A stretch of DNA of 64,000 nucleotides from NCBI RefSeq assembly GCF_013366925.1, contig NZ_JAALDK010000002.1, positions 1,240,001 to 1,304,000 on the forward strand, read 5' to 3'. This document shows, one piece after another, positions 1 to 64,000 of the stretch. The notes under the pieces are model-generated. The model saw only the letters and a program-made list of their open reading frames with translations, was not told where the DNA came from and ran no database searches. Both the position numbers and the translations under genes were made by a program. This DNA is from Paraburkholderia youngii. GTDB lineage: Bacteria; Pseudomonadota; Gammaproteobacteria; Burkholderiales; Burkholderiaceae. The first letter of the stretch is position 1, and every line of letters starts with the position of its first letter.

Positions 1-153
1 CCTCTACGAAGTGGAACGGGATGAATCGAAGCGGGACGGATGACACGCTTCGATCGACAACCCGCAAGCGCCATACCATCGTCCACCGCGCGTCTGGAAT
101 GGTGGATGCTCGACGACGGAGGTCTGCACGGCGGAAGAACGACGGAGGCTCGC

Positions 154-1083
154 ATGCGCATCGCGCAAGTGTCGACGCTCTACGAGCGCGCTCCGCCCGT
201 CGCCTATGGCGGCACCGAGCGCGTCGTGTCGTGGCTGACCGAGGCGCTGGTCGAACTCGGCCATGAGGTCACGCTGTTCGCGAGCGGCGACTCGCTGACG
301 CGCGCGCATCTCGTGTCCGTCTATCCGCGGCCCTACCGACTACACGAGCTTCCCGTTCGGCAGGCGGCTGGGCTGCCCGCACGTGACGACGCTGCATTGG
401 CGGCTCGACATCCCCGGTCTGGAGGCGCTGTACCGCGAGTTTTGCGACGTACCGCTGGTATCGATCTCCGACGCGCAGCGCGCGCCGCTGCCGCGACTCG
501 CGTGGCAGCGCACGGTCCATCACGGCCTGCCGCGCGACCTTCACACCTTCAGCCGCACGCCGTCCGACTACCTGGCATTCGTCGGCCGCATCGCGCCGAC
601 CAAGCGACCAGATCTCGCGATCGAGATCGCGGGCCGTGCGAACGCGCGGCTCGAAATCGCGGCCAAGATCGACGACGGCGATCGCGTCTACTACGAGCAC
701 GAGGTCGCATCGCTGATGCGGCAACCGCATGTGTGCTATCGCGGCGAGCTGGGTGGCCGTGACAAGGATCGCTTCATCGGCGCCGCGCGAGCGCTGCTGT
801 TTCCGATCGACTGGCCCGAGCCGTTCGGGCTCGTGCTGGTCGAGGCGCTGGCGGCGGGCACACCGGTGATCGCATTCGACACGGCTCGGTCCGCGAGATC
901 ATCGACGACGGCGTGACCGGCTTCATCGTCGATAGTGTCGACGAGGCCGTCGATGCGGTGAACCGGATCGGCGAGCTGGACCGCGCGCGCTGTCGCGAAG
1001 CCTTCGAGCGGCGCTTCACCGCGGCACGCATGGCCGACGAGTACATCGAGGTGTACCGGAAGCTATTGGCGTCGGAGCGTTGA
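154..1083 (+). pseudogene. Family 4 glycosyltransferase, broken by a deletion and frameshifts
   Basis: Remnant of a GT4 (GT-B fold) glycosyltransferase of the kind that begins with a Gly-Gly-Thr-Glu-Arg-Val donor-site segment. The start at 154 gives MRIAQVSTLYERAPP and a good N-terminal domain up to about position 325. The homologous reading then moves to another frame (TDYTSFPFGRRLGCPHVTTLH, continuing to about 890), with roughly 50-60 residues of the expected N-terminal domain missing at the junction. A second shift near 890 moves the C-terminus (GSVREIIDDGVTGFIVD) to a third frame, which ends in TGA at 1081-1083. The EPFGLVLVEALAAGTPV donor motif is intact but cannot be translated together with the N-terminus. 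Family identity is clear; loss of function is inferred from the breaks unless they are sequencing errors. Confidence 0.85.
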
Positions 1084-1488
1084 AGCGCAACGACGCCTGC
1101 GCGAGCGTGGATTTTTTCTAACGCGGCACGCCATTCTTGACCAACGCCATCGGCTCTGATGGCCACGGAGCATGGGACAGGTCCACGCGTCACGCGGCCG
1201 CCGGGTGCACGCGCGCAGCGGCCCGAGCGTATCGCGATCGGCGAGCACGAGTCGGGCAGACCGTTAGCGCGCGTCGCAGCGCGCAGCCCGGCGTCCTACA
1301 GGCACGCCGGATGCGAAGGCACGAGCATCCGCGCGTGCCCGAAGCGATGCCCGGCACGGATGTACAGCCGGAGCAGCAGCCGGTACGCGACACGCCGGAC
1401 GTGCAAGCACCGGGCTCGGCGCCGCCGTGACGCGCCATTCCCGGCCAGCACTTGACCTTCCTTCCACGCAACCCATCAGGGGAACGAA
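1084..1488. other. Intergenic stretch without a recognisable gene
   Basis: About 400 bases between the broken glycosyltransferase and the DUF2795 gene. Open frames exist on both strands, but they are Arg/Ala-rich, lack a good ribosome-binding site and look like high-GC shadows. No convincing RNA gene or operator was seen. It may contain further eroded gene sequence, since both neighbours are decayed genes. Confidence 0.5.
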
Positions 1489-1710
1489 ATGACCAACTCC
1501 CGTTCGACCACGGGCGAGCGCCCGCTGAACCCGTTCATCGACGTGCAGAAAGCGCTGAAGGGCGCTTCCTATCCCGCCGACAAGGACAGCCTCATCGAAA
1601 CCGCGAAAGCCAATGGCGCCGATGACGACGTGCTGCAACGGCTCCAGGATCTGCCCGACCAGCAGTATCAGAGCCCCGCCGAAGTCTCGAAGGGCGTCGG
1701 CAATGAATAG
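1489..1710 (+). CDS. DUF2795 domain protein
   Basis: 73-residue protein of the DUF2795 family, a small acidic domain of unknown function common in Burkholderia and actinobacterial stress gene sets. The core runs from about residue 22 to 68 and contains the family pattern YPADKDSLIETAKANGADDDVL...LPDQQY.SPAEV. A GGGGAACGAA ribosome-binding site lies just upstream of the ATG. The gene ends at TAG 1708-1710, overlapping the presumed original start (ATG 1703) of the decayed glucose dehydrogenase. It belongs with the stress-type genes that follow. The function is unknown; the family assignment is firm. Confidence 0.85.
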   Translation: MTNSRSTTGERPLNPFIDVQKALKGASYPADKDSLIETAKANGADDDVLQRLQDLPDQQYQSPAEVSKGVGNE

Positions 1711-2309
1711 CCCGCAAACTGCATCGCCGCCCCAGCCAGGTCAAGGCTCACCCGCGACCCGTCCCCGCGTGCAGCGCGGCTCCCGGCCGCGCTCGCGGTG
1801 CCGGGCGTTGTCTTCGTCGTCGTTGGCGGGCTGCTCGCGATCGGCGGTATCCGGCTCGCGATGCTCGGCGGCTCGTGGTACTACCTGCTCGCCGGCATCG
1901 CGATCGCGGCGACCGGCGTGCTGATGTGGCTGCGCCGGCGGGCCGCGCTGTTCGTGTTCGCGATCGTGCTGTTCGCATCGACGATCTGGGCGGCGGTCGA
2001 GGCGCGCTTCGATTTCTGGCAATTGCTGCCACGTCTTTGGGTGTGGGTCGTGCTCGCGATCTGGCTGCTGCTGCCACCGGTGAGCAAGCGGCTCGCGCTC
2101 GGGCCACCCGCCGCGCCGCGCGAAGGCATGGCGCATCGAGACCGGCGACAAAGCCGGTCCGGGCGACCCGACCGAAACCACCTACGAAGACACGCCGATC
2201 GACCTATGCCGACAGCAACGGCAAGCAAGATGTGCTGGTGATAGCGGGCGAATATGGCTCGCTCGGCACGAAGCAGCGCGACTCCGTGGTCGCCTATACG
2301 TTGCCGTAA
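1703..2309 (+). pseudogene. gcd: Membrane-bound PQQ glucose dehydrogenase, internally deleted remnant
   Basis: Both ends of a quinoprotein glucose dehydrogenase are present but almost the whole catalytic domain is missing. Positions 1780-2105 encode the five-helix membrane anchor (VVFVVVGGLLAIGG, LGGSWYYLLAG, LWVWVVLAIWLLLPPVSKRL). In a different frame at about 2130-2200 comes the start of the periplasmic part (AWRIETGD...DPTETTYEDTPI), and in a third frame the extreme C-terminus (VLVIAGEYGSLGT...VVAYTLP) up to TAA 2307-2309. Intact enzymes have about 800 residues, so roughly 550-600 residues of the PQQ propeller are gone. The N-terminal reading from ATG 1703 is also out of frame with the first helix. 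This remnant cannot encode an active dehydrogenase. Confidence 0.85.
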
Positions 2310-2347
2310 TCGCGCCGCGGTAATCACACTGCCAGCGCGCGCCCGGC

Positions 2348-2455
2348 TCAATGCGTGGCCGCGCGCAGCAGAAGCTTCAACACACCCGCCACCGTCGCGA
2401 CCCCGACGACGCCGGCGAGCCACAGGCCGGCGAACCACGCAAGGCGGCGCCACAT
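2348..2455 (-). CDS. DUF2474 small membrane protein of the cytochrome bd oxidase operon
   Basis: A 35-residue single-span membrane protein (MWRRLAWFAGLWLAGVVGVA..., one hydrophobic helix from about residue 6 to 30, basic ends). Its ATG lies one base beyond the cydB stop, so it is the third gene of the oxidase operon. Size, the MWRRL start and position match the DUF2474 family, which like CydX in enteric bacteria sits behind cydB and probably stabilises the oxidase; that role is inference here. It is easily missed because of its length. The stop codon is at 2348-2350. Confidence 0.8.
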   Translation of the reverse strand: MWRRLAWFAGLWLAGVVGVATVAGVLKLLLRAATH

Positions 2456-2456
2456 G

Positions 2457-3473
2457 TCAGTGGTACCCCTCGCCCGCGCGCATCTTTCCCTTGAACACCG
2501 AGTACGCATACACGGTATAGCCGAGAATCATCGGCACCGTGATCGCGGCGCCGACCAGCAGAAACAGCAGGCTCGCATGCGGCGCTGCCGCCGCGCGGAA
2601 CGAAATCGACGGTGGCGCGAGGTTCGGATAAAGACTGATCAGAAGCCCCGCGTAGCACAGCACGAAGATGCCGTACGCAAACAGCAGCGGCAACAGATGG
2701 CGGCGCGCAGACAGGCTGCGGAAAAATCCGAAGGCCAGCAGCACGACCAGCACCGGTACCCAGGCGGTGAACAGCAGGTCCGGCCAACGGAACCAGCGCG
2801 CCGTCAGCGAGTTGGGCAGCATCGGCGTCCATAGCGTGACCACCACGATCAGCGCGAGCACGGTGACGGCCATCGTGCGCGCGTGTCGCCGGCAACGCTC
2901 GTGCAACGGACCTTCGGTGCGCCAGATCAGCCAGCACGAGCCAAGCAGCGTGTAACCGGCCATCACCGCGAGACCGCACAGGATCGTGAAGCCGGTCAGC
3001 CAGTCCCACCAGCCGCCCACATACGAGAACCCCGAGACCTTGATACCTTGCAGCAGGCCGCCGAGCACGAGCCCCTGGCACAGCGCCGCGAGCGCCGAGC
3101 TGCCGAAGAACGCGGCGTCCCACCATGCGCGGCCGCGACCTATCGCGCGAAAGCGGAATTCGAAAGCGACGCCGCGGAACACCAGCGCGAGCAGCATCGC
3201 GATGATCGGCGGATAGAGCGCCGGCAGAATCACGCCGTAGGCAAGCGGAAACACCGCGAACAAGCCGCCGCCGCCGAGCACGAGCCACGTCTCGTTGCCG
3301 TCCCATACCGGTGCGATCGAATTCACCATCACGTCGCGGTCTTCGCGGTGGTGCTCGACCGCGAACAGGATGCCGACGCCGAGATCGAAGCCGTCGAGCA
3401 GCACGTATGCGAGCACCGCGAACGCGAGGATCGCGGCCCATACCAAAGCGAGATCAAACGTTCCTGTCGTCAT
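2457..3473 (-). CDS. cioB: Cytochrome bd-type quinol oxidase subunit II (CydB/CioB)
   Basis: 338-residue integral membrane subunit II of a bd-type terminal quinol oxidase. It opens with TFDLALVWAAILAFAVLAYVLLDGFDLGVGIL, the conserved first helix of CydB, and shows the WDGNETWLVLGGGGLFAVFP motif near residue 55. About eight to nine hydrophobic helices follow. The start overlaps the end of subunit I by 20 bases, which implies translational coupling, and the DUF2474 gene follows directly. With subunit I it oxidises ubiquinol and reduces oxygen to water in the inner membrane, typically under low oxygen or when haem-copper oxidases are inhibited. Confidence 0.95.
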   Translation of the reverse strand: MTTGTFDLALVWAAILAFAVLAYVLLDGFDLGVGILFAVEHHREDRDVMVNSIAPVWDGNETWLVLGGGGLFAVFPLAYGVILPALYPPIIAMLLALVFRGVAFEFRFRAIGRGRAWWDAAFFGSSALAALCQGLVLGGLLQGIKVSGFSYVGGWWDWLTGFTILCGLAVMAGYTLLGSCWLIWRTEGPLHERCRRHARTMAVTVLALIVVVTLWTPMLPNSLTARWFRWPDLLFTAWVPVLVVLLAFGFFRSLSARRHLLPLLFAYGIFVLCYAGLLISLYPNLAPPSISFRAAAAPHASLLFLLVGAAITVPMILGYTVYAYSVFKGKMRAGEGYH

Positions 3474-4893
3474 CGGCGTGACTCCCCGGAGTTGATGGGA
3501 CGGACGGTGCCTGTGCTGGGCCCGGTGTGATGCCGGCGCTGCGATGCGGCTTGTCCTTCGCGGGGCCGGGCGTGTCGAGCGTGGGCGTCGCCGCCATCAG
3601 CCGGAACAGAAAGACCACGGCTGCGCCGAAGACGATCGCGTACACCACACCGAAGCTCGCGAGCGATACCGCGACGCCGGGCGCGGCGATCGGTGACACA
3701 CTGTCGGCCGTCCGCAGCAGACCGTACACCGTGTACGGCTGCCGGCCGACTTCGGTGACGGTCCAGCCGCACAGCAACGCGATCAGACCAGCCGGGCCCA
3801 TCGCGACCATGATCCGCTGCATCCAGCGCGCTTCGTACAGGGTCCTTCGATAGCGCAACGCGAGACTGCCCAGGCCGAGCAGCGCCATCAGGATGCCGAG
3901 TCCGACCATCACGCGAAACGCCCAGAACACGACCGGCGAGAACGGGCGCTCGGACGGCGGGAACGATTTGAGGCCGGCGATCGAGCCGTCCCAGGTGTGC
4001 GTCAGAATCAGCGCGCCGAGATGCGGTACTTCGAGCGCATAGTCGGTCGTCTCCGTGCGCATGTTCGGGAACCCGAACAGAATCAACGGCTGACCGGGAC
4101 GCGCGAGCCAGTCGCCTTCGAGCGCGGCGATTTTGGCCGGCTGGTGCTTGAGCGTGTTGATACCGTGCTGGTCACCGACCACCATCTGGATCGGCGCGAC
4201 GATGCAGGCCATCCATAGCGCCATCGACACCATCAGGCGCGCGCAGACATTGCGCGAATCGCCGAGCAGATGCCTGGCGCCGACCGCGCCGACGAGGAAC
4301 GCGACGCTCAGATACGCGGCCAGCACCATGTGTAAGAGCCGGAACGGAAATGACGGGTTGAAGATGATGCGCAACCAGTCGGCCGGAAAGAAGCGTCCGT
4401 CGACGATCGCATAGCCCTGCGGTGTCTGCATCCACGAATTGACGGCGAGAATCCAAAACGCGCTCATTAGCGTGCCGATCGCGACGAGCACGGTCGCGAG
4501 AAAGTGCAGACGCGGGCCGACGCGTTTCATGCCGAACAGCATCACGCCGAGAAAGCCCGACTCGAGAAAGAAAGCGGTCAATACTTCGTAGCCCATCAGC
4601 GGCCCGACGATCGGACCCGCACGAAACGCAAAGCCCGCCCAGTTGGTGCCGAACTGATACGACATCACGAGCCCCGACACGACGCCAATGCCGAACACGA
4701 CCGCGAAGATCGTCAGCCAGTAGCGGTAGACGGCGAGATATACGGGCTTGTGGGTGACGAGCCATGCGCCTTCGAGCACGGCGAGGTAGCTCGCGAGACC
4801 GATCGACAGCGCCGGAAAGATGATGTGGAAAGCAATCGTGAAGCCGAATTGCATTCGCGCGAGGGTCACGGCATCGATGGGAATAGACATCAT
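3454..4893 (-). CDS. cioA: Cytochrome bd-type quinol oxidase subunit I (CydA/CioA), cyanide-insensitive type
   Basis: 479-residue subunit I with the haem-ligand helix ARMQFGFTIAFHIIFPALSIGLA at the N-terminus and the GRQPYTVYGLLRTADSVSP signature. The quinol-binding loop between helices 6 and 7 is short, without the long C-terminal insertion of E. coli CydA. That is the hallmark of the CioA (cyanide-insensitive oxidase) branch. The start at 4893 (tandem ATG ATG) is chosen because a GAGGAAC site precedes it; longer upstream frames have no site. It is the first gene of the operon cioA-cioB-DUF2474 and is transcribed divergently from the HAD/ATPase gene across a large inverted repeat. Confidence 0.93.
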   Translation of the reverse strand: MMSIPIDAVTLARMQFGFTIAFHIIFPALSIGLASYLAVLEGAWLVTHKPVYLAVYRYWLTIFAVVFGIGVVSGLVMSYQFGTNWAGFAFRAGPIVGPLMGYEVLTAFFLESGFLGVMLFGMKRVGPRLHFLATVLVAIGTLMSAFWILAVNSWMQTPQGYAIVDGRFFPADWLRIIFNPSFPFRLLHMVLAAYLSVAFLVGAVGARHLLGDSRNVCARLMVSMALWMACIVAPIQMVVGDQHGINTLKHQPAKIAALEGDWLARPGQPLILFGFPNMRTETTDYALEVPHLGALILTHTWDGSIAGLKSFPPSERPFSPVVFWAFRVMVGLGILMALLGLGSLALRYRRTLYEARWMQRIMVAMGPAGLIALLCGWTVTEVGRQPYTVYGLLRTADSVSPIAAPGVAVSLASFGVVYAIVFGAAVVFLFRLMAATPTLDTPGPAKDKPHRSAGITPGPAQAPSVPSTPGSHADDDRNV

Positions 4894-4933
4894 CGTTCCT
4901 CGGGGCAGGCTGGCGGCAGCTCCGCCGCTTCGA

Positions 4934-4975
4934 CACGACCCGCAGCAAGCCCCATACCGTTGGGCGCGGGTCGTG
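4934..4975. promoter_or_regulatory. Long inverted repeat in the divergent cioA / HAD-ATPase promoter region
   Basis: Perfect 10-bp arms CACGACCCGC (4934-4943) and GCGGGTCGTG (4966-4975) flank a second nested pair GCCC/GGGC. The element lies in the only intergenic space between cioA (start 4893, minus) and the HAD/ATPase gene (start 5029, plus). It could be an operator for a dimeric regulator, with half sites three helical turns apart, or a hairpin in the 5' leader. The symmetry is visible; the role is inferred. Confidence 0.5.
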
Positions 4976-5028
4976 AGGTATAGCGCTTGCTGAGCGGACC
5001 CATGAATCGATCGAAGGAGTCGAGCACC

Positions 5029-6846
5029 ATGCGATTTTTTGCGCTCGCGACCGACTACGACAACACGCTCGCCACCGACGGCCAGGTCGCCGATTCGACG
5101 TGGGCAGCGCTCGAACGCCTGCGCGCGTCGGGCCGTCACGCGATCCTCGTCAGCGGACGCGAGCTCGACGACCTGCTCGCGATCTGCCCGCGCATCGAGC
5201 TGTTTTCGCGCGTGGTCGCGGAAAACGGTGGCGTGCTGTATTGCCCGGCCGATGGCGCGCGCCGTCTGCTCGCACCCGCACCGCCGGAAAATTTCGTCGC
5301 GGAGTTACGTCGGCGCGCGCCCAACGCTTTCAGTGTCAGCCAGACTTTGGTCGCGACGATGAAGCCCCATGAGCATGTCGCGCTCGATGTGATTCGCGAC
5401 CTTGGGCTCGAGTTGCGGATCATCTTCAACGGCGACGCGGTGATGATCGTGGCGCCGGGCGTGTCGAAGGCGAGCGGCCTGAGCGCGGCGCTCGCCGATC
5501 TCGAACTGTCGCCGCTGAACGTGGCCGGTATCGGCGACGCGGAAAACGACCATGCGCTGCTCGACGCGTGCGGCCTCGCGGCGACTGTCGCGAACGCCTT
5601 GCCGGAGTTGCAGAAGCACGCCGCTATCGTGACGGGCGGCGTCGCGGGCGCGGGCGTCGCCGAACTGATCGACGCACTCGTCGCCGACGATCTGCGCAGC
5701 ATCGCCGATGCGTCGCCGCGCAATCGCATCGTGCTCGGCCCTCGTCGTGATGCGCCGGACAGCGAGCCGCTGTCGTTGCCCGCGTACGGCAGCGTCGTGC
5801 TGCTCGTCGGTGAATCGGGCTGCGGCAAGTCCACCGCGACGGCAGGCCTGCTCGAACGGCTCGCGGGCGCGGGCTGCCAGATGTGCATCGTCGATCCTGA
5901 AGGCGACTATGACAATGACGATGCGACCTTCGTGCTCGGCGATGCGGGCAATGCACCGTCGATCGACGAGGCGATGCAGTTGCTGCGCCGTCCGGCGCGG
6001 CCCGCCATCGCGCTCAATCTGCTGCGGGTGCCGCCGTCGGATCGGCCGCTGTTCTGCGCGAATCTGCTGTTGCAGGTGCAGCGTCTGCGCACGCGCACCG
6101 GGCGGCCGCACTGGCTCGTGTTCGAAGAGGCGCATCACGTGTTTCCCGCGCAATGGGCCGGCGCGAACCAGGCGATTCCGGATGCGCTGGAAACGGCGCT
6201 GGCGGTCACCGTGTCGCCGGAGCAGTTATCGCCGGTGTTGCTGCAGCAGGTCGGCACCGTGCTCGCGATGGGCGACGGCGCGCATGCGGCCTTGCAGCGC
6301 TTTGCGGCGGCAAGTGGACGTGATGCGCCAGCGTCGAGCGGCGACGGGGCGCAACTCGCCAAAGGCGACGCGCTGTTATGGCGCGTCAGCGCCGCCGCGC
6401 CGCCGCAGCTCGTGCGGCTCGAGCCCGGCCGCAAGGAAAAGCGCCGGCATCGTCGCAAGTACGCTGAGGGGCTGCTGATTCCCGAGCGCAGCTTTTACTT
6501 TCGCGGCGAGCACAACGCGCTGAACCTGCGCGCGCACAACCTCGTGCTGTTCATCGAGATTGCCGAGGGTGTCGATGCGGCGACATGGCAGTTTCATCGC
6601 CAGCGTGGCGACTATTCGCGCTGGTTCGAACAGCAGATCGGCGACGCGGACCTGGCCGACGAAGCACGCGGCATCGAGCAGGACAGCGCGCTCGATGCCG
6701 CGCAAAGCCTCGCGCGCATCCGCGCGGCGATCCACGCGCGCTACACCCAACCGGAGAATCCTTCGCTGCCCGCGGTGTTGACAGGCTCGCCGCAAAGTCG
6801 CGACGAGCCCGACCCGCGTCGGTCCGACACGGATCAGCGGCCGTGA
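5029..6846 (+). CDS. HAD-superfamily phosphatase fused to a P-loop ATPase domain
   Basis: 605-residue two-part protein. Residues 1-220 are a Cof/HAD-IIB type hydrolase: motif I ATDYDNTLATDG (nucleophile Asp9, Asp11), motif II LVSGREL near residue 40 and motif III GIGDAENDHALLD near residue 168. Residues about 255-480 form an ATPase with Walker A GESGCGKSTA near residue 262 and Walker B HWLVFEEAHHVFP near residue 361, reminiscent of HerA/DUF87-type enzymes. The last 120 residues (YFRGEHNALNLRAHNL..FIEIAEGVD..TWQFHRQRGDYSRWF) form a conserved C-terminal module. The start at 5029 has GAAGGAGT upstream. The substrate is unknown; I infer a regulated sugar-phosphate-type phosphatase. Confidence 0.8.
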   Translation: MRFFALATDYDNTLATDGQVADSTWAALERLRASGRHAILVSGRELDDLLAICPRIELFSRVVAENGGVLYCPADGARRLLAPAPPENFVAELRRRAPNAFSVSQTLVATMKPHEHVALDVIRDLGLELRIIFNGDAVMIVAPGVSKASGLSAALADLELSPLNVAGIGDAENDHALLDACGLAATVANALPELQKHAAIVTGGVAGAGVAELIDALVADDLRSIADASPRNRIVLGPRRDAPDSEPLSLPAYGSVVLLVGESGCGKSTATAGLLERLAGAGCQMCIVDPEGDYDNDDATFVLGDAGNAPSIDEAMQLLRRPARPAIALNLLRVPPSDRPLFCANLLLQVQRLRTRTGRPHWLVFEEAHHVFPAQWAGANQAIPDALETALAVTVSPEQLSPVLLQQVGTVLAMGDGAHAALQRFAAASGRDAPASSGDGAQLAKGDALLWRVSAAAPPQLVRLEPGRKEKRRHRRKYAEGLLIPERSFYFRGEHNALNLRAHNLVLFIEIAEGVDAATWQFHRQRGDYSRWFEQQIGDADLADEARGIEQDSALDAAQSLARIRAAIHARYTQPENPSLPAVLTGSPQSRDEPDPRRSDTDQRP

Positions 6847-6915
6847 GGCGGGGATTGCAACGCGACGCGCGCGCGGTCCGCGCCAGGCACGCGCAATGCG
6901 CATCTCCGCTCAAAA

Positions 6916-6935
6916 CGGTCCGATGCAACGGACCG
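6916..6935 (+). promoter_or_regulatory. Hairpin abutting the ribosome-binding site of the next gene
   Basis: Perfect 7-bp arms CGGTCCG and CGGACCG with an ATGCAA loop. The 3' arm touches the Shine-Dalgarno AAGGAG of the gene that starts at 6948. A stem here could modulate access to the ribosome-binding site. Structure prediction only. Confidence 0.4.
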
Positions 6936-6947
6936 AAGGAGCCGAAC

Positions 6948-7235
6948 ATGCGTGTGCAGGCGATAGAGATGGCCGACTTCCTCGTAAGCTGGACCGTCAT
7001 CAGAGATTCGGAAGGTGCTTTCCAATGGATCGTGCTCGTGACCGAGCGGGGCGGCGGACATGGCACGGTCTTCGAGCGACGCGGGACGTGTGGCCACGTG
7101 TCGTGGGGCGACGCGCAGGACATCGCGGCCGAGAATGCGCGCCGCGTCGCGGCCACGCTCGTCGACCCGGGCACGCTCCACAAGACGAAACAGCGGCGCG
7201 CGCGGACGCCGTCGGCGCCCGGCGCGAATCGTTGA
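6948..7235 (+). CDS. Hypothetical 95-residue protein
   Basis: Small soluble protein without a family I recognise. The start is set by GAAGGAGCCGAAC directly before the ATG. Longer upstream reading in this frame runs over the HAD/ATPase gene and is not credible. The first 75 residues look folded (FLVSWTVIRDSEG, FQWIVLVTERGGG, ERRGTCGHVSWGDAQDIAAENA). The tail is basic (KTKQRRARTP). It follows the HAD/ATPase gene by about 100 bases on the same strand, separated by a small hairpin. Codon use matches its neighbours, so I accept it as real but of unknown function. Confidence 0.65.
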   Translation: MRVQAIEMADFLVSWTVIRDSEGAFQWIVLVTERGGGHGTVFERRGTCGHVSWGDAQDIAAENARRVAATLVDPGTLHKTKQRRARTPSAPGANR

Positions 7236-7266
7236 TGCCAGCTTGCGCCAGTCGTTCGCGCATCTG

Positions 7267-7866
7267 CTACTCATATTGACGCTGCGTCCGTGCCGCGCGA
7301 CGCGACCTCGGCAGGCTGCGCCGCAACGCGAGCAATAAGGTCGATCCCAGTAGCAGCGTGGCGATCGGAAACGTACCCGCCGCATTCACCGCAATGTTCA
7401 TCGGACGCTCTCCGAGCAACTGCATCCGGCGGCGCGTCATCGCGGCGCCGAGCGACTGCAGTTCGTTTTTCAGCACGCGCTCGGCGTCGGGCAGCAGGAT
7501 GGTTTCCTCGTCGGCGACGTGATGGGCGACTTCGCGGATCAGTTGAAGAAACAGCCCGTCGTACGCGGCGTTTTCGGGGCCCATTGCGCGCAGCTTTGCG
7601 ATCGTCGCGCGCATCTCGTCGTGCTCGGAACGACTTTTGGTCAGTGTCTCGTCGTTGCCCAGCGCGCGGTCTAGCGCCGGGTAGAAAATTTCTTCCTCCA
7701 GTTGCGCGTGGATTTCAAGCGCATCGCACACGCCGTTGACGATCGCGCGTTTTCGCCACCACGGCGTGGACGCGTGGTATCGGTGCGAAGCGGCGAGCAC
7801 GTGCATATGGTCGAGGCGGATCATCGACGTAATCGACGGCGACAACGATGAGGCGTCATTGGACAT
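7267..7866 (-). CDS. Hemerythrin-like HHE domain protein with C-terminal membrane helix
   Basis: 199-residue protein with a hemerythrin-type four-helix HHE domain that would bind a diiron centre. The spaced ligands are visible: MIRLDHMHVLAASHRYH, HAQLEEEIFYPAL, RSEHDEMRATI, REVAHHVADEETILLP. A C-terminal hydrophobic segment (AAGTFPIATLLLGSTLLLAL) followed by Arg residues suggests a tail anchor. The start at 7866 is chosen because GGAGAAACACC precedes it. Hemerythrin-like proteins sense or buffer O2, NO or iron, which suits neighbours such as the bd oxidase, flavohaemoglobin and catalase. Its exact ligand here is unknown. Confidence 0.85.
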   Translation of the reverse strand: MSNDASSLSPSITSMIRLDHMHVLAASHRYHASTPWWRKRAIVNGVCDALEIHAQLEEEIFYPALDRALGNDETLTKSRSEHDEMRATIAKLRAMGPENAAYDGLFLQLIREVAHHVADEETILLPDAERVLKNELQSLGAAMTRRRMQLLGERPMNIAVNAAGTFPIATLLLGSTLLLALRRSLPRSRRAARTQRQYE

Positions 7867-7953
7867 GGTGTTTCTCCACGAAAAGGGTGCTCGCGGATAC
7901 CGCATGCGCCATTCCTGATGCCCCACAATGGGTCAAGCGTGCGCCAGCGCCCG

Positions 7954-8271
7954 CTAGCGGAGCTCTTTGCTGCTCGACAGTGCGCTCAAGGCGGAGTCCG
8001 TGGCGTCCGCTGCACGGGCGAACAGGTCGTCGACGATTCGGCGCGCCGCGCTATATCCGCCCATCAACGCATCGGCCTCGGTGTCGAATGGCCGTCCGCC
8101 GGCAATGTCGAAGCGCAGCGGCGAGAACGTGGCAATCGCGGCACCCGCCTGATAGATGTGAACCACCGCCGCATAGCGCGTGCGTACCGCCGCGCGCCCG
8201 GCGGGGCGCAACGTGAAGTCCGCCTCGACGATCACCTCGATCGTGAACCCGTGGTATTCGTAGGTCCGCAT
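7954..8271 (-). CDS. Hypothetical protein of about 105 residues
   Basis: Unrecognised soluble protein. Three consecutive ATG codons (8277, 8274, 8271) follow GAAGGAC; the third has the best spacing and is used here. The sequence MRTYEYHGFTIEVIVEADFTLRP..RYAAVVHIYQAGAAIATFSPLRF resembles small alpha/beta proteins common in Burkholderia accessory DNA. The second half is helical (EADALMGGYSAARRIVDDLFARA). It lies in a run of minus-strand genes that continues with 8321-8578 upstream, so the two may be co-transcribed. No function can be assigned. Confidence 0.65.
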   Translation of the reverse strand: MRTYEYHGFTIEVIVEADFTLRPAGRAAVRTRYAAVVHIYQAGAAIATFSPLRFDIAGGRPFDTEADALMGGYSAARRIVDDLFARAADATDSALSALSSSKELR

Positions 8272-8320
8272 CATCATGTCCTTCGTCGCGTAAGTGTGTG
8301 ATCGCGCCGGTGCGCGCCGA

Positions 8321-8578
8321 TCATGCACGACGGCCACGGCGCTCGCTGCGTGCTTCGAGCGTGGCGAGCCGCGCGAGCAGCAGGCGCGCTTGCGGTTGCA
8401 GCGCCGGCGGCAGTTCGGCATTGGCCTCGATGCGCGCGCGCCAGTAAGCGGGCGTTGCAACTACCGTGCCCTGCCAGTCGACGCAGTCGCGGTGAACGAG
8501 TTGTTCGAGCCGCTGGACCATCGTGCTGATGTGCTTCAGTTCGTTGGCGGCGTCGTTATAGTTGCGCGCGGCATTCAC
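8321..8578 (-). CDS. Hypothetical 85-residue helical protein
   Basis: Unrecognised small protein with a GTG start at 8576-8578 preceded by GGAGAGAACCT. It is predicted to be mostly helical: NAARNYNDAANELKHISTMVQRLEQLV, then YWRARIEANAELPPALQPQARLLLARLATLEARSE. It ends in a basic tail (RRGRRA). It lies 43-49 bases upstream of the 105-residue gene on the same strand, probably in one operon. There are no Cys residues beyond one, no signal peptide and no known motif. Function unknown. Confidence 0.6.
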   Translation of the reverse strand: MNAARNYNDAANELKHISTMVQRLEQLVHRDCVDWQGTVVATPAYWRARIEANAELPPALQPQARLLLARLATLEARSERRGRRA

Positions 8579-8664
8579 AGGTTCTCTCCGGTTTGTTGTT
8601 AGTCGTTGTCGTGAGTCAGCGTTTCGACCCTACCGCGTCGCTCGCTCGGCGCGCCTGTACCGCC

Positions 8665-8862
8665 TCAACGTTTTCGCATCAGGGTCTGGAGCAACGATTC
8701 GCCGTGGTTCGTCACACGCGGACGATGCGCGCCTGACGGTGCGCTTTCGAGCGCGACCAGTTGGCGCTCGAGCAGCGCGTCGAATTCTTCGCGCTCTATA
8801 TCGGTGTAATCCGGCGATGCCTTCACAAGCATAAAAACCGCAAATTCATGAGGGCTCAGCAT
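8665..8862 (-). CDS. Hypothetical 65-residue protein
   Basis: Small acidic-to-basic protein, MLSPHEFAVFMLVKASPD...IEREEFDALLERQLVALES...RPRVTNHGESLLQTLMRKR. The pattern looks like a winged-helix fragment (a helix, a recognition-like segment, then PRVTNHGESLL as in small HTH proteins), but I would not call it DNA-binding without a search. The start at 8862 is preceded by AAGGAAAGACC; the longer start at 8883 has no site. Upstream lies the conserved 26-bp palindrome at 9004-9029, which may control it and/or the divergent lipoprotein gene. Confidence 0.6.
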   Translation of the reverse strand: MLSPHEFAVFMLVKASPDYTDIEREEFDALLERQLVALESAPSGAHRPRVTNHGESLLQTLMRKR

Positions 8863-9003
8863 GGTCTTTCCTTGAGCAGTCAATTTTTCACGGAACGTAC
8901 GTTTGTCGCGTTGTCGACAGTAAGTCGTACCGGTCTGGCGACGTGTCGGAAAACGCCGGAATCAGCATACGCTGGCAACCGCAAGAAGGTGCATAGAGGC
9001 GTA

Positions 9004-9029
9004 TGTCCGAAACTCTGACGTTGCGGACA
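9004..9029. promoter_or_regulatory. TGTCCG-N14-CGGACA palindrome, copy 1
   Basis: Left half TGTCCG at 9004-9009, 14-base spacer, right half CGGACA at 9024-9029. Same geometry as the copies at 10516, 12888 and 27323. It lies between a small minus-strand gene (start 8862) and a plus-strand lipoprotein gene (start 9137), so it could serve either. No TATACT box is present at the 23-24 bp distance seen in the sRNA promoters. Confidence 0.7.
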
Positions 9030-9136
9030 GCCATGCTGGGGCGCGCGGCCCCGCCTTCGCGCGAATTCGAAGAAACCCGTTCGCGACCGATTTGGCGTAG
9101 CGTAGTCAATGTGAATGGCGGTTGAAGGAGGGCGCA

Positions 9137-9400
9137 ATGCCTGACGTCCGACGAGGCTGCCCTCGCGCCATCGATGCGCGGGAGCGCGAAAATTCCGCGA
9201 GGTGCGATCCGAACCGCGACGCGGCGCGCGCTGCGAAAAACCGTCGCACGGCGGCGCTGCGCACAGCGCTCGTCATGACATTCGCGATCGCCGCGACGGC
9301 CGCGTGCGCGACGCCGCCCGAAGCCGGCACGGCGCAGCCTTCGGGTCAACCGACCTGCAACGTGGCCGGCAAGTTCTGCAACACGTTTTTCGGACCTTGA
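9137..9400 (+). CDS. Small putative lipoprotein
   Basis: 87-residue protein with an unusually long charged N-terminus (MPDVRRG...AAKNRRTAALR), a hydrophobic stretch ALVMTFAIAATAAC that ends in a lipobox-like AATAAC, then a short mature part with two further Cys (CNVAGKFCNTFFGP). AAGGAGGGCGCA precedes ATG 9137. An internal ATG near 9275 would give a tighter signal peptide, so the true start may be later. The 26-bp palindrome lies about 110 bases upstream. Function unknown; membrane attachment is inferred from the lipobox. Confidence 0.6.
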   Translation: MPDVRRGCPRAIDARERENSARCDPNRDAARAAKNRRTAALRTALVMTFAIAATAACATPPEAGTAQPSGQPTCNVAGKFCNTFFGP

Positions 9401-9427
9401 CGATACCCGCGGCAGCGACTTGAGCGA

Positions 9428-10312
9428 TCACCCGAGCTCGTTGCTGCGCGGGACTTCGCTGCCTATTTCGGCGCCGGTCGTCGGATCGCTCGAGGGGTCG
9501 GATCGCAGACGCGTGGCCATCGCGGTAACCGCGGCTTGCTGTTGCGCTTCGAGGCTCACCGACGCATTGCCGTCGCCGCCATCCACCGCCGGCTCACCAG
9601 TCCGTATCGTGAGACCGGTGCCGCTGTTCCACGGTGTGTTGATCACCGCTCCGTCGTGCGACATCTTGTAGTAGACGCTCGCGAATTCCTGTCTCGGCGG
9701 CAGCTTGCCCGGCGGGAAACTGGGCGTGATCGCATACAGCGCCTTCTCGAACGACTTCTGATGCGCGACTTCGCGGGTCATCAGAAAGCCGAGCGCCTCG
9801 CGCACGCCGGCATCGTCGGTGACGTTGATCAGCCGTTCATAGATGATCTTCGCGCGCGCTTCGGCGGCGATGTTGGAGCGCAGGTCCGCAGTCGGCTCAC
9901 CGATCGTGTCGATGTACGCGGCACTCCACGGTACGCCGCCGGAGTTCGTCAGCGGCGGTCCGCCGCCGTATAGCACCTGCGTAAGGTGGCTGTCGTTGCC
10001 CGCGCCGTTGAGCTTGCGATACAGATCGGCTTGCTGCTCGACCGCTTCGGCGAGTTCCCCTTTCGCGCCGCGATTCAACATCGCGACGATCGAGCCGATG
10101 ATCTCGAGATGGCTCAGCTCTTCGGTGGCGATGTCGAACAGCATGTCCTTGCGCCCGGGGTCTTCTTCCGCAACGGCCTGCGTGAAGTAGCGCATCGCGG
10201 CGGCCAGTTCGCCTTGCGGACCGCCGAACTGCTCCAGCATCAGATTCGCAAGCCCGGGATTGGTCGTGCCGACGCGAACCGTGTATTGCAGCCTTTTGTT
10301 GTGCATGAACAT
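9428..10312 (-). CDS. Manganese catalase
   Basis: 294-residue dimanganese (pseudo)catalase, a non-haem enzyme that converts hydrogen peroxide to water and oxygen. The ferritin-like four-helix core carries the metal-ligand motifs in order: GELAAAMRYFTQAV, DIATEELSHLEIIGSIVAML, RSNIAAEARAKIIYERLI and GFLMTREVAHQKSFEKAL. The start at 10312 follows GGAGGTCACG; upstream in-frame sequence is not used. The C-terminal 60 residues are low in conservation and hydrophilic. It diverges from hmp, and a conserved 26-bp palindrome lies between them, pointing to a shared stress regulator. Confidence 0.92.
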   Translation of the reverse strand: MFMHNKRLQYTVRVGTTNPGLANLMLEQFGGPQGELAAAMRYFTQAVAEEDPGRKDMLFDIATEELSHLEIIGSIVAMLNRGAKGELAEAVEQQADLYRKLNGAGNDSHLTQVLYGGGPPLTNSGGVPWSAAYIDTIGEPTADLRSNIAAEARAKIIYERLINVTDDAGVREALGFLMTREVAHQKSFEKALYAITPSFPPGKLPPRQEFASVYYKMSHDGAVINTPWNSGTGLTIRTGEPAVDGGDGNASVSLEAQQQAAVTAMATRLRSDPSSDPTTGAEIGSEVPRSNELG

Positions 10313-10515
10313 CGTGACCTCCATTGGAGTTGGTACTTGGGTCTTCGATCCGCCGTGCCACGCGTGCGGAGCGCCGTTCGTCGCGAGCGGCGCGTGGATC
10401 GCCTCGCATGCCGTGTTCCTGGCCGGCTCTCGCATCGCGTCGTTGGCCGGCCCGCGATGGCGTGCGCAGTGGCCGATGGCGTCTACCCCATGCCGCGCGC
10501 TGATCGTCATCGGCA

Positions 10516-10541
10516 TGTCCGTGGCCTTTGGCATATGGACA
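10516..10541. promoter_or_regulatory. TGTCCG-N14-TGGACA palindrome, copy 2, between Mn-catalase and hmp
   Basis: Left half TGTCCG 10516-10521, spacer 14, right half TGGACA 10536-10541. The site is 204 bases upstream of the catalase start and 158 bases upstream of hmp, in a 386-base divergent intergenic region that otherwise holds no gene. Weak -10-like sequences occur on both sides. Same spacing as the three other copies. Confidence 0.7.
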
Positions 10542-10584
10542 GCCGGCATCGGTTGGAGCAGCATGGTCGCCCGGATAGGCTTGA

Positions 10585-11913
<1,329 letters not shown>

Positions 11914-11991
11914 CGCATACGGCGCGTTCCGCGCAACAGTTGCCGCGGAAGCGTCAAGCAGGAATGCAGTTCCCAAGACGGGGAGTGCGGC

Positions 11992-12858
11992 ATGAGAGTG
12001 CACCATCTGAACTGCATTTCGACCTGCCCGTTGTGCGGCATGCTGTTCAACGGGCAACCCGAATCGTTGATTCGCCGCGGGCATCTGGTCTGCCATTGTC
12101 TGCTCGTCGAAAGTTCGGCGGGGCTCGTGCTCGTCGATACCGGTTTCGGTCTGCGCGATGTCGCCGATCCCTATTCGCGCCTCGGCAAATTCTTTCTGAG
12201 GCTGCTGAAGCCCGAGTTCCGGAATGAAATGACGGCGATCAGGCAGATCGAGCGGCTTGGTTTCGACCCGGCCGAGGTGCGCCATATCGTCATGACGCAC
12301 CTCGATTCCGATCACGCGGGCGGCCTCGATGACTTTCCGCACGCGACCGTGCACATGCTCGCGAGCGAGCGTCAGTACGCGGCACAGCAGAAGACCTGGC
12401 TCGACCGGCAGCGCTTCAGGCCGCAGCAGTGGTCGTATCAGAACATGTGGCGCGTGCATTCGCCGCAATACACCGAGCGCTGGGAAGGCTTCGCGAAGGT
12501 GCATCCGATCGAGGAACTCGCGAGTGAGATCGCACTAGTGCCGCTACGAGGCCATACCTATGGTCAAGCGGGCGTCGCGGTGAACGGCGACGGCGGCTGG
12601 TTGCTGCTCGCAGGCGACGCCTATTTCGACAACGGCGAGCTCGACCCGGTGCGTCCGCATTGCGCGCCCGGGTTGCGCTTCTATCAGTGGATGCTCGAAA
12701 AGGACCGCGCGGCACGACTGTACAACCAGCGCCGACTGCGCGATCTGGCGAAGCGGGCGAGTCCCGCGCTGAGGATTTTTTGCAGCCACGAGGTCGACGA
12801 ATTCGAGCGGCTCGCGGGCCGTTCAGTGGCGGTGCCGGCGGAGCAGATGGCAGGATGA
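11992..12858 (+). CDS. Metallo-beta-lactamase-fold hydrolase
   Basis: 288-residue MBL-fold enzyme. The metal motif reads MTHLDSDHAGGLDDF near residue 103; further likely ligands are in PLRGHTYGQAG and LLLAGDAYFD, with a late FCSHEVDEF. The CxxC-like start HHLNCISTCPLCGMLF is typical of a Burkholderia/Pseudomonas subgroup near the AHL lactonases, though lactonases usually have HxHxDH while here it is HLDSDH. GGGGAGTGCGGC precedes ATG 11992. It follows hmp by 78 bases on the same strand and may be co-transcribed. The substrate is unknown; a lactonase or thioester-type hydrolase is possible. Confidence 0.8.
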   Translation: MRVHHLNCISTCPLCGMLFNGQPESLIRRGHLVCHCLLVESSAGLVLVDTGFGLRDVADPYSRLGKFFLRLLKPEFRNEMTAIRQIERLGFDPAEVRHIVMTHLDSDHAGGLDDFPHATVHMLASERQYAAQQKTWLDRQRFRPQQWSYQNMWRVHSPQYTERWEGFAKVHPIEELASEIALVPLRGHTYGQAGVAVNGDGGWLLLAGDAYFDNGELDPVRPHCAPGLRFYQWMLEKDRAARLYNQRRLRDLAKRASPALRIFCSHEVDEFERLAGRSVAVPAEQMAG

Positions 12859-12887
12859 TGGTGCGCGACGCGTTTCGCGTGGAGAAC

Positions 12888-12913
12888 TGTCCGCGATGCA
12901 GGGCTTACGGACA
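12888..12913 (+). promoter_or_regulatory. TGTCCG-N14-CGGACA palindrome, copy 3, upstream of sRNA 1
   Basis: Left half TGTCCG 12888-12893, spacer 14, right half CGGACA 12908-12913. The palindrome ends 23 bp before a TATACT -10 box (12937-12942), so it is centred near -48 of the inferred start. No good -35 hexamer is visible, which fits an activator-dependent promoter. The arrangement is repeated at 27323. Confidence 0.75.
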
Positions 12914-12936
12914 GACTGCGGTGCGGACCGGTTTCC

Positions 12937-12942
12937 TATACT
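12937..12942 (+). promoter_or_regulatory. -10 box (TATACT) of sRNA 1
   Basis: TATACT six bases before the first hairpin of the small RNA. The same hexamer at the same distance occurs before sRNA 2. Transcription is inferred to begin near 12949. Confidence 0.65.
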
Positions 12943-12948
12943 CGATTT

Positions 12949-13030
12949 GTCCTCCGCTTGGACTCGTGGGGACAGCGTTCTCAAATGCGCTTGTGGCGAC
13001 CATGCCGGTCAAAGGCTGGTCGCTTTTTTT
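12949..13030 (+). ncRNA. Small RNA 1: two hairpins plus rho-independent terminator
   Basis: About 82 nt. Hairpin 1 pairs GTCCTC (12949-12954) with GGGGAC (12968-12973). Hairpin 2 pairs AGCG (12974-12977) with CGCT (12988-12991), its loop containing TTCTC. Terminator hairpin is 12996-13023 followed by seven T. The same order of elements and near-identical joining sequence (GGGGACAGCGTT) occur at 27384-27465, so these are paralogues. The architecture recalls the betaproteobacterial toxic small RNA family described in Burkholderia; that assignment is from memory and should be tested with the Rfam model. There is no open reading frame of note inside. Confidence 0.75.
12996..13030 (+). terminator. 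Rho-independent terminator of sRNA 1
   Basis: GCGACCA (12996-13002) pairs with TGGTCGC (13017-13023), followed directly by TTTTTTT (13024-13030). It ends 13 bases before the stop codon of the convergent minus-strand gene. Confidence 0.85.
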
Positions 13031-13043
13031 GCGCGCGCAGTCT

Positions 13044-13559
13044 TCATCGATCCGGCCGCCGCAGCAGCGCGGCCGCGAGCAGGCCGGCGCCGAGCACCAG
13101 GTAGACGTTGCCGAGCGAGCGACGCGACAGGTGCGCCTCGAATCCCGGCGTGAGCCGGTTGGGCACCACCTTGTAGTCGACCACGTACGCGCTTGCCACC
13201 GTCGCGGCGGCGGCTAGCGCGGCGGCGCCGGGCCGTCGTGACGGGACAGGGCCGGCCATCCGGTCAACGAGTTGCTCGAACAGGAATGCCCAGAAGATGG
13301 CGGCCGCCTGATGGATCGCGAAGCCGGTCACCGTATGGCGGATGCTGAAGCCGCGTTCGCGCAACGCGCGTTGCGGCCACATGGAGTGGGTGACCGCATT
13401 GATCGGCGCGAGCGGGCTGCCCGATGCGTCCGCGGATGCCGCCGAGGCCGTCGCCGCCGACAGGCACCCGGACAACAGCCCCGATGGGACGGCCCGGCGT
13501 AGCGTCGCACAGACGGCCTGATACCACGGCGAACCGATTTTGTACTCGCGCATTTTCAT
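13044..13559 (-). CDS. Hypothetical membrane protein
   Basis: 171-residue protein with hydrophobic segments near residues 22-45 (SGLLSGCLSAATASAAS), 82-100 (GFAIHQAAAIFWAFLFEQLV), 112-128 (AAALAAAATVASAYVVDY) and 152-165 (NVYLVLGAGLLAAALL). The C-terminus is basic (RRPDR). MKMREYKIGSPWYQ is the start chosen at 13559, with a GGAG nine bases upstream. The pattern VTHSMWPQRALRERGFSIRHTVTGFAIHQ is shared by uncharacterised Burkholderia inner-membrane proteins. No catalytic motif is seen. It converges on sRNA 1. Confidence 0.7.
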   Translation of the reverse strand: MKMREYKIGSPWYQAVCATLRRAVPSGLLSGCLSAATASAASADASGSPLAPINAVTHSMWPQRALRERGFSIRHTVTGFAIHQAAAIFWAFLFEQLVDRMAGPVPSRRPGAAALAAAATVASAYVVDYKVVPNRLTPGFEAHLSRRSLGNVYLVLGAGLLAAALLRRPDR

Positions 13560-13711
13560 GGCAGCGCTCCAGTGCGGGGGCGCAAACGCACGCCCGATGA
13601 TCGCGGACAGAGGTATGCGCAAGGAGCAGCATGTCGCGTTCCGCACGGACGGGACAGCGCATCGGCCGGGGCCGACTGCGCCGATTCCCTCGCCAGGTCA
13701 GAGTCAGTGCC

Positions 13712-15439
13712 TTAGCTGCAAGTGAAACTACTCGCCGAGTTCACGTCTCCACTCGTGTAGCGGGCCACCTTCGGGTAGGCGCACAGCGGACGCGTGCGCC
13801 CGGCACCCCAGCTAGTCGGCACTTCGCTATTCGGAATCGCGTTGCTGGTGTCGCGAGCCGTTGCGATGACCTGGTTCGGTGCTTGCCCCTGCTCGACCCA
13901 TGCCACCATGGGCGTCAGCATGTCGAACTGATCGGCCGTCGGACCGCCGCTGCAGTGGTTCATCCCCGCTACCGTGAAGAGCCGAGCGAAATTGCTTGCG
14001 TCTCCGCCACTAGCCGTCGATAGGCGTTGATACCAGTCGGTCGTATCGTTCGACGAGAACACCGGATCGCTCGTTCCGTGATAGACGATCAACTTCGCGC
14101 CCCGGCTCCGCAGACCGCTCAGATCGGTCTCGTTCGGCGGGGTCATGAATGACCACGAAGACTCGGAATAGATCCCGCTCGTGGCGAAGATCTTCGGCGC
14201 ATCATTGTCCATGCTGAAGTTCAGACCGTAGGCACCCATCGAACCGAGGATCGAAGCGCTTTGCGGCGGCGACGTAAACACGAAGGCTGCCGCGGCCGGA
14301 TCAAGGCTGATGGAATTGCCTTGCTTCCACGCGGCCCAGCCTGATCCGTTGATACCGACATCATAAGGAAAGCTCGCATAGAGCGCCGTGCCGGCGCTGT
14401 TTTTCGCCCCGGAGAAAATATTTCCAACCGCCTGCTTTTGAGCCGCCGTAAGACAGCTGCCGTCGCGCCCATTGCTCGAACACGTCGGTACGTCGGTGGC
14501 CAGATTGAAGTTCGCCTGGCACGCTTTGATGTCCTGGACCATTCCGTCCGCCACACCATCGAGCGAATCACACTTCGCGATGATCTTCGATGCGATCAGC
14601 TGCCTTTCAGTAGTCGTCAAGCCGGTGGTGATATCGGCAATGCCGGACGAGGTCGTCGCGGTCGCGACGGTGGCGAGCTGTTGCGCGCTCCACAACTCCC
14701 CGATCGCTGCCTTGGGCAAATGAAAGCCGGGGTCACCGGCAATGATGCCGTCGTAATCCGCGAACGATCTGGCTGCCGCCACCATCGCATGACGGCCGCC
14801 GTTCGAGCAGCCTTCGAAGTAGCTGCGGTCGGGGCCCTTGCCATAGGCCAACCTGATCACCTGCTTGGCCATCGGCGTGAGCGTAGCGACGGCGTTATAG
14901 CCATAGTCGAGACGCGCCTGGGGATCGAGACCGAACAACGGGTTTTGCGACCCGGAATGACCTGCATCCGAACTGATCACGGCGAAGCCCATGTTCAGCG
15001 CGTTGTTCAGCGGGCCCCCGCCACTGAGCACTCCCGTCGCCGGCGTCACATTGCCGTCGAGACCACCGTTGGCCTGATAGAAAAAGCGGCCATTCCACGC
15101 AATTGGCAGCCGCATTTCAAAACCGATCGCATAAGTCCGGCCGTCAACGGCGCTCGTGCGTTGATTCATTTTTCCTTCGATCACGCAATGTTCGGGGACG
15201 GACTTTCCCGCCACCGTGAGCGTTCCGGCCGGCACGTCGGTGACTGAGGTAAAGGTCGTGTTGGCAAACGTCAACCTGGCGGCGAGCGCGGCGCAGTCTC
15301 CCGACAGCGTCGCGGGTTGTGCGGCGGAGAGCCGAGGCAATTGCGTCGCACTGGTGGAGAGGGAGTCGGAACCGCCGCCGCAGGCCGCCAGCATCGCGGA
15401 CACGGCCGATACGCATACAGCAATTGAAGTTCGTTTCAT
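13712..15439 (-). CDS. Tannase / feruloyl esterase family lipoprotein
   Basis: 575-residue secreted serine esterase. The N-terminus has a lipoprotein signal (MKRTSIAVCVSAVSAMLAAC then GGGSDS), so it is probably anchored at the outer membrane. The alpha/beta-hydrolase core has the family nucleophile motif FEGCSNGGRHA with Ser212, a YHGTSDPVF acid region and a C-terminal VAGMNHCSGG histidine loop. The Cys next to Ser and the one next to His form the disulfide typical of tannases and mono(hydroxyethyl) terephthalate-like hydrolases. It lies 12 bases downstream of a porin gene and is probably co-transcribed, suggesting uptake and hydrolysis of an aromatic ester. The exact substrate is unknown. 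Confidence 0.9.
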   Translation of the reverse strand: MKRTSIAVCVSAVSAMLAACGGGSDSLSTSATQLPRLSAAQPATLSGDCAALAARLTFANTTFTSVTDVPAGTLTVAGKSVPEHCVIEGKMNQRTSAVDGRTYAIGFEMRLPIAWNGRFFYQANGGLDGNVTPATGVLSGGGPLNNALNMGFAVISSDAGHSGSQNPLFGLDPQARLDYGYNAVATLTPMAKQVIRLAYGKGPDRSYFEGCSNGGRHAMVAAARSFADYDGIIAGDPGFHLPKAAIGELWSAQQLATVATATTSSGIADITTGLTTTERQLIASKIIAKCDSLDGVADGMVQDIKACQANFNLATDVPTCSSNGRDGSCLTAAQKQAVGNIFSGAKNSAGTALYASFPYDVGINGSGWAAWKQGNSISLDPAAAAFVFTSPPQSASILGSMGAYGLNFSMDNDAPKIFATSGIYSESSWSFMTPPNETDLSGLRSRGAKLIVYHGTSDPVFSSNDTTDWYQRLSTASGGDASNFARLFTVAGMNHCSGGPTADQFDMLTPMVAWVEQGQAPNQVIATARDTSNAIPNSEVPTSWGAGRTRPLCAYPKVARYTSGDVNSASSFTCS

Positions 15440-15451
15440 TTTCGACCCGTA

Positions 15452-16594
15452 TCAGAACATGTGTTTGATGCCGACCATCACGCCCGTTTGACCCATGCCC
15501 GCGCCTGGCGTGGTCCCGCCACCGCCGCCGCTCACCGAATAGCGCGCCTTCGCACTGTTCGCCAGATACGCTGCCTGCGCATAGACCGACGAACGCTTGC
15601 TCAGCAGATAGGTGGTGCGTAACGTTCCCATCGTGGCGCGGGTATCGTGGTCGCTATTGATGATGCGAAACACTTCGCCATCGAGGAGGAATGCAGGCGT
15701 GACCATGTACGAAGCGCCGAGGAAGAACAGGTCCGAACGGATATTGGGCACGCTTGGCGACTGGGTCACTACGCGGCGTCCAATCCAACCGGCGCCGATC
15801 TTCGCGCCTGCGTACTGCGCATAGGCGCTCAGTTGCGTACGGGCGTCCTTGTCCGCGGCGTTGATCAGAGGTGTCGGCGCAACACCGTCGAAGAAGTTGG
15901 CGGCTGCCGTCGCGCCGCCGCGTTGCTCCTCGTACGACGCGGCAGCGCCGAAATATTGCGAGTCGTACTTGAGCATTGCGGACCAGTCGCGACATTCCGT
16001 GGCGTGGCCTGGAACGGAGCCGGTACAGGTTCCTTGTCCCGGCGAGTTGCCGGTACCCGCAGCGTCCCGTCCGAATGAATAACCCACGCCCAACGTAAAG
16101 CCTTTGTACGAGCCGAGATAGGTGATCGAGTTGTCGGTGCGCGCGTTGGGCACATAGGCATCCAGCGAGCCCATGCCGTAGATGTCCGGACCGATGATGT
16201 CGGCGCCCTGGACCGCGAGATAGGTCATCGTGTACTGACGGCCGAACGCGAGCGTTCCATACGGGCTCTTCACGCCGATGAACGCCTGGCGTCCAAACAG
16301 CCTGCCGCCCTGTCCGGAACTGCCATCGCGCAGGTTGAAGCCGCTTTCGAGAGTGAACACAGCGCTGTAGCCGCCGCCTAGATCTTCGTTGCCACGCAGC
16401 CCCCAGCGCGATGGGAACTCACCGGTAACGGATGGCATGCGAACGACGCTGTCGCCGTTCGCGTTCGCGTGTGAGACATACTCGATCCCTGTGTCAACGA
16501 TGCCGTACAACGTGACGCTCGATTGCGCCGAGGCTCCTGCGCTCAGCGCGCAGAGCGCACCGAACATGAGGACGTGAGTCGACTTCAATTGCAT
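15452..16594 (-). CDS. Gram-negative porin, Burkholderia OmpC-like family
   Basis: 380-residue outer-membrane trimeric porin. It has a signal peptide (MQLKSTHVLMFGALCALSAGASAQ), mature start SSVTLYGIVDTGIEYVSHAN, the ESGFNLRDG and LFGRQAFIGVKSPYGTLAFGRQYT segments of the 16-strand family, and ends GVMVGIKHMF with the terminal Phe needed for Bam-dependent assembly. It is the first gene of a two-gene unit with the tannase-like esterase and likely admits its substrate or products. Two matching palindromes lie 115-215 bases upstream. Confidence 0.93.
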   Translation of the reverse strand: MQLKSTHVLMFGALCALSAGASAQSSVTLYGIVDTGIEYVSHANANGDSVVRMPSVTGEFPSRWGLRGNEDLGGGYSAVFTLESGFNLRDGSSGQGGRLFGRQAFIGVKSPYGTLAFGRQYTMTYLAVQGADIIGPDIYGMGSLDAYVPNARTDNSITYLGSYKGFTLGVGYSFGRDAAGTGNSPGQGTCTGSVPGHATECRDWSAMLKYDSQYFGAAASYEEQRGGATAAANFFDGVAPTPLINAADKDARTQLSAYAQYAGAKIGAGWIGRRVVTQSPSVPNIRSDLFFLGASYMVTPAFLLDGEVFRIINSDHDTRATMGTLRTTYLLSKRSSVYAQAAYLANSAKARYSVSGGGGGTTPGAGMGQTGVMVGIKHMF

Positions 16595-16707
16595 GGTGAT
16601 ATCTCCGGACCTGTTGTTTGCTTTTTTTGTTGAGCTGCGGTTGTGGATCTTGGGTACGACCTGGTCTTTCGCTCGGAGCCGGCGCAGCGGCCTGAGTGCG
16701 ACAATTA

Positions 16708-16728
16708 AATATCAGGTAGGCTGATATT
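16708..16728. promoter_or_regulatory. Operator-like palindrome 1 upstream of the porin
   Basis: Perfect inverted repeat AATATCAG (16708-16715) and CTGATATT (16721-16728) around GTAGG. The core TATCAG-N5-CTGATA is repeated 84 bp away at 16794-16810. The AT-rich surroundings of both sites fit a promoter region. This type of short TATCAG-like palindrome is often bound by GntR/FadR-family repressors, but no regulator gene is adjacent. Confidence 0.65.
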
Positions 16729-16793
16729 ATGGTTAAAAATTAAGCGCGTCCTGAAAACGCGCCCGTCCGTCCGTCGTGATGTTCTGTATTTGA

Positions 16794-16810
16794 TATCAGG
16801 TACCCTGACA
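16794..16810. promoter_or_regulatory. Operator-like palindrome 2 upstream of the porin
   Basis: TATCAG (16794-16799), spacer GTACC, CTGACA (16805-16810): one mismatch from the first site. The centres are 84 bp apart, eight helical turns, which would place both on the same DNA face and allow looping. Confidence 0.6.
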
Positions 16811-17095
16811 ACGCAAGCGCGAAGTATTCGGTAGATTCCCCTAGTTCCCCCGCACAACCCTGCGTCCGAGTAAGCTTTTAGTCCGTTGGTAGCGCGTATC
16901 TTCCATCTCGTAGAGTTGGAGCGGGAATGCAGGATGCGACGGCCACGGAGCGCCAGGTCGGAAGTGAGGGCGCAAGCTTGCGGGGAATTTCGGCACTGAC
17001 GCGGGTATTTTTGCAGGCCGTTTCGTGGACGCTGGAGTTATGCAAACAACACACGAATCGGCTTGGGCCCAGTAAGGAGCAAACAGGATGTTGCC

Positions 17096-17413
17096 ATGAG
17101 TAATTTGACTACTAGCGTGGCACGACGCGTCGTATTTGCCATTGCGGGGTTCTGGGTATACAGCGGCGCCGCCAGCGCTGCTTGCCCGGCATACGTGGAA
17201 CTGTCTTCCGGCACGGTCTTCGATCTGGCGAAGCTGATTGCAGACAATGGGTCACCGTCGGCGGCGCTGGAAAAAGCTCGCGCCGATCTGGCGCAAGTGA
17301 GCCGCGCCGGTGAGTGTTCAACGATCGAGCACACCCGTCGCCACGCAGAGTGCGTGGAAATCGTCGAAGCGACCCACAGAGCGGTAGCTGCTTTGGAACG
17401 TTGTTCCCGGTAG
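17096..17413 (+). CDS. Hypothetical periplasmic protein
   Basis: 105-residue protein with a plausible Sec signal (MSNLTTSVARRVVFAIAGFWVYSGAASAAC) and a mature domain with four further Cys-free helices and Cys pairs (AACPAYVE, AGECSTIEHTRRHAECVEIVEATH, LERCSR). AAGGAG lies about 17 bases upstream of ATG 17096, which is far, so the start is not certain. It is predicted to be helical and exported, perhaps disulfide-bonded. There is no recognised family. It is isolated between the porin promoter and the suf region. Confidence 0.55.
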   Translation: MSNLTTSVARRVVFAIAGFWVYSGAASAACPAYVELSSGTVFDLAKLIADNGSPSAALEKARADLAQVSRAGECSTIEHTRRHAECVEIVEATHRAVAALERCSR

Positions 17414-17688
17414 TTCGCCTCGACGCGTGATCCGGTCCGAGCACCGGCATTCGACTACCCTAGGGTCCGGCGCACTACGCTTCTCTGGTGTCAAAGATCA
17501 GAAGACACCTTCGCGGGAGTTCAAGCTCCGCAATCGTCGTACCTCGACGCAAGCCGCGACAAGGCCGAGTTGACGACAGCAGCGAGAACGTACACGCGCA
17601 GTGATGTCTTTCTTTTATCAGCGGCGGCGCGGTGCTAGGGTTGAATGTGAAACCAGACCAGACAGGTACGGTTCGCGGAGGCTTAATC

Positions 17689-17900
17689 ATGTTGCGCATG
17701 AGCACGCTTGCCGACTAGGTCACGGTGATCACGATCACAATGGCACGCGATCCGGACACCGTGGAGAGTATTGGCAGCCTCGCCGATGCACGGCTATCCG
17801 CTATTGGCTACGGCAGTCGCCAGGCGGATCACGCTGTTTGACGCAATTGGAGCCGTCAGGACAGCCCGCCAGCGGCTACGCACACGTGATTCCGTGATCG
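17689..17900 (+). pseudogene. Rrf2-family SUF operon regulator (SufR/IscR-like), inactivated
   Basis: Directly upstream of sufB, ATG 17689 after GCGGAGGCTTAATC gives MLRMSTLAD followed by a TAG stop at 17716-17718. Read through, the frame continues VTVITITMARDPDTVESIGSLADA, matching the N-terminal winged helix of the Rrf2-type SUF regulator (family start MLRMSKLTDY..V...A). Further on, in a shifted frame near 17775-17840, HGYPLLA...RITLFDAIGAV matches the GGY.LA...ITL.DVI.A. segment. The Tyr to stop change, at least one frameshift and missing central and C-terminal parts make it a remnant. Intact members have about 150-165 residues. Confidence 0.75.
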
Positions 17901-17948
17901 CCCCAAGCGCGCGATCGGGCCGCCGCAACGCTGAAAGCGGAGGTCTGC

Positions 17949-19397
<1,449 letters not shown>

Positions 19398-19411
19398 CAG
19401 GGACCACGGTC

Positions 19412-20194
19412 ATGCTAGAAATCAGCAAACTGAGCGTTGAAGTAGAAGGCAAGCCGATTCTGCGCGGGGTCGATCTGTGTGTGAACGCGGGCGAGGTGCA
19501 CGCCATCATGGGCCCGAACGGTTCGGGCAAGAGCACGCTTGCCAACGTGCTGGCGGGCCACCAGCATTACCGCGTAACAGGTGGCAGCGTGCAGTATGCG
19601 GGCCGTGACCTGCTCTCGCTCGCGCCGGAAGAGCGTGCACGCGAAGGGCTTTTTCTCGCGTTTCAATACCCTGTCGAAATACCGGGTGTCAGCAACGTGT
19701 ATCTGCTGAAGGCCGCGTTGAATGCACAGCGCACGCACCGCGGCGAACCCGAACTGGATGCAATGGAATTCCTGCAACTGGTGAAGGAGAAAATGGCGCT
19801 CATGCAGATGGACGAAAGTCTGCTGCATCGCGCGGTCAACGAAGGGTTTTCAGGGGGTGAGAAAAAGCGCAACGAGGTGCTGCAGATGGCGGTGCTGGAG
19901 CCGCGCCTCGCGATTCTCGACGAAACCGATTCGGGGCTCGATATCGATGCGTTGCAAGTGGTTGCGCGAGGCGTCAATCAGATGCGCCATGCGGACCGCG
20001 CAATCGTTCTGGTGACGCATTACCAGCGCTTGCTCGAATACGTCGTGCCCGATTGCGTGCATGTGCTTTCAAAGGGGCGTATCGCGAAATCCGGAACGCG
20101 CGAGCTGGCACTTGAACTGGAGCGCAAGGGTTATGGATGGCTCGATGCGGATGCGCCGAACGGGCCGGATTCTGGGCCGCCTAACCCGTACTGA
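19412..20194 (+). CDS. sufC: Fe-S cluster assembly ATPase SufC
   Basis: 260-residue ABC-type ATPase that powers the SufBC2D scaffold. Walker A GPNGSGKSTLANVLAG near residue 32, Q-loop FQYPVEIPGV, the SufC-specific signature FSGGEKKRNEVLQ, Walker B LAILDETDSGLDID and switch His in VTHYQRLL are all present. It starts 14 bases after sufB. The C-terminal 15 residues (NGPDSGPPNPY) are longer than in most SufC proteins and probably unstructured. Confidence 0.97.
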   Translation: MLEISKLSVEVEGKPILRGVDLCVNAGEVHAIMGPNGSGKSTLANVLAGHQHYRVTGGSVQYAGRDLLSLAPEERAREGLFLAFQYPVEIPGVSNVYLLKAALNAQRTHRGEPELDAMEFLQLVKEKMALMQMDESLLHRAVNEGFSGGEKKRNEVLQMAVLEPRLAILDETDSGLDIDALQVVARGVNQMRHADRAIVLVTHYQRLLEYVVPDCVHVLSKGRIAKSGTRELALELERKGYGWLDADAPNGPDSGPPNPY

Positions 20195-20236
20195 CACGAG
20201 GCGGTCATACGCGATATCGCGAGGAGTAGACGTCAA

Positions 20237-21562
20237 ATGAGTGAACCGACGCTCGAGTACCTCCATCAGTCTTTCCAGACCCTGTCGAGTACGCTGCCCG
20301 GCGCGGAACTTCCGTGGTTGCGCAGCGCGAGGCGCCAGGCGTTCGAAAAATTCGAAGGGCTTGGCTTTCCCACAACTCGGCTCGAAGACTGGAAGTACAC
20401 GAATGTGGCGACCATCGCGAAGCGGTCATGGCATTTCACGTCGCGGCGCAGCGACGACCTGGATGTGGAGCGCATCGTCGACGATCTCGTGCCCTACGGG
20501 ACAGCGGGTCGGCTCGTGTTCGTCAACGGCCGCCATATGCCGAAGCTGTCGCGCATGCCGCCGTTGCCGGACGGCGCATTTGTCGGCAGTCTCACGCGTG
20601 CCATTCGTGAGATACCGGAGCGGCTGAAAGCCGTCATTGCGCATCAGGCAGCGCCCGATGGCTTCGCGGCCCTGAACACGGCGTTCCTGAGCGACGGTTA
20701 CGTGGTCCTGCTGCCGCCGGACTGTGCGATCGATGCGCCGCTCGTCATGCTGTTCCTGACCGACGAAGCCGGCCTCGCGATACATCCGTTCAACACGGTA
20801 CTGGCGGACGGGCGCTCGCGGTGCTCGATCGTCGAGCAGTTTGCCGGTTTTTCCGACGACGCGTATCTGGTCAATTCCGTCACGAGGATCGTGGCGGGCG
20901 ACGAGGCCGACGTGCAGCATTGCCGCGTCCACCATGAAGCACGCAGCGCGTTCCATATTGCGCATGTCGACGTCTCGCAACGGCGGGCGAGCCGCTTCAC
21001 GTCGCACTCGTTCGCATTCGGTGGGGCACTCTCGCGTACGCAGATCGACACACGGCTGCAGGCCGCCGATGCCCGCGCCGAACTGAACGGGCTGTATATC
21101 GCGAGCGCGAGGCAGCATGTCGATCATCACACGCGCATCGATCACGAGAAACCGCACGGAACGAGCCGCGAGCACTACCGCGGGGTGCTCGACGGTGCGT
21201 CACATGGCGTATTCAACGGCAACGTGGTCGTGCATCGTCACGCGCAGCAGACCGACACGCATCAGTCAAACTTCAATCTTCTGTTGTCGCGCGATGCGCA
21301 GATCGACACGAAGCCGCAACTGGAGATCCATGCCGACGACGTCAAGTGCACGCATGGCGCAACCGTTGGCCAGCTTGACGAGAACCAGCTGTTCTATCTG
21401 CGCTCACGCGGCATCGACGAACGCGTGGCGCGGGCTTTGCTCATCTGGGCGTTTGCGCGCAGCAGTCTGGAGCACGTGCGTATCGAGGCGGTGCGCGACC
21501 GACTGACGCAAATGCTGCTCGCGCGCACGCCGGAAGGTGAGCGCATTCGGGGACTGGTATGA
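20237..21562 (+). CDS. sufD: Fe-S cluster assembly protein SufD
   Basis: 441-residue SufD, paralogue of SufB and partner in the SufBC2D scaffold. The beta-helical core shows HHTRIDHEKPHGTSREHYRGVLDG and VHRHAQQTDTHQSNFNLLLS, and the family C-terminus CTHGATVGQLDENQLFYLRSRGI, which carries the conserved Cys-Thr-His-Gly with the functional His. The N-terminus has the expected helical LPWLRSARRQAFEKFEGLGFPTTRLEDWKYT. Start ATG 20237 lies 42 bases after sufC. The stop overlaps the sufS start by four bases (ATGA), indicating coupled translation. Confidence 0.95.
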   Translation: MSEPTLEYLHQSFQTLSSTLPGAELPWLRSARRQAFEKFEGLGFPTTRLEDWKYTNVATIAKRSWHFTSRRSDDLDVERIVDDLVPYGTAGRLVFVNGRHMPKLSRMPPLPDGAFVGSLTRAIREIPERLKAVIAHQAAPDGFAALNTAFLSDGYVVLLPPDCAIDAPLVMLFLTDEAGLAIHPFNTVLADGRSRCSIVEQFAGFSDDAYLVNSVTRIVAGDEADVQHCRVHHEARSAFHIAHVDVSQRRASRFTSHSFAFGGALSRTQIDTRLQAADARAELNGLYIASARQHVDHHTRIDHEKPHGTSREHYRGVLDGASHGVFNGNVVVHRHAQQTDTHQSNFNLLLSRDAQIDTKPQLEIHADDVKCTHGATVGQLDENQLFYLRSRGIDERVARALLIWAFARSSLEHVRIEAVRDRLTQMLLARTPEGERIRGLV

Positions 21563-22812
21563 AACCGATCGAACCTGTGATGATCCCGGACGACGAGACG
21601 GTGGCGCGTTGGCGAAGCGACTTCCCGATCTTTCGCGAGCTCATACACGGCAATCCACTGGTGTATCTCGACAACGGCGCGACTACCCAGAAACCTTCGG
21701 CCGTGATCGACGCGCAGCGCGACTACTACGAGCATGCAAATGCGAACGTGCATCGCGGCGTGCACGAGTTGTCGCAGCGCGCCACGGACGCGTACGAAGG
21801 TGCGCGCGAACGGATTGCGCGCTTCATCAATGCGGCGCGCGCGGAGGAAATCGTCTACGTGCGCGGCACGACGGAAGCGATCAACCTGGTTGCGCAGAGC
21901 TATGTGCGTCCTCTCGCGAAGCCCGGCGACGAGATCCTGATCAGCGCGATGGAACATCACTCGAACATCGTGCCGTGGCAACTCGTATGCGGGCAGACGG
22001 GCGCGGTGTTGAAGGTCGTGCCGATCGATGACAGCGGCGCGCTCGATGTCGATGCCTACCGGCAGATGATCGCCGAGCGTACGCGCATCGTGGCGATCAC
22101 GCATGTATCGAACGCGCTCGGTACGATCAACCCGGTCGCGCGGATGATCGAGGCCGCGCACGCGCGCGACGTGCCTGTCCTGATCGACGGCGCGCAGGCG
22201 GTTGCGCACCTGCCTGTCGACGTGCGCGCGCTCGATTGCGATTTCTATGCGTTCTCCGGGCACAAGGTGTATGGACCGACGGGAATCGGCGTGCTGTACG
22301 CCAAGGCGGACAGACTGGAAGCGATGCCGCCGTGGCAGGGCGGTGGCGACATGATCCGCTCGGTGACGTTCGACAAGACCATTTATAACGCCATTCCCTG
22401 GAAGTTCGAGGCGGGCACACCGGACATTAGCGGGGCGATCGCGCTCGCGGTGGCGCTCGACTATGTGAATGCAATCGGCAGCGAAACGATCGGCGCACAT
22501 GAGGCCGGGCTGCTCGCGTATGCGACCGATGCAATGCGTGCGATGCCACATCTGCGGCTGATCGGTACTGCAACCGAAAAGGCGGCCATTCTATCGTTCG
22601 TGCTCGACCACGTGCATGCACACGACGTCGGTACGATTCTCGATCAGTACGGCGTCGCGGTGCGCGCCGGCCATCATTGCGCGATGCCCGTCATGCAGCG
22701 CTTCGGCGTGCCGGCAACCGTGCGTGCGTCATTCGCGCTGTACAACACGCGGGCCGACGTGGAGGCACTCGTCAAGGCAATGGCGCACGTGCAGGAGGTA
22801 TTTGGGCAATGA
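21559..22812 (+). CDS. sufS: Cysteine desulfurase SufS
   Basis: 417-residue PLP enzyme of the SufS/CsdA group that takes sulfur from L-cysteine for cluster assembly. Near the N-terminus are YLDNGATTQKP and NVHRGVHELSQRAT. The PLP lysine is Lys236 in AFSGHKVYGPTGIGVLY. The active-site Cys is Cys374 in VRAGHHCAMPVMQRF. The ATG overlaps the sufD stop, and the TGA overlaps the sufU start. Group II architecture together with an adjacent SufU suggests SufU, not SufE, is the sulfur acceptor. Confidence 0.96.
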   Translation: MKPIEPVMIPDDETVARWRSDFPIFRELIHGNPLVYLDNGATTQKPSAVIDAQRDYYEHANANVHRGVHELSQRATDAYEGARERIARFINAARAEEIVYVRGTTEAINLVAQSYVRPLAKPGDEILISAMEHHSNIVPWQLVCGQTGAVLKVVPIDDSGALDVDAYRQMIAERTRIVAITHVSNALGTINPVARMIEAAHARDVPVLIDGAQAVAHLPVDVRALDCDFYAFSGHKVYGPTGIGVLYAKADRLEAMPPWQGGGDMIRSVTFDKTIYNAIPWKFEAGTPDISGAIALAVALDYVNAIGSETIGAHEAGLLAYATDAMRAMPHLRLIGTATEKAAILSFVLDHVHAHDVGTILDQYGVAVRAGHHCAMPVMQRFGVPATVRASFALYNTRADVEALVKAMAHVQEVFGQ

Positions 22813-23258
22813 GCAGTCTGCGCGACCTGTACCAGGAAGTGATTTTCGACCACTACCGGAGACCGAGAAACCGTCACCGGCTGCCGGATGCCAATCGCAA
22901 GGCGGAGGGCTATAACCCGTTGTGCGGAGATCGCATCACGCTGTATCTGCGCATCGAGGATGGCGTCGTGGCGGACGTTGGGTTCGAGGGTGTAGGTTGT
23001 GCAATCGCCATTGCATCGGCATCGCTGATGACCGAAGCGCTCAAGGGGCGCACGGAATCGGAAATGGAGGCGCTCTTCGGGGCGTTTCACGACATGATGA
23101 TGACGGCGCCGCCGGCGGACGCGTCTTCGCACCTCGGCAAGCTCGCGGTGTTCTCGGGTGTACGGGAATTTCCGGCGCGCGTGAAGTGCGCGACGCTCGC
23201 ATGGCATACGCTCCATGCAGCATTGCATGACGAGTGCGGCACCATCTCGACGGAATGA
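22809..23258 (+). CDS. sufU: SUF sulfur-transfer/scaffold protein SufU (NifU-like)
   Basis: 149-residue IscU-like protein of the SufU type. The three conserved Cys are in NPLCGDRI (Cys39), VGCAIAIASASLM (Cys64) and VKCATLAWHTL (Cys127), with the Asp41 of CGD. An insertion between the second and third Cys distinguishes SufU from IscU. SufU accepts sulfur from SufS through a zinc-ligand-swap mechanism. ATG 22809 overlaps the sufS stop. No sufE or sufA is present in this operon. Confidence 0.93.
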   Translation: MSSLRDLYQEVIFDHYRRPRNRHRLPDANRKAEGYNPLCGDRITLYLRIEDGVVADVGFEGVGCAIAIASASLMTEALKGRTESEMEALFGAFHDMMMTAPPADASSHLGKLAVFSGVREFPARVKCATLAWHTLHAALHDECGTISTE

Positions 23259-23275
23259 TTAGTGGAGGAAGTGAG

Positions 23276-23641
23276 GTGAACAGGAAGAGCGCATTCGACT
23301 GGCTGAAACGGGCAGATGGGCCGGAGCCCGGCGACGGCGACCTGCGCTCGCGTGTGATCGACGCGTTGCGTACGGTGTTCGACCCGGAGATTCCCGTGAA
23401 CATCTACGATCTGGGGCTGGTGTACGGCTTGGACGTCGACGGCGATACGGGCAACGTGTCCATTCGCATGACGCTAACGGCGCCGGGCTGCCCGGTCTCG
23501 CAGACCTTTCCCGCGACGATCGAAGATGTCGTCTATTCGGTGGCAGGCGTCAATACGGTACGCGTCGAGCTGGTGTGGGAACCGCCGTGGACGAAAGAGC
23601 GGATGTCCGAAGCCGCCCGTCTGCAATTGGGAATGCTTTGA
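23276..23641 (+). CDS. sufT: SUF-associated DUF59 protein SufT
   Basis: 121-residue protein dominated by a DUF59/MIP18 domain: IDALRTVFDPEIPVNIYDLGLVY, then MTLTAPGCPVSQTFPATIEDVV with the conserved Cys, and VWEPPWTKERMSEAARLQLGM. SufT proteins assist Fe-S maturation or delivery. The GTG at 23276 has a strong GGAGGA seven bases upstream and is chosen. An in-frame ATG at 23255 overlapping the sufU stop is the alternative and would add seven residues. Confidence 0.88.
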   Translation: MNRKSAFDWLKRADGPEPGDGDLRSRVIDALRTVFDPEIPVNIYDLGLVYGLDVDGDTGNVSIRMTLTAPGCPVSQTFPATIEDVVYSVAGVNTVRVELVWEPPWTKERMSEAARLQLGML

Positions 23642-23642
23642 C

Positions 23643-23975
23643 ATGACAAACTGGGTCGAAGTCGCGGCGATGACGGATTTCCCGCCGGGTTCGGTACGCA
23701 GCGTCGACGTGGACGGCACACAGGTGGCGGTGTTCAATCTTGATGGCGTCTGCTACGCGATCGAAGATACCTGTCCGCACGACGGCGGCATCCTGACTGG
23801 CGGTGCCGTCGAGGATGATGAAGTGGTATGTCCTCGTCATGGCGCCCGTTTTTGTATCAGGACCGGCAAGGTGCTGGCTCCGCCGGCCTACGAAGACGTG
23901 GCGGTGTTTCCGGTGCGCATCGAGGCTGGTGTGCTGCAGGTGCGCGACGCGCGCGACGACGACAGCGCTTCATGA
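23643..23975 (+). CDS. Rieske [2Fe-2S] ferredoxin, end of the suf operon
   Basis: 110-residue Rieske-type ferredoxin of the non-haem dioxygenase ferredoxin class. The cluster ligands are in DTCPHDGGIL (Cys-Pro-His) and VVCPRHGARFCIRTG (Cys-Pro-Arg-His). ATG 23643 is one base after the sufT stop, so it belongs to the operon. Such ferredoxins frequently end bacterial suf operons and may supply electrons during assembly; that role is inferred from context. Confidence 0.9.
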   Translation: MTNWVEVAAMTDFPPGSVRSVDVDGTQVAVFNLDGVCYAIEDTCPHDGGILTGGAVEDDEVVCPRHGARFCIRTGKVLAPPAYEDVAVFPVRIEAGVLQVRDARDDDSAS

Positions 23976-24002
23976 AAGAGACCTTCACCATAGGGAGACT
24001 CT

Positions 24003-24245
24003 ATGAAAACCGATCAAGTTACCAAGTACCGCGGTTTGCTGATCCGATCAGTCGTTACTCCCGCGGACAGCGATCGCTATAGGGCGGCAGCCATTGTGAC
24101 CGACCAGACAGGCGAAGCGCGGACGCTGGGCGTCGACGGCGATTTCGCGGAGCCGAACGACGCTCATGTCCAGGCGACGGAACTCGCGATCGCCTGGATC
24201 GATGGGCGCCACGTCGTATCCGATCACTACGTACGCCGGGGATAG
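24003..24245 (+). CDS. Hypothetical 80-residue protein behind the suf operon
   Basis: Small soluble protein MKTDQVTKYRGLLIRSVVTPADSDRYRAAAIVTDQTGEARTLG...VQATELAIAWIDGRHV. It resembles the short uncharacterised alpha/beta proteins repeated in Burkholderia stress islands (a beta-strand half and one helix ending in WIDG). GGGAGACTCT precedes ATG 24003, 27 bases after the Rieske gene, so it may be the last gene of the suf transcript. Function unknown. Confidence 0.65.
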   Translation: MKTDQVTKYRGLLIRSVVTPADSDRYRAAAIVTDQTGEARTLGVDGDFAEPNDAHVQATELAIAWIDGRHVVSDHYVRRG

Positions 24246-24309
24246 ATCACGCGACGCGGACACCCCCGTCGAATGGCTGGCTGTTGAGTTCACGGCGCGT
24301 ATTGCTGCT

Positions 24310-24735
24310 TTAGCGCTCCGGTTCGCAAGGCGTGGAAATCGCCCCCAGCGTTGAAGAAATTTCGTCATCGGAGCGCGTGGCAAGGTCCCCGAGGGAAAGG
24401 ATTCCGATCAGGTGGTCGCTTTGATCCACGACGGGAATCCGGCGGACTTGCGCGTCCGCCATCCTGTCCTTGACGGCCTGGACGTCGTCGTCTTCGTAGC
24501 AGCAGCTCGGTTCACCACTGACGATTCCTTCTATCGTTTCCTCGGTCGACGCTCCTAGCGCTACCGCGCGCGTCACGATATCCCGGTCAGTCAGCATGCC
24601 CACGACCTCCCCGTCCTCGCAAACGGGTAGCACGCCGACGTTCAGTTCAGTCATCAATTGTGCAGCTTCTCGTATGGTCAGGCGGAGTCCGATGGACGCT
24701 GGATTGCGTGTCATCACTTCCGCAACAGTTGTCAT
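24310..24735 (-). CDS. CBS-domain protein
   Basis: 141-residue protein with two CBS motifs forming one Bateman module: [26 protein letters not shown]...[29 protein letters not shown] and [39 protein letters not shown]. These modules bind adenine nucleotides and report energy state; stand-alone versions are common in anaerobic or stress regulons. AAGGAGAAGATC precedes ATG 24735. It diverges from the molybdopterin oxidoreductase gene. The extra CC pair in [10 protein letters not shown] is unusual. Confidence 0.9.
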
Positions 24736-24901
24736 GATCTTCTCCTTCCAGTGGGCCGATGCTGGCTAGCGACAGCTTGTCGAACCGGTCTTTCATCCGT
24801 AATCAGCGGCGCAGCAATCACCGTACCGCCCGGCGCCGCAGGCGGGAACGTGACGTGCTGACCCATCATGACGTGACATTTTTGACCAGACGGGTGGAGT
24901 C

Positions 24902-27193
24902 ATGAGCAATGAAGCCAAAAGCGCTGCATATCCCTACGCATCGGGTGGATGGGGTTCCGTCAAGGCGGTCGCGACGATCCTGCTTCGGGAAAAAGCACCG
25001 CTGAAGGATAGCCAGGTTCTGATGCATCAAAACAAGCCCGACGGTTTTATGTGTGTCAGCTGCTCGTGGGCGAAGCCGGCCGATCCGCATACGTTCGAGT
25101 TCTGCGAAAGCGGCGCGAAAGCCACTGCGTGGGATCTGACGGCCAAACGCGTAACGCCGGATTTCTTCGAGGTCCACACTGTCTGCGAGCTTGCGAAGTG
25201 GCACGATCACGATCTCGAGGAAGCGGGGCGGCTCACCGAGCCGCTGCGCTACGACCCGGCTACCGACCGCTACGTGCCGGTGTCGTGGCAGCAGGCATTC
25301 GATGCGATCGGCGCCGAGCTGCGCACGCTCGACCCGGCCAGCGTGGTGTTCTACACGTCGGGCCGCGCATCGCTGGAAACCTCGTACATGCTGCAGCTTT
25401 TCGCGCGCATGTACGGCACCAACAATCTGCCCGACAGCTCGAACATGTGCCATGAGAGCACCAGCGTCGGGCTCAAGGAAGCGATTGGCGTTGGCGTCGG
25501 CACGGTCTCGCTCGACGACTTCGAGAAGACCGACCTGATGTTCTTCTTCGGCCAGAACGTCGGTACGAATAGCCCGCGCATGCTGCATCAGTTGCAGGAC
25601 GCGCGCAAACGCGGCGTGCCGATCATCACGTTCAATCCTTTGCGCGAACCGGGGCTGCTGCATTTCGCAAATCCGCAGTCACCGGTCGACATGCTCACAC
25701 CCACCGATACGCAGATCAGCACGCAATACCATCAGGTGAAGACGGGTGGCGATACCGCCGCGATCCTCGGCATCTGCAAACTCGTGATCGAAGCGGACGA
25801 TCGCGCGGTCAGTACGGGCGGCGCGCGGGTCGTCGATGTCGATTTCATCCGCGAGCATACGAACGGCTACGAGCAGTTCGCGCAGTACGCGCGCGCGGCG
25901 AGCTGGGACGACATCGAACGCGTGAGCGGCTTGCCGCGCACCGCGCTCGAAGCGGCCGCCGACGAATACATGAAGGCGAACGCGGTGATGATCCACTATG
26001 GCATGGGTGTCACGCAGCATCGGATGGGCGTGCAAAACGTGCGCATGCTGTGCAATCTGCTGCTGCTGCGCGGCAATGTCGGCAAGCCGGGCGCGGGGCC
26101 GTCGCCGGTGCGCGGTCATTCGAACGTGCAGGGTCAGCGCACGGTCGGCATCACCGAAAAGCCGGAACTCGCGCCGCTCGATCAATTGGCCAGGCAGTTT
26201 TCGTTCGAGCCGCCGCGCGAGAAAGGCATGAACATCGTCGAAGCCTTCGAGGCGATGCTCGATGGCAAGGTCAACGCGATGATCAACCTCGGCGGCAACC
26301 TCGTGCGCTCGGTGCCCGACCGGGTGCGCACCGAACCGGCCTGGGCCGCGCTCGGGCTGACCGTCAATGTGGCGACCAAGCTCAATCGCAGCCACCTGGT
26401 GCACGGCCAGCGCTCGTATCTGCTGCCGTGCCTGAGCCGCATCGAGATCGACCGGCAGGCGAGCGGCGCGCAAGCGGTGTCGATGGAAGACAGCACGGCG
26501 CACTTTCATGGTTCGCATGGCATGGCCGAACCGGCCGCGCCGACGATCCGCTCGGAGCCGTTCATCGTCGCGGGCATCGCGAAGGCGACCCTCGGCGAGC
26601 GCTCGAGCGTCGACTGGGATGCGTGGCGCGACGACTATTCGCGGGTACGGCTGGAAATGGCGAAGACGTGGCCCGAGATGTTCGGTGATTTCGAGTCACG
26701 CATGTGGACACCCGGCGGCGTGATACGGCCGCTGCCCGCGCGCGAGCGCAAGTGGAAGACCAAAAGCGGCAAGGCCGAGTTCATGGTGCCGACTTCGATC
26801 GGCGAAGATCCGGACATGCCCGAGCGTGAGCCCGATTCGCTGCGCTTGATGACTCTGCGCAGCGACAGCCAGTTCAACACGACCATTTATGGCCTCGACG
26901 ACCGCTTCAGAGGCATCAAGGGTTCGCGCATGGTGATCCTGATGAATCCCGCCGACATGGAGAAGCGCGGGCTCGCGCACGGTGACCGCATCGGCCTCGA
27001 GACGATAGCGGACGACGGTGTCGAGCGCCGCGTCGACGGGCTGAGCGTCGTGCCGTTCGATGTGCCGCAGGGATGCATCGGTGGCTATTACCCGGAATGC
27101 AATCCGCTGCTGCCGCTGTGGCACTACGCGAAAGAGAGCAAGGTGCCGGGGGCGAAATCGATTCCAGTGCGCGTGCTGGCGGCCACGCGGTGA
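24902..27193 (+). CDS. FdhF/YdeP-type molybdopterin oxidoreductase
   Basis: 763-residue cytoplasmic oxidoreductase of the YdeP branch of the formate dehydrogenase alpha-subunit superfamily. N-terminal Cys motif FMCVSCSWAKPADPHTFEFCESG could hold an Fe-S cluster. The cofactor-binding blocks VVFYTSGRASLE, FFFGQNVGTNSPRML, MGVTQHRMGVQNVRML and SPVRGHSNVQGQRTVG are present, then the C-terminal YGLDDRFRGIKGSRMVILMNPADM and CIGGYYPECNPLLPLWHYA. GTGGAG precedes ATG 24902. YdeP in E. coli is linked to acid resistance; the true electron donor and substrate remain unknown. It is divergent from the CBS gene. Confidence 0.88.
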   Translation: MSNEAKSAAYPYASGGWGSVKAVATILLREKAPLKDSQVLMHQNKPDGFMCVSCSWAKPADPHTFEFCESGAKATAWDLTAKRVTPDFFEVHTVCELAKWHDHDLEEAGRLTEPLRYDPATDRYVPVSWQQAFDAIGAELRTLDPASVVFYTSGRASLETSYMLQLFARMYGTNNLPDSSNMCHESTSVGLKEAIGVGVGTVSLDDFEKTDLMFFFGQNVGTNSPRMLHQLQDARKRGVPIITFNPLREPGLLHFANPQSPVDMLTPTDTQISTQYHQVKTGGDTAAILGICKLVIEADDRAVSTGGARVVDVDFIREHTNGYEQFAQYARAASWDDIERVSGLPRTALEAAADEYMKANAVMIHYGMGVTQHRMGVQNVRMLCNLLLLRGNVGKPGAGPSPVRGHSNVQGQRTVGITEKPELAPLDQLARQFSFEPPREKGMNIVEAFEAMLDGKVNAMINLGGNLVRSVPDRVRTEPAWAALGLTVNVATKLNRSHLVHGQRSYLLPCLSRIEIDRQASGAQAVSMEDSTAHFHGSHGMAEPAAPTIRSEPFIVAGIAKATLGERSSVDWDAWRDDYSRVRLEMAKTWPEMFGDFESRMWTPGGVIRPLPARERKWKTKSGKAEFMVPTSIGEDPDMPEREPDSLRLMTLRSDSQFNTTIYGLDDRFRGIKGSRMVILMNPADMEKRGLAHGDRIGLETIADDGVERRVDGLSVVPFDVPQGCIGGYYPECNPLLPLWHYAKESKVPGAKSIPVRVLAATR

Positions 27194-27211
27194 GCGGCGC
27201 TGACACAAAAA

Positions 27212-27237
27212 GGCCGGCATCGTTACCTGTGCCGGCC
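27212..27237. terminator. Hairpin downstream of the oxidoreductase gene
   Basis: GGCCGGCA (27212-27219) pairs with TGCCGGCC (27230-27237), about 20 bases after the stop codon. No T-run follows on the plus strand; on the minus strand TTTTT follows the stem. It may act as a weak or rho-assisted 3' end. Confidence 0.5.
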
Positions 27238-27322
27238 GCTGAATTACACCCGGGCAGCGCGTGAAGGGCATGATAAGCGCGTGCCCACCTTCATGATAGT
27301 CGCGCCAGTCCCGGACTGCAGG

Positions 27323-27348
27323 TGTCCGTTACTCGACACTTAAGGACA
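27323..27348 (+). promoter_or_regulatory. TGTCCG-N14-AGGACA palindrome, copy 4, upstream of sRNA 2
   Basis: Left half TGTCCG 27323-27328, spacer 14, right half AGGACA 27343-27348. It ends 24 bp before a TATACT -10 box (27373-27378), matching the layout at 12888 within one base. Flanking bases CTTA before the right half are also shared with copy 3. Confidence 0.75.
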
Positions 27349-27372
27349 CAGCACGTCGCCACATAGTGTTCG

Positions 27373-27378
27373 TATACT
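27373..27378 (+). promoter_or_regulatory. -10 box (TATACT) of sRNA 2
   Basis: TATACT five bases before the first stem of the small RNA, with no obvious -35 hexamer. Identical to the hexamer of sRNA 1. Confidence 0.65.
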
Positions 27379-27383
27379 GCGAC

Positions 27384-27465
27384 GTCCCCTACGGATTCGG
27401 GGACAGCGTTTCTCCAGAAACGCTTAATGGCGATCACGTCGCAATGTCGGGTGATCGCCTTTTTT
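27384..27465 (+). ncRNA. Small RNA 2: two hairpins plus rho-independent terminator
   Basis: About 82 nt, paralogue of the RNA at 12949-13030. Hairpin 1: GTCCCC (27384-27389) with GGGGAC (27399-27404). Hairpin 2: AGCGTTTC (27405-27412) with GAAACGCT (27417-27424), a perfect 8-bp stem whose 5' arm and loop read TTTCTCC. Terminator: 27429-27459 plus six T. The stems are kept while loops and pairs vary between the two copies, which supports selection on structure. Candidate member of the betaproteobacterial toxic small RNA family; not confirmed. Confidence 0.78.
27429..27465 (+). terminator. Rho-independent terminator of sRNA 2
   Basis: GGCGATCAC (27429-27437) pairs with GTGATCGCC (27451-27459), followed by TTTTTT (27460-27465). 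Confidence 0.88.
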
Positions 27466-27668
27466 CAGGGAGCACCGCTCGAAGGAGGCTTACGCGTCGA
27501 ATGTGAAGGTAAATAACGCGCGCTCGGGACAGCGCGGCAACCAATCGCCCGATGCCGATCCCATGACGCACATGCGCCGCATCGGCGTCCCTGGCCGATT
27601 GTGGTGCGTCGCGGGTCTGCCGCATGCTCACTGACAGGCATATCGAACGAAACCTGAAGGAGCAGACC

Positions 27669-27815
27669 ATGAGCGCAACGCAGCATTCCGTGCAACAGTC
27701 GCCCGCCAACGACGACGACACGGACCTGCCAAACATGCCGGGCGAACCGGAGCCGCCAACCACCGAAGACCTCCCCGATCTGCCCGAGCCGCAGGAAGTG
27801 GGCGAGGACGGTTGA
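27669..27815 (+). CDS. Short acidic, proline-rich protein
   Basis: 48-residue protein MSATQHSVQQSPANDDDTDLPNMPGEP..., almost entirely Asp, Glu and Pro after residue 12, without hydrophobic core, so it is likely disordered. GAAGGAGCAGACC gives a strong start at ATG 27669. Similar tiny acidic proteins precede Cys-rich DUF326 genes in related bacteria. It lies 48 bases before the four-helix copper protein gene on the same strand and is probably co-transcribed. Function unknown. Confidence 0.6.
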   Translation: MSATQHSVQQSPANDDDTDLPNMPGEPEPPTTEDLPDLPEPQEVGEDG

Positions 27816-27863
27816 CGCGCGCAGCCGCGGAGTTGCCGCACCATCATGTGCCAAGGAACCGCA

Positions 27864-28178
27864 ATGACCCCCCAGGACTGTATCGACGCGCTCGACCGTT
27901 GCGCGAGCGCCTGTACCCGGTGTTACTCCGCGTGCATCGCTGAGCGGCATCTCGATGAAATGGAAAAATGCATCCGGCTCGACATGGATTGCGCAGCGCT
28001 GTGCCGCTTGACTTCGGAGGCCCTCGCGCGCGACACGCAGTTCATGCGCGATTTCTGCGACCTCTGCGCGCGCCTCTGCGATGTCTGCGCCGACGAATGC
28101 GCGCGTCATCCGGCGCAGCATTGCCAGGATTGCAGCGATGCGTGTCGCCGTTGCGCGGAAGCGTGCCGCGCGCTATGA
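27864..28178 (+). CDS. Four-helix bundle copper-binding protein (DUF326)
   Basis: 104-residue Cys-rich protein with the DUF326 pattern: regularly spaced CxxC/CxxxC on amphipathic helices (ALDRCASACTRCYSACIAE, CIRLDMDCAALC, FCDLCARLCDVCADECARH, HCQDCSDACRRCAEACRAL). About 17 Cys line the bundle interior, as in cytosolic copper-storage proteins (Csp3 type), which hold many Cu(I) ions. No signal peptide, so it acts in the cytoplasm. AAGGAACCGCA precedes ATG 27864; an ATG at 27846 is in frame but lacks a site. Confidence 0.88.
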   Translation: MTPQDCIDALDRCASACTRCYSACIAERHLDEMEKCIRLDMDCAALCRLTSEALARDTQFMRDFCDLCARLCDVCADECARHPAQHCQDCSDACRRCAEACRAL

Positions 28179-28217
28179 CAGAACGCGGGTCCGCGTGTGA
28201 CCCGCGGCACGCAACCT

Positions 28218-29126
28218 TTAGCGCCGCGGCTTCGAGCCCTTCCAGTTCGACTTGCGTGCGAACTCGACGAACGAACCCAGATAGTCGAGCGACGCATCCG
28301 CATCGCGCGTGCCGAGAAAAATCTGCTTGGCGATGCCGGCCTTGCCGAGCTTCACGCTGACCACCGGCATACGGTCGGCGTATTCCTCGGCGAGCCAGCG
28401 CGGCAGCGCGGCCACGCCGCGCTTGCTTGCGACCATCTGCAGCATGATGTCGGTGGTTTCGATCGTCTTGTGACGGCGCGGGGCGACGTCGGCGGGGCGC
28501 AAGAACAGGTTGTAGATATCGAGGCGGTCGGTGTCGACCGGATAGGTGATCAGCGTTTCATCGACGAGCTGTTCGGGCTCCACGTAACGCGCGTTGGCCA
28601 GCCGATGCCCGTCGGCCACCACCAGCACCTGCTCGTAGTCGAACACGGGTTCGAAGCTGAGGCCGGGCCGCTTCAGCGGATCAGGCGTGACGAGCACGTC
28701 GATGTCGTAGCCGAACAGCGCGCCGATGCCGCCGAACTGGAAGCGCTGCTTGACGTCGACATCGACATCGGGCCAGCGCGCGAGGTACGGCGACACGACC
28801 TTCAGCAGCCACTGGTAACACGGATGACATTCCATGCCGATGCGCAGTGTGCCGCGCTCGCCGTTCGCGTATTGCTTCATGCGCGCTTCGGCGTGCTCGA
28901 ACTGCGGCAGCAGCCGATCGGCGAGCGACAGCAGATACTGACCCGCCTGCGTGAGGCGCAGGTTGCGGCCGTCACGTTCCCAGACCGGCGTGCCGAGTTG
29001 CTGCTCGAGCTTCCTGACGGTATGGCTCAGCGCTGATTGCGTCAGATGCAGCGCACCGGCTGCCGCCGTGAGCGAGCCCTGCCGGTCCACTTCGCGGATC
29101 AGGGTGAGATGAAAGCGTTCGAGCAT
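28218..29126 (-). CDS. LysR-family regulator, MetR-like
   Basis: 302-residue LysR-type regulator. The N-terminal winged HTH reads FHLTLIREVDRQGSLTAAAGALHLTQSALSHTVRKLEQQLG. The effector domain is MetR-like: GMECHPCYQWLLKVV, FGYDIDVLVTPDPLKRPGLSFEPVFDYEQVLVV, ITYPVDTDRLDIYNLFLRPADV and MVASKRGVAALPRWLAEEY align with MetR, which responds to homocysteine. No metE or metH gene is beside it, and no TGAA-N5-TTCA site was found upstream, so the target is unknown. Confidence 0.88.
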   Translation of the reverse strand: MLERFHLTLIREVDRQGSLTAAAGALHLTQSALSHTVRKLEQQLGTPVWERDGRNLRLTQAGQYLLSLADRLLPQFEHAEARMKQYANGERGTLRIGMECHPCYQWLLKVVSPYLARWPDVDVDVKQRFQFGGIGALFGYDIDVLVTPDPLKRPGLSFEPVFDYEQVLVVADGHRLANARYVEPEQLVDETLITYPVDTDRLDIYNLFLRPADVAPRRHKTIETTDIMLQMVASKRGVAALPRWLAEEYADRMPVVSVKLGKAGIAKQIFLGTRDADASLDYLGSFVEFARKSNWKGSKPRR

Positions 29127-29332
29127 GACGGAGTATGAGATTCGACAAAGTGCGACGCGTATCGTAGCGCGATTATGCGGTCGGGCTGCAAAACCTGGAG
29201 ACGAAGCGACAGCCCGACGCCGGGAGCATTGAGCGAATACCTACGGCTCGGAGCCCCGGTCGGGCTGAGTAGCGCATTCAGGCGCCCCCTTACGCGGACG
29301 CCGGACGAGAGCGAGTGGCCCGCCCCGTCGGC

Positions 29333-30163
29333 CTATCTCGGAGGAAGATCGAGCATTTCGCGCGCTTTGGCCGCACTTGCCACCGGCCGGCCGTATTCAT
29401 CACACAAAGCGGCCACCCGTGCAACGAGTTGCGCGTTGCTCTTTGCCAGCGTGTCCTTGTCCCAGCGCACATTGTCTTCGAGACCGGTGCGGCAGTGCCC
29501 GCCCATTTCAAGAGTCCAGTGATTGACCTCCAACTGGTGTCGTCCGATACCAGCGGCGGTCCATGTTGCATCCGGCAATAGCGTCTTGAGTTGCTGGACC
29601 TCGAACTCGAGAATCTCGCGGCGCGCAGGCAGCGCGTTCTTTACACCCATCACGAATTGAACGTGCACCGGAGACTTCAGCAGCCCTTGCTGAACGAGAT
29701 CTGCCGTGCTGTACAACATTGCCAGATCGAAGACTTCGATTTCCGGTTTGACATCGTAGTCGAGCATCATTTGCGCAAGCGCGCGCACGAAGTCCGGCGG
29801 ATTTTCATAGACGGTAGTCGGGAAATTGACGGAGCCCGTTGCCAGCGACGCCATATCCGGGCGCAGGTCGAGCATGGCGCCGCGTTGCTCGAACGAACGG
29901 CCACGACCGCCTGTCGAAAACTGAATGATGATGTCAGGGCAGTGCTTCCGGATGCCGTCCTGAAGTGCGGCGAAACTCGATCGGTCGGAACTCGAGTTCT
30001 CCTGTTCGTCGCGCACGTGCAGATGAACGAGGGATGCCCCGGCTTCGTACGCTTCCTGGGTGCTTTCGATCTGCTCGGAGATCGTGATCGGCACAGCCGG
30101 GTTGTCCTTCTTGCGCGGAACTGAGCCAGTGATCGCAACAGAGATGATGCACGGTTCACTCAT
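29333..30163 (-). CDS. Beta-keto acid cleavage enzyme (BKACE, DUF849 family)
   Basis: 276-residue TIM-barrel enzyme of the 3-keto-5-aminohexanoate cleavage (Kce-like) family, which condenses a beta-keto acid with acetyl-CoA to give acetoacetate and a new CoA ester. Zinc ligands are in ASLVHLHVRDE and in WTLEMGGHCRTGLEDN; the conserved Glu is in KPEIEVFD. ATG 30163 (MSEPCIISVAITGSVPRK) follows GGGAGTGTTAGCC. It is a single gene, so the keto-acid substrate cannot be inferred from neighbours. Confidence 0.87.
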   Translation of the reverse strand: MSEPCIISVAITGSVPRKKDNPAVPITISEQIESTQEAYEAGASLVHLHVRDEQENSSSDRSSFAALQDGIRKHCPDIIIQFSTGGRGRSFEQRGAMLDLRPDMASLATGSVNFPTTVYENPPDFVRALAQMMLDYDVKPEIEVFDLAMLYSTADLVQQGLLKSPVHVQFVMGVKNALPARREILEFEVQQLKTLLPDATWTAAGIGRHQLEVNHWTLEMGGHCRTGLEDNVRWDKDTLAKSNAQLVARVAALCDEYGRPVASAAKAREMLDLPPR

Positions 30164-30548
30164 GGCTAACACTCCCGTTCCCGATTTTCCATTTTCCAAG
30201 TCTAGTTCAAAAGGGTGCAACTTATATTGCCGGGGAAGGGGACAGGTTCGCGTCTGTGAATAAAAGATTCGGGGAGGCTACGCGTGCCGTCTTGCCGATA
30301 ATCGCGCAGTCACGATGTAAGTTTGTTGAAATAATTCGGTAGGATGCTCTCGAAGTCAACGAGGGCGAAGCGGCGGCACATCGCCTTGTTCGCCGCGACC
30401 CGTGAATAGTGATCCCATGACACTCGGTGAAATACCTTTTGCGTAGCCAGTCACGCGAACCCTGTCTAAAGTGCGCGTATCGATGCGATGCACTGACCCC
30501 TCACCACCGCAGACGATACCTCCCGCCACCACCCGATATGGCATCGTC
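30164..30548. other. Intergenic region between BKACE and the membrane hydroxylase gene
   Basis: About 385 bases, divergent promoters expected. It is more AT-rich than the surroundings, especially 30260-30350. No gene, RNA or clear palindrome was recognised. Confidence 0.5.
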
Positions 30549-31460
30549 ATGGAATCCTTCACAAAACTTCTTCTTGCCGTCACCGGCGTCGTCGTTGTCG
30601 TTTCGCTGATCGAAGCAGTCGTGCTGAGCCGCAGGAAGAGTGCGTCCTCACCATTTGCCTGGCACGAGGTGTGGATCTCACTGTTCGACCTGGCCGCGCG
30701 CAGGCTGATGTCGCTGCTGCCGATCTCGGTCGCGACGCCAATTTTCAGCTTCGTGTACGACCATCGCATCTTTACGGTCGGCATCAATAGCGCGCTCATG
30801 GTGTTCGCGCTTTTCATCGGAATGGAGTTCTGCTACTACTGGTATCACCGTGCGTCGCATCGCGTGCGCTTCTTCTGGGCCACGCATGCCGTGCACCATT
30901 CGCCGAACCAGTTGACGCTTTCAACGGCCTATCGTCTCGGCCTGACCGGCAAACTGACCGGCTCGACGCTGTTCTTCGCGCCGCTCGTATGGCTGGGGAT
31001 CAAGCCCGAGGTCGTGCTGCTCACGTTGTTCCTCAATCTCATGTACCAGGGCTGGTTGCATACCACGTACATTCCCAAGCTGGGCTGGTTCGAATATCTG
31101 TTCAATACGCCGTCACACCACCGTGTGCACCATGCATCGAACGTCGATTATCTGGACGCGAACTATGGTGGCGTGCTGATCATCTATGACCGGCTGTTCG
31201 GCACCTACGTGGAAGAACGCGCTGACGAACCGTGTCGCTACGGTCTCGTGACGCCGACCACGTCGCGCAACCCGCTCGTCGTCGAGTTCGAGCACTGGGC
31301 CACGCTGATTCGCGATATGGTCAACGCGAAGAGCCCGTGGATCGCGATCAATCACGTGATCCAGCCGCCGGGTTGGCTGCCGCACGGCGGAGGCGAAACG
31401 ACCGAAGAACTGCGCCGCAAGAGCAAACAATCCGGCGCGGCGGGAGCGGTCAACGGCTAA
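30549..31460 (+). CDS. Fatty acid hydroxylase / sterol desaturase family membrane enzyme
   Basis: 303-residue integral membrane protein with the diiron histidine motifs of this family: YYWYHRASHRVRFFWATHAVHHSPNQL and NTPSHHRVHHASNVDYLDANYGG, plus DRLFGTYVEE. About four to five hydrophobic helices lie between residues 1 and 190 (LLLAVTGVVVVVSLIEAVV, SALMVFALFIGMEF). The enzyme would oxidise a lipid substrate using O2. ATG 30549 has no strong ribosome-binding site; a longer start at 30471 is possible. It is a lone gene without pathway context. Confidence 0.85.
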   Translation: MESFTKLLLAVTGVVVVVSLIEAVVLSRRKSASSPFAWHEVWISLFDLAARRLMSLLPISVATPIFSFVYDHRIFTVGINSALMVFALFIGMEFCYYWYHRASHRVRFFWATHAVHHSPNQLTLSTAYRLGLTGKLTGSTLFFAPLVWLGIKPEVVLLTLFLNLMYQGWLHTTYIPKLGWFEYLFNTPSHHRVHHASNVDYLDANYGGVLIIYDRLFGTYVEERADEPCRYGLVTPTTSRNPLVVEFEHWATLIRDMVNAKSPWIAINHVIQPPGWLPHGGGETTEELRRKSKQSGAAGAVNG

Positions 31461-31744
31461 GCTTTTAGTCAGGAAGTACGAAATTGCACCGGTCCGTCGC
31501 CAAGCGATTCGCGAAATCCGTAGCTGGTCTGGGTTGTATCGAGCTGTCTCAGTCATCCACGTCATTCTCTATATTCTGGCGCGCCAGAACTGGGTGATTT
31601 TGCCTTCGTGGCGAGCCGTGTCACACCGGAGCGCCGCCAGAGGCATAGAATTATTTCATCAGCGTCTGTCCTGTTCGCCATCGCTGTTAGCCTTGGTCGC
31701 TTCAGACTTCGATACGCTGCGATGACGACCGCCTCGGAGGCGCC

Positions 31745-33244
31745 GTGTTCCGCCGGACCTTGAATCGCACCTTGCTCCATGCTGCGGTGGTAGCTGGACT
31801 TCTGGGCGGCTGTCCGTGCCTCTTGCCAGCTGCGCTCGCCGGCGACAACGCCTCGCCCAAGTCCGCCCAGGGGAAGTTGGTTGCACCGGCCAATGCCACG
31901 ACGCCATCTGACTTCCCCACCATGGTCGAGCGATACGGGCCCGCTGTAGTCCATATCCGCGCAACGGCTGCAGAGAAGCAAACATCGGCGCCGCCCCCTG
32001 AGGACATCGGCCCCCACGATCCGATTGCCGCGTTTTTCAGCGGCGTCGCGCCGCAATCCCCGGAGCCGCAACGCAATATTGCTCGCGTGACAACGGGCAC
32101 CGGCTCCGGTTTCATCATCAGCCCCGATGGCCTCATTCTGACCACCGCACATGTGGTGGATCAGGCGGACGAAGTCACGGTCAGTCTGACCGACCGGCGG
32201 GAGTTCAAAGGCAAGGTGCTCGTCGTCGACACAGATAGCGACGTTGCGGTGATTCAGATCGATGCTGCGACGCTGCCGACCGTCAAGCTTGGTGACTCGT
32301 CGCGCGTGCGCGTCGGTGAACAGGTGCTGACGATCGGATCGCCCGACCGTTACCAGAACACCGTTACGACTGGCATTGTTAGCGCCACGTCGCGCCTGTT
32401 GCCCGACGGCAGCAGTTTTCCCTTTTTCGAGACCGAGGTCGCAGCCAGTCCCGACAATTCGGGCGGTCCTTTGTTTGATCGGGCGGGCGACGTGATCGGC
32501 ATCGACGTGCAGGTTTATCCGGACGCGGAGCGGTACCCGAGCCTGACCTTTGCGATTCCGATCAACTCGGCGAATAAGGTGCGAGCGCAGTTGCAAACCC
32601 AGAGCAATGGCCCGGCGGGCATTCTTGGTGTAGAGGTTCAGGACGTCGGACCTGGGTTGGCGGTGGCCATTGGCCTGCAACGGCCGGCCGGGGCGCTCGT
32701 CAACGTCGTCACGCCTGGTACGCCGGCCGCCGCGAGTGGCATTAGGCCTGGCGACGTGATCATGCAGATTGGCAACAGGACGATCGCTCGCTCGGCCGAA
32801 CTGTCCCAGTATGCCGCCGGGCTGCAGCCCGGAACGAAGACGACGCTCACGCTGATCCGCAGCCGAAAGCCGATGACGATTGAAATCATCGTCGGCGCGC
32901 CCGGCGCAACCCCAAGCGCCGTGCAAACCCCTGACGCAGCGTCGAATCCCCCTCCGACCCAAAGTGCAAGCGCCGCACCGGATCGCCTTGGCTTGACGAT
33001 GCATCCGCTGAACAACGACGAGAAGCGGGCGAATGATCTTCCGGAAGGGATGATGGTGGACCAGGTGACCGGACCTGCGGCGACGGCTGGCATTCGCACT
33101 GGCGATATCGTCCTGTCCTTCAATGGCGAGCTGATCGAATCCCGGGAGCAAGCGAGCGCAGTGGAAGAAAAGGCGAAGAAAGCGATATCGGTGCTGATCC
33201 AGCGTCAAAATGCTCGCCGGTTTGTCTCCGTCACGCTCAGGTGA
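31745..33244 (+). CDS. HtrA/DegP-type periplasmic serine protease with two PDZ domains
   Basis: 499-residue trypsin-fold protease with a signal peptide (FRRTLNRTLLHAAVVAGLLGGCPCLLPAALAG). The catalytic triad is His136 (ILTTAHVVD), Asp166 (DTDSDVAVI) and Ser239. The serine motif reads VAASPDNSGGPLFD where most HtrA proteins have NPGNSGGPL. PDZ1 covers about residues 292-385 (LGVEVQDVGPGLAVA, PAAASGIRPGDVIMQIG) and PDZ2 about 415-499 (GLTMHPL, AATAGIRTGDIVLSFNGE). A GTG start at 31745 follows CGGAGGCGCC. It probably degrades or chaperones misfolded envelope proteins. Confidence 0.9.
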   Translation: MFRRTLNRTLLHAAVVAGLLGGCPCLLPAALAGDNASPKSAQGKLVAPANATTPSDFPTMVERYGPAVVHIRATAAEKQTSAPPPEDIGPHDPIAAFFSGVAPQSPEPQRNIARVTTGTGSGFIISPDGLILTTAHVVDQADEVTVSLTDRREFKGKVLVVDTDSDVAVIQIDAATLPTVKLGDSSRVRVGEQVLTIGSPDRYQNTVTTGIVSATSRLLPDGSSFPFFETEVAASPDNSGGPLFDRAGDVIGIDVQVYPDAERYPSLTFAIPINSANKVRAQLQTQSNGPAGILGVEVQDVGPGLAVAIGLQRPAGALVNVVTPGTPAAASGIRPGDVIMQIGNRTIARSAELSQYAAGLQPGTKTTLTLIRSRKPMTIEIIVGAPGATPSAVQTPDAASNPPPTQSASAAPDRLGLTMHPLNNDEKRANDLPEGMMVDQVTGPAATAGIRTGDIVLSFNGELIESREQASAVEEKAKKAISVLIQRQNARRFVSVTLR

Positions 33245-33638
33245 CCGTCGCTGCGTGATGCGCATGCAAAGTGCCTCATAACGCAAGCGGGACTAAGGCG
33301 ACGCAAACCACAACCCCGCCCGGCACGGACCCTGTTGAGCCGTGTTTGCCCATGCTATGTCCACGATCTCATAGCTTCATTGGGATGCGACCGATCAGGC
33401 ACAGCGAATGCTCCGTCTGCATGAGTCGCCGCCGACTTTGGAGGGATTGCGCAGAGGTGCGCCGGAGGGCGATTCCGGCCACTAGTCCAGATCAGCCACG
33501 AAGATGGCGGACGTTTTCATAGCTCAAAGGCTTAGGATAGAAAAGCTGGTTCACGGCTGCCCATTGCCGTGACGGAACCGTGGGCGAACAGGCCGAACCG
33601 CGGCTCATTTCGATGAGCTCTCCGTAAGGGGACGGCAG
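33245..33638. other. Intergenic region between the protease and the repeat protein
   Basis: About 390 bases. Short open frames on both strands are Arg/Pro-rich and lack ribosome-binding sites. Nothing recognisable was found apart from the promoter region expected for the repeat protein. Confidence 0.45.
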
Positions 33639-35444
33639 ATGAACGTAGTGAATGGAAGGACCAGGCGAAACGATCCGAAGCGTGTTGGAATGTTCAGGCA
33701 GTCCGGGCATCCGGGTTCGGGTGCAGGTAGCCCGGATGCAGACATCAATACCGCACAGCCTTCGCGTGGCAGACATCTCGCGCTTTGGGCTGGGTCGGCA
33801 AGCGCGTTGGCTGTCGCGGTCATGGGTGTGGTCGCGCAAATCGATCGGTTCGACGATGATCAGGCGCTCGGGATTATCGAAACTACGTCGCCAGCGCCAC
33901 ACACGACGTGGTTCGGGCATGTCGCGCTGCCGCCCTCGCCTCCCACTCACCCAACCGCGATTGGCAGTGCTGAACTCGCCCCGCCCGCGTTTTCCGTTCC
34001 GTCCGATCATGGCGCTAAAGCTACTCCGGATAGTGCTGCGCCGCAGTCGGTTACGCGAGGGCCCGACCAGGCAAGCTATACCGCTACACAAGCTCGCCGC
34101 CATTCGGCGCCGGACGTGAGAGCAATCGAGCGGCATGCGAGCGGGATCACTGGACCCAGATCGCCGACGCCACGAGCGTCTTCGTCCGATCATGTCGCAG
34201 GACCATCGCCAGTTCCTGCGCTGGGATCTGCAACTAGCAGTGCTGAGCACGCCCCACGCGGGTCTTCCGCTTCGCTCGATCACCGCAGTGCACCTTCTCC
34301 GAATACTCGCGGCGCACCTTCTCGGAATTCTGCTTCACTGCAACTGGTTCAAAGGCAGCCTGCAGGCGGTCGCGCAGGAGGCGGTTTGGGCGCGGGCGGT
34401 TCAGGGGTAGGCGCAGCCGGTCCGGGTGCGGGCGGTTCGAATGCCGGCAACTCGGGTGCAGGCGCGGTCGGTTCGGGCGGACGTGGTTCTGGTGCAGGTG
34501 CCGGTGGCTCGAGTGCAGGTGCAGGCAGCTCCGGCGCAGGCGCGGCCGGTTCCGGTGCCGGTGGTTTGGGTGCCGGCAGCTCGAATGCCGGCAGTTCGGG
34601 CGTAGGCGGTCGCGGTGCGGGCAGTTCGGGTGCGGGCAGTTCTAGTGCGGGCAGCTCGGGTGCGGGCAGCTCGGGTGCAGGCAGCTCGGGTGCAGGCAGC
34701 TCGGGTGCAGGCAGCTCGGGCCCAGGCAGTTCTGGCGCAGGCAGTTCGGGTGCAGGCAGCTCGGGCCCAGGCAGTTCTGGCGCAGGCAGCTCGGGCGCAG
34801 GCAGTTCGGGTGCAGGCAGTTCGGGCGCAGGCGGTCACGGTGCAGGCAATTCGGGTGCAGGCAGCTCGGGCGCAGGCAGTTCGGGCGCAGGCAGCTCGGG
34901 CGCAGGCAGTTCGGGTGCAGGCAGTTCGGGCGCAGGCGGTCACGGTGCAGGCAGTTCGGGTGCCGGCAGCTCGGGTTCAGGCAGTTCGGGTTCAGGCAGT
35001 TCGGGTTCAGGCAGTTCGGGTTCAGGCAGTTCGGGCGCAAGCGGTTCGGGCGCAGGCGGTTCGGGTTCAGGCAGTTCGGGCGCAGGCAGTTCGGGCGCAG
35101 GCGGTTCAAGTTCAGGCGGCTCGGGCGCAGGCAGTTCGGGCGCGGGCGGTCACGGTGCAGGCAGTTCGGGTGCAGGCGGTTCGGGCGCAGGCGGTTCAGG
35201 TGCAGGCGGCTCGGGCGCAGGCGGCTCGGGCGCAGGCGGTTCAGGTTCAGGCGGCTCGGGCGCAGGCGGTTCGGGCGCAGGCGGTCACGGTGCAGGCAGT
35301 TCGGGTGCAGGCAGTTCGGGTGCAGGCGGTTCGGGCGCGGGTGGTCACGGCTCAGGCGGTCCGGGTGGAGGCGGTCACGGCTCAGGCGGTTCGGGCGGAG
35401 GCGGTTACGGCGGAGGCGGTTCGGGCTCGGGCGGGTCAAGATAA
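33639..35444 (+). CDS. Large Gly/Ser/Ala pentapeptide-repeat protein
   Basis: 601-residue protein with three parts. Residues 1-45 are hydrophilic and basic; residues 47-66 are a single hydrophobic helix (LALWAGSASALAVAVMGVVA); residues 70-240 are Pro/Ser/Ala-rich. Residues about 248-601 are a low-complexity array of the unit Gly-Ser-Ser-Gly-Ala with variants (GGS, GGH, GSGSS), ending SGSGGSR. Flexible glycine-rich arrays behind one membrane helix suggest a type-II-oriented surface or periplasmic tether. AAGGGGACGGCAG precedes ATG 33639. Not a known enzyme. Confidence 0.7.
   Translation: MNVVNGRTRRNDPKRVGMFRQSGHPGSGAGSPDADINTAQPSRGRHLALWAGSASALAVAVMGVVAQIDRFDDDQALGIIETTSPAPHTTWFGHVALPPSPPTHPTAIGSAELAPPAFSVPSDHGAKATPDSAAPQSVTRGPDQASYTATQARRHSAPDVRAIERHASGITGPRSPTPRASSSDHVAGPSPVPALGSATSSAEHAPRGSSASLDHRSAPSPNTRGAPSRNSASLQLVQRQPAGGRAGGGLGAGGSGVGAAGPGAGGSNAGNSGAGAVGSGGRGSGAGAGGSSAGAGSSGAGAAGSGAGGLGAGSSNAGSSGVGGRGAGSSGAGSSSAGSSGAGSSGAGSSGAGSSGAGSSGPGSSGAGSSGAGSSGPGSSGAGSSGAGSSGAGSSGAGGHGAGNSGAGSSGAGSSGAGSSGAGSSGAGSSGAGGHGAGSSGAGSSGSGSSGSGSSGSGSSGSGSSGASGSGAGGSGSGSSGAGSSGAGGSSSGGSGAGSSGAGGHGAGSSGAGGSGAGGSGAGGSGAGGSGAGGSGSGGSGAGGSGAGGHGAGSSGAGSSGAGGSGAGGHGSGGPGGGGHGSGGSGGGGYGGGGSGSGGSR
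34385..35440. repeat. 15-bp tandem repeat array (about 70 units) in the Gly/Ser/Ala protein
   Basis: Over 1 kb of imperfect direct repeats with a 15-base period close to GGCAGTTCGGGTGCA. In-frame unit length means copy-number changes keep the reading frame. The array also leaves long open frames on the reverse strand (to 35559) and in another forward frame (to 35481), which are by-products of the repeat. Confidence 0.9.
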
Positions 35445-35492
35445 TCCGCCGCCTCGTTTTCGGCCGCGCAGCCGATGTTGATTGACGCAGGC

Positions 35493-35522
35493 AAGCGCTT
35501 ATTGATTGACGCGCTTTTTTTG
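35493..35522 (+). terminator. Rho-independent terminator after the repeat protein
   Basis: AAGCGC (35493-35498) pairs with GCGCTT, loop of 12, followed by a run of T. It overlaps an 11-bp direct repeat TTGATTGACGC present twice here. Confidence 0.65.
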
Positions 35523-35734
35523 ATTGTCGCCGATGCGGCTCTTGTTCGATGCGCGGCACGATTGGATGGAACTTGAAGGGTTAAATAAATCCCTTGCGTA
35601 TGTCCCTCCGATGGCTGTATGCAGCCGCCCGCCCTGTTCTGGCAACACTGAGAGGCAAACGTCAGTTGCCGAAGCGCATCGACCATATGAGAGCAATGAC
35701 GGGAACTAGCCTGCAGTACGCGTTCGTCCGCTCT

Positions 35735-36142
35735 TCACCGCTCCATCATCGTGGTGTCAATGCGCGTGCCGCGCTTGATGAAGAGCGTGACGGGCGTCTT
35801 TTCGCAGATCTCCGCGAGTCGAGCCCGTTGCGTGGCGTCGAGCGGCGCATCCACTTTGACGGTGCGACGAATGTACGGGTTGCGCTCCTGGTCCGCGTGC
35901 AGCGTCGCGGTCACATCGATGGCGCCGTCGGGCCAGCCCTTGCGCTGCATGTACATGCGCAGCGTCGCGGACGTGCACGCGGCGAGACCCGCAAGCACGA
36001 ATTCGAAAGGGGCGGGCCCGCGATCCTCACCGCCTTCGTGCGGGCCTTCGTCGCCAGCGAGCGCATGGCGGCCGGCTTCGAGGGCCACGAGATAGTTGGG
36101 AGCATCGGCGGCGAGCCGTGCGGAGGCGGTGGCGAGCGGCAT
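35735..36142 (-). CDS. OsmC/Ohr-family protein
   Basis: 135-residue OsmC-like protein: hydroperoxide-reductase fold with FEFVLAGLAACTSATLRMYMQRKGW containing the resolving-type Cys, and the C-terminal LAEICEKTPVTLFIKRGTRIDT with the second conserved Cys. It acts on organic peroxides using dithiols. Start ATG 36142 (MPLATASARLAADAPN) has GAGGAGTTACC upstream, so it is translated from its own signal. The upstream sequence is open and in frame with a truncated LysR gene, so a 269-residue LysR-OsmC fusion read-through is also possible. Confidence 0.85.
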   Translation of the reverse strand: MPLATASARLAADAPNYLVALEAGRHALAGDEGPHEGGEDRGPAPFEFVLAGLAACTSATLRMYMQRKGWPDGAIDVTATLHADQERNPYIRRTVKVDAPLDATQRARLAEICEKTPVTLFIKRGTRIDTTMMER

Positions 36143-36544
36143 GGTAACTCCTCGGAACTGGGCGCCACCGCAGCGGTGGTCGATTGCGGGGGCGCGTTCA
36201 ATATCGCCGGCTGCGTGCGGCAAGAGGCCAGTAAGCGCTGCCGTATTTGCGTACAGCAGCAACGTACCACGTTCACCGGCACCGAAGTCGCGTAGTTCCC
36301 CCTGCAACAGACTGTGTTGTCGGAGAATCAGACGCGCATGGTGCGCGAGCGCCTCTCCTGCCTCGGTGGTCACTACGTCCCGGCGGCTTCTTTCAAGCAG
36401 AACGACACCTGCATCCGACTCGATGTTACTGATCCGCTCGCTTGCCGACGCCAATGCGAGATTTGCCTGTCGGGCCCCGGCTGCAATGCTGCCAGCATCG
36501 ACCACGCAAACGAACAGACGCAGATCCGCGAGATCGAATCTCAT
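36143..36544 (-). pseudogene. LysR-family regulator, 5' part only
   Basis: The first 115 or so residues of a LysR regulator are intact (MRFDLADLRLFVCVVDAGSI...LALASASERISNIESDAGVVLLERSRRDVVTTEAG..., ending GTLLLYANTAALTGLLPHAA). Then the effector domain is missing and the frame runs through about 25 unrelated residues straight into osmC. Intact LysR proteins have about 300 residues. A deletion of around 550 bases probably removed the rest and joined the two genes. The HTH may still be made as a fragment or fusion. Confidence 0.75.
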
Positions 36545-36554
36545 ATGCTCGCCC

Positions 36555-36733
36555 GTGGCGCGTTCATGATTGACCGGCTCGGCGTGTCGCTGCTGGCTGT
36601 CGTGCCCGCTCTCGCTGGAATGTGGTTGGGCTCGATGGTGCGGCAGAAGATCAGTCCAAAAACCTTCCGCCGTTGCTTTCTCTATTCCTCATCGTCCTGG
36701 GTTCTCGAACTGGCGCTGCATCCGTTCGCTTGA
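36555..36733 (+). pseudogene. TauE/SafE-family permease, C-terminal remnant with frameshifts
   Basis: LARGAFMIDRLGVSLLAVVPALAGMWLGSMVRQKISPKTFRR matches the last two helices of TauE/SafE anion exporters. Within the final helix the expected FLIVLG is in one frame and LELALHPFA in another, so at least two small shifts are present. The rest of the gene (about 200 residues) is absent; the remnant begins beside the start codon of the LysR remnant. It was probably the divergent target of that regulator. Confidence 0.65.
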
Positions 36734-36830
36734 GTCTCGCAAAACATCTGCTGGCGGCAACCCGCAAAGCTAGTGGAAAATCACGGATGAAAATTCGCCG
36801 CCTTCGATACGCGTAACTTTGGAGTTTTCG

Positions 36831-37463
36831 ATGCCCAATCTAAGCCATTTCCTTTCATTCGGTCTCGTTGCATTCGGCATGGTGCTTACCCCCGGACCGA
36901 ATATGGTTTATCTGATTTCACGCTCCATCTGCCAAGGTCGTCAAGCTGGACTTATCTCCTTGGCTGGCGTCGCCCTTGGTTTCGTCTTCTACATGCTGTG
37001 TGCCGCATTCGGCATCACCGCTCTGGTTCTCGCTATACCCTACGCCTACGATGCGCTCCGCTTTGGCGGCGCGATGTATCTGCTCTATCTTGCGTGGCAA
37101 GCAGTCAAGCCCGGCGGACGCTCACCATTTCAGGTCCGCGATCTTCCCGTGGACAGCCGTCGCAAACTGTTCCTGATGGGGTTCACCACCAATCTGCTGA
37201 ACCCCAAAATCGCCGTGCTTTACCTGTCGCTATTGCCTCAGTTCATTGATCCGTCGCACGGCAGCATATTTCATCAATCGCTTGCGCTGGGTGCAACGCA
37301 GATCGTGATCAGCGTCTGCGTGAATGCAGCCATTGCGACTATGGCTGGCTCGATTGCCGGATTTCTCGCGAGCCGCCCGACGTGGATTACGCTTCAACGC
37401 TGGTTGATGGGCACGGTGCTAGCGGGCCTTGCAGTCCGTATGGCAACGGAAGCCCGCCGGTAA
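36831..37463 (+). CDS. LysE/RhtB-family amino acid exporter
   Basis: 210-residue inner-membrane exporter with six predicted helices. The family start FLSFGLVAFGMVLTPGPNMVYLISRSICQGR contains the conserved TPGPN. GFTTNLLNPKIAVLYLSLLPQFI is the second hallmark. Start ATG 36831 has TTGGAGTTTTCG upstream. Exports small molecules such as homoserine-type amino acids by proton exchange. It stands alone behind the TauE remnant. Confidence 0.92.
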   Translation: MPNLSHFLSFGLVAFGMVLTPGPNMVYLISRSICQGRQAGLISLAGVALGFVFYMLCAAFGITALVLAIPYAYDALRFGGAMYLLYLAWQAVKPGGRSPFQVRDLPVDSRRKLFLMGFTTNLLNPKIAVLYLSLLPQFIDPSHGSIFHQSLALGATQIVISVCVNAAIATMAGSIAGFLASRPTWITLQRWLMGTVLAGLAVRMATEARR

Positions 37464-37545
37464 CCTTTCCTGTTCCGCGCCCACGAATGGACGACCTTGT
37501 CTTTGGCTTAGAAAGCGCTTCGGCATCGGCCGCAAATTCTCGTTT

Positions 37546-37580
37546 TGAATTGCGTATTGCGAAGGCAATTCAATACGCAT
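37546..37580. promoter_or_regulatory. Two interlocked perfect inverted repeats upstream of the sugar ABC operon
   Basis: TTGAATTGC (37546-37554) pairs with GCAATTCAA (37566-37574), and TGCGTATTG (37552-37560) pairs with CAATACGCA (37572-37580). Both have 9-bp arms and 11-base spacers and they share bases, so the two pairings exclude each other in RNA. The element lies between the LysE stop and the ABC ATPase start. It may be an operator with four half-sites or an alternative-hairpin switch. Confidence 0.55.
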
Positions 37581-37724
37581 ATCCCGATACCAAATCCGAA
37601 TAGATCAATATCGAAATAGGGATTGGACGAATCAAAGCGATCGAAATTACTATATTTTCATAATATCAAAGCAGACAAATACAAACAGAGACGGCAGTTC
37701 CGGGACATAACCCAAGGAGGCACG

Positions 37725-38807
37725 GTGACGGGCATTCAGCTCAACGGCGTGACAAAGCGGTATGGCGAGACGGAAGTGATCACCGGTCTCGACCTGAACA
37801 TCCATGAAGGCGAATTCCTCGTCTTTCTCGGCCCGTCCGGTTGCGGCAAGTCGACGCTGCTACGCATGATCGCCGGGCTGGAGGCCGTCAGCGAAGGGCA
37901 GATCAGCATCGGTGGCCGCGAGGTCACGCACCTGCCGCCGGCGAGGCGCGACGTCGCGATGGTGTTTCAGCACTACGCGCTCTATCCGCACATGACGGTC
38001 TACGACAACATGGCGTTCGGCTTGCGCAACTCGGGCGTCGTCGCGAGCGAGATCAACCGGCGCATTACCGAGGCCGCTCGCATGCTCGAACTCGATGCGC
38101 TGCTCACGCGCCGCCCCGCGCAACTGTCGGGTGGTCAGCGTCAGCGGGTCGCGATTGGCCGCGCGGTGGTCAAGGAACCGGAAGCGTTCCTGTTCGATGA
38201 GCCGTTGTCGAACCTCGATGCGGCGTTGCGCACGCGTACCCGGGTCGAACTGGCGCGGATCCATCGGCGCCTCAGCTCGACGATGGTCTTCGTCACACAC
38301 GACCAGATCGAAGCGATGACGCTCGCCACACGCATCGTCGTGATGAACCGCGGCCGCATCGAGCAGATCGGCGCGCCGCTCGATATCTACCGGCGTCCGG
38401 CCACGCGCTTCGTGGCCGGCTTCATCGGCGCACCGGCAATGAACTTCATCGATGTCGAACCGGCCGGCGAAAACGGCGGCCGTTTGCGCGTGCGCCTGCC
38501 CGTCGACAACGTCGTGATTCCGACCACGATCGCGGCCGGCAGATTGCCTCCGGGCCAACTCACGCTCGGCATCCGCGCCGAGCATGTGGTGATCGACGCG
38601 GCCGGCGCGCTCAATGGGCGCGCCGAATTCATCGAGCGCCTCGGCGACCGTTCGCTCGCGCACGTGAGTCTGGCCAGCAATCAGCTGATCGTCATCGAGA
38701 TTCCGCGCGAGTACGAATTGCAGCCCGGCGACCCGCTACGTATGAATCTCGATGCTGCCCATCTGCATCTGTTCGACGCCAACGGGAGCGCGCATCATGG
38801 CGGCTGA
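37725..38807 (+). CDS. Sugar ABC transporter ATP-binding protein (MalK/UgpC type)
   Basis: 360-residue ATPase of a carbohydrate ABC importer. Walker A GPSGCGKSTLLRMIAGL, Q-loop FQHYALYPHMTVYDNMAFGL, signature LSGGQRQRVAIGRAV, Walker B EAFLFDEPLSNLDA and switch VTHDQIEAMTLA are complete. Residues about 240-360 form the MalK-like regulatory OB domain (FVAGFIGAPAMNFIDVE). GTG 37725 with CAAGGAGGCACG is the chosen start; the upstream ORF part is AT-rich leader. It overlaps the first permease gene by 11 bases. Confidence 0.93.
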   Translation: MTGIQLNGVTKRYGETEVITGLDLNIHEGEFLVFLGPSGCGKSTLLRMIAGLEAVSEGQISIGGREVTHLPPARRDVAMVFQHYALYPHMTVYDNMAFGLRNSGVVASEINRRITEAARMLELDALLTRRPAQLSGGQRQRVAIGRAVVKEPEAFLFDEPLSNLDAALRTRTRVELARIHRRLSSTMVFVTHDQIEAMTLATRIVVMNRGRIEQIGAPLDIYRRPATRFVAGFIGAPAMNFIDVEPAGENGGRLRVRLPVDNVVIPTTIAAGRLPPGQLTLGIRAEHVVIDAAGALNGRAEFIERLGDRSLAHVSLASNQLIVIEIPREYELQPGDPLRMNLDAAHLHLFDANGSAHHGG

Positions 38808-39723
38808 TCGCCCGCTGACGGCCGGTCTGCCGAAAGCGCGGCAGCGCCGTTTCAACTATCCCCTCGCGTCCTGGTCGAACGGGCTGTTCGTATTGCCGTT
38901 CGTGATCGTCTACGTGCTGTTGCTGGTCGTGCCGCTTATGTACGGCTGGTGGCTGAGCTTGCAGAACGTCGATCTGCTCGGTGGCACGTCCGAGTTCATC
39001 GGCCTGAAGAACTATCTAGACCTCGCGTCCGATCCGATCTTTCGCGGCGCCGTGCGCAACACGTTCTACTTCGTGTTCATGACCGTGCCGATGTTCGTCG
39101 CGCTCGGTCTTGCGCTCGCGCTCGTGCTCAATCGGCCGGGCCGATTTTGCGCCGCGCTGCGTGCGATCTTCTTCGGTTCGTCGGTGCTGTCGGTGACGAT
39201 CGTCACGCTCGTCTGGAAGCTGGTATTGATGCCGGGTCATGGGCTGCTGGCCGACGTCAGCCGCGCGCTCAACATCCCCGAGTACGTGCCGCTCGTCCAT
39301 GAAGCCACGGCGCTGCCGATGATCGCGATCGTCACCGTGTGGTGGATCGTGGGCCTGCCGATGATGCTGTTTCTCGCCGCGCTTCAGCAGATCCCGCAGG
39401 AGTTATACGAAGCGGCTGCGCTCGATAACGCGACCCGTTGGCGCACCTTCGTAGCGATCACGCTGCCGTCGATCCGGCGCACCGTCGCGCTAGTTGCGGT
39501 GATCGAAGCGGTGTTCCAGTTCCAGCTGTTCGGTCAGGCGCAATTGCTGACCGGCGGCGGACCGAACAATGCATCGCGACCGCTCGTCCAGTTCATTTAC
39601 GAATCCGGCTTTCGCCAATGGTTGTTCGGCTATTCGGCTGCCGCGGCCCAGGTGCTGTTCGCGCTGATGCTGCTAGGTATCGCCGTGCAGTCATGGATCG
39701 TACGCAGAAAGGACCCCGCATGA
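38797..39723 (+). CDS. Sugar ABC transporter permease 1 (MalF type)
   Basis: 308-residue inner-membrane permease with six helices, starting FVLPFVIVYVLLLVVPLMYGWWLSL. The coupling-helix EAA motif is YEAAALDNATRWRTFVAITLPSI near residue 208. It overlaps both the ATPase gene before it (11 bases) and the second permease after it (4 bases), so the three are co-translated. It pairs with the MalG-type partner to form the channel. Confidence 0.93.
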   Translation: MAADRPLTAGLPKARQRRFNYPLASWSNGLFVLPFVIVYVLLLVVPLMYGWWLSLQNVDLLGGTSEFIGLKNYLDLASDPIFRGAVRNTFYFVFMTVPMFVALGLALALVLNRPGRFCAALRAIFFGSSVLSVTIVTLVWKLVLMPGHGLLADVSRALNIPEYVPLVHEATALPMIAIVTVWWIVGLPMMLFLAALQQIPQELYEAAALDNATRWRTFVAITLPSIRRTVALVAVIEAVFQFQLFGQAQLLTGGGPNNASRPLVQFIYESGFRQWLFGYSAAAAQVLFALMLLGIAVQSWIVRRKDPA

Positions 39724-40607
39724 GTACCGCCGCAATGCAATCCGCTTCGAATCCGGCCGGTCCCGAACGTTCGCGCGGTTCGTTAGCCGGTCGTCTCGGC
39801 GAGCGCGTGATGCTGGGCGCCGTGGTGCTGCTCGCGCTCGTGTGGATCGCGCCGCTGGTCTGGGTGTTCGCGCTGTCGTTCAAGCCGAACGCCTTCCTGC
39901 AGCAGCATACCGATGTGCTGTTCTCGCCGCCGTTCACGCTGCAGAACTACGCCAGCATCATCGGCACCTCAGCTGTCGGCGGCTGGTTGGTCAACAGCGC
40001 GATCGTCGCGCTGGGCCAGACCCTGCTGACGCTCGTCATCGCGTCGCTCGCTGGCTACGGCTTCGCGCGCACGACCTTTCCAGGCAAGCGCTGGCTTTAC
40101 GTGGTCTGCCTCGCCGGGCTCGCGGTTCCCGAGCAGGCGCTCGTGATTCCGCTGCATAGCCTGTTCGCGTCGCTCGACTGGCACAACACCTATGGCGCAC
40201 TGATCATGCCGCGGCTCGCGTCACCGTTCGGCGTGTACCTGATGACCCAGTACTTCAAGGCCGTGCCGGTCGAAATCGAGGAAGCCGCGCTGCTCGACAA
40301 CGCGTCGCGCTTCAAGGTGTTCTGGCGCATCGTGCTGCCGCTGTCGATTCCGGCACAGGCGACGCTTGCGATCTTCACCTTCCTCAGCGCGTGGAACGAC
40401 TACCTGTGGCCGCTCGTGTCGGCGTCGAAGCCGGAGATGTATACGTTGACGATCGGCCTGGCATCGACGCAAGGCAATTTCGCGCAGTCCGAGGGCATTG
40501 GCTACCTGATGGCGCAAGCCGTGTTCGCGGGCCTGCCGATCTTCGTGCTGTACCTGTTTTTCCAGAAGTACATCGTGGCCGCCGTTGCGGGCACCACGGT
40601 GCGCTGA
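39720..40607 (+). CDS. Sugar ABC transporter permease 2 (MalG type)
   Basis: 295-residue permease with six helices (VMLGAVVLLALVWIAPLVWVFALSF at the start). EAA motif IEEAALLDNASRFKVFWRIVLPLSIPA near residue 183. The C-terminus FFQKYIVAAVAGTTVR is typical of MalG-like proteins (GAVKG variants). ATGA overlap with permease 1. Substrate inferred as an arabinose-containing sugar from the arabinofuranosidase gene downstream. Confidence 0.93.
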   Translation: MSTAAMQSASNPAGPERSRGSLAGRLGERVMLGAVVLLALVWIAPLVWVFALSFKPNAFLQQHTDVLFSPPFTLQNYASIIGTSAVGGWLVNSAIVALGQTLLTLVIASLAGYGFARTTFPGKRWLYVVCLAGLAVPEQALVIPLHSLFASLDWHNTYGALIMPRLASPFGVYLMTQYFKAVPVEIEEAALLDNASRFKVFWRIVLPLSIPAQATLAIFTFLSAWNDYLWPLVSASKPEMYTLTIGLASTQGNFAQSEGIGYLMAQAVFAGLPIFVLYLFFQKYIVAAVAGTTVR

Positions 40608-40614
40608 ACCGCTG

Positions 40615-40636
40615 GCCGATGTTTCCAGACATCGGC
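40615..40636 (+). other. Intercistronic hairpin before the binding-protein gene
   Basis: GCCGATGT (40615-40622) pairs perfectly with ACATCGGC (40629-40636) around TTCCAG, just after the permease stop. There is no T-run. Such stems between permease and binding-protein genes can stabilise mRNA ends and allow uneven expression. Confidence 0.55.
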
Positions 40637-40735
40637 GCCTTGCTTGAAAAGAACCGGTCACTCCGGTAACCCATAGCGGCCGCGCGGTGTCGATCGGAAA
40701 TACGCGGCTCATCGAGTATTCGACAGGAGACAACC

Positions 40736-42070
40736 ATGAAGAGATCGCTCGTACGCGGTGCGCTTTTGCTTGCCTTGCTGAGTCTGACGGCCGGCCTCGC
40801 GGCTCCCGCTCAGGCCAAAACCGAAATTACGCTATCGCGCTTTTTCGGCGCCTGCGACGCTGAATACGGCAATGTGAACGACGTGAGCAAGGCCGCGGGT
40901 GAGTGCGGAATCATCACGACGCTGGTCAATGAGTTCAATGCGACGAACAAGGAAGACATCGTCGTCAAGCCGCAGATCATCGAATGGTCTCCTTACTATA
41001 CGCAGATCGATGCGCGCATTCTGAGTCACGACGTACCGACGATCTCGGTCATGCACGAAGCAGTGCTCGGCGACTATGTGAAGCGCAAGCTCGTCGAACC
41101 GCTCGACACCGGGTTCAAATCGGTGGGGATCGATACGAAGGACTTCACGGATCACGCGCGCCGCGGCGTCACGTTCGACGACAAAACCTACGCGTTGCCG
41201 TTCGACACGCATTCGTGGCTGTGGCATATCAACATCAATCTGTTCAGGAAGGCGGGTCTCGTCGACGCGAGCGGCAAGCCGATCCTGCCGAGCACGCCCG
41301 ACGAACTGCTGAAGCAGGCGAAACAGTTCAAGGACAAGACCGGTCTGCCGTACCTCACGATGCCGATCGCCAACGAGAGCGCCGCGCAGACCCGCTCGTT
41401 GTACACGATGGTCTATCAGCAGAACGGTACGCTCTTCCCGTCGGGCCCGACAAAAATCGATCCGCGCGTCAAGCCCGTGACCAATGCGCTGCAATTGCTG
41501 GATGGGCTGATGAAGGCGGGCGATATCACCCCGAACCTCGACTACGGTGCGTCGAACCAGGCGTTCATGAACGGCAAGGCAGGGGTGCTGATCTGCGGCA
41601 CATGGGTGATCGAGGACTTGACCAATCTGTCGAAGAAAGCCGATTCGCCGCTCGCCAACAACGGCTACGAGGTCGTGCCGTTCCCGAACCTGTTCCAGAA
41701 GAAAGCGGTGTGGGCCGATGGCCACTCATGGGTCATGCTCAAGGGCGGCGCGAAAGACGACAAGAGCCGCCACGCCGCGTTCGTGTTCCTCAAGTTCCTC
41801 TACGACCACGACGCCGACTGGGCCCGCACCGGGCATCTGCCGGCGCGGCAGTCGGTCGTCGATAGCGCGGCGTTCAACGCGTTGCCGCATCGCGCGGAGA
41901 TCAAGGAGATCTCGTCCACCGGCTATGCGCTGCCGAACACGGTGCCGCGCCAGTTCGCGATTCAGGAGATCGTCGGCAGCGAGGTCAGCAACATGTTGAC
42001 CTCGGGCAAGCCGATCGCCGCCGTCGAACAGGATGCGCAAGATCGCGTCAACAAGCTGCTGTCCAGGTAG
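40736..42070 (+). CDS. Sugar ABC transporter substrate-binding protein
   Basis: 444-residue periplasmic binding protein (family 1 extracellular SBP). Signal peptide MKRSLVRGALLLALLSLTAGLAAPAQA, mature start KTEITLSRFFGACDAEYGNVNDV. Typical blocks include AVLGDYVKRKLVEPLD, YALPFDTHSWLWHINI and NQAFMNGKAGVLICGTWVIED. AGGAGACAACC precedes ATG 40736. It delivers sugar to the permease pair; a conserved pair of Cys (Cys at mature positions near 13 and 28) may form a disulfide. Confidence 0.92.
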   Translation: MKRSLVRGALLLALLSLTAGLAAPAQAKTEITLSRFFGACDAEYGNVNDVSKAAGECGIITTLVNEFNATNKEDIVVKPQIIEWSPYYTQIDARILSHDVPTISVMHEAVLGDYVKRKLVEPLDTGFKSVGIDTKDFTDHARRGVTFDDKTYALPFDTHSWLWHININLFRKAGLVDASGKPILPSTPDELLKQAKQFKDKTGLPYLTMPIANESAAQTRSLYTMVYQQNGTLFPSGPTKIDPRVKPVTNALQLLDGLMKAGDITPNLDYGASNQAFMNGKAGVLICGTWVIEDLTNLSKKADSPLANNGYEVVPFPNLFQKKAVWADGHSWVMLKGGAKDDKSRHAAFVFLKFLYDHDADWARTGHLPARQSVVDSAAFNALPHRAEIKEISSTGYALPNTVPRQFAIQEIVGSEVSNMLTSGKPIAAVEQDAQDRVNKLLSR

Positions 42071-42132
42071 TGGCCGCGCGCCTGACCCGAACTCAACGGA
42101 ACCTCACCGAACCCAACCGAGCTCAAAAGCCG

Positions 42133-42155
42133 GCGTGCCGCATCGCGCGGCACGC
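42133..42155 (+). other. Intercistronic hairpin before the arabinofuranosidase gene
   Basis: GCGTGCCGC (42133-42141) pairs perfectly with GCGGCACGC (42147-42155) around ATCGC; 9-bp arms. It lies between the binding-protein stop (42070) and the GH51 start (42186), preceded by short degenerate CGAACTCAAC-type repeats. Probably an mRNA stem. Confidence 0.55.
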
Positions 42156-42185
42156 GCAGGCGATCTCACCACAGGACCTATCACA

Positions 42186-43706
42186 ATGATTACCTCCCGC
42201 CTTGTCGTCGACCGGGATTTCGTCGTCGCGGACCTTGACCGGCGCTTGTTCGGTACGTTCGTCGAACATATGGGCCGCTGCGTCTATACCGGCATCTATG
42301 AGCCGGATCACCCCGACGCGGATGAGCGTGGCTATCGAAAAGACGTGATGGCGCTCACGCGCGAACTCGGGCCGACGATCGTCCGTTACCCCGGCGGCAA
42401 TTTTCTGTCGGGCTATAACTGGGAAGACGGTGTCGGCCCGAAGGCGCAAAGGCCGAAGCGGCTCGATCTCGCGTGGTATTCGGTCGAGACCAATCAGTTC
42501 GGCACCAACGAATTCATCGACTGGTGCCGCGAGCTCGATATCGAGCCTATGTACGGAGTCAATCTCGGCACGCGTGGACCGGACGAAGCGCGCCATTTCG
42601 TCGAGTACTGCAATCACCCCGGCGGCACCGCGCTATCGGACTTGCGTCACGAACATGGTTATGCGAAGCCGCACGACATCAAGTTCTGGTGTCTCGGCAA
42701 CGAGATGGACGGCCCCTGGCAAATCGGCCGCAAGACCGCCGACGAGTACGGCCGTGTCGCGCTCGAAACGGCCAAACTGATGCGTGCGGTCGATCCCACC
42801 ATTCAACTCGCGGCGTGCGGCTCGTCGACCCATGACATGCCGACCTATGGAGCATGGGAAGATCGCGTGCTCGAACACTGCTTCGATCAGGTCGACTTCA
42901 TCTCCTTGCACACGTACTTCGAGAACCGTCATGACTCGACCGCGGAATTCTTCGGCAACATCGACGTGATGGATCTGTTCATCAAGGAGATCGTCGCTGT
43001 TGCGGACAGCGTGGCGGCGCGCAAGCATTCGAGCAAACGCATCATGCTGTCGTTCGATGAATGGAATGTCTGGTACAAGGCGCGCTCGATCAACGATCTG
43101 CGCAAACCGGGCTGGCCAAGCGCACCGCGCCTGATCGAGGAGGTCTACAACGCCGAGGACGCGCTGGTGGTCGGCGGCGCACTGATCACGATGATGAACA
43201 ACGCGGATCGCGTCAAAACGGCGTGCCTCGCGCAACTCGTCAACGTGATCGGACCGATCATGACCGAGCCGGGCGGAGCCGCCTGGCGGCAGACGATCTT
43301 TTATCCGTTCTCGCAGGCGTCGAAGTTCGGTCACGGCCGCGTGCTCAAGCCGGTGATCGAATCGCCGGCCTACGAGGCCGAGACCTTTTCCGAAATCGCC
43401 TACCTGTGCGCCGCCGTAGTCGACGACCGCGCGAGCGGCACCACGACGATCTTCGCGTTGAACCGGCACCTGACCGACGAGATGGACCTCAGCATCGAAT
43501 TGCGCGGCCTCGGCGTGGAGCGCACGCTCGATCACGCGCTCGAACTTCACCACCCGAACATGAAGGCGGTGAATACGCGCGAAGCGCCGCTGACGGTCGT
43601 GCCCGCAACCAACGAGAAGATCTCGGTCGATGGCGAGAAACTGACGGCGCGCCTGAAGCCGGGTTCGTGGAACGTGATCGTCACGACTGCGGCAAAGCGC
43701 GGCTAG
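42186..43706 (+). CDS. Alpha-L-arabinofuranosidase, GH51
   Basis: 506-residue GH51 glycosidase with the TIM-barrel and C-terminal beta-sandwich. Acid/base Glu173 in FWCLGNEMDGPW and nucleophile Glu292 in LSFDEWNVWYKA are present; the family start LFGTFVEHMGRCVYTGIYEP and PTIVRYPGGNFLSGYNWEDG are clear. No signal peptide, so it acts in the cytoplasm on imported arabinosides. It follows the ABC binding-protein gene and precedes the GntR regulator, forming an uptake-and-hydrolysis unit. Confidence 0.95.
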   Translation: MITSRLVVDRDFVVADLDRRLFGTFVEHMGRCVYTGIYEPDHPDADERGYRKDVMALTRELGPTIVRYPGGNFLSGYNWEDGVGPKAQRPKRLDLAWYSVETNQFGTNEFIDWCRELDIEPMYGVNLGTRGPDEARHFVEYCNHPGGTALSDLRHEHGYAKPHDIKFWCLGNEMDGPWQIGRKTADEYGRVALETAKLMRAVDPTIQLAACGSSTHDMPTYGAWEDRVLEHCFDQVDFISLHTYFENRHDSTAEFFGNIDVMDLFIKEIVAVADSVAARKHSSKRIMLSFDEWNVWYKARSINDLRKPGWPSAPRLIEEVYNAEDALVVGGALITMMNNADRVKTACLAQLVNVIGPIMTEPGGAAWRQTIFYPFSQASKFGHGRVLKPVIESPAYEAETFSEIAYLCAAVVDDRASGTTTIFALNRHLTDEMDLSIELRGLGVERTLDHALELHHPNMKAVNTREAPLTVVPATNEKISVDGEKLTARLKPGSWNVIVTTAAKRG

Positions 43707-43740
43707 GTGGTTCGCACGGGAAGTCTACGAAGGAGGGGTG

Positions 43741-44496
43741 ATGTTCGAGCGTGAGCCCGTCGTAGGGACGATGACCGCGCAGGTCGCGCGGATCGTCGGC
43801 ATGAGGATCGTCTCGGGCGAATTCGGCCCTGGTGATCTGCTCCCTGTCGAAAGCGAGTTGTGCACCGAGTACCGTGTGAGTCGCACGACCGTGCGCGAGG
43901 CGATCAAACAGCTCACCGGCAAGCGCCTGATCGAAGTGACGCCGAAGATCGGCACGCGCGTGTTGCCGTTCTCGGACTGGAATCTGCTCGACCGTGACGT
44001 GCTCGCGTGGCGGCTCAATGCGCAATTCGATTCGAAGATCGTCGAGGACATCTTCGAGATGCGCATTTGTTTCGAGCCGCGCGCGAGCTTTCTGGCGGCG
44101 CGGCACGGCAGCGACGACGACCTTCAGCTGATCGAGCGCCGCTATCGCGAGCTGGCGAGCGCTTATGCTTCGCCGTCGGCGCATTCGGATGTGCGCGCGG
44201 TGAGCGAAGCGGTGCTGGAATTTCATATGGCGATCATCGCGATGTCGCAGAACGGCATGTTCATTACGATCGGCAGTGCGATCAAGGCGGCGTTGCGGGT
44301 GTCGTCGGAGATGCTGCTGCGGCAGGCGGCGCGGCCGAGCGAAGATATCGAGCTGCATGACGCGGTGCGTCGCCGGATCGTTGCGCGCGAGCCGGAGGCC
44401 GCGTCCGCCGCGATGACGCGTCTGCTCGAAGCATCGCGCGAAAGGATGCTGCGCTACACGATCAGCCCGAAAGACGTGGTGTGGCGCGAGCGTTAG
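43741..44496 (+). CDS. GntR-family regulator (FCD type)
   Basis: 251-residue regulator. Winged HTH at residues 12-75 (GTMTAQVARIVGMRIVSGEFGPGDLLPVES..., RVSRTTVREAIKQLTGKRLIEVTPKIGTRV), then an FCD all-helical effector domain from about 95 to 240 with likely metal ligands (IFEMRICFEPRASFLAARH, LEFHMAIIAMSQN, LHDAVRRRIVAREPEAASAAMTRLL). ATG 43741 follows GAAGGAGGGGTG; the GTG at 43738 is too close to the site. It probably controls the arabinose-type ABC/GH51 operon in response to a sugar acid or related ligand. Confidence 0.9.
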   Translation: MFEREPVVGTMTAQVARIVGMRIVSGEFGPGDLLPVESELCTEYRVSRTTVREAIKQLTGKRLIEVTPKIGTRVLPFSDWNLLDRDVLAWRLNAQFDSKIVEDIFEMRICFEPRASFLAARHGSDDDLQLIERRYRELASAYASPSAHSDVRAVSEAVLEFHMAIIAMSQNGMFITIGSAIKAALRVSSEMLLRQAARPSEDIELHDAVRRRIVAREPEAASAAMTRLLEASRERMLRYTISPKDVVWRER

Positions 44497-44574
44497 AAGA
44501 CGTGGGCGGATCGGGCGCATACCGCTCGCGCAACTCGACGTGTCGCTGCGCCTGGAGATTCGGAAAAATCCGGG

Positions 44575-45114
44575 CTACGGCATTGTTTCCAATGCTTTCT
44601 TCAGTCGCGCGACTGCCTCGTCGGATTCCTGCTGGATTCTCGTTCGAACGAACAAGACATTTAACACCGCAAACCACAGTGTCGGTGCGCGGTACACGAA
44701 CTCGCGCTCGAATCGTGTCCCGGACGCTACGGGCGTCAGAGCGTAGCTCACTGTGCCTGCTGGCTTCCCGTCTATCGTGCCGACAATCGCCCATTTGCGC
44801 GGACGGTCCCGTACGGCGACGGTCCACAGGACGCTTCCCCGGCGACCCGCCACGCGAAATTCTTCCGCAACCTGTTCACCAACGTTTAACGAGTGGTCGA
44901 TCGCCCCTCTTACCGATAGCGAAGACGGATGCCAGCGGGGCCAGTGAGCGGGTGTCGTTACGTAGTCGAAAACCACCGTATCCGGTCGCTCGATCGAGAT
45001 CACGGTGGCAATCCTCGTCGTAAGATTGACCAGCCGAGGCAACGGGACGGCAAGCAGTGCAGCGACCGCGACGACTGCCAGGACCGCGCTCATCCATTTC
45101 GATGGCCATTTCAT
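44575..45114 (-). CDS. Membrane-anchored START-like (SRPBCC) domain protein
   Basis: 179-residue protein. Residues 5-30 form one hydrophobic helix (SKWMSAVLAVVAVAALLAVPLP). Residues about 38-175 are a Bet v1/START fold: VISIERPDTVVFDYVTTPAHWPRWHPSSLSV, GEQVAEEFRVAGRRGSVLWTV and FVYRAPTLWFAVLNVLFV. Ligand-binding pockets of this fold hold hydrophobic molecules. The chosen start at 45114 has no strong ribosome-binding site. It lies 47 bases downstream of the sugar-binding protein gene on the same strand, but that may be chance. Confidence 0.7.
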   Translation of the reverse strand: MKWPSKWMSAVLAVVAVAALLAVPLPRLVNLTTRIATVISIERPDTVVFDYVTTPAHWPRWHPSSLSVRGAIDHSLNVGEQVAEEFRVAGRRGSVLWTVAVRDRPRKWAIVGTIDGKPAGTVSYALTPVASGTRFEREFVYRAPTLWFAVLNVLFVRTRIQQESDEAVARLKKALETMP

Positions 45115-45161
45115 CCGGGACTCGAGAAGTACGGCTTCGTCGTCGCCGTGGTCACCGGCTT

Positions 45162-46154
45162 TCAATGCTTCAGGCAAGTGTCGGCGTTCTTCCACGTGCA
45201 GACGTCGAGTCCCGTGTGAATGACCGGAGGCACGGACTTCCCTTCCGCGAGGTCACGCATGACCATCGCGGCGCGGTAGCCCATTTCCTCGGGCCGCTGG
45301 CCGACGAGCACATTCACCTTGCGGTCCTTGAGCGCCTGCAGTTCGGGCCCGAGCGTGTCAGCCGAGACGATCACGAATTTGCCGTTTTTGATCTTGTCCA
45401 TGATCGGGGCGACGACCTGCGAAAAGGCCTGCGGAGCGAAGAGCGGCCAGCCGCCCGCCAGCAGAAAGGCGTCGAGGCCCGTGGGGTTGGCGGTCAGCGT
45501 GTCCTGCATCATCTGGTTCGCCTTCGCGGCGTCGTCGTTCACGTAGAGCGGACAGCCACTGATCTCATGCCAGCCGTTCTCGCCAGCGAGCTTGGTGACG
45601 CCTTTCTTGCCGGATAGCACGTCGCGTGCGCCCTGGGCCCGCTGATTGATGTTCTCCGCTGCCGGATTGCCCATCACGAGGCAGACGTTGCCGCCTTTCG
45701 GCATCAGCATCTTCAACTGCTCGCCAAGCTTGGCGCCCAGCTCGTAGTTGTCGGTGCCGACATAGCTCTTGCGCAGCGACGCATCCTTCGGCAGCAGATC
45801 GGCATCCGCAGTGATGACCGGGACCGATCCGCCGCGGCGGCGCAGCACCTCCGCCACAGCCGGCGCGTTCGCGGGCGAGATCGCCATGCTCGCGACGCCC
45901 TTGGTCAGCAGGTCGTCGATGATCTGCACCTGCGCGCTCTCGTCGGCCGCGGTCGCGGGACCGGTGTAATAACAGTTGTAGCCTTGCTTGTTGAGTTCCT
46001 TGTTCGCCCGTTCGCATCCCTGATGCATAAGGTCGAAGTACGGGTTGTCGAGACCCTTGACGACCAGCGCAAGGGTCTTATCGGCCGCAAAGCCCGGGGA
46101 CGCCAGCATCGCGAGTCCTCCAGCCGCAGCAAGACACATCCACAGTTTTTTCAT
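45162..46154 (-). CDS. Sugar ABC transporter substrate-binding protein (FrcB/RbsB type)
   Basis: 330-residue periplasmic binding protein of the LacI-like PBP1 type. Signal peptide MKKLWMCLAAAGGLAMLASPGFA, then DKTLALVVKGLDNPYFDLMHQGCERAN. The hinge and ligand region includes TADADLLPKDASLRKSYVGTDNYELG and CLVMGNPAAENINQRAQGARDV. Start 46154 has AGGAGGAAGCT upstream; the long upstream ORF extension is shadow. It closes a three-gene importer (ATPase, permease, binding protein) on the minus strand. Confidence 0.93.
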   Translation of the reverse strand: MKKLWMCLAAAGGLAMLASPGFAADKTLALVVKGLDNPYFDLMHQGCERANKELNKQGYNCYYTGPATAADESAQVQIIDDLLTKGVASMAISPANAPAVAEVLRRRGGSVPVITADADLLPKDASLRKSYVGTDNYELGAKLGEQLKMLMPKGGNVCLVMGNPAAENINQRAQGARDVLSGKKGVTKLAGENGWHEISGCPLYVNDDAAKANQMMQDTLTANPTGLDAFLLAGGWPLFAPQAFSQVVAPIMDKIKNGKFVIVSADTLGPELQALKDRKVNVLVGQRPEEMGYRAAMVMRDLAEGKSVPPVIHTGLDVCTWKNADTCLKH

Positions 46155-46270
46155 AGCTTCCTCCTGTTCGGCGCCGGCTCTACGGTGCCCATGTCGGCTT
46201 ACACAGTCTTCGTAACGCGTCCCGCGTCCTGCGCACGGGCTCGAAAGCGGCCAATGCGTCCAGAGACATT

Positions 46271-47266
46271 TCAATCCGCTTGCCGCTCGCCACCGAGCCG
46301 GTTGAAGAGCACTGCGACGACAATGAAGCTGCCGACGACCGTGCCCTGCCAAAACGCGTCGACGCCGAGCAGGATCAGACTGTTGCGGATGACCTCGATG
46401 AGCGCCGCGCCGACGATCGTGCCGAAGGCGCTGCCAACCCCGCCGATCAGATTGGTCCCACCGACCACGGTGGCCGCGATCACGCGCAGCTCGTCGCCCG
46501 TGCCGAGGCCTGTCGTGACTGCGCCCAGCCAGCCGACTTCGAGAATCGCCGCGACGCCCGCCATCAGGCCGCAGAGCACGTAGACGCTGCAAACGATGCG
46601 GCGTACCGGTACGCCGGTGAGAGTCGCCGCATGACGGTTGCCGCCGATCGCGAACACGTAGCGGCCCCAGCGCGTCCAGCCGAACGCGAACCAGAACAAC
46701 AGCCCAAGCAGGATCAGGAACCACACCGGATTGGCGACGCCGAGCGTGGCGCCGCCGCCGAGCGCGAGGAGTTTGCTGCCGTCGGGGCCGAAATCGAAAA
46801 TGGTCCGGCTGCGGGAAATCACGAGTGCGAGGCTGCGGCCGACGCTCAGCATGGCGAGCGTCACGACGAAAGGCTGCATGCCGAGATACGCGATCAGCAA
46901 GCCGTTGACGAGGCCGACCAGCCCGGCGGTCAATAGTCCCATGCCGATGCCGGCCCAGATCGGGTAGCCCGCGTTCATGACGACCGAGAGCACGATACCG
47001 CTGATGCCGATGGTCGAGCCAACCGAAATGTCGATGCCGCCCGTGACGATCACCGCCATCATTCCCAGCGCCACGATGGCGACGAAGGCGAAGTTTCGCG
47101 TAACGTTGAAAAGATTCTCGGAGGTCGCGAAGGTCGAGGTCGCAATCGATAGGGCGATACAGGCAACGATCGTTGCCAGAACGACCCAGAACACCTGGCT
47201 TGCGAGTAGTCCCGACCAGCGAGTATGCGTCCTCGCGGACTGTGGATCATCGAGCAATGGCGGCAT
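46271..47266 (-). CDS. Sugar ABC transporter permease (FrcC/RbsC type)
   Basis: 331-residue BPD_transp_2 permease with eight to ten helices. Family blocks are MMAVIVTGGIDISVGSTIGISGIV and MQPFVVTLAMLSVGRSLALVISRSRTI, ending GTIVGAALIEVIRNSLILLGVDAFWQGTVVGSFIVVAVLFN. ATG 47266 (MPPLLDDPQSA) is preceded by GAAGG; a TTG at 47314 would add 16 residues. It is between the ATPase and binding-protein genes. Confidence 0.92.
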   Translation of the reverse strand: MPPLLDDPQSARTHTRWSGLLASQVFWVVLATIVACIALSIATSTFATSENLFNVTRNFAFVAIVALGMMAVIVTGGIDISVGSTIGISGIVLSVVMNAGYPIWAGIGMGLLTAGLVGLVNGLLIAYLGMQPFVVTLAMLSVGRSLALVISRSRTIFDFGPDGSKLLALGGGATLGVANPVWFLILLGLLFWFAFGWTRWGRYVFAIGGNRHAATLTGVPVRRIVCSVYVLCGLMAGVAAILEVGWLGAVTTGLGTGDELRVIAATVVGGTNLIGGVGSAFGTIVGAALIEVIRNSLILLGVDAFWQGTVVGSFIVVAVLFNRLGGERQAD

Positions 47267-47321
47267 TGTGGGGGGCCTTCGCGACGCGTCGTTCAATGTG
47301 GGGCTCCGATGCAAGGCAGTT

Positions 47322-48062
47322 TCAGGCAGCGGCGATGGCGCCGGTGATGAGACCAGTCACCTCTTCCGGGGAGGACGTTTCGGTCTTCTTGTCCGCGACC
47401 TTGCGCCCGCGCCGCATGACAACCACCCGGTGGGCGACGGCGAATACGTCAGGCATGCGGTGGCTGATGAGGATGACGGCGATACCGTGTTCGGACAGGC
47501 GTTTGATGAGATCAAGCACCTCGGCGACCTGGCGGACGCTGATCGCGGCGGTCGGCTCGTCCATGAGGACGAGCCTCGCTTCGGAGAGGCGCGTGCGGGC
47601 GATGGCCACCGCTTGCCGCTGCCCTCCCGACATTTGCCTGACGAGGTCGCGCGGGCGCGTCTCGGACTTCAGTTGCTTGAACAGATCACCCGCACGCCGA
47701 TACATGGTCGCGTGATCGAGCACGCGGATAGGTCCGAACCCGATCCGCAGTTCGCGGCCAAGGAAGACGTTGGCGGCTGCCGTTAGATTGTCGCAAAGCG
47801 CGAGGTCCTGATAGACGACCTCGATGCCGCGCGTGCGGGCGTCGATCGGCTTGTTGAAATGCACGGGATTTCCATCGATGAGAATGTCACCGTGCGAAGG
47901 CGGAAAGTTGCCGGCGACCACCTTCACCAATGTCGATTTCCCGGCCCCGTTATCGCCCATGAGCCCGACCACCTCGCCTGGCTCCAGGCTGAGCGTCACG
48001 TCGATCAGGGCCTGAATGGCGCCGAAATGTCTGGAAACGCCTCTGAGCTCGAGAAGACTCAT
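47322..48062 (-). CDS. Sugar ABC transporter ATPase (FrcA type, single domain)
   Basis: 246-residue ATPase with one nucleotide-binding domain, like FrcA of rhizobial fructose importers and unlike the double-domain RbsA. Walker A GDNGAGKSTLVKVVAG, signature RQMSGGQRQAVAIARTRLS, Walker B RLVLMDEPTAAI (Ala where Asp/Gly-Leu-Gly is usual: AAISVRQV) and SHRMPDVF are present. Start 48062 (MSLLELRGVSR) has no clear ribosome-binding site; a GTG at 48095 is the alternative. It is the first gene of this importer operon. Confidence 0.9.
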   Translation of the reverse strand: MSLLELRGVSRHFGAIQALIDVTLSLEPGEVVGLMGDNGAGKSTLVKVVAGNFPPSHGDILIDGNPVHFNKPIDARTRGIEVVYQDLALCDNLTAAANVFLGRELRIGFGPIRVLDHATMYRRAGDLFKQLKSETRPRDLVRQMSGGQRQAVAIARTRLSEARLVLMDEPTAAISVRQVAEVLDLIKRLSEHGIAVILISHRMPDVFAVAHRVVVMRRGRKVADKKTETSSPEEVTGLITGAIAAA

Positions 48063-48372
48063 AGACTGTCGCGTTCGCTGGGTGGAGGCGCCCACTGCAT
48101 TGGCTGGGCGGCCAGTAGACGTACGAGGTAGGTAGATGTTTTTTAGTGCACGATGCGGCTTTTAGCAAGGCACTTTAGCCACCTGCCGAACTCGCTCATC
48201 TGCCGTGCCCCCTTCACTTCATCACTATGCAGATAGATCGACGTCGTCGACTCTGAAGCAACCGGTCGTGGCAAGTCGTGGCTTCGGAATTCTTCTTGTA
48301 GAGCGGGAATATTCGAAGTCCTGCGGTCGTTTAGCTTGCGGCGATGTCTCGCCAGTGCCGAGGAGGGTAGCT
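48063..48372. other. Divergent intergenic region
   Basis: About 310 bases between the FrcA-type ATPase (minus) and the TIGR03118 gene (plus). AT-rich patch at 48130-48170. No clear palindrome or RNA. Confidence 0.45.
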
Positions 48373-49551
48373 ATGTCTCTGATCTCGCGTGGTCTCAAGG
48401 CGGCTGTGATTGTGCTCGCCGCCGGTTTCACAATCGGGCATGCCGCTGCTGATGATGCCTATGTCGTCAAACCGCTCGTGTCCAACGTGGCAGGCGCTGC
48501 CCCGAAGGTCGACGGTGTTTTGCAGAACGCCTGGGGTATTGCCTTTAGTCCGGCAGGAAGTCCATTCTGGATCAACGACAATGCCACCGGCTGCTCCACG
48601 CTGTATGACGGCGAGGGGACCAAGGTGACGACGCTGCAGGTCGCCATTCCGCTGCCAGGCAACGTGATACCGGCTGGCGCTTGTCATCCCGTCCTTCCGA
48701 AGTCTCCACCGAATCCCACGCCCGCGGCGCCAACCGGGATTGTATGGAATCCTTCGTCTGCGTTTCTCGTGCCAGGTACCAAGATCCCGGCCATATTCAT
48801 CTTCGCAACTGAAGATGGCACGATTTCCGCTTGGGCCGGTGGGTTGAATCCGGCGAACAACGCCGTGATCGCGGTCGATAACTCGTCCAATCCCTCCGCC
48901 GCCAGTGGGGCTGTCTACAAGGCGCTCGTCTTCGGAGTGAATGCGCAAGGCGGATTCCTGTTTGCGACGAACTTCCGTTCGGGTCGGATCGATGTATTTG
49001 GGCCGAACGGTTCAGACGGCCTGTTCACGCCTGCGACGACCGACGGCGGCTTCGTCGACCCGAACATCCCAGCCGGCTATGCGCCGTTTGGCATCGCGAA
49101 CATCGATGGGGATCTTTTCGTCACCTACGCAAAGCAGAACAAAGAGAAGCACGACGACGATGCAGGACGCGGTCGTGGATTCGTCGATGTATTCGATACC
49201 GACGGCCACCTGCTGCGTCGCTTTGCAAGCCGAGGGACGCTCGACTCGCCGTGGGGTATCACGCGCGCATCGTTTGCGTTCGGCCGCTTCAGCGGCAAGA
49301 TTCTCATTGGCAACTTCGGCGATGGTCGAATCAATGTCTTCGACAATGACGGCGGGTTCGTCGATCAGTTGGAGAATGAGTTCGGCAATCCACTGGCAAT
49401 CGACGGGCTGTGGACTCTGACACTCGGTGGCGGCCGCAATTCGAGCCCGGACACGCTGTACTTCTCGGCCGGTCCTAACAAGGAGACAAATGGACTTTTC
49501 GGGATCATCGCTCCGGCAAGCGGCTCCAGGGAGCGAGTCGCGGACCATTGA
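48373..49551 (+). CDS. TIGR03118-family secreted beta-propeller-like protein
   Basis: 392-residue secreted protein. Signal peptide MSLISRGLKAAVIVLAAGFTIGHAAAD, then the TIGR03118 opening YVVKPLVSNVAGAAPKVDGVLQNAWGIAFSPAGSPFWINDNATGCSTLYDG. Repeated GxxFATNFRSGRIDVFGPNG, YAPFGIANIDGDLFVTYAKQ and GKILIGNFGDGRINVFDNDG motifs recall NHL-type propeller blades. AGGAGGGTAGCT precedes ATG 48373. Members are extracytoplasmic; function is unknown. Confidence 0.88.
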   Translation: MSLISRGLKAAVIVLAAGFTIGHAAADDAYVVKPLVSNVAGAAPKVDGVLQNAWGIAFSPAGSPFWINDNATGCSTLYDGEGTKVTTLQVAIPLPGNVIPAGACHPVLPKSPPNPTPAAPTGIVWNPSSAFLVPGTKIPAIFIFATEDGTISAWAGGLNPANNAVIAVDNSSNPSAASGAVYKALVFGVNAQGGFLFATNFRSGRIDVFGPNGSDGLFTPATTDGGFVDPNIPAGYAPFGIANIDGDLFVTYAKQNKEKHDDDAGRGRGFVDVFDTDGHLLRRFASRGTLDSPWGITRASFAFGRFSGKILIGNFGDGRINVFDNDGGFVDQLENEFGNPLAIDGLWTLTLGGGRNSSPDTLYFSAGPNKETNGLFGIIAPASGSRERVADH

Positions 49552-49855
49552 CGAAGTTCGGGACGAAGGACCTTGCCTCAGCCGGTCGCGGAACTCGCCA
49601 GACGTGACCGGCTGCCTCCGGACTGAGCTTTACTCACGGGTCTGGTTATCCACTGGATCGAATGGACTAAACTTCAGTCGTTGCGTCGATGCAGAGGCAG
49701 CGGATAGCCGATCAAAGACCAGGACAGCGGCACCGGATACGCAAAACGCGCCACCTGTTAGGCAAAACATGCCATCGGCTGACGGCGCCATCATGCCGAC
49801 GGCTGTGAATAGTGGCGGTGAGTACTGAAAGAACGGGGTATGGCAGGTTTGCATC
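49552..49855. other. Intergenic region without recognisable features
   Basis: About 300 bases between the TIGR03118 gene and the small His-rich protein. No credible gene, terminator or palindrome was recognised. Confidence 0.45.
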
Positions 49856-50134
49856 ATGAAGGGGAAGGTTCTGTTTGCCGTGCTGCTGCTTGGCGCGATT
49901 GATTGCGCTGCGGAGCCAGGTTATTACAACACGTGCGCTGCGTATCCGGCTTATCCGTGTGAGTTCTATGCCGGGTGCCCGTCTCGCGGCCAGCCATGTG
50001 TATTCCTTGGCGGCGATTTCCGCCGCTTCCACGACTTTGACCATGGCGACGGCTTTCACCATGGGTTCCACGGTCGCAGTACTCAGTTCGAGCAGGGCGG
50101 GGGCCACAGCGGCGGTCACGGCGCACGCAACTAG
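49856..50134 (+). CDS. Small His/Gly-rich secreted protein
   Basis: 92-residue protein with a short signal peptide (MKGKVLFAVLLLGAIDCAAEPG). The mature part has Cys in CAAYPAYPCEFYAGCPSRGQPC (four Cys) and then a His/Phe/Gly-rich tail (FRRFHDFDHGDGFHHGFHG..., GGGHSGGHGARN). Such tails can bind metal ions, but there is no family match I can name. The upstream sequence AAAGAACGGGG is far from the ATG. Unknown function. Confidence 0.55.
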   Translation: MKGKVLFAVLLLGAIDCAAEPGYYNTCAAYPAYPCEFYAGCPSRGQPCVFLGGDFRRFHDFDHGDGFHHGFHGRSTQFEQGGGHSGGHGARN

Positions 50135-50248
50135 GCACCGGCACAGCAGTCTATCGACGAAAATTCACACGAGCAGAGTGATGCACGCGCTGTCGCAACT
50201 GGGCATAGCCCTTGCCATCGTGTGCATGTCGGTGTTGTTTGTCCCGTA

Positions 50249-50893
50249 TCAGGTCGCCGTGCCTCGCAAATCTCTAATGTGCTGATAGACGGTGGCACGT
50301 CCCATCCCCAACACATTCGCGACGTAGTTGGCAGCGCTTTTCCCCTTGAACGCCCCTTCGGCCCACAGCGCTTCGACGATCTCGCGACGATGGTCGCGAG
50401 TCAGCGAATTCAGGGCCAACTGACGTTCCTGGAGCCATGTGTGAAGGAACGTGTTGATGCGTTCCTGCCAGTCGTCCTTGAACAGCTCTTCGGGCTGCTT
50501 CACGACGCCGGCGCCGGAGATCACACGATCGATCACATGTTTGATGTCTTCGAACACGGCGATGTTGTAGTTCACGCACATCACGCCGACAGCGCTACCG
50601 GCATCGTCGAACAACACCGTGCTGACGCACCGCATCCGCCTCCCATCCCAATTGATTTTTTCATACGGCCCGACCGTACCGGACTCCGCGGAATGGTCGA
50701 TCTCTTCCAACGCGGAGTCGTCGCCGAGTTCGCGTTTCGACAGATTATTGGCGATGTAGGCGATCGTTTGACTTTGCAGGTCATGAATGACGATTTCGAC
50801 GTACGGGAAAAACAACAGCGCAATGCCATCGGCGACACGGCTGTAGCGATCCAGAAGTAGCCGACGTGCGGCCGTTGTCTTGGGCTTTCGCAT
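50249..50893 (-). CDS. YheO/DauR-like PAS-HTH transcriptional regulator
   Basis: 214-residue regulator. A YheO-type PAS domain spans about residues 10-125 (VADGIALLFFPYVEIVIHDLQSQTIAYIANNLSKRELGDDSALEEI, GVMCVNYNIAVFEDIKHVID). A C-terminal HTH (HRREIVEALWAEGAFKGKSAANYVANVLGMGRATVYQHIRDL) binds DNA. This is the DauR architecture that controls D-arginine use in Pseudomonas. It lies beside an ornithine-cyclodeaminase-like gene, a binding protein and a DadA-like oxidase, as in the dau locus. Start 50893 has a weak ribosome-binding site. Confidence 0.85.
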   Translation of the reverse strand: MRKPKTTAARRLLLDRYSRVADGIALLFFPYVEIVIHDLQSQTIAYIANNLSKRELGDDSALEEIDHSAESGTVGPYEKINWDGRRMRCVSTVLFDDAGSAVGVMCVNYNIAVFEDIKHVIDRVISGAGVVKQPEELFKDDWQERINTFLHTWLQERQLALNSLTRDHRREIVEALWAEGAFKGKSAANYVANVLGMGRATVYQHIRDLRGTAT

Positions 50894-51094
50894 AGGGGAT
50901 AGATGCTTGCAGCTTTCTGAAAGTCCACTTGGGTGGGCGACGGTATGGAAGGTCCGAAAACGTTCGGCATTTTGCCACGAGCGATGCGGTACTTCTGCTC
51001 GATGGCACGACGACCAGCATGTTGGCGAACGGCCTTTGCCATTGCTCCGGCGGCATGGTGCGATCTGGCGCGTCGGCAAGATCGTGGCGATTAC

Positions 51095-52066
51095 TTACAT
51101 GCCCGCTCGAGCAGTCAGATATTTGAACAGTTCATAGGCAATCGCGACGTCTTCAAGACCCAGCCCGATCGAGCGGAAAAACGCATGCTTTCGATAGGAC
51201 GGTTTGGTCGCTTCGCCGCACATGAGTTCGGCGAGATCGCCCAGCACGGCTTCTGGACGCCAGCCATGATGTTGCGAAGCCAGCTTCATCTCGCCCGCGC
51301 TGGCCGGGGTGGTGCGACGGTAGTCGCAATAGACGTCCATGTCGGCGAGCCATGCGGGCGGAATCTCATGAGCGTTCGCCACGTTGGTGCTGATAGACGT
51401 GATGAGCGCTGGCTTGCCAAGCATATTTTCGTGCAGCACCGGGGTGCCGGACGAGGTACACAGCGCAACGACGTCGGCGTCGGCGACACAGTCTTCGATC
51501 CTTGCACAGATGGACACTCTTTCATCGAGCGCCGGAAGCTGCGCACGTTTTTCGGTGTCGTTCGCAAGCCCGGGCGAAAACAACCAGATCGATTGCCACG
51601 GCCGCGTCGACGCCAGATGGCGCACATGAGCCCGTCCGACCGCCCCTGCGCCGACAATCGCGAGCTGGCGCGCATGATCGGCGGCGAGTTGCTGTACCGC
51701 GAGTGCGGTCGCTCCGGCGGTGCGCTCGATCGTCAGCAAGCCTGAATCGCACCACATCAGCGGTTGCCCCGTTTCCATCGACATCAATGCCGTCCACGCG
51801 GTAATGATGGGCTTCGCCTGCGTGACGATGTACGGCGACAGCTTCGCGCCGAACACCTTCGCGTCCGCCATCACGCCCAGATATGTGATGAAGTCGCCAG
51901 CGTTCTGCGGGAAAAGAGTCAGCGTCTGCGGAGGTTGCACTGCCATGTGGCTTCCCAGCGCGCGAAACATCTGTGCCAGCACGCTGCGCACGTCGAGGTG
52001 AGGTAGCGCCTCGCGAACGGTTTGCTGGTCGACGATGAGGGGCATTGTGTTTTCTGACTGGATCAT
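51095..52066 (-). CDS. Ornithine cyclodeaminase / mu-crystallin family protein (DauB-like)
   Basis: 323-residue NAD(P)-binding protein. Rossmann motif AIVGAGAVGRAHVRHLAS near residue 123; family blocks GDFITYLGVMADAKVFGAKLSPYIV, WCDSGLLTIERTAGATALAV and SIGLGLEDVAIAYELF. Homologues act as ornithine cyclodeaminases, ketimine reductases or the anabolic dehydrogenase of the D-to-L arginine route (DauB). The latter fits the neighbours. Start 52066 chosen with GGAG about ten bases upstream. It diverges from the binding-protein gene. Confidence 0.85.
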   Translation of the reverse strand: MIQSENTMPLIVDQQTVREALPHLDVRSVLAQMFRALGSHMAVQPPQTLTLFPQNAGDFITYLGVMADAKVFGAKLSPYIVTQAKPIITAWTALMSMETGQPLMWCDSGLLTIERTAGATALAVQQLAADHARQLAIVGAGAVGRAHVRHLASTRPWQSIWLFSPGLANDTEKRAQLPALDERVSICARIEDCVADADVVALCTSSGTPVLHENMLGKPALITSISTNVANAHEIPPAWLADMDVYCDYRRTTPASAGEMKLASQHHGWRPEAVLGDLAELMCGEATKPSYRKHAFFRSIGLGLEDVAIAYELFKYLTARAGM

Positions 52067-52124
52067 TGAACTGCGCTCCACAACGGTGCCGGTGCTCCGG
52101 CGGTGAGGTGATTCTAAGTCAAAC

Positions 52125-52139
52125 TGTCCAGTCTGGACA
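52125..52139. promoter_or_regulatory. Perfect palindrome in the dau-like divergent promoter (operator 1)
   Basis: TGTCCA (52125-52130), spacer GTC, TGGACA (52134-52139): a 15-bp perfect inverted repeat in the AT-rich divergent promoter of the cyclodeaminase-like gene and the binding-protein gene. Likely target of the DauR-like regulator. Not the same element as TGTCCG-N14-NGGACA, since the spacer is 3. Confidence 0.65.
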
Positions 52140-52169
52140 TTTATTTTGAAAATTGCTTGCTTTTATATT

Positions 52170-52184
52170 TGTCCAGAATAGACT
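52170..52184. promoter_or_regulatory. Imperfect second copy of the palindrome (operator 2)
   Basis: TGTCCA (52170-52175), spacer GAA, TAGACT: two mismatches from operator 1, 45 bp centre to centre. The left half is identical. Confidence 0.5.
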
Positions 52185-52304
52185 GTCAATCCAGAACAGG
52201 TGTGAGGCCGGCGCGTCAGCTGCCTCATGCGATGTCTCGGAGCGGGTCGGTCAACCGTCGCGCATGCCCTCAATCGTCGTCGCCCAAACACCAGGGGACC
52301 TTTT

Positions 52305-53093
52305 ATGTTTCGGAAGCTTCAACTTTCACTTATCGTCGCCGCTGCGTTGGTGGGCTCGCTTGGGACCGTCGGCGTGCAGGCTCAGGACACCTTGCGCTTC
52401 GGCATCGAGGCAGCCTACCCGCCGTTCGAAAGCAAGTCGCCGAGCGGGCAATTGCAGGGCTTCGACGTCGACGTCGGCAATGCGGTCTGCACGAAGCTGG
52501 GCGTGAAGTGCGTGTGGGTCGAAAACGCGTTCGATGGACTGATTCCCGCGTTGGAAGCCCGCAAATTCGACGTAATCAATTCCGCGATGAACATCACGGA
52601 CAAGCGCAAGCAATCGATTGAATTCACGAAGCCGATCTATATCGTGCCGATCGTGATGGTGGCCAGACGTGGCTCCGGCCTGTTGCCCGACGTGAAAAGT
52701 CTGCAGGGCAAACGGGTAGGCGTGTTGCAGGGGTCCTCGCAGGAGGATTTCCTCAAAGCTCATTGGGCGAATGCCGGCGTAACGGTCGTCTCGTACCAGG
52801 ACCAGGATCAGGTGTACGCCGACTTGCTCGGCGGGCGCCTCGACGCTGCCGTTCAGGAAGCGCAAACTGCGCAGGACGGTTTCCTCGGTAAGCCCGCGGG
52901 CCACGAGTATGCGATCGTCGGCAAGCCGCTCAGCGATCCGGCAACGCTCGGCGAGGGCACCGGCTGGGGCTTGCGCAAGGCCGACAAGGCGCTGGTCGCG
53001 AAAGTCAATGCCGCACTCGACGCGCTGAAGAAAGACGGCACGCTGAGCAGTCTTTCGCAGAAGTATTTCAACAACGACATCATCGCGAAGTAA
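52305..53093 (+). CDS. Polar amino acid substrate-binding protein (SBP family 3)
   Basis: 262-residue periplasmic binding protein of the HisJ/ArgT class. Signal peptide MFRKLQLSLIVAAALVGSLGTVGVQAQ; then DTLRFGIEAAYPPFESKSPSGQLQGFDVDVGNAV, the LIPALEARKFDVINSAMNITDKRKQSIEFTKP ligand block and VGVLQGSSQEDFLKAHW. Basic amino acids are the usual ligands. It sits between the regulator and the DadA-like oxidase, as PA3865 does beside dauBAR. No permease or ATPase gene is here, so it must use a partner elsewhere. Confidence 0.9.
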   Translation: MFRKLQLSLIVAAALVGSLGTVGVQAQDTLRFGIEAAYPPFESKSPSGQLQGFDVDVGNAVCTKLGVKCVWVENAFDGLIPALEARKFDVINSAMNITDKRKQSIEFTKPIYIVPIVMVARRGSGLLPDVKSLQGKRVGVLQGSSQEDFLKAHWANAGVTVVSYQDQDQVYADLLGGRLDAAVQEAQTAQDGFLGKPAGHEYAIVGKPLSDPATLGEGTGWGLRKADKALVAKVNAALDALKKDGTLSSLSQKYFNNDIIAK

Positions 53094-53190
53094 CGGGTCC
53101 ACGAGCCGGCGCCAGAGGTTTCGCGCCGGCTTGCTGCGCAAAATGCGGCAGCCCGGCGTCCAGTCCTGACAGAAAAAGCGAAGCGAGTTT

Positions 53191-54435
53191 ATGGATTTCG
53201 ATGTGATAGTGCTGGGCGCCGGGATTGTCGGCGTATCGTCCGCGCTGCAGTTGCAGGATCGCGGCCGCGGGGTGGCACTGGTGGACCGGCGCGCTCCAGG
53301 CGAAGAGACCAGCTTCGGCAACGCGGGTCTGATTGAAAGCTCGTCGGTCGTTCCGTACGGCTTTCCGCGCGATTTCGGCACGTTGCTGCGCTATGCGAAG
53401 AATCGTTCGACCGACCTGTACTGGGACTATCGGGCGTTGCCGCACTTTGCGAGTTGGCTGGCGCGCTTCTGGTGGGAATCGTCGCCCGAGCGATTGATGG
53501 CGGCCGCGCGCGACATGTTGCCATTGATCCAGCAAAGCGTTGCGGAACATGATCGGTTCATCGAGCGCGCGCAACTCGGCCATCTCATTCGCGACGGCGG
53601 CTGGATCGACGCCTATCGCACCCCAGCGGAATTTTCGCGGCAGTCGGCGGCCGCCGCAATGACTGCCAGGACCTATGGCTTGCGGGTCGCGGTGCTGGAT
53701 TCGGCGGCGCTGGCCGCGCGAGAGCCGGGCCTCGCCGACGGCTTTTGTGGCGCGTTGCATTGGCAGGACCCGAAGAGCATCGTCAATCCCGGGGCACTGA
53801 CTAAAGGTTATGCGGGTCTTTTCGAAGCCGGCGGCGGAACGGTGTTGACCGGCGACGCCACCACGCTGACGGCGCAAGCGGGCGCGTGGACGGTTCAGAC
53901 ATCGTCGGGCCGGATCAGCGCAAAAGAAGTCGTGGTGGCGCTCGGTTCATGGTCTGACCGCGTTTTCGCGCCGCTTGGTTACCGCATTCCTTTGCGCGCG
54001 AAGCGCGGTTATCACATGCACTACCGTCCGACCCGCCAGATGCTGTCGATGCCGTTCGTCGACGCGGAGCAGGGTTATGTGGTGGCGCCGATGGAAGGGC
54101 GCTTGCGGCTTACCACGGGGGTCGAGATCGCGCGTCGTGACGCCAGGCCGACAGGCATCCAGCTCGAACGCGCGGAGCGAATCGCCAGGCCAAGCTTCGG
54201 TCTGGGTGAGCGACTCGACGCGAGTCCGTGGCTCGGCCTGCGTCCTTGCACACCCGACATGCGGCCAGTCATCGGTCGCGCGCCGCGCCATCCCGGATTG
54301 TGGTTTGCATTCGGTCACAACCACCATGGCTTGACGCTGGGGCCCGTCACCGGTCGACTGTTGGCGGAGATGATGACCGGGACACCGACTTTTGCTGATG
54401 CGCGTCCGTTTCGCGCTGAACGGTTTCGTAGTTAG
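53191..54435 (+). CDS. FAD-dependent D-amino acid dehydrogenase (DadA/DauA-like)
   Basis: 414-residue FAD oxidoreductase of the DAO/DadA family. Dinucleotide-binding motif DVIVLGAGIVGVSSALQLQDRG at residues 4-25; conserved SFGNAGLIESSSVVPYG; C-terminal GLRPCTPDMRPVIGRAPRHPGLWFAFGHNHHGLTLGPVTGRLLAEMM. It oxidises D-amino acids to 2-oxo acids. Context suggests D-arginine or D-lysine. It follows the binding-protein gene on the same strand after 97 bases. Confidence 0.87.
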   Translation: MDFDVIVLGAGIVGVSSALQLQDRGRGVALVDRRAPGEETSFGNAGLIESSSVVPYGFPRDFGTLLRYAKNRSTDLYWDYRALPHFASWLARFWWESSPERLMAAARDMLPLIQQSVAEHDRFIERAQLGHLIRDGGWIDAYRTPAEFSRQSAAAAMTARTYGLRVAVLDSAALAAREPGLADGFCGALHWQDPKSIVNPGALTKGYAGLFEAGGGTVLTGDATTLTAQAGAWTVQTSSGRISAKEVVVALGSWSDRVFAPLGYRIPLRAKRGYHMHYRPTRQMLSMPFVDAEQGYVVAPMEGRLRLTTGVEIARRDARPTGIQLERAERIARPSFGLGERLDASPWLGLRPCTPDMRPVIGRAPRHPGLWFAFGHNHHGLTLGPVTGRLLAEMMTGTPTFADARPFRAERFRS

Positions 54436-54469
54436 CGGCGGGAATGGGCCGGCCCTGAAGATTGGGTTA

Positions 54470-54895
54470 GGTGGCTGCACCAGGCCCGCCCTTCGGTCGA
54501 CACAGGACAGTTCGATCTTGAGTTCCGGATATTCCGTCATGAAGCCAGGCAGCGCCGGCACAACGATACTGCGCGCCAGCTCGGTCGGAAGATCCACCCG
54601 CAGCGAGCTACGGAGCGCTCTTTGCTTGCTGGCGTCGAACATTGCCCGCAGCTCGTCGAGTTCGGCGAGCAGCGCCATAGCGCGCTCGTGAAACGCCCGA
54701 CCGTCCTCGGTCAGTCGTACACTGCGCGTGCTCCGATGCAGGAGTCGCGCCCCGACTTCGCATTGCAATTGGGTCACGACAGCGGATGCACGGCTTTTGG
54801 AGACCCCGAGGCTCTCGGCCGCATGGGTAAAGCTCGCCATGTCGGCGAACTCGGTCCGCGCAATGCGCAGAGCCTCTTTTCTGTAAGGAGGACTA
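54470..54895 (-). pseudogene. LysR-family regulator remnant lacking its C-terminal half
   Basis: SFTHAAESLGVSKSRASAVVTQLQCEVGARLLHRSTRSVRLTEDGRAFHERAMALL...LRVDLPTELARSIVVPALPGFM...LSCVDRRAGLV matches the HTH and the first third of a LysR effector domain. The first helix lacks the usual start (EALRIARTEFADMA), and homology ends near 54470 before the remaining 150-180 residues. A deletion next to the oxidase gene is likely. Confidence 0.7.
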
Positions 54896-55007
54896 TCGCA
54901 TCGAGGCCGAGCCGGCCCGCCCGTAGTGCTTGGGGCACGGCCGGCTGCGTGCCTCCGGGCGGCGACGCTTCGCGCCGGGCCACGCGCGCTCAACCGCGTT
55001 GCAGGCC

Positions 55008-56285
55008 TCAGGTTCCCACCCGGTTGGAGCGGCCCGCGACACCATAGGCAAAGGCTGCTCCCGCGAATGCAACGCCCACGCCACAGACACCGCGCCACCC
55101 CGCGACAGCCCATCCGGCTCCCGAAAGCGCCGCCCCCAGCGCGCCGCCGACCATGAACGCACCGACGAACAGCCCGTTCAGCCGCCCGCGCGCGGCGGGA
55201 TTCATGAGATTGACGGCGCGGCGGCCGAGCGTCTGATCGATGACGACGCCTGTGTCGATCGCCGCACCGCCGATGACTAGCGCCGCGATCGCGAGCCGGG
55301 GGTGGGCCTGCGGGGCGAACCCCAGTCCGCCCGATCCCGCCACGGCGATCAGCACAAGGGCCGCGATGATCAACAGGTGCGCGAACAGAAGCGCGCTGCG
55401 ACCGTGCCCGCGGTCGCCCGCCTGGCCGGCGAGCGGCGTGACGACCGCGCCGCTCGCACCCGCGAGCGCGAAAAGCGCGATCCCGTGCATGCTGAATCCG
55501 AACGGTGCCTGCGCGAGCCGTAGTCCGACCGACGCCCAGAACGCGCTAAATGCCCCCATCGCCAAAGCGGCGGAGGTTGCGCGCCGCTGCAGGATGCGTT
55601 CACGCGCGAGAAGCGTCCAGAGCGATCGCAGCAAGGCAGCGTAGCGTGTGATTACCGGCGGCGCGCGGTAGGGCAGGCGCCGCATGAGCACACCCGCGAG
55701 CAACGCATTGATCAGCGCGGTCGTGCCGTAGAACGCGCGCCAGCCGGCCCAAGCCGTGATGACACTGGCGAGCGGCCGCGACAGCAGGATACCGATCATC
55801 AAGCCGCTCATCACGTTGCCCACGGCGCGGCCGCGCTGGGCCTCGGGCGCCATCGACGCGGCCATCGGCACGAGCATCTGGATCACGGTCGATGTCGCGC
55901 CCGCGAGGAATAGCGCGGCAAGGCACACCCACGCCGAACGCGCGAACATTGGCACAGCGAGGAGCAATGCGCAGCAGAACAGCGTCCGCACGATCAGGCG
56001 GCGGTTCTCGATCAGATCGACCAACGGAACGAGCAGCACGAGCCCAGTGGCGTAGCCGAGCTGCGGCAGCATCGAGACGAGGCCGCCGAGCGCATGGGGC
56101 AGACTCAGCGTGGTGGCAATCGGGCTGGTGAGCGGCTGCGCGGCGAACAGGATGATGATGAGACCGACTGCGGTGGCGAAAAAAACCGTCATCGACGTGG
56201 TGAGCTGGCCGGCCTGGCGCTCGTCGGCGCGTTCGGCGTGCGGCTGGCCGACGGTACAGGGTGAAAGATCTGCGGGGCGGGCCAT
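55008..56285 (-). CDS. MFS transporter
   Basis: 425-residue major facilitator protein with 12 predicted helices. N-terminal half: ATAVGLIIILFAAQPLTSPIA, LGYATGLVLLVPLVDLIENRRLIVRTLFCCAL, where LVDLIENRR is the A-like loop motif. Long central loop near residue 225 (RYAALLRSLWTLLARERILQRR). Start 56285 (MARPADLSP) is chosen; ATG 56192 would also fit. It resembles aromatic-acid or drug exporters of the YnfM type. It diverges from a LysR gene over a perfect palindrome. Confidence 0.88.
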   Translation of the reverse strand: MARPADLSPCTVGQPHAERADERQAGQLTTSMTVFFATAVGLIIILFAAQPLTSPIATTLSLPHALGGLVSMLPQLGYATGLVLLVPLVDLIENRRLIVRTLFCCALLLAVPMFARSAWVCLAALFLAGATSTVIQMLVPMAASMAPEAQRGRAVGNVMSGLMIGILLSRPLASVITAWAGWRAFYGTTALINALLAGVLMRRLPYRAPPVITRYAALLRSLWTLLARERILQRRATSAALAMGAFSAFWASVGLRLAQAPFGFSMHGIALFALAGASGAVVTPLAGQAGDRGHGRSALLFAHLLIIAALVLIAVAGSGGLGFAPQAHPRLAIAALVIGGAAIDTGVVIDQTLGRRAVNLMNPAARGRLNGLFVGAFMVGGALGAALSGAGWAVAGWRGVCGVGVAFAGAAFAYGVAGRSNRVGT

Positions 56286-56325
56286 GACGACGCTCCGGTT
56301 GAAGGACTTATGGTCTATGCTAGAA

Positions 56326-56343
56326 GTCGCATCGTTATGCGAC
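56326..56343. promoter_or_regulatory. 18-bp palindrome between the MFS gene and the LysR gene
   Basis: GTCGCAT (56326-56332), CGTT, ATGCGAC (56337-56343): perfect 7-bp arms. It lies 41 bases from the MFS start and 38 from the LysR start, a typical LysR autoregulatory site position. Confidence 0.65.
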
Positions 56344-56380
56344 AATTGAAATGTATTGATAATGATTATGCGAGATTGTT

Positions 56381-57373
56381 TTGAACACGCGTGATCTACA
56401 GGCGTTCGTGGCCGTCGTCGAGTGTGGCTCGATCGTCGGTGCCGCCGAACGGCTCCATCTAACCCAGCCCGGCCTGACGCGCCGCATCCAGAGCCTCGAA
56501 AGCACACTGGCTCTCGCGCTGCTCGACCGTCAGGAGAAGCCGCTCAAGCCGACCGCCGCCGGGCGGGAGGTCTACCTGCTTGCGCGTAATGTGCTCGGCG
56601 CCGTCGATGAACTGCTGGCCGTCGCGTCCCCAGACAGCGAGCCGGAAGGCGAACTGCGCATCGGCGTGCCGCCGTTCCTCTCCGACCTCGCGCTCGAACA
56701 GCCGCTTGACCGCTTGCGCGGCACCTACGCCAAGCTGACGCTGCGTGTTACGGCGGGCTGGTCACCGCGTCTGCTGCAATCGGTCGAACTGGCGCAGGTA
56801 GACGCCGCTGTCGTGTTGATGCCCGGTGATATCGCGCTGCCCGAGGCGTTGGTCAGTACGCGGCTCGCTTTCATGCCGACTGCCGTCGTCGCGGCGCGTT
56901 CGCTTGGGCTGCCGAAAACGCCCGTCACCCTGGAATACCTCGCGCAGCATCCATGGGTGCTCAACCAGGACGGCTGCGGCATGCGCTCGGCGCTGTCGCG
57001 CGCGCTCGCGCGGGCGGGGTTGCCGTTCAACATCGCCGTCGAGGCGTTCGGCTCCGACTTGCAGCTATCGCTTGTCGCGCGCCAACTCGGAATCGGGATC
57101 GTCTCGCCGGAAGTGCTTGCGCGCAGCCCGTTTCGCGACGTGTTGCAGGTGATTGATGTCACGGATTTCGAATCAGGCGTCGAGGTCTGGCTCGTTCACC
57201 ACCCGCTACCGGGACGGCTCGTGCGGCCGATCGCACTCTTGCGCGATTCGCTGGCCGAGGTGCTGCGTGCCCATGGGATGGCGGCGGCGGATTCCTTTGA
57301 GCGCGTCGATGGCGTGGCTATCAGCAGGCAACCCGGGAAGAACGGACGCGGTAGCTGGAGCCATTCTCGATAG
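56381..57373 (+). CDS. LysR-family regulator of the divergent MFS gene
   Basis: 330-residue LysR protein with a TTG start at 56381 (NTRDLQAFVAVVECGSIVGAAERLHLTQPGLTRRIQSLESTLALALLDRQEKPLKPTAAG). The effector domain has GELRIGVPPFLSDLALEQPLDRL and RQLGIGIVSPEVLARSPF. No strong ribosome-binding site; the TTG is accepted because homology begins there. Divergent gene is the MFS transporter, with a palindrome between them. The last 20 residues are not conserved. Confidence 0.87.
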   Translation: MNTRDLQAFVAVVECGSIVGAAERLHLTQPGLTRRIQSLESTLALALLDRQEKPLKPTAAGREVYLLARNVLGAVDELLAVASPDSEPEGELRIGVPPFLSDLALEQPLDRLRGTYAKLTLRVTAGWSPRLLQSVELAQVDAAVVLMPGDIALPEALVSTRLAFMPTAVVAARSLGLPKTPVTLEYLAQHPWVLNQDGCGMRSALSRALARAGLPFNIAVEAFGSDLQLSLVARQLGIGIVSPEVLARSPFRDVLQVIDVTDFESGVEVWLVHHPLPGRLVRPIALLRDSLAEVLRAHGMAAADSFERVDGVAISRQPGKNGRGSWSHSR

Positions 57374-57416
57374 GGGACCTCGACGCGATTGGTTTTTTCG
57401 TGAGTGACCGAGCACC

Positions 57417-57617
57417 ATGAACCGCTTCCTCGTTCTTTTGGGCGTGCTGTGCCTGCTTGCCGGCCTCGGATGGCGCTGGTTCGTGCGTATCCCGTTCGGC
57501 CGGCTGCCTGGCGACATCCATATCGTTCGCGGCGGTATCAATTTCCATTTCCCGATCGTCACGTGCATCGTGATTTCGGTCGTGGTGTCAGTGCTCTTGT
57601 GGTTGTTGCGACGGTAA
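57417..57617 (+). CDS. DUF2905 small membrane protein
   Basis: 66-residue DUF2905 protein: two hydrophobic helices (FLVLLGVLCLLAGLGWRWF and TCIVISVVVSVLLWLL) joined by the hallmark IPFGRLPGDIHIVRGGINFHFPI. ATG 57417 starts 43 bases after the LysR stop. Family function is unknown; membership is unmistakable. Confidence 0.88.
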   Translation: MNRFLVLLGVLCLLAGLGWRWFVRIPFGRLPGDIHIVRGGINFHFPIVTCIVISVVVSVLLWLLRR

Positions 57618-57628
57618 GTGTGTGCTGC

Positions 57629-58756
57629 TCACTTCCCGGTGGGCTGCGGCGCGGGCACTCGCTGAAAGTCGGCATGATTCGGCGGTTGTGCGGCCACATC
57701 GACCTGTCCATGAATGCGTGCCTGATGACCATCCGCGAACATGTAGTACGGGAACGGGTGGGGCGGCTCCGAAGCCGCGTCGAGCCTGGCAATCAACTCG
57801 GGCGCCAGCACGAAGTCGAGTGCACCGAGCGATTGTTCGAGCTGCGCGGCCTTCGTCGCGCCGACGACGATGCTCGCAACCCCCCGTTTCTGATACAGCC
57901 AGTTCAGGGCGACCTGGGCCATCGGCCGATTCGCAGCGTGCGCGACTGCCTCCAGCTCGGCGACGATCGAAAAGTTGCGCGCAGATAGCTTGTCGAATCC
58001 GGGCGGCGGCGCGGTACCTAGCGTCTGCAGGCGACCACTGCCCGTTACAGCGGCCTGGTTTTGGGCGTCTTGCGACGGACGGTATTTGCCCGACAGCACG
58101 CCCATGCCAAGCGGGCTCCACGCCACGAGCCCCATGCCGAGGTGTGTAGCAAGGTCCGCGAACTCGTGTTCCGCGTTGCGTTCTATCATCGAGTATTCCA
58201 ACTGCATTGCAGCGACCGGTTCGAAACCGCGCCAGTCCGCGAGCGTCTGCGCCCGACCCGCATACCACGCTGGCACGTCAGAGAGGCCGACGTAACGGAT
58301 CTTGCCAGCGCTGACGGCGTCGTCCATCGCGCGCATCACTTCGTCGGCGGGCGTCATGCGGTCCCACGTGTGCAGGTAATAGAGATCGATGTAGTCTGTG
58401 CCGAGCCGCCTGAGCGAGCCTTCGAGCGCCCGAAGCAGGTTCTTCCGGTGGTTGCCGCCTGCGTTCGGGTTGCCGGGCTGCGCGTTGTACGAGTACTTCG
58501 TCGCGATCACGAGCCGCTCGCGCATCGCGCGCGCCGCTGTGAAGCGGCCGACCCATTGCTCGCTCGTGCCTTCCGTGTAAAGGTCAGCCGTGTCAATGAA
58601 GTTGCCGCCTGCGTCGACGTATAGATCGAAGAGCCGCTGCGCCGTTGCTTCGTCGGCGCCCCAGCCCCATTCGGTGCCAAACGTCATCGTGCCGAGCGAC
58701 ATCGGGCTCACGCGCAGGCCGGAACGACCGAGCAGGGTATAGCGATCGAGCGACAT
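57629..58756 (-). CDS. Aldo/keto reductase
   Basis: 375-residue NADPH-dependent reductase with the AKR barrel: LRVSPMSLGTMTFG at the start, FIDTADLYTEGTSEQWVG with the catalytic Tyr, VIATKYSYN with the Lys and DYIDLYYLHTWDRMTP with the His. The cofactor motif VVGATKAAQLEQSLGAL is present near residue 310. A 40-residue hydrophilic tail follows. It lies 79 bases downstream of a LysR gene on the same strand. Reduces an unknown aldehyde or ketone. Confidence 0.9.
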   Translation of the reverse strand: MSLDRYTLLGRSGLRVSPMSLGTMTFGTEWGWGADEATAQRLFDLYVDAGGNFIDTADLYTEGTSEQWVGRFTAARAMRERLVIATKYSYNAQPGNPNAGGNHRKNLLRALEGSLRRLGTDYIDLYYLHTWDRMTPADEVMRAMDDAVSAGKIRYVGLSDVPAWYAGRAQTLADWRGFEPVAAMQLEYSMIERNAEHEFADLATHLGMGLVAWSPLGMGVLSGKYRPSQDAQNQAAVTGSGRLQTLGTAPPPGFDKLSARNFSIVAELEAVAHAANRPMAQVALNWLYQKRGVASIVVGATKAAQLEQSLGALDFVLAPELIARLDAASEPPHPFPYYMFADGHQARIHGQVDVAAQPPNHADFQRVPAPQPTGK

Positions 58757-58835
58757 GATTGTTTCCTCCGGGGCCAGGTAAGCGACGCATTATTGTGCGC
58801 GCGTTTCTTGTGTCGCTGTCGACAGCGGCCGCGCG

Positions 58836-59762
58836 TTACGCTGGCCGCGGTCTTCCCACCGTTTGCGAAGGATCACGATTGCCGAGAAGTTCGACCAGCC
58901 GTGCCTCGCATTCGGAAAACGAGTAGCCGCGCCGCTGCGAGATCATGAACGTGAGGGGGCGCATGTGCCATGCGCGCCGTTGGAGTTCGACAAGTGTCCC
59001 CTTCAAGAGGTCTTCCTCGACCAGATGGCGCGGCATGTGCCCCCAGCACAAGCTTCCTCTGAGCAGATCGTGCTTCGCGCCGAGGTCATTCACCCGCCAC
59101 TGTCGTTCACTGGCGACCCCCTGTTGTGTCTTTTCCGCATCGGGCTGATTGTCGGTTACGACGAGCTGGATGTGCCGGCCAAATTCCTCCCGCGGGATTG
59201 GCCCCGCGATTGAGGCCAGCGGATGGGATGGCCCGCAGACGGTCACCATTTGCGCGTCACATAGATGCTGCCTTTCTATGGTGCCGGGGCTCAGCTCCGG
59301 CACGTCCGTGATCGTCACCGCCAACGCGCACATGCCTTCGCGAACCAAACGCTCGCCGTCCTGCATGGTCGTCATGCGCAGATTGATTGCAACCGTTGGA
59401 AAGTCCGCCTGCAAGGTGCGCAGGCATTCGATCAGGTGCGCACGTGGAAAGTAGCTATCCACGGCAACCGAGACCTGTGGGACCCCAGCTTCAGCAATGG
59501 CAACCGCACGCATCTTCATTTCCTCGGTGCGCGAGATCACACCGCGAGCATCAGGCAGGAGGCTGCGGCCAGCAGCCGTCAGCGTCGCTTTGCGAGTGTT
59601 GCGCTCGAACAGCACCACATCGAAGGCGCTTTCGAGAGCGCTGATCGCGTGACTGATCGCCGACTGTGCACGCCTCAGCTCCCGTGCAGCCCCGGAAAAG
59701 CTTCCGTGATCACACACGGCGACGAAGGCCCGAAGTTGATTGATCGTGACGTTGTCGAGCAT
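58836..59762 (-). CDS. LysR-family regulator next to the SDR cluster
   Basis: 308-residue LysR protein: HTH VTINQLRAFVAVCDHGSFSGAARELRRAQSAISHAISALESAFDVVLF, then effector domain VSVAVDSYFPRAHLIECLRTLQADFP and LSPGTIERQHLCDAQMVTVCGPSHPLA. Its start is adjacent to a LysR-type palindrome (59767-59781). It is transcribed divergently from the SDR1-SDR2-reductase genes, which it probably regulates. Confidence 0.9.
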   Translation of the reverse strand: MLDNVTINQLRAFVAVCDHGSFSGAARELRRAQSAISHAISALESAFDVVLFERNTRKATLTAAGRSLLPDARGVISRTEEMKMRAVAIAEAGVPQVSVAVDSYFPRAHLIECLRTLQADFPTVAINLRMTTMQDGERLVREGMCALAVTITDVPELSPGTIERQHLCDAQMVTVCGPSHPLASIAGPIPREEFGRHIQLVVTDNQPDAEKTQQGVASERQWRVNDLGAKHDLLRGSLCWGHMPRHLVEEDLLKGTLVELQRRAWHMRPLTFMISQRRGYSFSECEARLVELLGNRDPSQTVGRPRPA

Positions 59763-59766
59763 ATGT

Positions 59767-59781
59767 ATCTAAAGAATAGAT
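59767..59781. promoter_or_regulatory. T-N11-A palindrome between the LysR and SDR genes
   Basis: ATCTA (59767-59771), AAGAA, TAGAT (59777-59781): perfect 5-bp arms with a T-N11-A core, four bases from the LysR start. Local sequence is AT-rich, as for a promoter. Confidence 0.6.
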
Positions 59782-59868
59782 GAGAAACATCCATATTTAG
59801 TCAATTGGCTTCATGAATCAAGAGCAGCAGAATCGTGTTTGTCGCTTTCGTTTCGAAGGATGCATGAC

Positions 59869-60603
59869 ATGAACAGACTGAATGGAAAGACCGCCGTGAT
59901 CACCGGCGGCGCTACCGGTATCGGCCGCGCCGCGGCTCAGCGCTTCATCGAGGAGGGCGCGTTCGTTTTCGTCTTCGGCCGCCGGCAGGAAGCGCTCGAC
60001 GCCGCTGTGGCCGCCCTCGGGCCCAATGCACGCGCGGTGAAGGGCTCGGTCACCGATCTGGCCGACCTCGACCGGCTCTACGCGGCGGTGAAGGCCGAGC
60101 GCGGAACCCTGGACATCGTCTTCGCCAATGCGGGGACGGGAAGCCCGCTTCCGCTCGGACAGATCACCGGCCAGCACATTGACGACACCTTCGACACCAA
60201 TGTGAAGGGGACAATCTTCGCGGTCCAGAAGGCGCTGCCGCTGATGGGCTCTGGCGGTTCGATCATCCTGACCGGATCGAGCGCTGGCACCACAGGAGCC
60301 CCGGGGTTCACGGCCTACAGCGCGAGCAAGGCAGCGGTGCGCAATCTTGCCCGGACTTGGGCGGAAGACCTGAAGGGCACTGGCATCCGGATAAACGTTC
60401 TGTCGCCCGGGGCGACGGCGACCGAACTAGCGAAGGAGGCGCTAGGCGAAGAGGGCCAGAAGGCCTACGGAGCGATGACGCCGCTCCAGCGTATGGCCGA
60501 TCCGGTGGAGATCGGGGCGGTCGCCGCCTTTCTTGCGTCGTCGGACAGCAGCTTCATGACCGCCAGCGAGGTCGCCGTTGACGGCGGCTTGGCACAACTC
60601 TGA
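59869..60603 (+). CDS. Short-chain dehydrogenase/reductase 1
   Basis: 244-residue SDR. Cofactor motif TGGATGIGRAAAQRF, NAGTGS, active Ser in ILTGSSAGTTG and YSASKAAVRNLAR (Tyr-x3-Lys) are intact; C-terminal MTASEVAVDGGLAQL. Start 59869 follows GAAGGA; in-frame ATG 59860 is possible. It is the first gene of a four-gene run (SDR, SDR, NADP-binding protein, LysE fragment) facing a LysR regulator. Confidence 0.9.
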   Translation: MNRLNGKTAVITGGATGIGRAAAQRFIEEGAFVFVFGRRQEALDAAVAALGPNARAVKGSVTDLADLDRLYAAVKAERGTLDIVFANAGTGSPLPLGQITGQHIDDTFDTNVKGTIFAVQKALPLMGSGGSIILTGSSAGTTGAPGFTAYSASKAAVRNLARTWAEDLKGTGIRINVLSPGATATELAKEALGEEGQKAYGAMTPLQRMADPVEIGAVAAFLASSDSSFMTASEVAVDGGLAQL

Positions 60604-60616
60604 GGAGAAGAATCAG

Positions 60617-61384
60617 ATGACACAACCTCTAAAGGGCAAAACAGCTCTCGTTACCGGGGCATCACGAGGCATTGGCCGCGCCATCGCCGAACGTCTTGCA
60701 AAGGATGGTGCGACAGTCGCGCTAACCTACAACGCCAGCAAATCCAGCGCGGACGAGGCGATCGCGGCCATCGAGAAAGCGGAAGGCACCGCGTTCGCGA
60801 TCCATGCGGATCTCGTTGATCCGGCGAGCGTCCCGGCCTTGTTCGAGAGACTCGACGACGAGTTCATCAAGCGCAACGGAAGCAAGGCCCTCGACATTCT
60901 GGTCAACAACGCTGGCAATTCCGGCTGGGTTGGCTTCAAGGACGCGACGCCGGAGAGTTGGGACACCCTGATGGCGGTCTACGCCCGCGCGCCGTTCTTC
61001 ATCATTCAGGCCGCTCTCGATCGACTCGCCGATGGTGGACGCATCATCAACATTTCTTCCGCAGCCGCCACGAAGCCCGTGACGGCTGCGCCCGTGTACT
61101 CGATGGCGAAAGCGGCCATCAACACCCTGACCCATACGCTCGCAATCGAGCTCGGGCCGCGTGGCATCACAGCGAACGCCGTAGCGCCGGGCTTCACGCG
61201 AACGGATGCGAACGCCGATTTTCGGGCGAATCCCGAACTCGTCAAGGCGGTCGAGGCCCAAATCGCGCTGGGCCGCTTTGGCGAGCCTTCAGAAATCGCG
61301 GCCGTCGTGGCGTTCCTGGCCTCCGATGAAGGCCATTGGGTGACCGGCCAAACGATTGAAGCGAGCGGCGGCTACAAGCTCTGA
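60617..61384 (+). CDS. Short-chain dehydrogenase/reductase 2 (FabG-like)
   Basis: 255-residue SDR with [35 protein letters not shown] and [16 protein letters not shown], and terminal [30 protein letters not shown] precedes ATG 60617, 13 bases after SDR1, so the genes are co-transcribed. Probably an NADP-linked alcohol/ketone reductase; not the fatty-acid FabG in this context. Confidence 0.92.
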
Positions 61385-61411
61385 GCCCGCCGGGAAACGA
61401 TGGAGAAACAT

Positions 61412-62008
61412 ATGAGTTACGCAATCATTGGCTTCGGCAAGATCGGCCACGCACTTGCCAGGGCGTTCGCTCGCAATGGCATCGAAGTATCCGTTGCAAC
61501 CACGCGCGACCCGGCAAGCTTTGCTTCCGATGCAGCAGCGATCGGACCTACGATCATTCCCAAAACCCTGGCGGAAGCCGTCAAGGCGGACATCATCTTT
61601 TTGGCTGTTCGTTTCGAGTCATACCCGCAGGTCGCGAAGGCGCTGCCCAACTGGAAGGGAAAGATCATCGTCGACGTGATGAACACGTTCTCCCCGCCCG
61701 AGGAACTCGACGGTCTCCCGTCGTCAGCTTTCGTCGCGAACGCGTTCACCGGAGCCAGGCTGGTGAAAGGCTTCAATCATCTGGCTGCGGCCGGCCTCGG
61801 CCAGGATCCGGCCGTGCAGGGCGGCAGGAGAGTCGTGTTCCTCGCGAGCGATGATGACGGCGCCGCAGCGGAAATTGGTGCGCTTGCGGAAAAACTCGGT
61901 TTCGCGCCAATCCAACTTGGCGGGCTTTCGGAGGGTGGACTGCTTGTGCACGCGCGCGGAAATAACTGGGGACGACTGATCTTCAAGGACTTGATCACGT
62001 TCGACTGA
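61412..62008 (+). CDS. NADP-binding reductase of the F420-reductase-like family
   Basis: 198-residue Rossmann protein: AIIGFGKIGHALARAFARNGIEVSVATTRD (Gly-x-Gly-x2-Gly), then IIFLAVRFESYPQVAKALPNWKGKIIVDVMNTF and FNHLAAAGLG. It resembles the NADPH:F420 oxidoreductase-like domain used as a generic NADP reductase in bacteria. ATGGAGAAACAT precedes ATG 61412. Third gene of the SDR run; its stop overlaps the LysE fragment. Confidence 0.85.
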   Translation: MSYAIIGFGKIGHALARAFARNGIEVSVATTRDPASFASDAAAIGPTIIPKTLAEAVKADIIFLAVRFESYPQVAKALPNWKGKIIVDVMNTFSPPEELDGLPSSAFVANAFTGARLVKGFNHLAAAGLGQDPAVQGGRRVVFLASDDDGAAAEIGALAEKLGFAPIQLGGLSEGGLLVHARGNNWGRLIFKDLITFD

Positions 62009-62460
62009 TGACACTGGTCTGGCAGCGCTCCTGCGCGAGCGCTGTCGCGTTCTCAGCGATCAAATATGCGGGCGTCGCCTACCTGCTTCTCATTGCATGG
62101 AAAACACTCGAGGAAAAAGGACCGTTGAAGATCACGTTCGACAGCCCCGCCCGTACCGACCGGGATGTGATCTTGCACGCGATCCTCGTGAATATTCTCA
62201 ACCCTAAACTCTCGATCTTCTTCTTCGCGTTCCTGCCGCAATTCATCGATCGCGGCGAAAACCAGCCTGCGCTTCGCATGCTGGAACTATCGCTCGTCTT
62301 CATGGCGATGACGTTCGTCGTTTTCATGGCATACGGCGTCTTCGCCGCGAGGGTCCGTGACCGCATTCTTTCGCGCCCCGATGTTCTCAAGTGGATGCGC
62401 CGGAGCTTTGCAGCCGCGTTCGTCGGGGTCGGGGTCAAGCTAGCCTTGGTGCAGCGGTAG
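62008..62460 (+). pseudogene. LysE-family exporter lacking its N-terminal helices
   Basis: 150 residues of a LysE/RhtB exporter: FSAIKYAGVAYLLLIAWKTLEEKGPL, ILVNILNPKLSIFFFAFLPQFIDRG and the last two helices are intact. Members have about 200 residues and begin with an FxxxTPGPN helix; here the first 45-50 residues, including that motif, are missing and the frame opens at the 3' end of the preceding gene. Probably a deletion fused the two; a short product from ATG 62008 would likely not transport. Confidence 0.7.
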
Positions 62461-62592
62461 GCCTCCTATCCCGGCAGGGCGTGGACGTTCGGATGCCCGG
62501 TATTGGCATGTATTCCGTTCGACGATGAGGAAGACGCGATTCCTTAGGGGCGGATTAGTAAATCCGCCCATATAATCCCCGCAGGATCACGG

Positions 62593-64000
62593 CTACAAGG
62601 CCATAGCTGTGGTCAAGGTGTTGGCCTTTGGCAGGGTCTCCAGTTGTTGAATGTCGGCCATCAACGCTTGGGCTTGCGCACTACTCATTCCCGCCTTTTT
62701 CGTGCAATCGAGAAATTTTTGACGGAACTCGATGGGCGACATTGGATTCTTGGGTTCGCCTTTGGCAAATGCCACCGTTTTGGTAAACGTCCGGCCATCT
62801 TTCAGAGAAACGTCAAGGCGTGTAGCACCGGGTCCGCCGCCCGGACGTGCCAGGCTTTTGTCTTCCATCGTGTTGATGCGTTTGACCATTGCCAGCAGAT
62901 CAGGGCGCCGGATCGCTGCCGTAGTGAAATGTTCGAATCCGACCTTATGGTCCACCAACGCGCACGCCACAACCCAAGGATTGCTGAATTGCGCGTCCAC
63001 GACAGATGTTAGGTTCTGCTTTTTGCCAAGCGGAAAGTCGAGAAGCAGATATTCGCCCGGGCCATTGTAGATGGTGATGCTTTCCACATCGGGAGCTTCA
63101 ATTTTGTTCTCTGCAAACATAGTCAGCGCTGCATCGACCGCCGTATGACTACCACGGCACGACGGCCATGGCTTGAACGAGACCTCGGTCGCGGCAAAAG
63201 TACTTCCTAGTCCCTCAAAGAGGAAATCGCGCGAATACTTGTTACCGTGAAACTGATAATAAAAGCCACGGCGACCTTCCAGAATATTTTTGGCTCCTTG
63301 GACGCCCCGCTGAGATAGACGCGCAGCCATTACGCCGGCATAGGAAGCGAAGCCAGCGCCCATACGCTTCGTCAATGCACCGTCCAGATGTGCTTGGGAA
63401 TTACCTGAGGCTTGATGAAATGCAATACCCAATGCGGATATCAACTGATCGCGCGTCAACCCCATCAGCTTACCTGCGACAAAAGTTGAAGCGAAATATC
63501 CATAAAGACTAGTGTTGTGCCAGCCCACAATGAACGCATCGACGCCAGGCTGTGCCGAATTGGCCAATCGACAGGCAAGGTCCACGCCCAAAGCCGTAGC
63601 CGTAATTAGATCCCTGCCGCTGACATTGCCGAGCATATCGGTTACGGTTAAGGCGGCCGGAATCGTGATGACCGAGGGGTGCATGAAAGACCGCTCATAG
63701 GTATCGTCATAGTCGAGAGCGTCAGCCATGATTGCATTGACGCGAGCAGCATCCTGGGCGGGAACCTGAATGCTGGTACCCCAGATTGCGGCTTCGCGCT
63801 TACCGGCCATATCGATGGTGAACTCGCGTATCTCTTTGGCTCCTGGCTCATTGGTGCCCCCTAGCGCCGCGCCCACTGTATCCAGAATCTGATTCTTGGT
63901 TATGGCAATCACCGCGCTCGGCAGGTTGTCATAGGTGGTCTGCAAACAATAGTCTGCAAGCGCAACGATGTCATCCGGACCAGCGGCGCTCTGCGCTGGA
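62593..64000 (-). CDS. MmgE/PrpD-family protein, 5' end beyond the window
   Basis: At least 469 residues of an MmgE/PrpD (2-methylcitrate dehydratase-like) protein. Blocks: NQILDTVGAALGGTNEPGAKEIREF, ADALDYDDTYERSFMHPSVITIPAAL, WHNTSLYGYFASTFVAGKLMGLT, FKPWPSCRGSHTAVDAAL. The frame stays open to base 64000 (PDDIVALADYCLQTTYDN), so the start lies outside. The internal TTG at 63945 is not credible. The divergent C-terminus resembles cis-aconitate-decarboxylase-like members. Substrate unknown. Confidence 0.87.
   Translation of the reverse strand, partial: PAQSAAGPDDIVALADYCLQTTYDNLPSAVIAITKNQILDTVGAALGGTNEPGAKEIREFTIDMAGKREAAIWGTSIQVPAQDAARVNAIMADALDYDDTYERSFMHPSVITIPAALTVTDMLGNVSGRDLITATALGVDLACRLANSAQPGVDAFIVGWHNTSLYGYFASTFVAGKLMGLTRDQLISALGIAFHQASGNSQAHLDGALTKRMGAGFASYAGVMAARLSQRGVQGAKNILEGRRGFYYQFHGNKYSRDFLFEGLGSTFAATEVSFKPWPSCRGSHTAVDAALTMFAENKIEAPDVESITIYNGPGEYLLLDFPLGKKQNLTSVVDAQFSNPWVVACALVDHKVGFEHFTTAAIRRPDLLAMVKRINTMEDKSLARPGGGPGATRLDVSLKDGRTFTKTVAFAKGEPKNPMSPIEFRQKFLDCTKKAGMSSAQAQALMADIQQLETLPKANTLTTAMAL

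Follow-up and report, generated by a model that had tools for sequence, protein, structure and literature searches.

TldR proteins, which are RNA-guided transcription factors, descend from transposon-encoded TnpB nucleases. They resemble the system described here in that a DNA enzyme of a mobile element appears to have become a transcription factor (PMC13418256), and differ from it in enzyme class and in that the protein considered here would recognize a palindrome by itself, with no RNA guide. Co-opted mobile-element regulators such as Ner/SfsB are also domesticated DNA-binding proteins that regulate host genes, but, unlike a resolvase, they were regulators before co-option (PMC8987985). In the available part of that 2022 review of domesticated mobile-element proteins, serine recombinases are named only as invertases and resolvases.

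Closest in structure is the Tn3/gamma-delta resolvase on res site III (5cy1; PMC9943657), which is alike in the fold of our model, in its HTH_7 domain and in a TGTCYG-type half-site. The site III oligonucleotides read TGTCTGATA-N7-TAAGGTACA in the text available, where the marks of a few bases altered for crystallisation are lost; counted on the printed oligonucleotide, the inverted subsite spans 25 bp, versus 26 bp here (PMC9943657). Unlike that resolvase, the protein described below has lost Asp67 and Arg68 in all 51 aligned members, its presumed sites stand singly at host promoters, and no transposon is known to carry its gene. A serine resolvase acting on transcription through res subsites, as may be the case here, has a precedent in TnpR of Tn3, the repressor of tnpA and tnpR at its own res; TnpR is catalytically active and represses its own transposon, whereas the present protein is dead, would serve a dispersed host regulon and is apparently an activator (PMC7157771). 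A literature search covering titles and the starts of abstracts, with preprints and most subscription journals outside its reach, listed no paper in which a catalytically dead serine resolvase serves its host as a transcription factor.

Here we describe four palindromic sites which, on the sequence analysis presented, very probably belong to one regulon under the control of a serine resolvase that has been domesticated and is catalytically dead, and that we infer to bind them and, most likely, to act as an activator. The motif, its conservation, the phasing of promoters against it, the loss of catalytic residues and the link between motif and protein were all computed here.

The Operator

Four sites of the form TGTCCG-N14-NGGACA had been reported at 9004-9029, 10516-10541, 12888-12913 and 27323-27348 of the window (the 64-kb stretch of DNA analysed), and all four lie exactly there. 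Searching the window with TGTCCG-N15-GGACA returned 6 strand matches at 4 places, against a mean of 0.06 in 100 shuffles, none of which reached 6. In the whole genome (G000, 9.49 Mb) the exact pattern occurs at 7 places, four of them inside 18.3 kb of the window; the others are C1:5022509, C2:1317918 (TGTCCGTAACACATCAGTTACGGACA, with the outer 10+10 bases palindromic) and C4:208464, a weak site scoring 8.9 with the matrix described below.

The original prediction had proposed searching the whole genome for the 6-14-6 pattern with up to one mismatch. At one mismatch this bare pattern showed no excess over the reversed control (forward 49 vs 66, reverse 43 vs 45), so that the geometry alone is not specific, and the pattern was dropped as too loose. 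The predicted 6-14-6 halves are present, yet they form only part of the operator, which in full is a 26-bp palindrome, TGTCCGNAA-N8-TTNCGGACA, with conserved inner A/T bases. It is the inner TAA...TTA that makes the motif more specific: TGTCCGNAN10TNCGGACA, allowing no mismatch, occurs in 6 of 58 genomes of the genus and its reversed control in 0 of 58, and the symmetrised half-site over 62 places is TGTCCG(T/A)AA. A position-specific scoring matrix (PSSM) trained on 14 sites, the four window sites among them, gave 1 match of score at least 10 over 640 kb of sequence shuffled from the window and, inside the window, picked out the four sites only. They score 31.9 (9004), 22.2 (10516), 27.3 (12888) and 27.8 (27323), the lowest belonging to the site at 10516, where most of the inner bases are missing. 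We know of no named operator with the sequence TGTCCG-N14-NGGACA, and the motif seems unlike the consensus sequences of FNR, OxyR, NsrR and NorR operators.

Promoters and Genes at the Four Sites

Operator 1 (9004..9029, minus strand) is followed 35 nt leftwards by the −10 element TATGCT (8965..8970, minus strand) of the promoter of a 65-aa gene (MLSPHEFAVFMLVKASP...; 8665..8862, minus strand), its predicted target; site and −10 element are both kept in G064 and G030. Pfam gave no match for the 65-aa gene, which resembles small genes downstream of motif sites in another genus (g12); similar frames lie 0.1-0.8 kb downstream of sites at L096, L101, L179, L187, L194 and L196, not always as the first gene. 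To the right of operator 1 stands a small lipoprotein-like gene (9137..9400, plus strand) with no phased −10 element towards it, which is probably not a target. The proposal that this site marks a lipoprotein/small gene pair is thus retained for the small gene and not for the lipoprotein.

Operator 2 (10516..10541, plus strand), the weakest, has a −10-like TAGGCT (10576..10581, plus strand) 35 nt downstream, in the direction of a gene for an hmp-type flavohaemoglobin (10699..11913, plus strand; Pfam globin, FAD and NAD domains). The divergent Mn-catalase gene (9428..10312, minus strand) has no phased −10 element towards it; the site lies 204 bp upstream of its likely start codon, which was placed by eye like that of hmp. 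The site falls within an over-long reading frame that a simple gene caller scored as coding. Of the two genes once assigned to it, hmp is favoured and Mn-catalase is not, and the assignment is the least certain of the four. In G064 the site occurs without the −10 element; in G030 both are kept.

The sites at 12888 and 27323 do stand at two small-RNA promoters, as anticipated. Operator 3 (12888..12913, plus strand) has TATACT 24 nt downstream (12937..12942, plus strand), ahead of small RNA 1 (12949..13031, plus strand; 5' hairpin and terminator, fold z −3.2), and operator 4 (27323..27348, plus strand) has TATACT 25 nt downstream (27373..27378, plus strand), ahead of small RNA 2 (27385..27466, plus strand; fold z −4.7), which has motifs in common with small RNA 1; both starts are presumptive. 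The two look like paralogues, with similar hairpins and terminators and the motifs GGGGACAGCGTT..CTC and CGCTT, and UCCUCC in small RNA 1 is an anti-Shine-Dalgarno-like stretch. Rfam found no family in the 64-kb window at gathering scores, and a small-RNA query matched 3 of 58 genomes of the genus, G000 included.

Homologues of small RNA 1 occur in G064, G141 and G102, with partial ones in G030 and G107, and homologues of small RNA 2 in G064, G141 and G107. The 12888 site is kept in G064 and is one base shorter in G102; it is gone in G141 despite the persisting −10 element and small RNA, and gone in G030 together with half of the small RNA. What is left in G030 (L038:17283-17327) is a terminator-side remnant, the promoter, operator and 5' half having disappeared. 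The 27323 site is kept in G064 and G107 and is weaker in G141, where TATACT has become GATACT. Conservation at orthologous promoters therefore holds for 9004 and for 27323, partly for 12888, and is ambiguous for 10516. To the left of the site at C1:5022509 (L001:1501), CTATACTGCGTCGTCC starts about 24 nt away and resembles the beginning of small RNA 2, which makes this place a candidate for a further, third small RNA in the regulon.

A Resolvase-Like Protein That Has Lost Catalytic Residues

Among the genes of the window and its 20-kb flanks, inspected by eye, no conventional candidate regulator stood out. At 13 kb beyond the right end of the window, G000 encodes a resolvase-like protein (G000:C2:1317207-1317788), and the best sites of G000 and G030 lie 0.04-0.13 kb past this gene. 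Beside it in G000, a search for the 26-bp motif showed one site and no complete res array of several subsites; single copies likewise stand in the window, and some species have two copies, for example at L090. A 40-aa Gln-rich frame (L006:569-691; G000:C2, about 1317.0 kb), kept in G030, ends about 0.1 kb before the start of the gene.

The protein matches Pfam Resolvase (PF00239, 5e-9) over its N-terminal fold and HTH_7 (PF02796, 8e-9) over a C-terminal helix-turn-helix, and G000 holds no further match to it at E<=1e-10. Among solved sequences it is matched best by 4m6f (1.4e-8), annotated as a DNA-invertase, whose active-site WKLDRLGR reads LELAALGC here. The best of five AlphaFold models has a pLDDT of 81 and a pTM of 0.56 (mean pLDDT of the five: 81, 76, 57, 52 and 51). 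With this model, the top Foldseek hit was Tn3 resolvase on site III (5cy1, TM 0.52); 1gdt was also found, and FixJ/VpsT-like regulators were far lower.

Relatives were aligned and sorted into dead and active by their own catalytic motifs, so that the residue counts that follow are partly true by definition; residues carry gamma-delta numbers. None of the 51 dead rows keeps Asp67 or Arg68, which all 26 active rows have. Among rows with a letter at the position, Arg8 is kept in 0 of 41 dead and 24 of 24 active, and the Ser10 column holds Ser in 2 of 41 dead and all 25 active rows. Arg45 is kept throughout (51/51 dead, 26/26 active), and the Arg, Gln and Thr (RQT) of the recognition helix are present in all 51 dead rows. 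Independently of this sorting, in a tree the dead rows all fall on one side of a branch with 100/100 support (L168 being counted as dead on its sequence). Judged by its sequence, the protein is probably not a functional serine recombinase, catalytic residues having been lost. Databases name the family "recombinase family protein" or "DNA-invertase", with a few members called "helix-turn-helix domain-containing protein".

Promoter Phasing and a Model for Activation

The position of −10 elements relative to the sites was surveyed at 62 places (124 flanks), which are chosen loci of genomes with the dead protein and hence no census. TANNNT starts are concentrated at offsets of 24 (11), 25 (8), 35 (23) and 36 (7) from the site, against a background mean of 1.6 over 60 offsets and a next highest count of 6, at offset 13. 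These amount to 49 phased boxes, whereas 2000 shuffles gave 4.4 on average and 14 at most. A phased −10 element is present at 47 of the 62 places, on both sides in only 1, and 15 have none. When similar promoters were grouped into 37 clusters, 29 had a phased member, and 27 of the 37 cluster representatives were phased (shuffled mean 2.8, maximum 8 of 500).

The four offsets were chosen on the 62-place set and then tested anew in other genera, where 14 of 19 places were phased; over 38 flanks, 14 boxes fell at the four offsets and 21 at the other 56, offsets 37 and 14 holding 5 and 4 boxes. Because several of these 19 loci are near-copies, a Poisson value for this set is too strong. The set excludes ten loci that lack a site of score 10 (L158, L160, L161-L166, L175 and L176), and L204 and L206 have dead-type relatives below the E 1e-30 cut.

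Two classes of promoter can be distinguished. In the 35/36 class (30 boxes) the site centre falls at about −60, and T occurs at 67 and 73% at the −35 place, 17 bp ahead of the −10 element, forming a weak −35 element. In the 24/25 class (19 boxes) the centre falls at about −49, one helical turn nearer, and there is no −35 element at the corresponding place. C precedes TA in 26 of the 49 boxes and is the fifth base in 32 of the 49, features that may resemble those of sigma-S promoters.

These observations suggest a model in which the dead protein would be a domesticated relative of Tn3-type resolvases that retains the fold and the C-terminal helix-turn-helix. Its putative dimer would bind a single 26-bp subsite of the kind used by active resolvases within res. 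In one layout, predicted for the 65-aa gene and probably hmp, the protein would be centred near −60 ahead of a weak −35 element (TT) 17 bp before the −10 element; in the other, predicted for both small RNAs, it would be centred near −49, with its inner half-site taking the place of the −35 element. Both layouts would present the protein on the same helix face, from where it may help RNA polymerase to start at the −10 element. Since both are activator layouts, the dead resolvase most likely activates, a view suggested by position only. Direct binding, the dimer, activation over repression and the signal are in this model what we infer from the pattern.

The same protein might instead bind as a repressor or as a DNA-looping or architectural protein, which we consider unlikely though worth weighing. 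TnpR represses from res (PMC7157771), resolvase dimers bend and pair DNA (PMC2428073), and the clustering of four sites inside 18.3 kb would suit looping. Against these readings, the site lies upstream of the −10 element without overlapping it; its distance takes two values that differ by one turn, and no −35 element is present in the nearer class.

Co-occurrence with the Motif and Active Relatives

In the genus, the protein (E<=1e-30) was found in 30 of 144 genomes and the motif (at most 1 mismatch) also in 30 of 144. The motif is present in 19 of the 30 genomes with the protein and 11 of the 114 without it (Fisher 4.5e-9, confounded by relatedness), and a control pattern in 4 of 30 and 8 of 114, respectively (p 0.22). 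Counted as sites, the 30 protein genomes hold 43 and the other 114 hold 13, versus 12 control sites in all 144. In three of the 11 motif genomes without the protein (G010, G106 and G133) the site adjoins an active resolvase. Across the rest of the family, the motif occurs in 12 of 34 genomes with the protein and 30 of 304 without (p 2e-4, again confounded by relatedness), and the control pattern in 16 of 338. The protein searches scored at most 22 candidates per genome in the genus and at most 8 in the rest of the family, so carriers may be missed.

Seven genomes have the site no more than 0.2 kb from the dead gene (G000, G030, G064, G095, G102, G107 and G140), and in G016, G040, G046 and G054 the distance is 2.2 kb. 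A further 27 dead-gene loci divide into 16 with a site of score at least 10 nearby and 11 with none; five of the 16 sites have, exactly or nearly, the form TGTACGTAA-N8-TTACGTAC. Eleven of the 30 dead-protein genomes of the genus are without a site at up to 1 mismatch; among these, G021, G028, G073, G095 and G120 have weaker adjacent sites, and the site in G141 is upstream of small RNA 2 and not by the gene. Dead relatives in genus g3 (L171-L174 and L177) have a variant operator, TGTACGTAA...TTACGTAC, and some show −10-like boxes on both sides.

Active resolvases provide a comparison. Among those that a protein search turned up, an upstream site of score at least 10 accompanies 5 of the 6 whose recognition helix reads TSRQT or TTRQT (the sixth, L061, scores 7.4), versus 0 of 11 with other helices (maximum score 4.2; difference p 0.001). 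The L060 score was taken as 22.6, about 0.1 kb before the likely start, rather than the 0.7 given by a too-early frame start, and with 20 shuffles per locus, 4 of the 49 loci had a shuffled upstream region that reached a score of at least 10. L112 and L043 came via the motif and are thus outside the 5 of 6; L043, an active resolvase with a different helix (SRQALLR), also has the motif.

Outside the genus, 30 genomes have the motif without the protein, and 22 loci were obtained from them. At 15, a distance of 52-93 bp separates the site from an active resolvase gene, and in every case a second subsite, a 33-bp TGTCC...ACA pair, lies in between. The TSRQT helix is found in 14 of these 15 resolvases (the L198 frame is cut short); of the remaining seven loci, two have dead-type relatives below the cut and five have neither. 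At the loci of 8 dead-protein genomes no site was found beside an active resolvase. Sites by active resolvases have 8 boxes at the four offsets versus 3 expected (p 0.01), with the main cluster at 48-54. The active resolvases of genus g12 (L178, L180-L186, L188, L189, L191-L193, L197 and L198) combine the 26-bp site, the 33-bp subsite and −10-like boxes at offsets 48-54.

These data bear on who binds the sites. Another, co-occurring transcription factor could do so, for example the response regulator of a neighbouring histidine-kinase cluster, as the dead gene adjoins a kinase of 1359-1361 aa in the three species looked at, G326 (L208:15118-19203), G016 and G020 (L210:5608-9687 and L211:11345-15424). 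We consider this distinctly improbable, since the same motif stands upstream of active resolvases with the same recognition helix in genomes that lack the dead gene, the motif resembles the Tn3 site III oligonucleotide as printed (PMC9943657), and FixJ/VpsT-like regulators are far down the Foldseek list. Nor are the sites at all likely to be res recombination sites, or remnants of them left by transposons: the motif is indeed a subsite beside active resolvases in other genomes, but in the window it occurs as single 26-bp copies with phased promoters, and the only related protein in G000 (E<=1e-10) has lost its catalytic residues. Chance similarity, which could appeal to the bare one-mismatch pattern being no commoner than its reverse, has next to no probability against the 0.06 matches in shuffles, the co-occurrence in the genus and the −10 phasing in the genus and in other genera. 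The original prediction of one regulator behind these promoters is well supported by the motif, the phasing and the motif-protein link, and that regulator is best identified with the dead resolvase.

Possible Signal and Implications

The signal for the dead resolvase is perhaps low oxygen or nitrosative/oxidative stress. The large protein beside the gene in G326 has Pfam CheB, CheR, PAS, histidine kinase and receiver domains; in G016 a GAF kinase and, by eye, SUF genes come next, and in G020 a molybdopterin oxidoreductase like that at 24902-27193 of the window is nearby, with, by eye, hmp. The window itself contains SUF, hmp, Mn-catalase, haemerythrin and cytochrome bd genes. Given these stress and respiration genes in the window and among the neighbours of the dead gene, a redox or low-oxygen signal is plausible. 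A connection with lxa in cenocepacia, suggested in part by a phasin (Pfam) and an Hsp20-like neighbour (by eye), is a guess. The accessible portions of three lxa papers (PMC9060813, PMC9104464 and PMC6127331) link no resolvase, recombinase or invertase to lxa, and that of PMC3759415 links no resolvase or recombinase to it, its one recombinase mention being a shufflon-specific recombinase in a table.

Taken more broadly, we lean towards the view that these proteins are a Burkholderiaceae transcription-factor family which arose once from an active serine resolvase, lost catalysis, kept the specificity for the res subsite and became an activator coupled to a sensor kinase of the CheB/CheR type, running an oxygen/redox-stress regulon with paired small RNAs. 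As far as the literature searched reaches, a transcription factor exapted from this source has not been described. Serine recombinases are known for rearranging DNA; if the interpretation is true, this clade directly documents how a recombinase turns into a transcription factor, its active cousins with the same sites in sister genomes provide a natural control, and proteins now labelled recombinases need re-annotation. The regulon would then also offer an entry to a stress response with two small RNAs.
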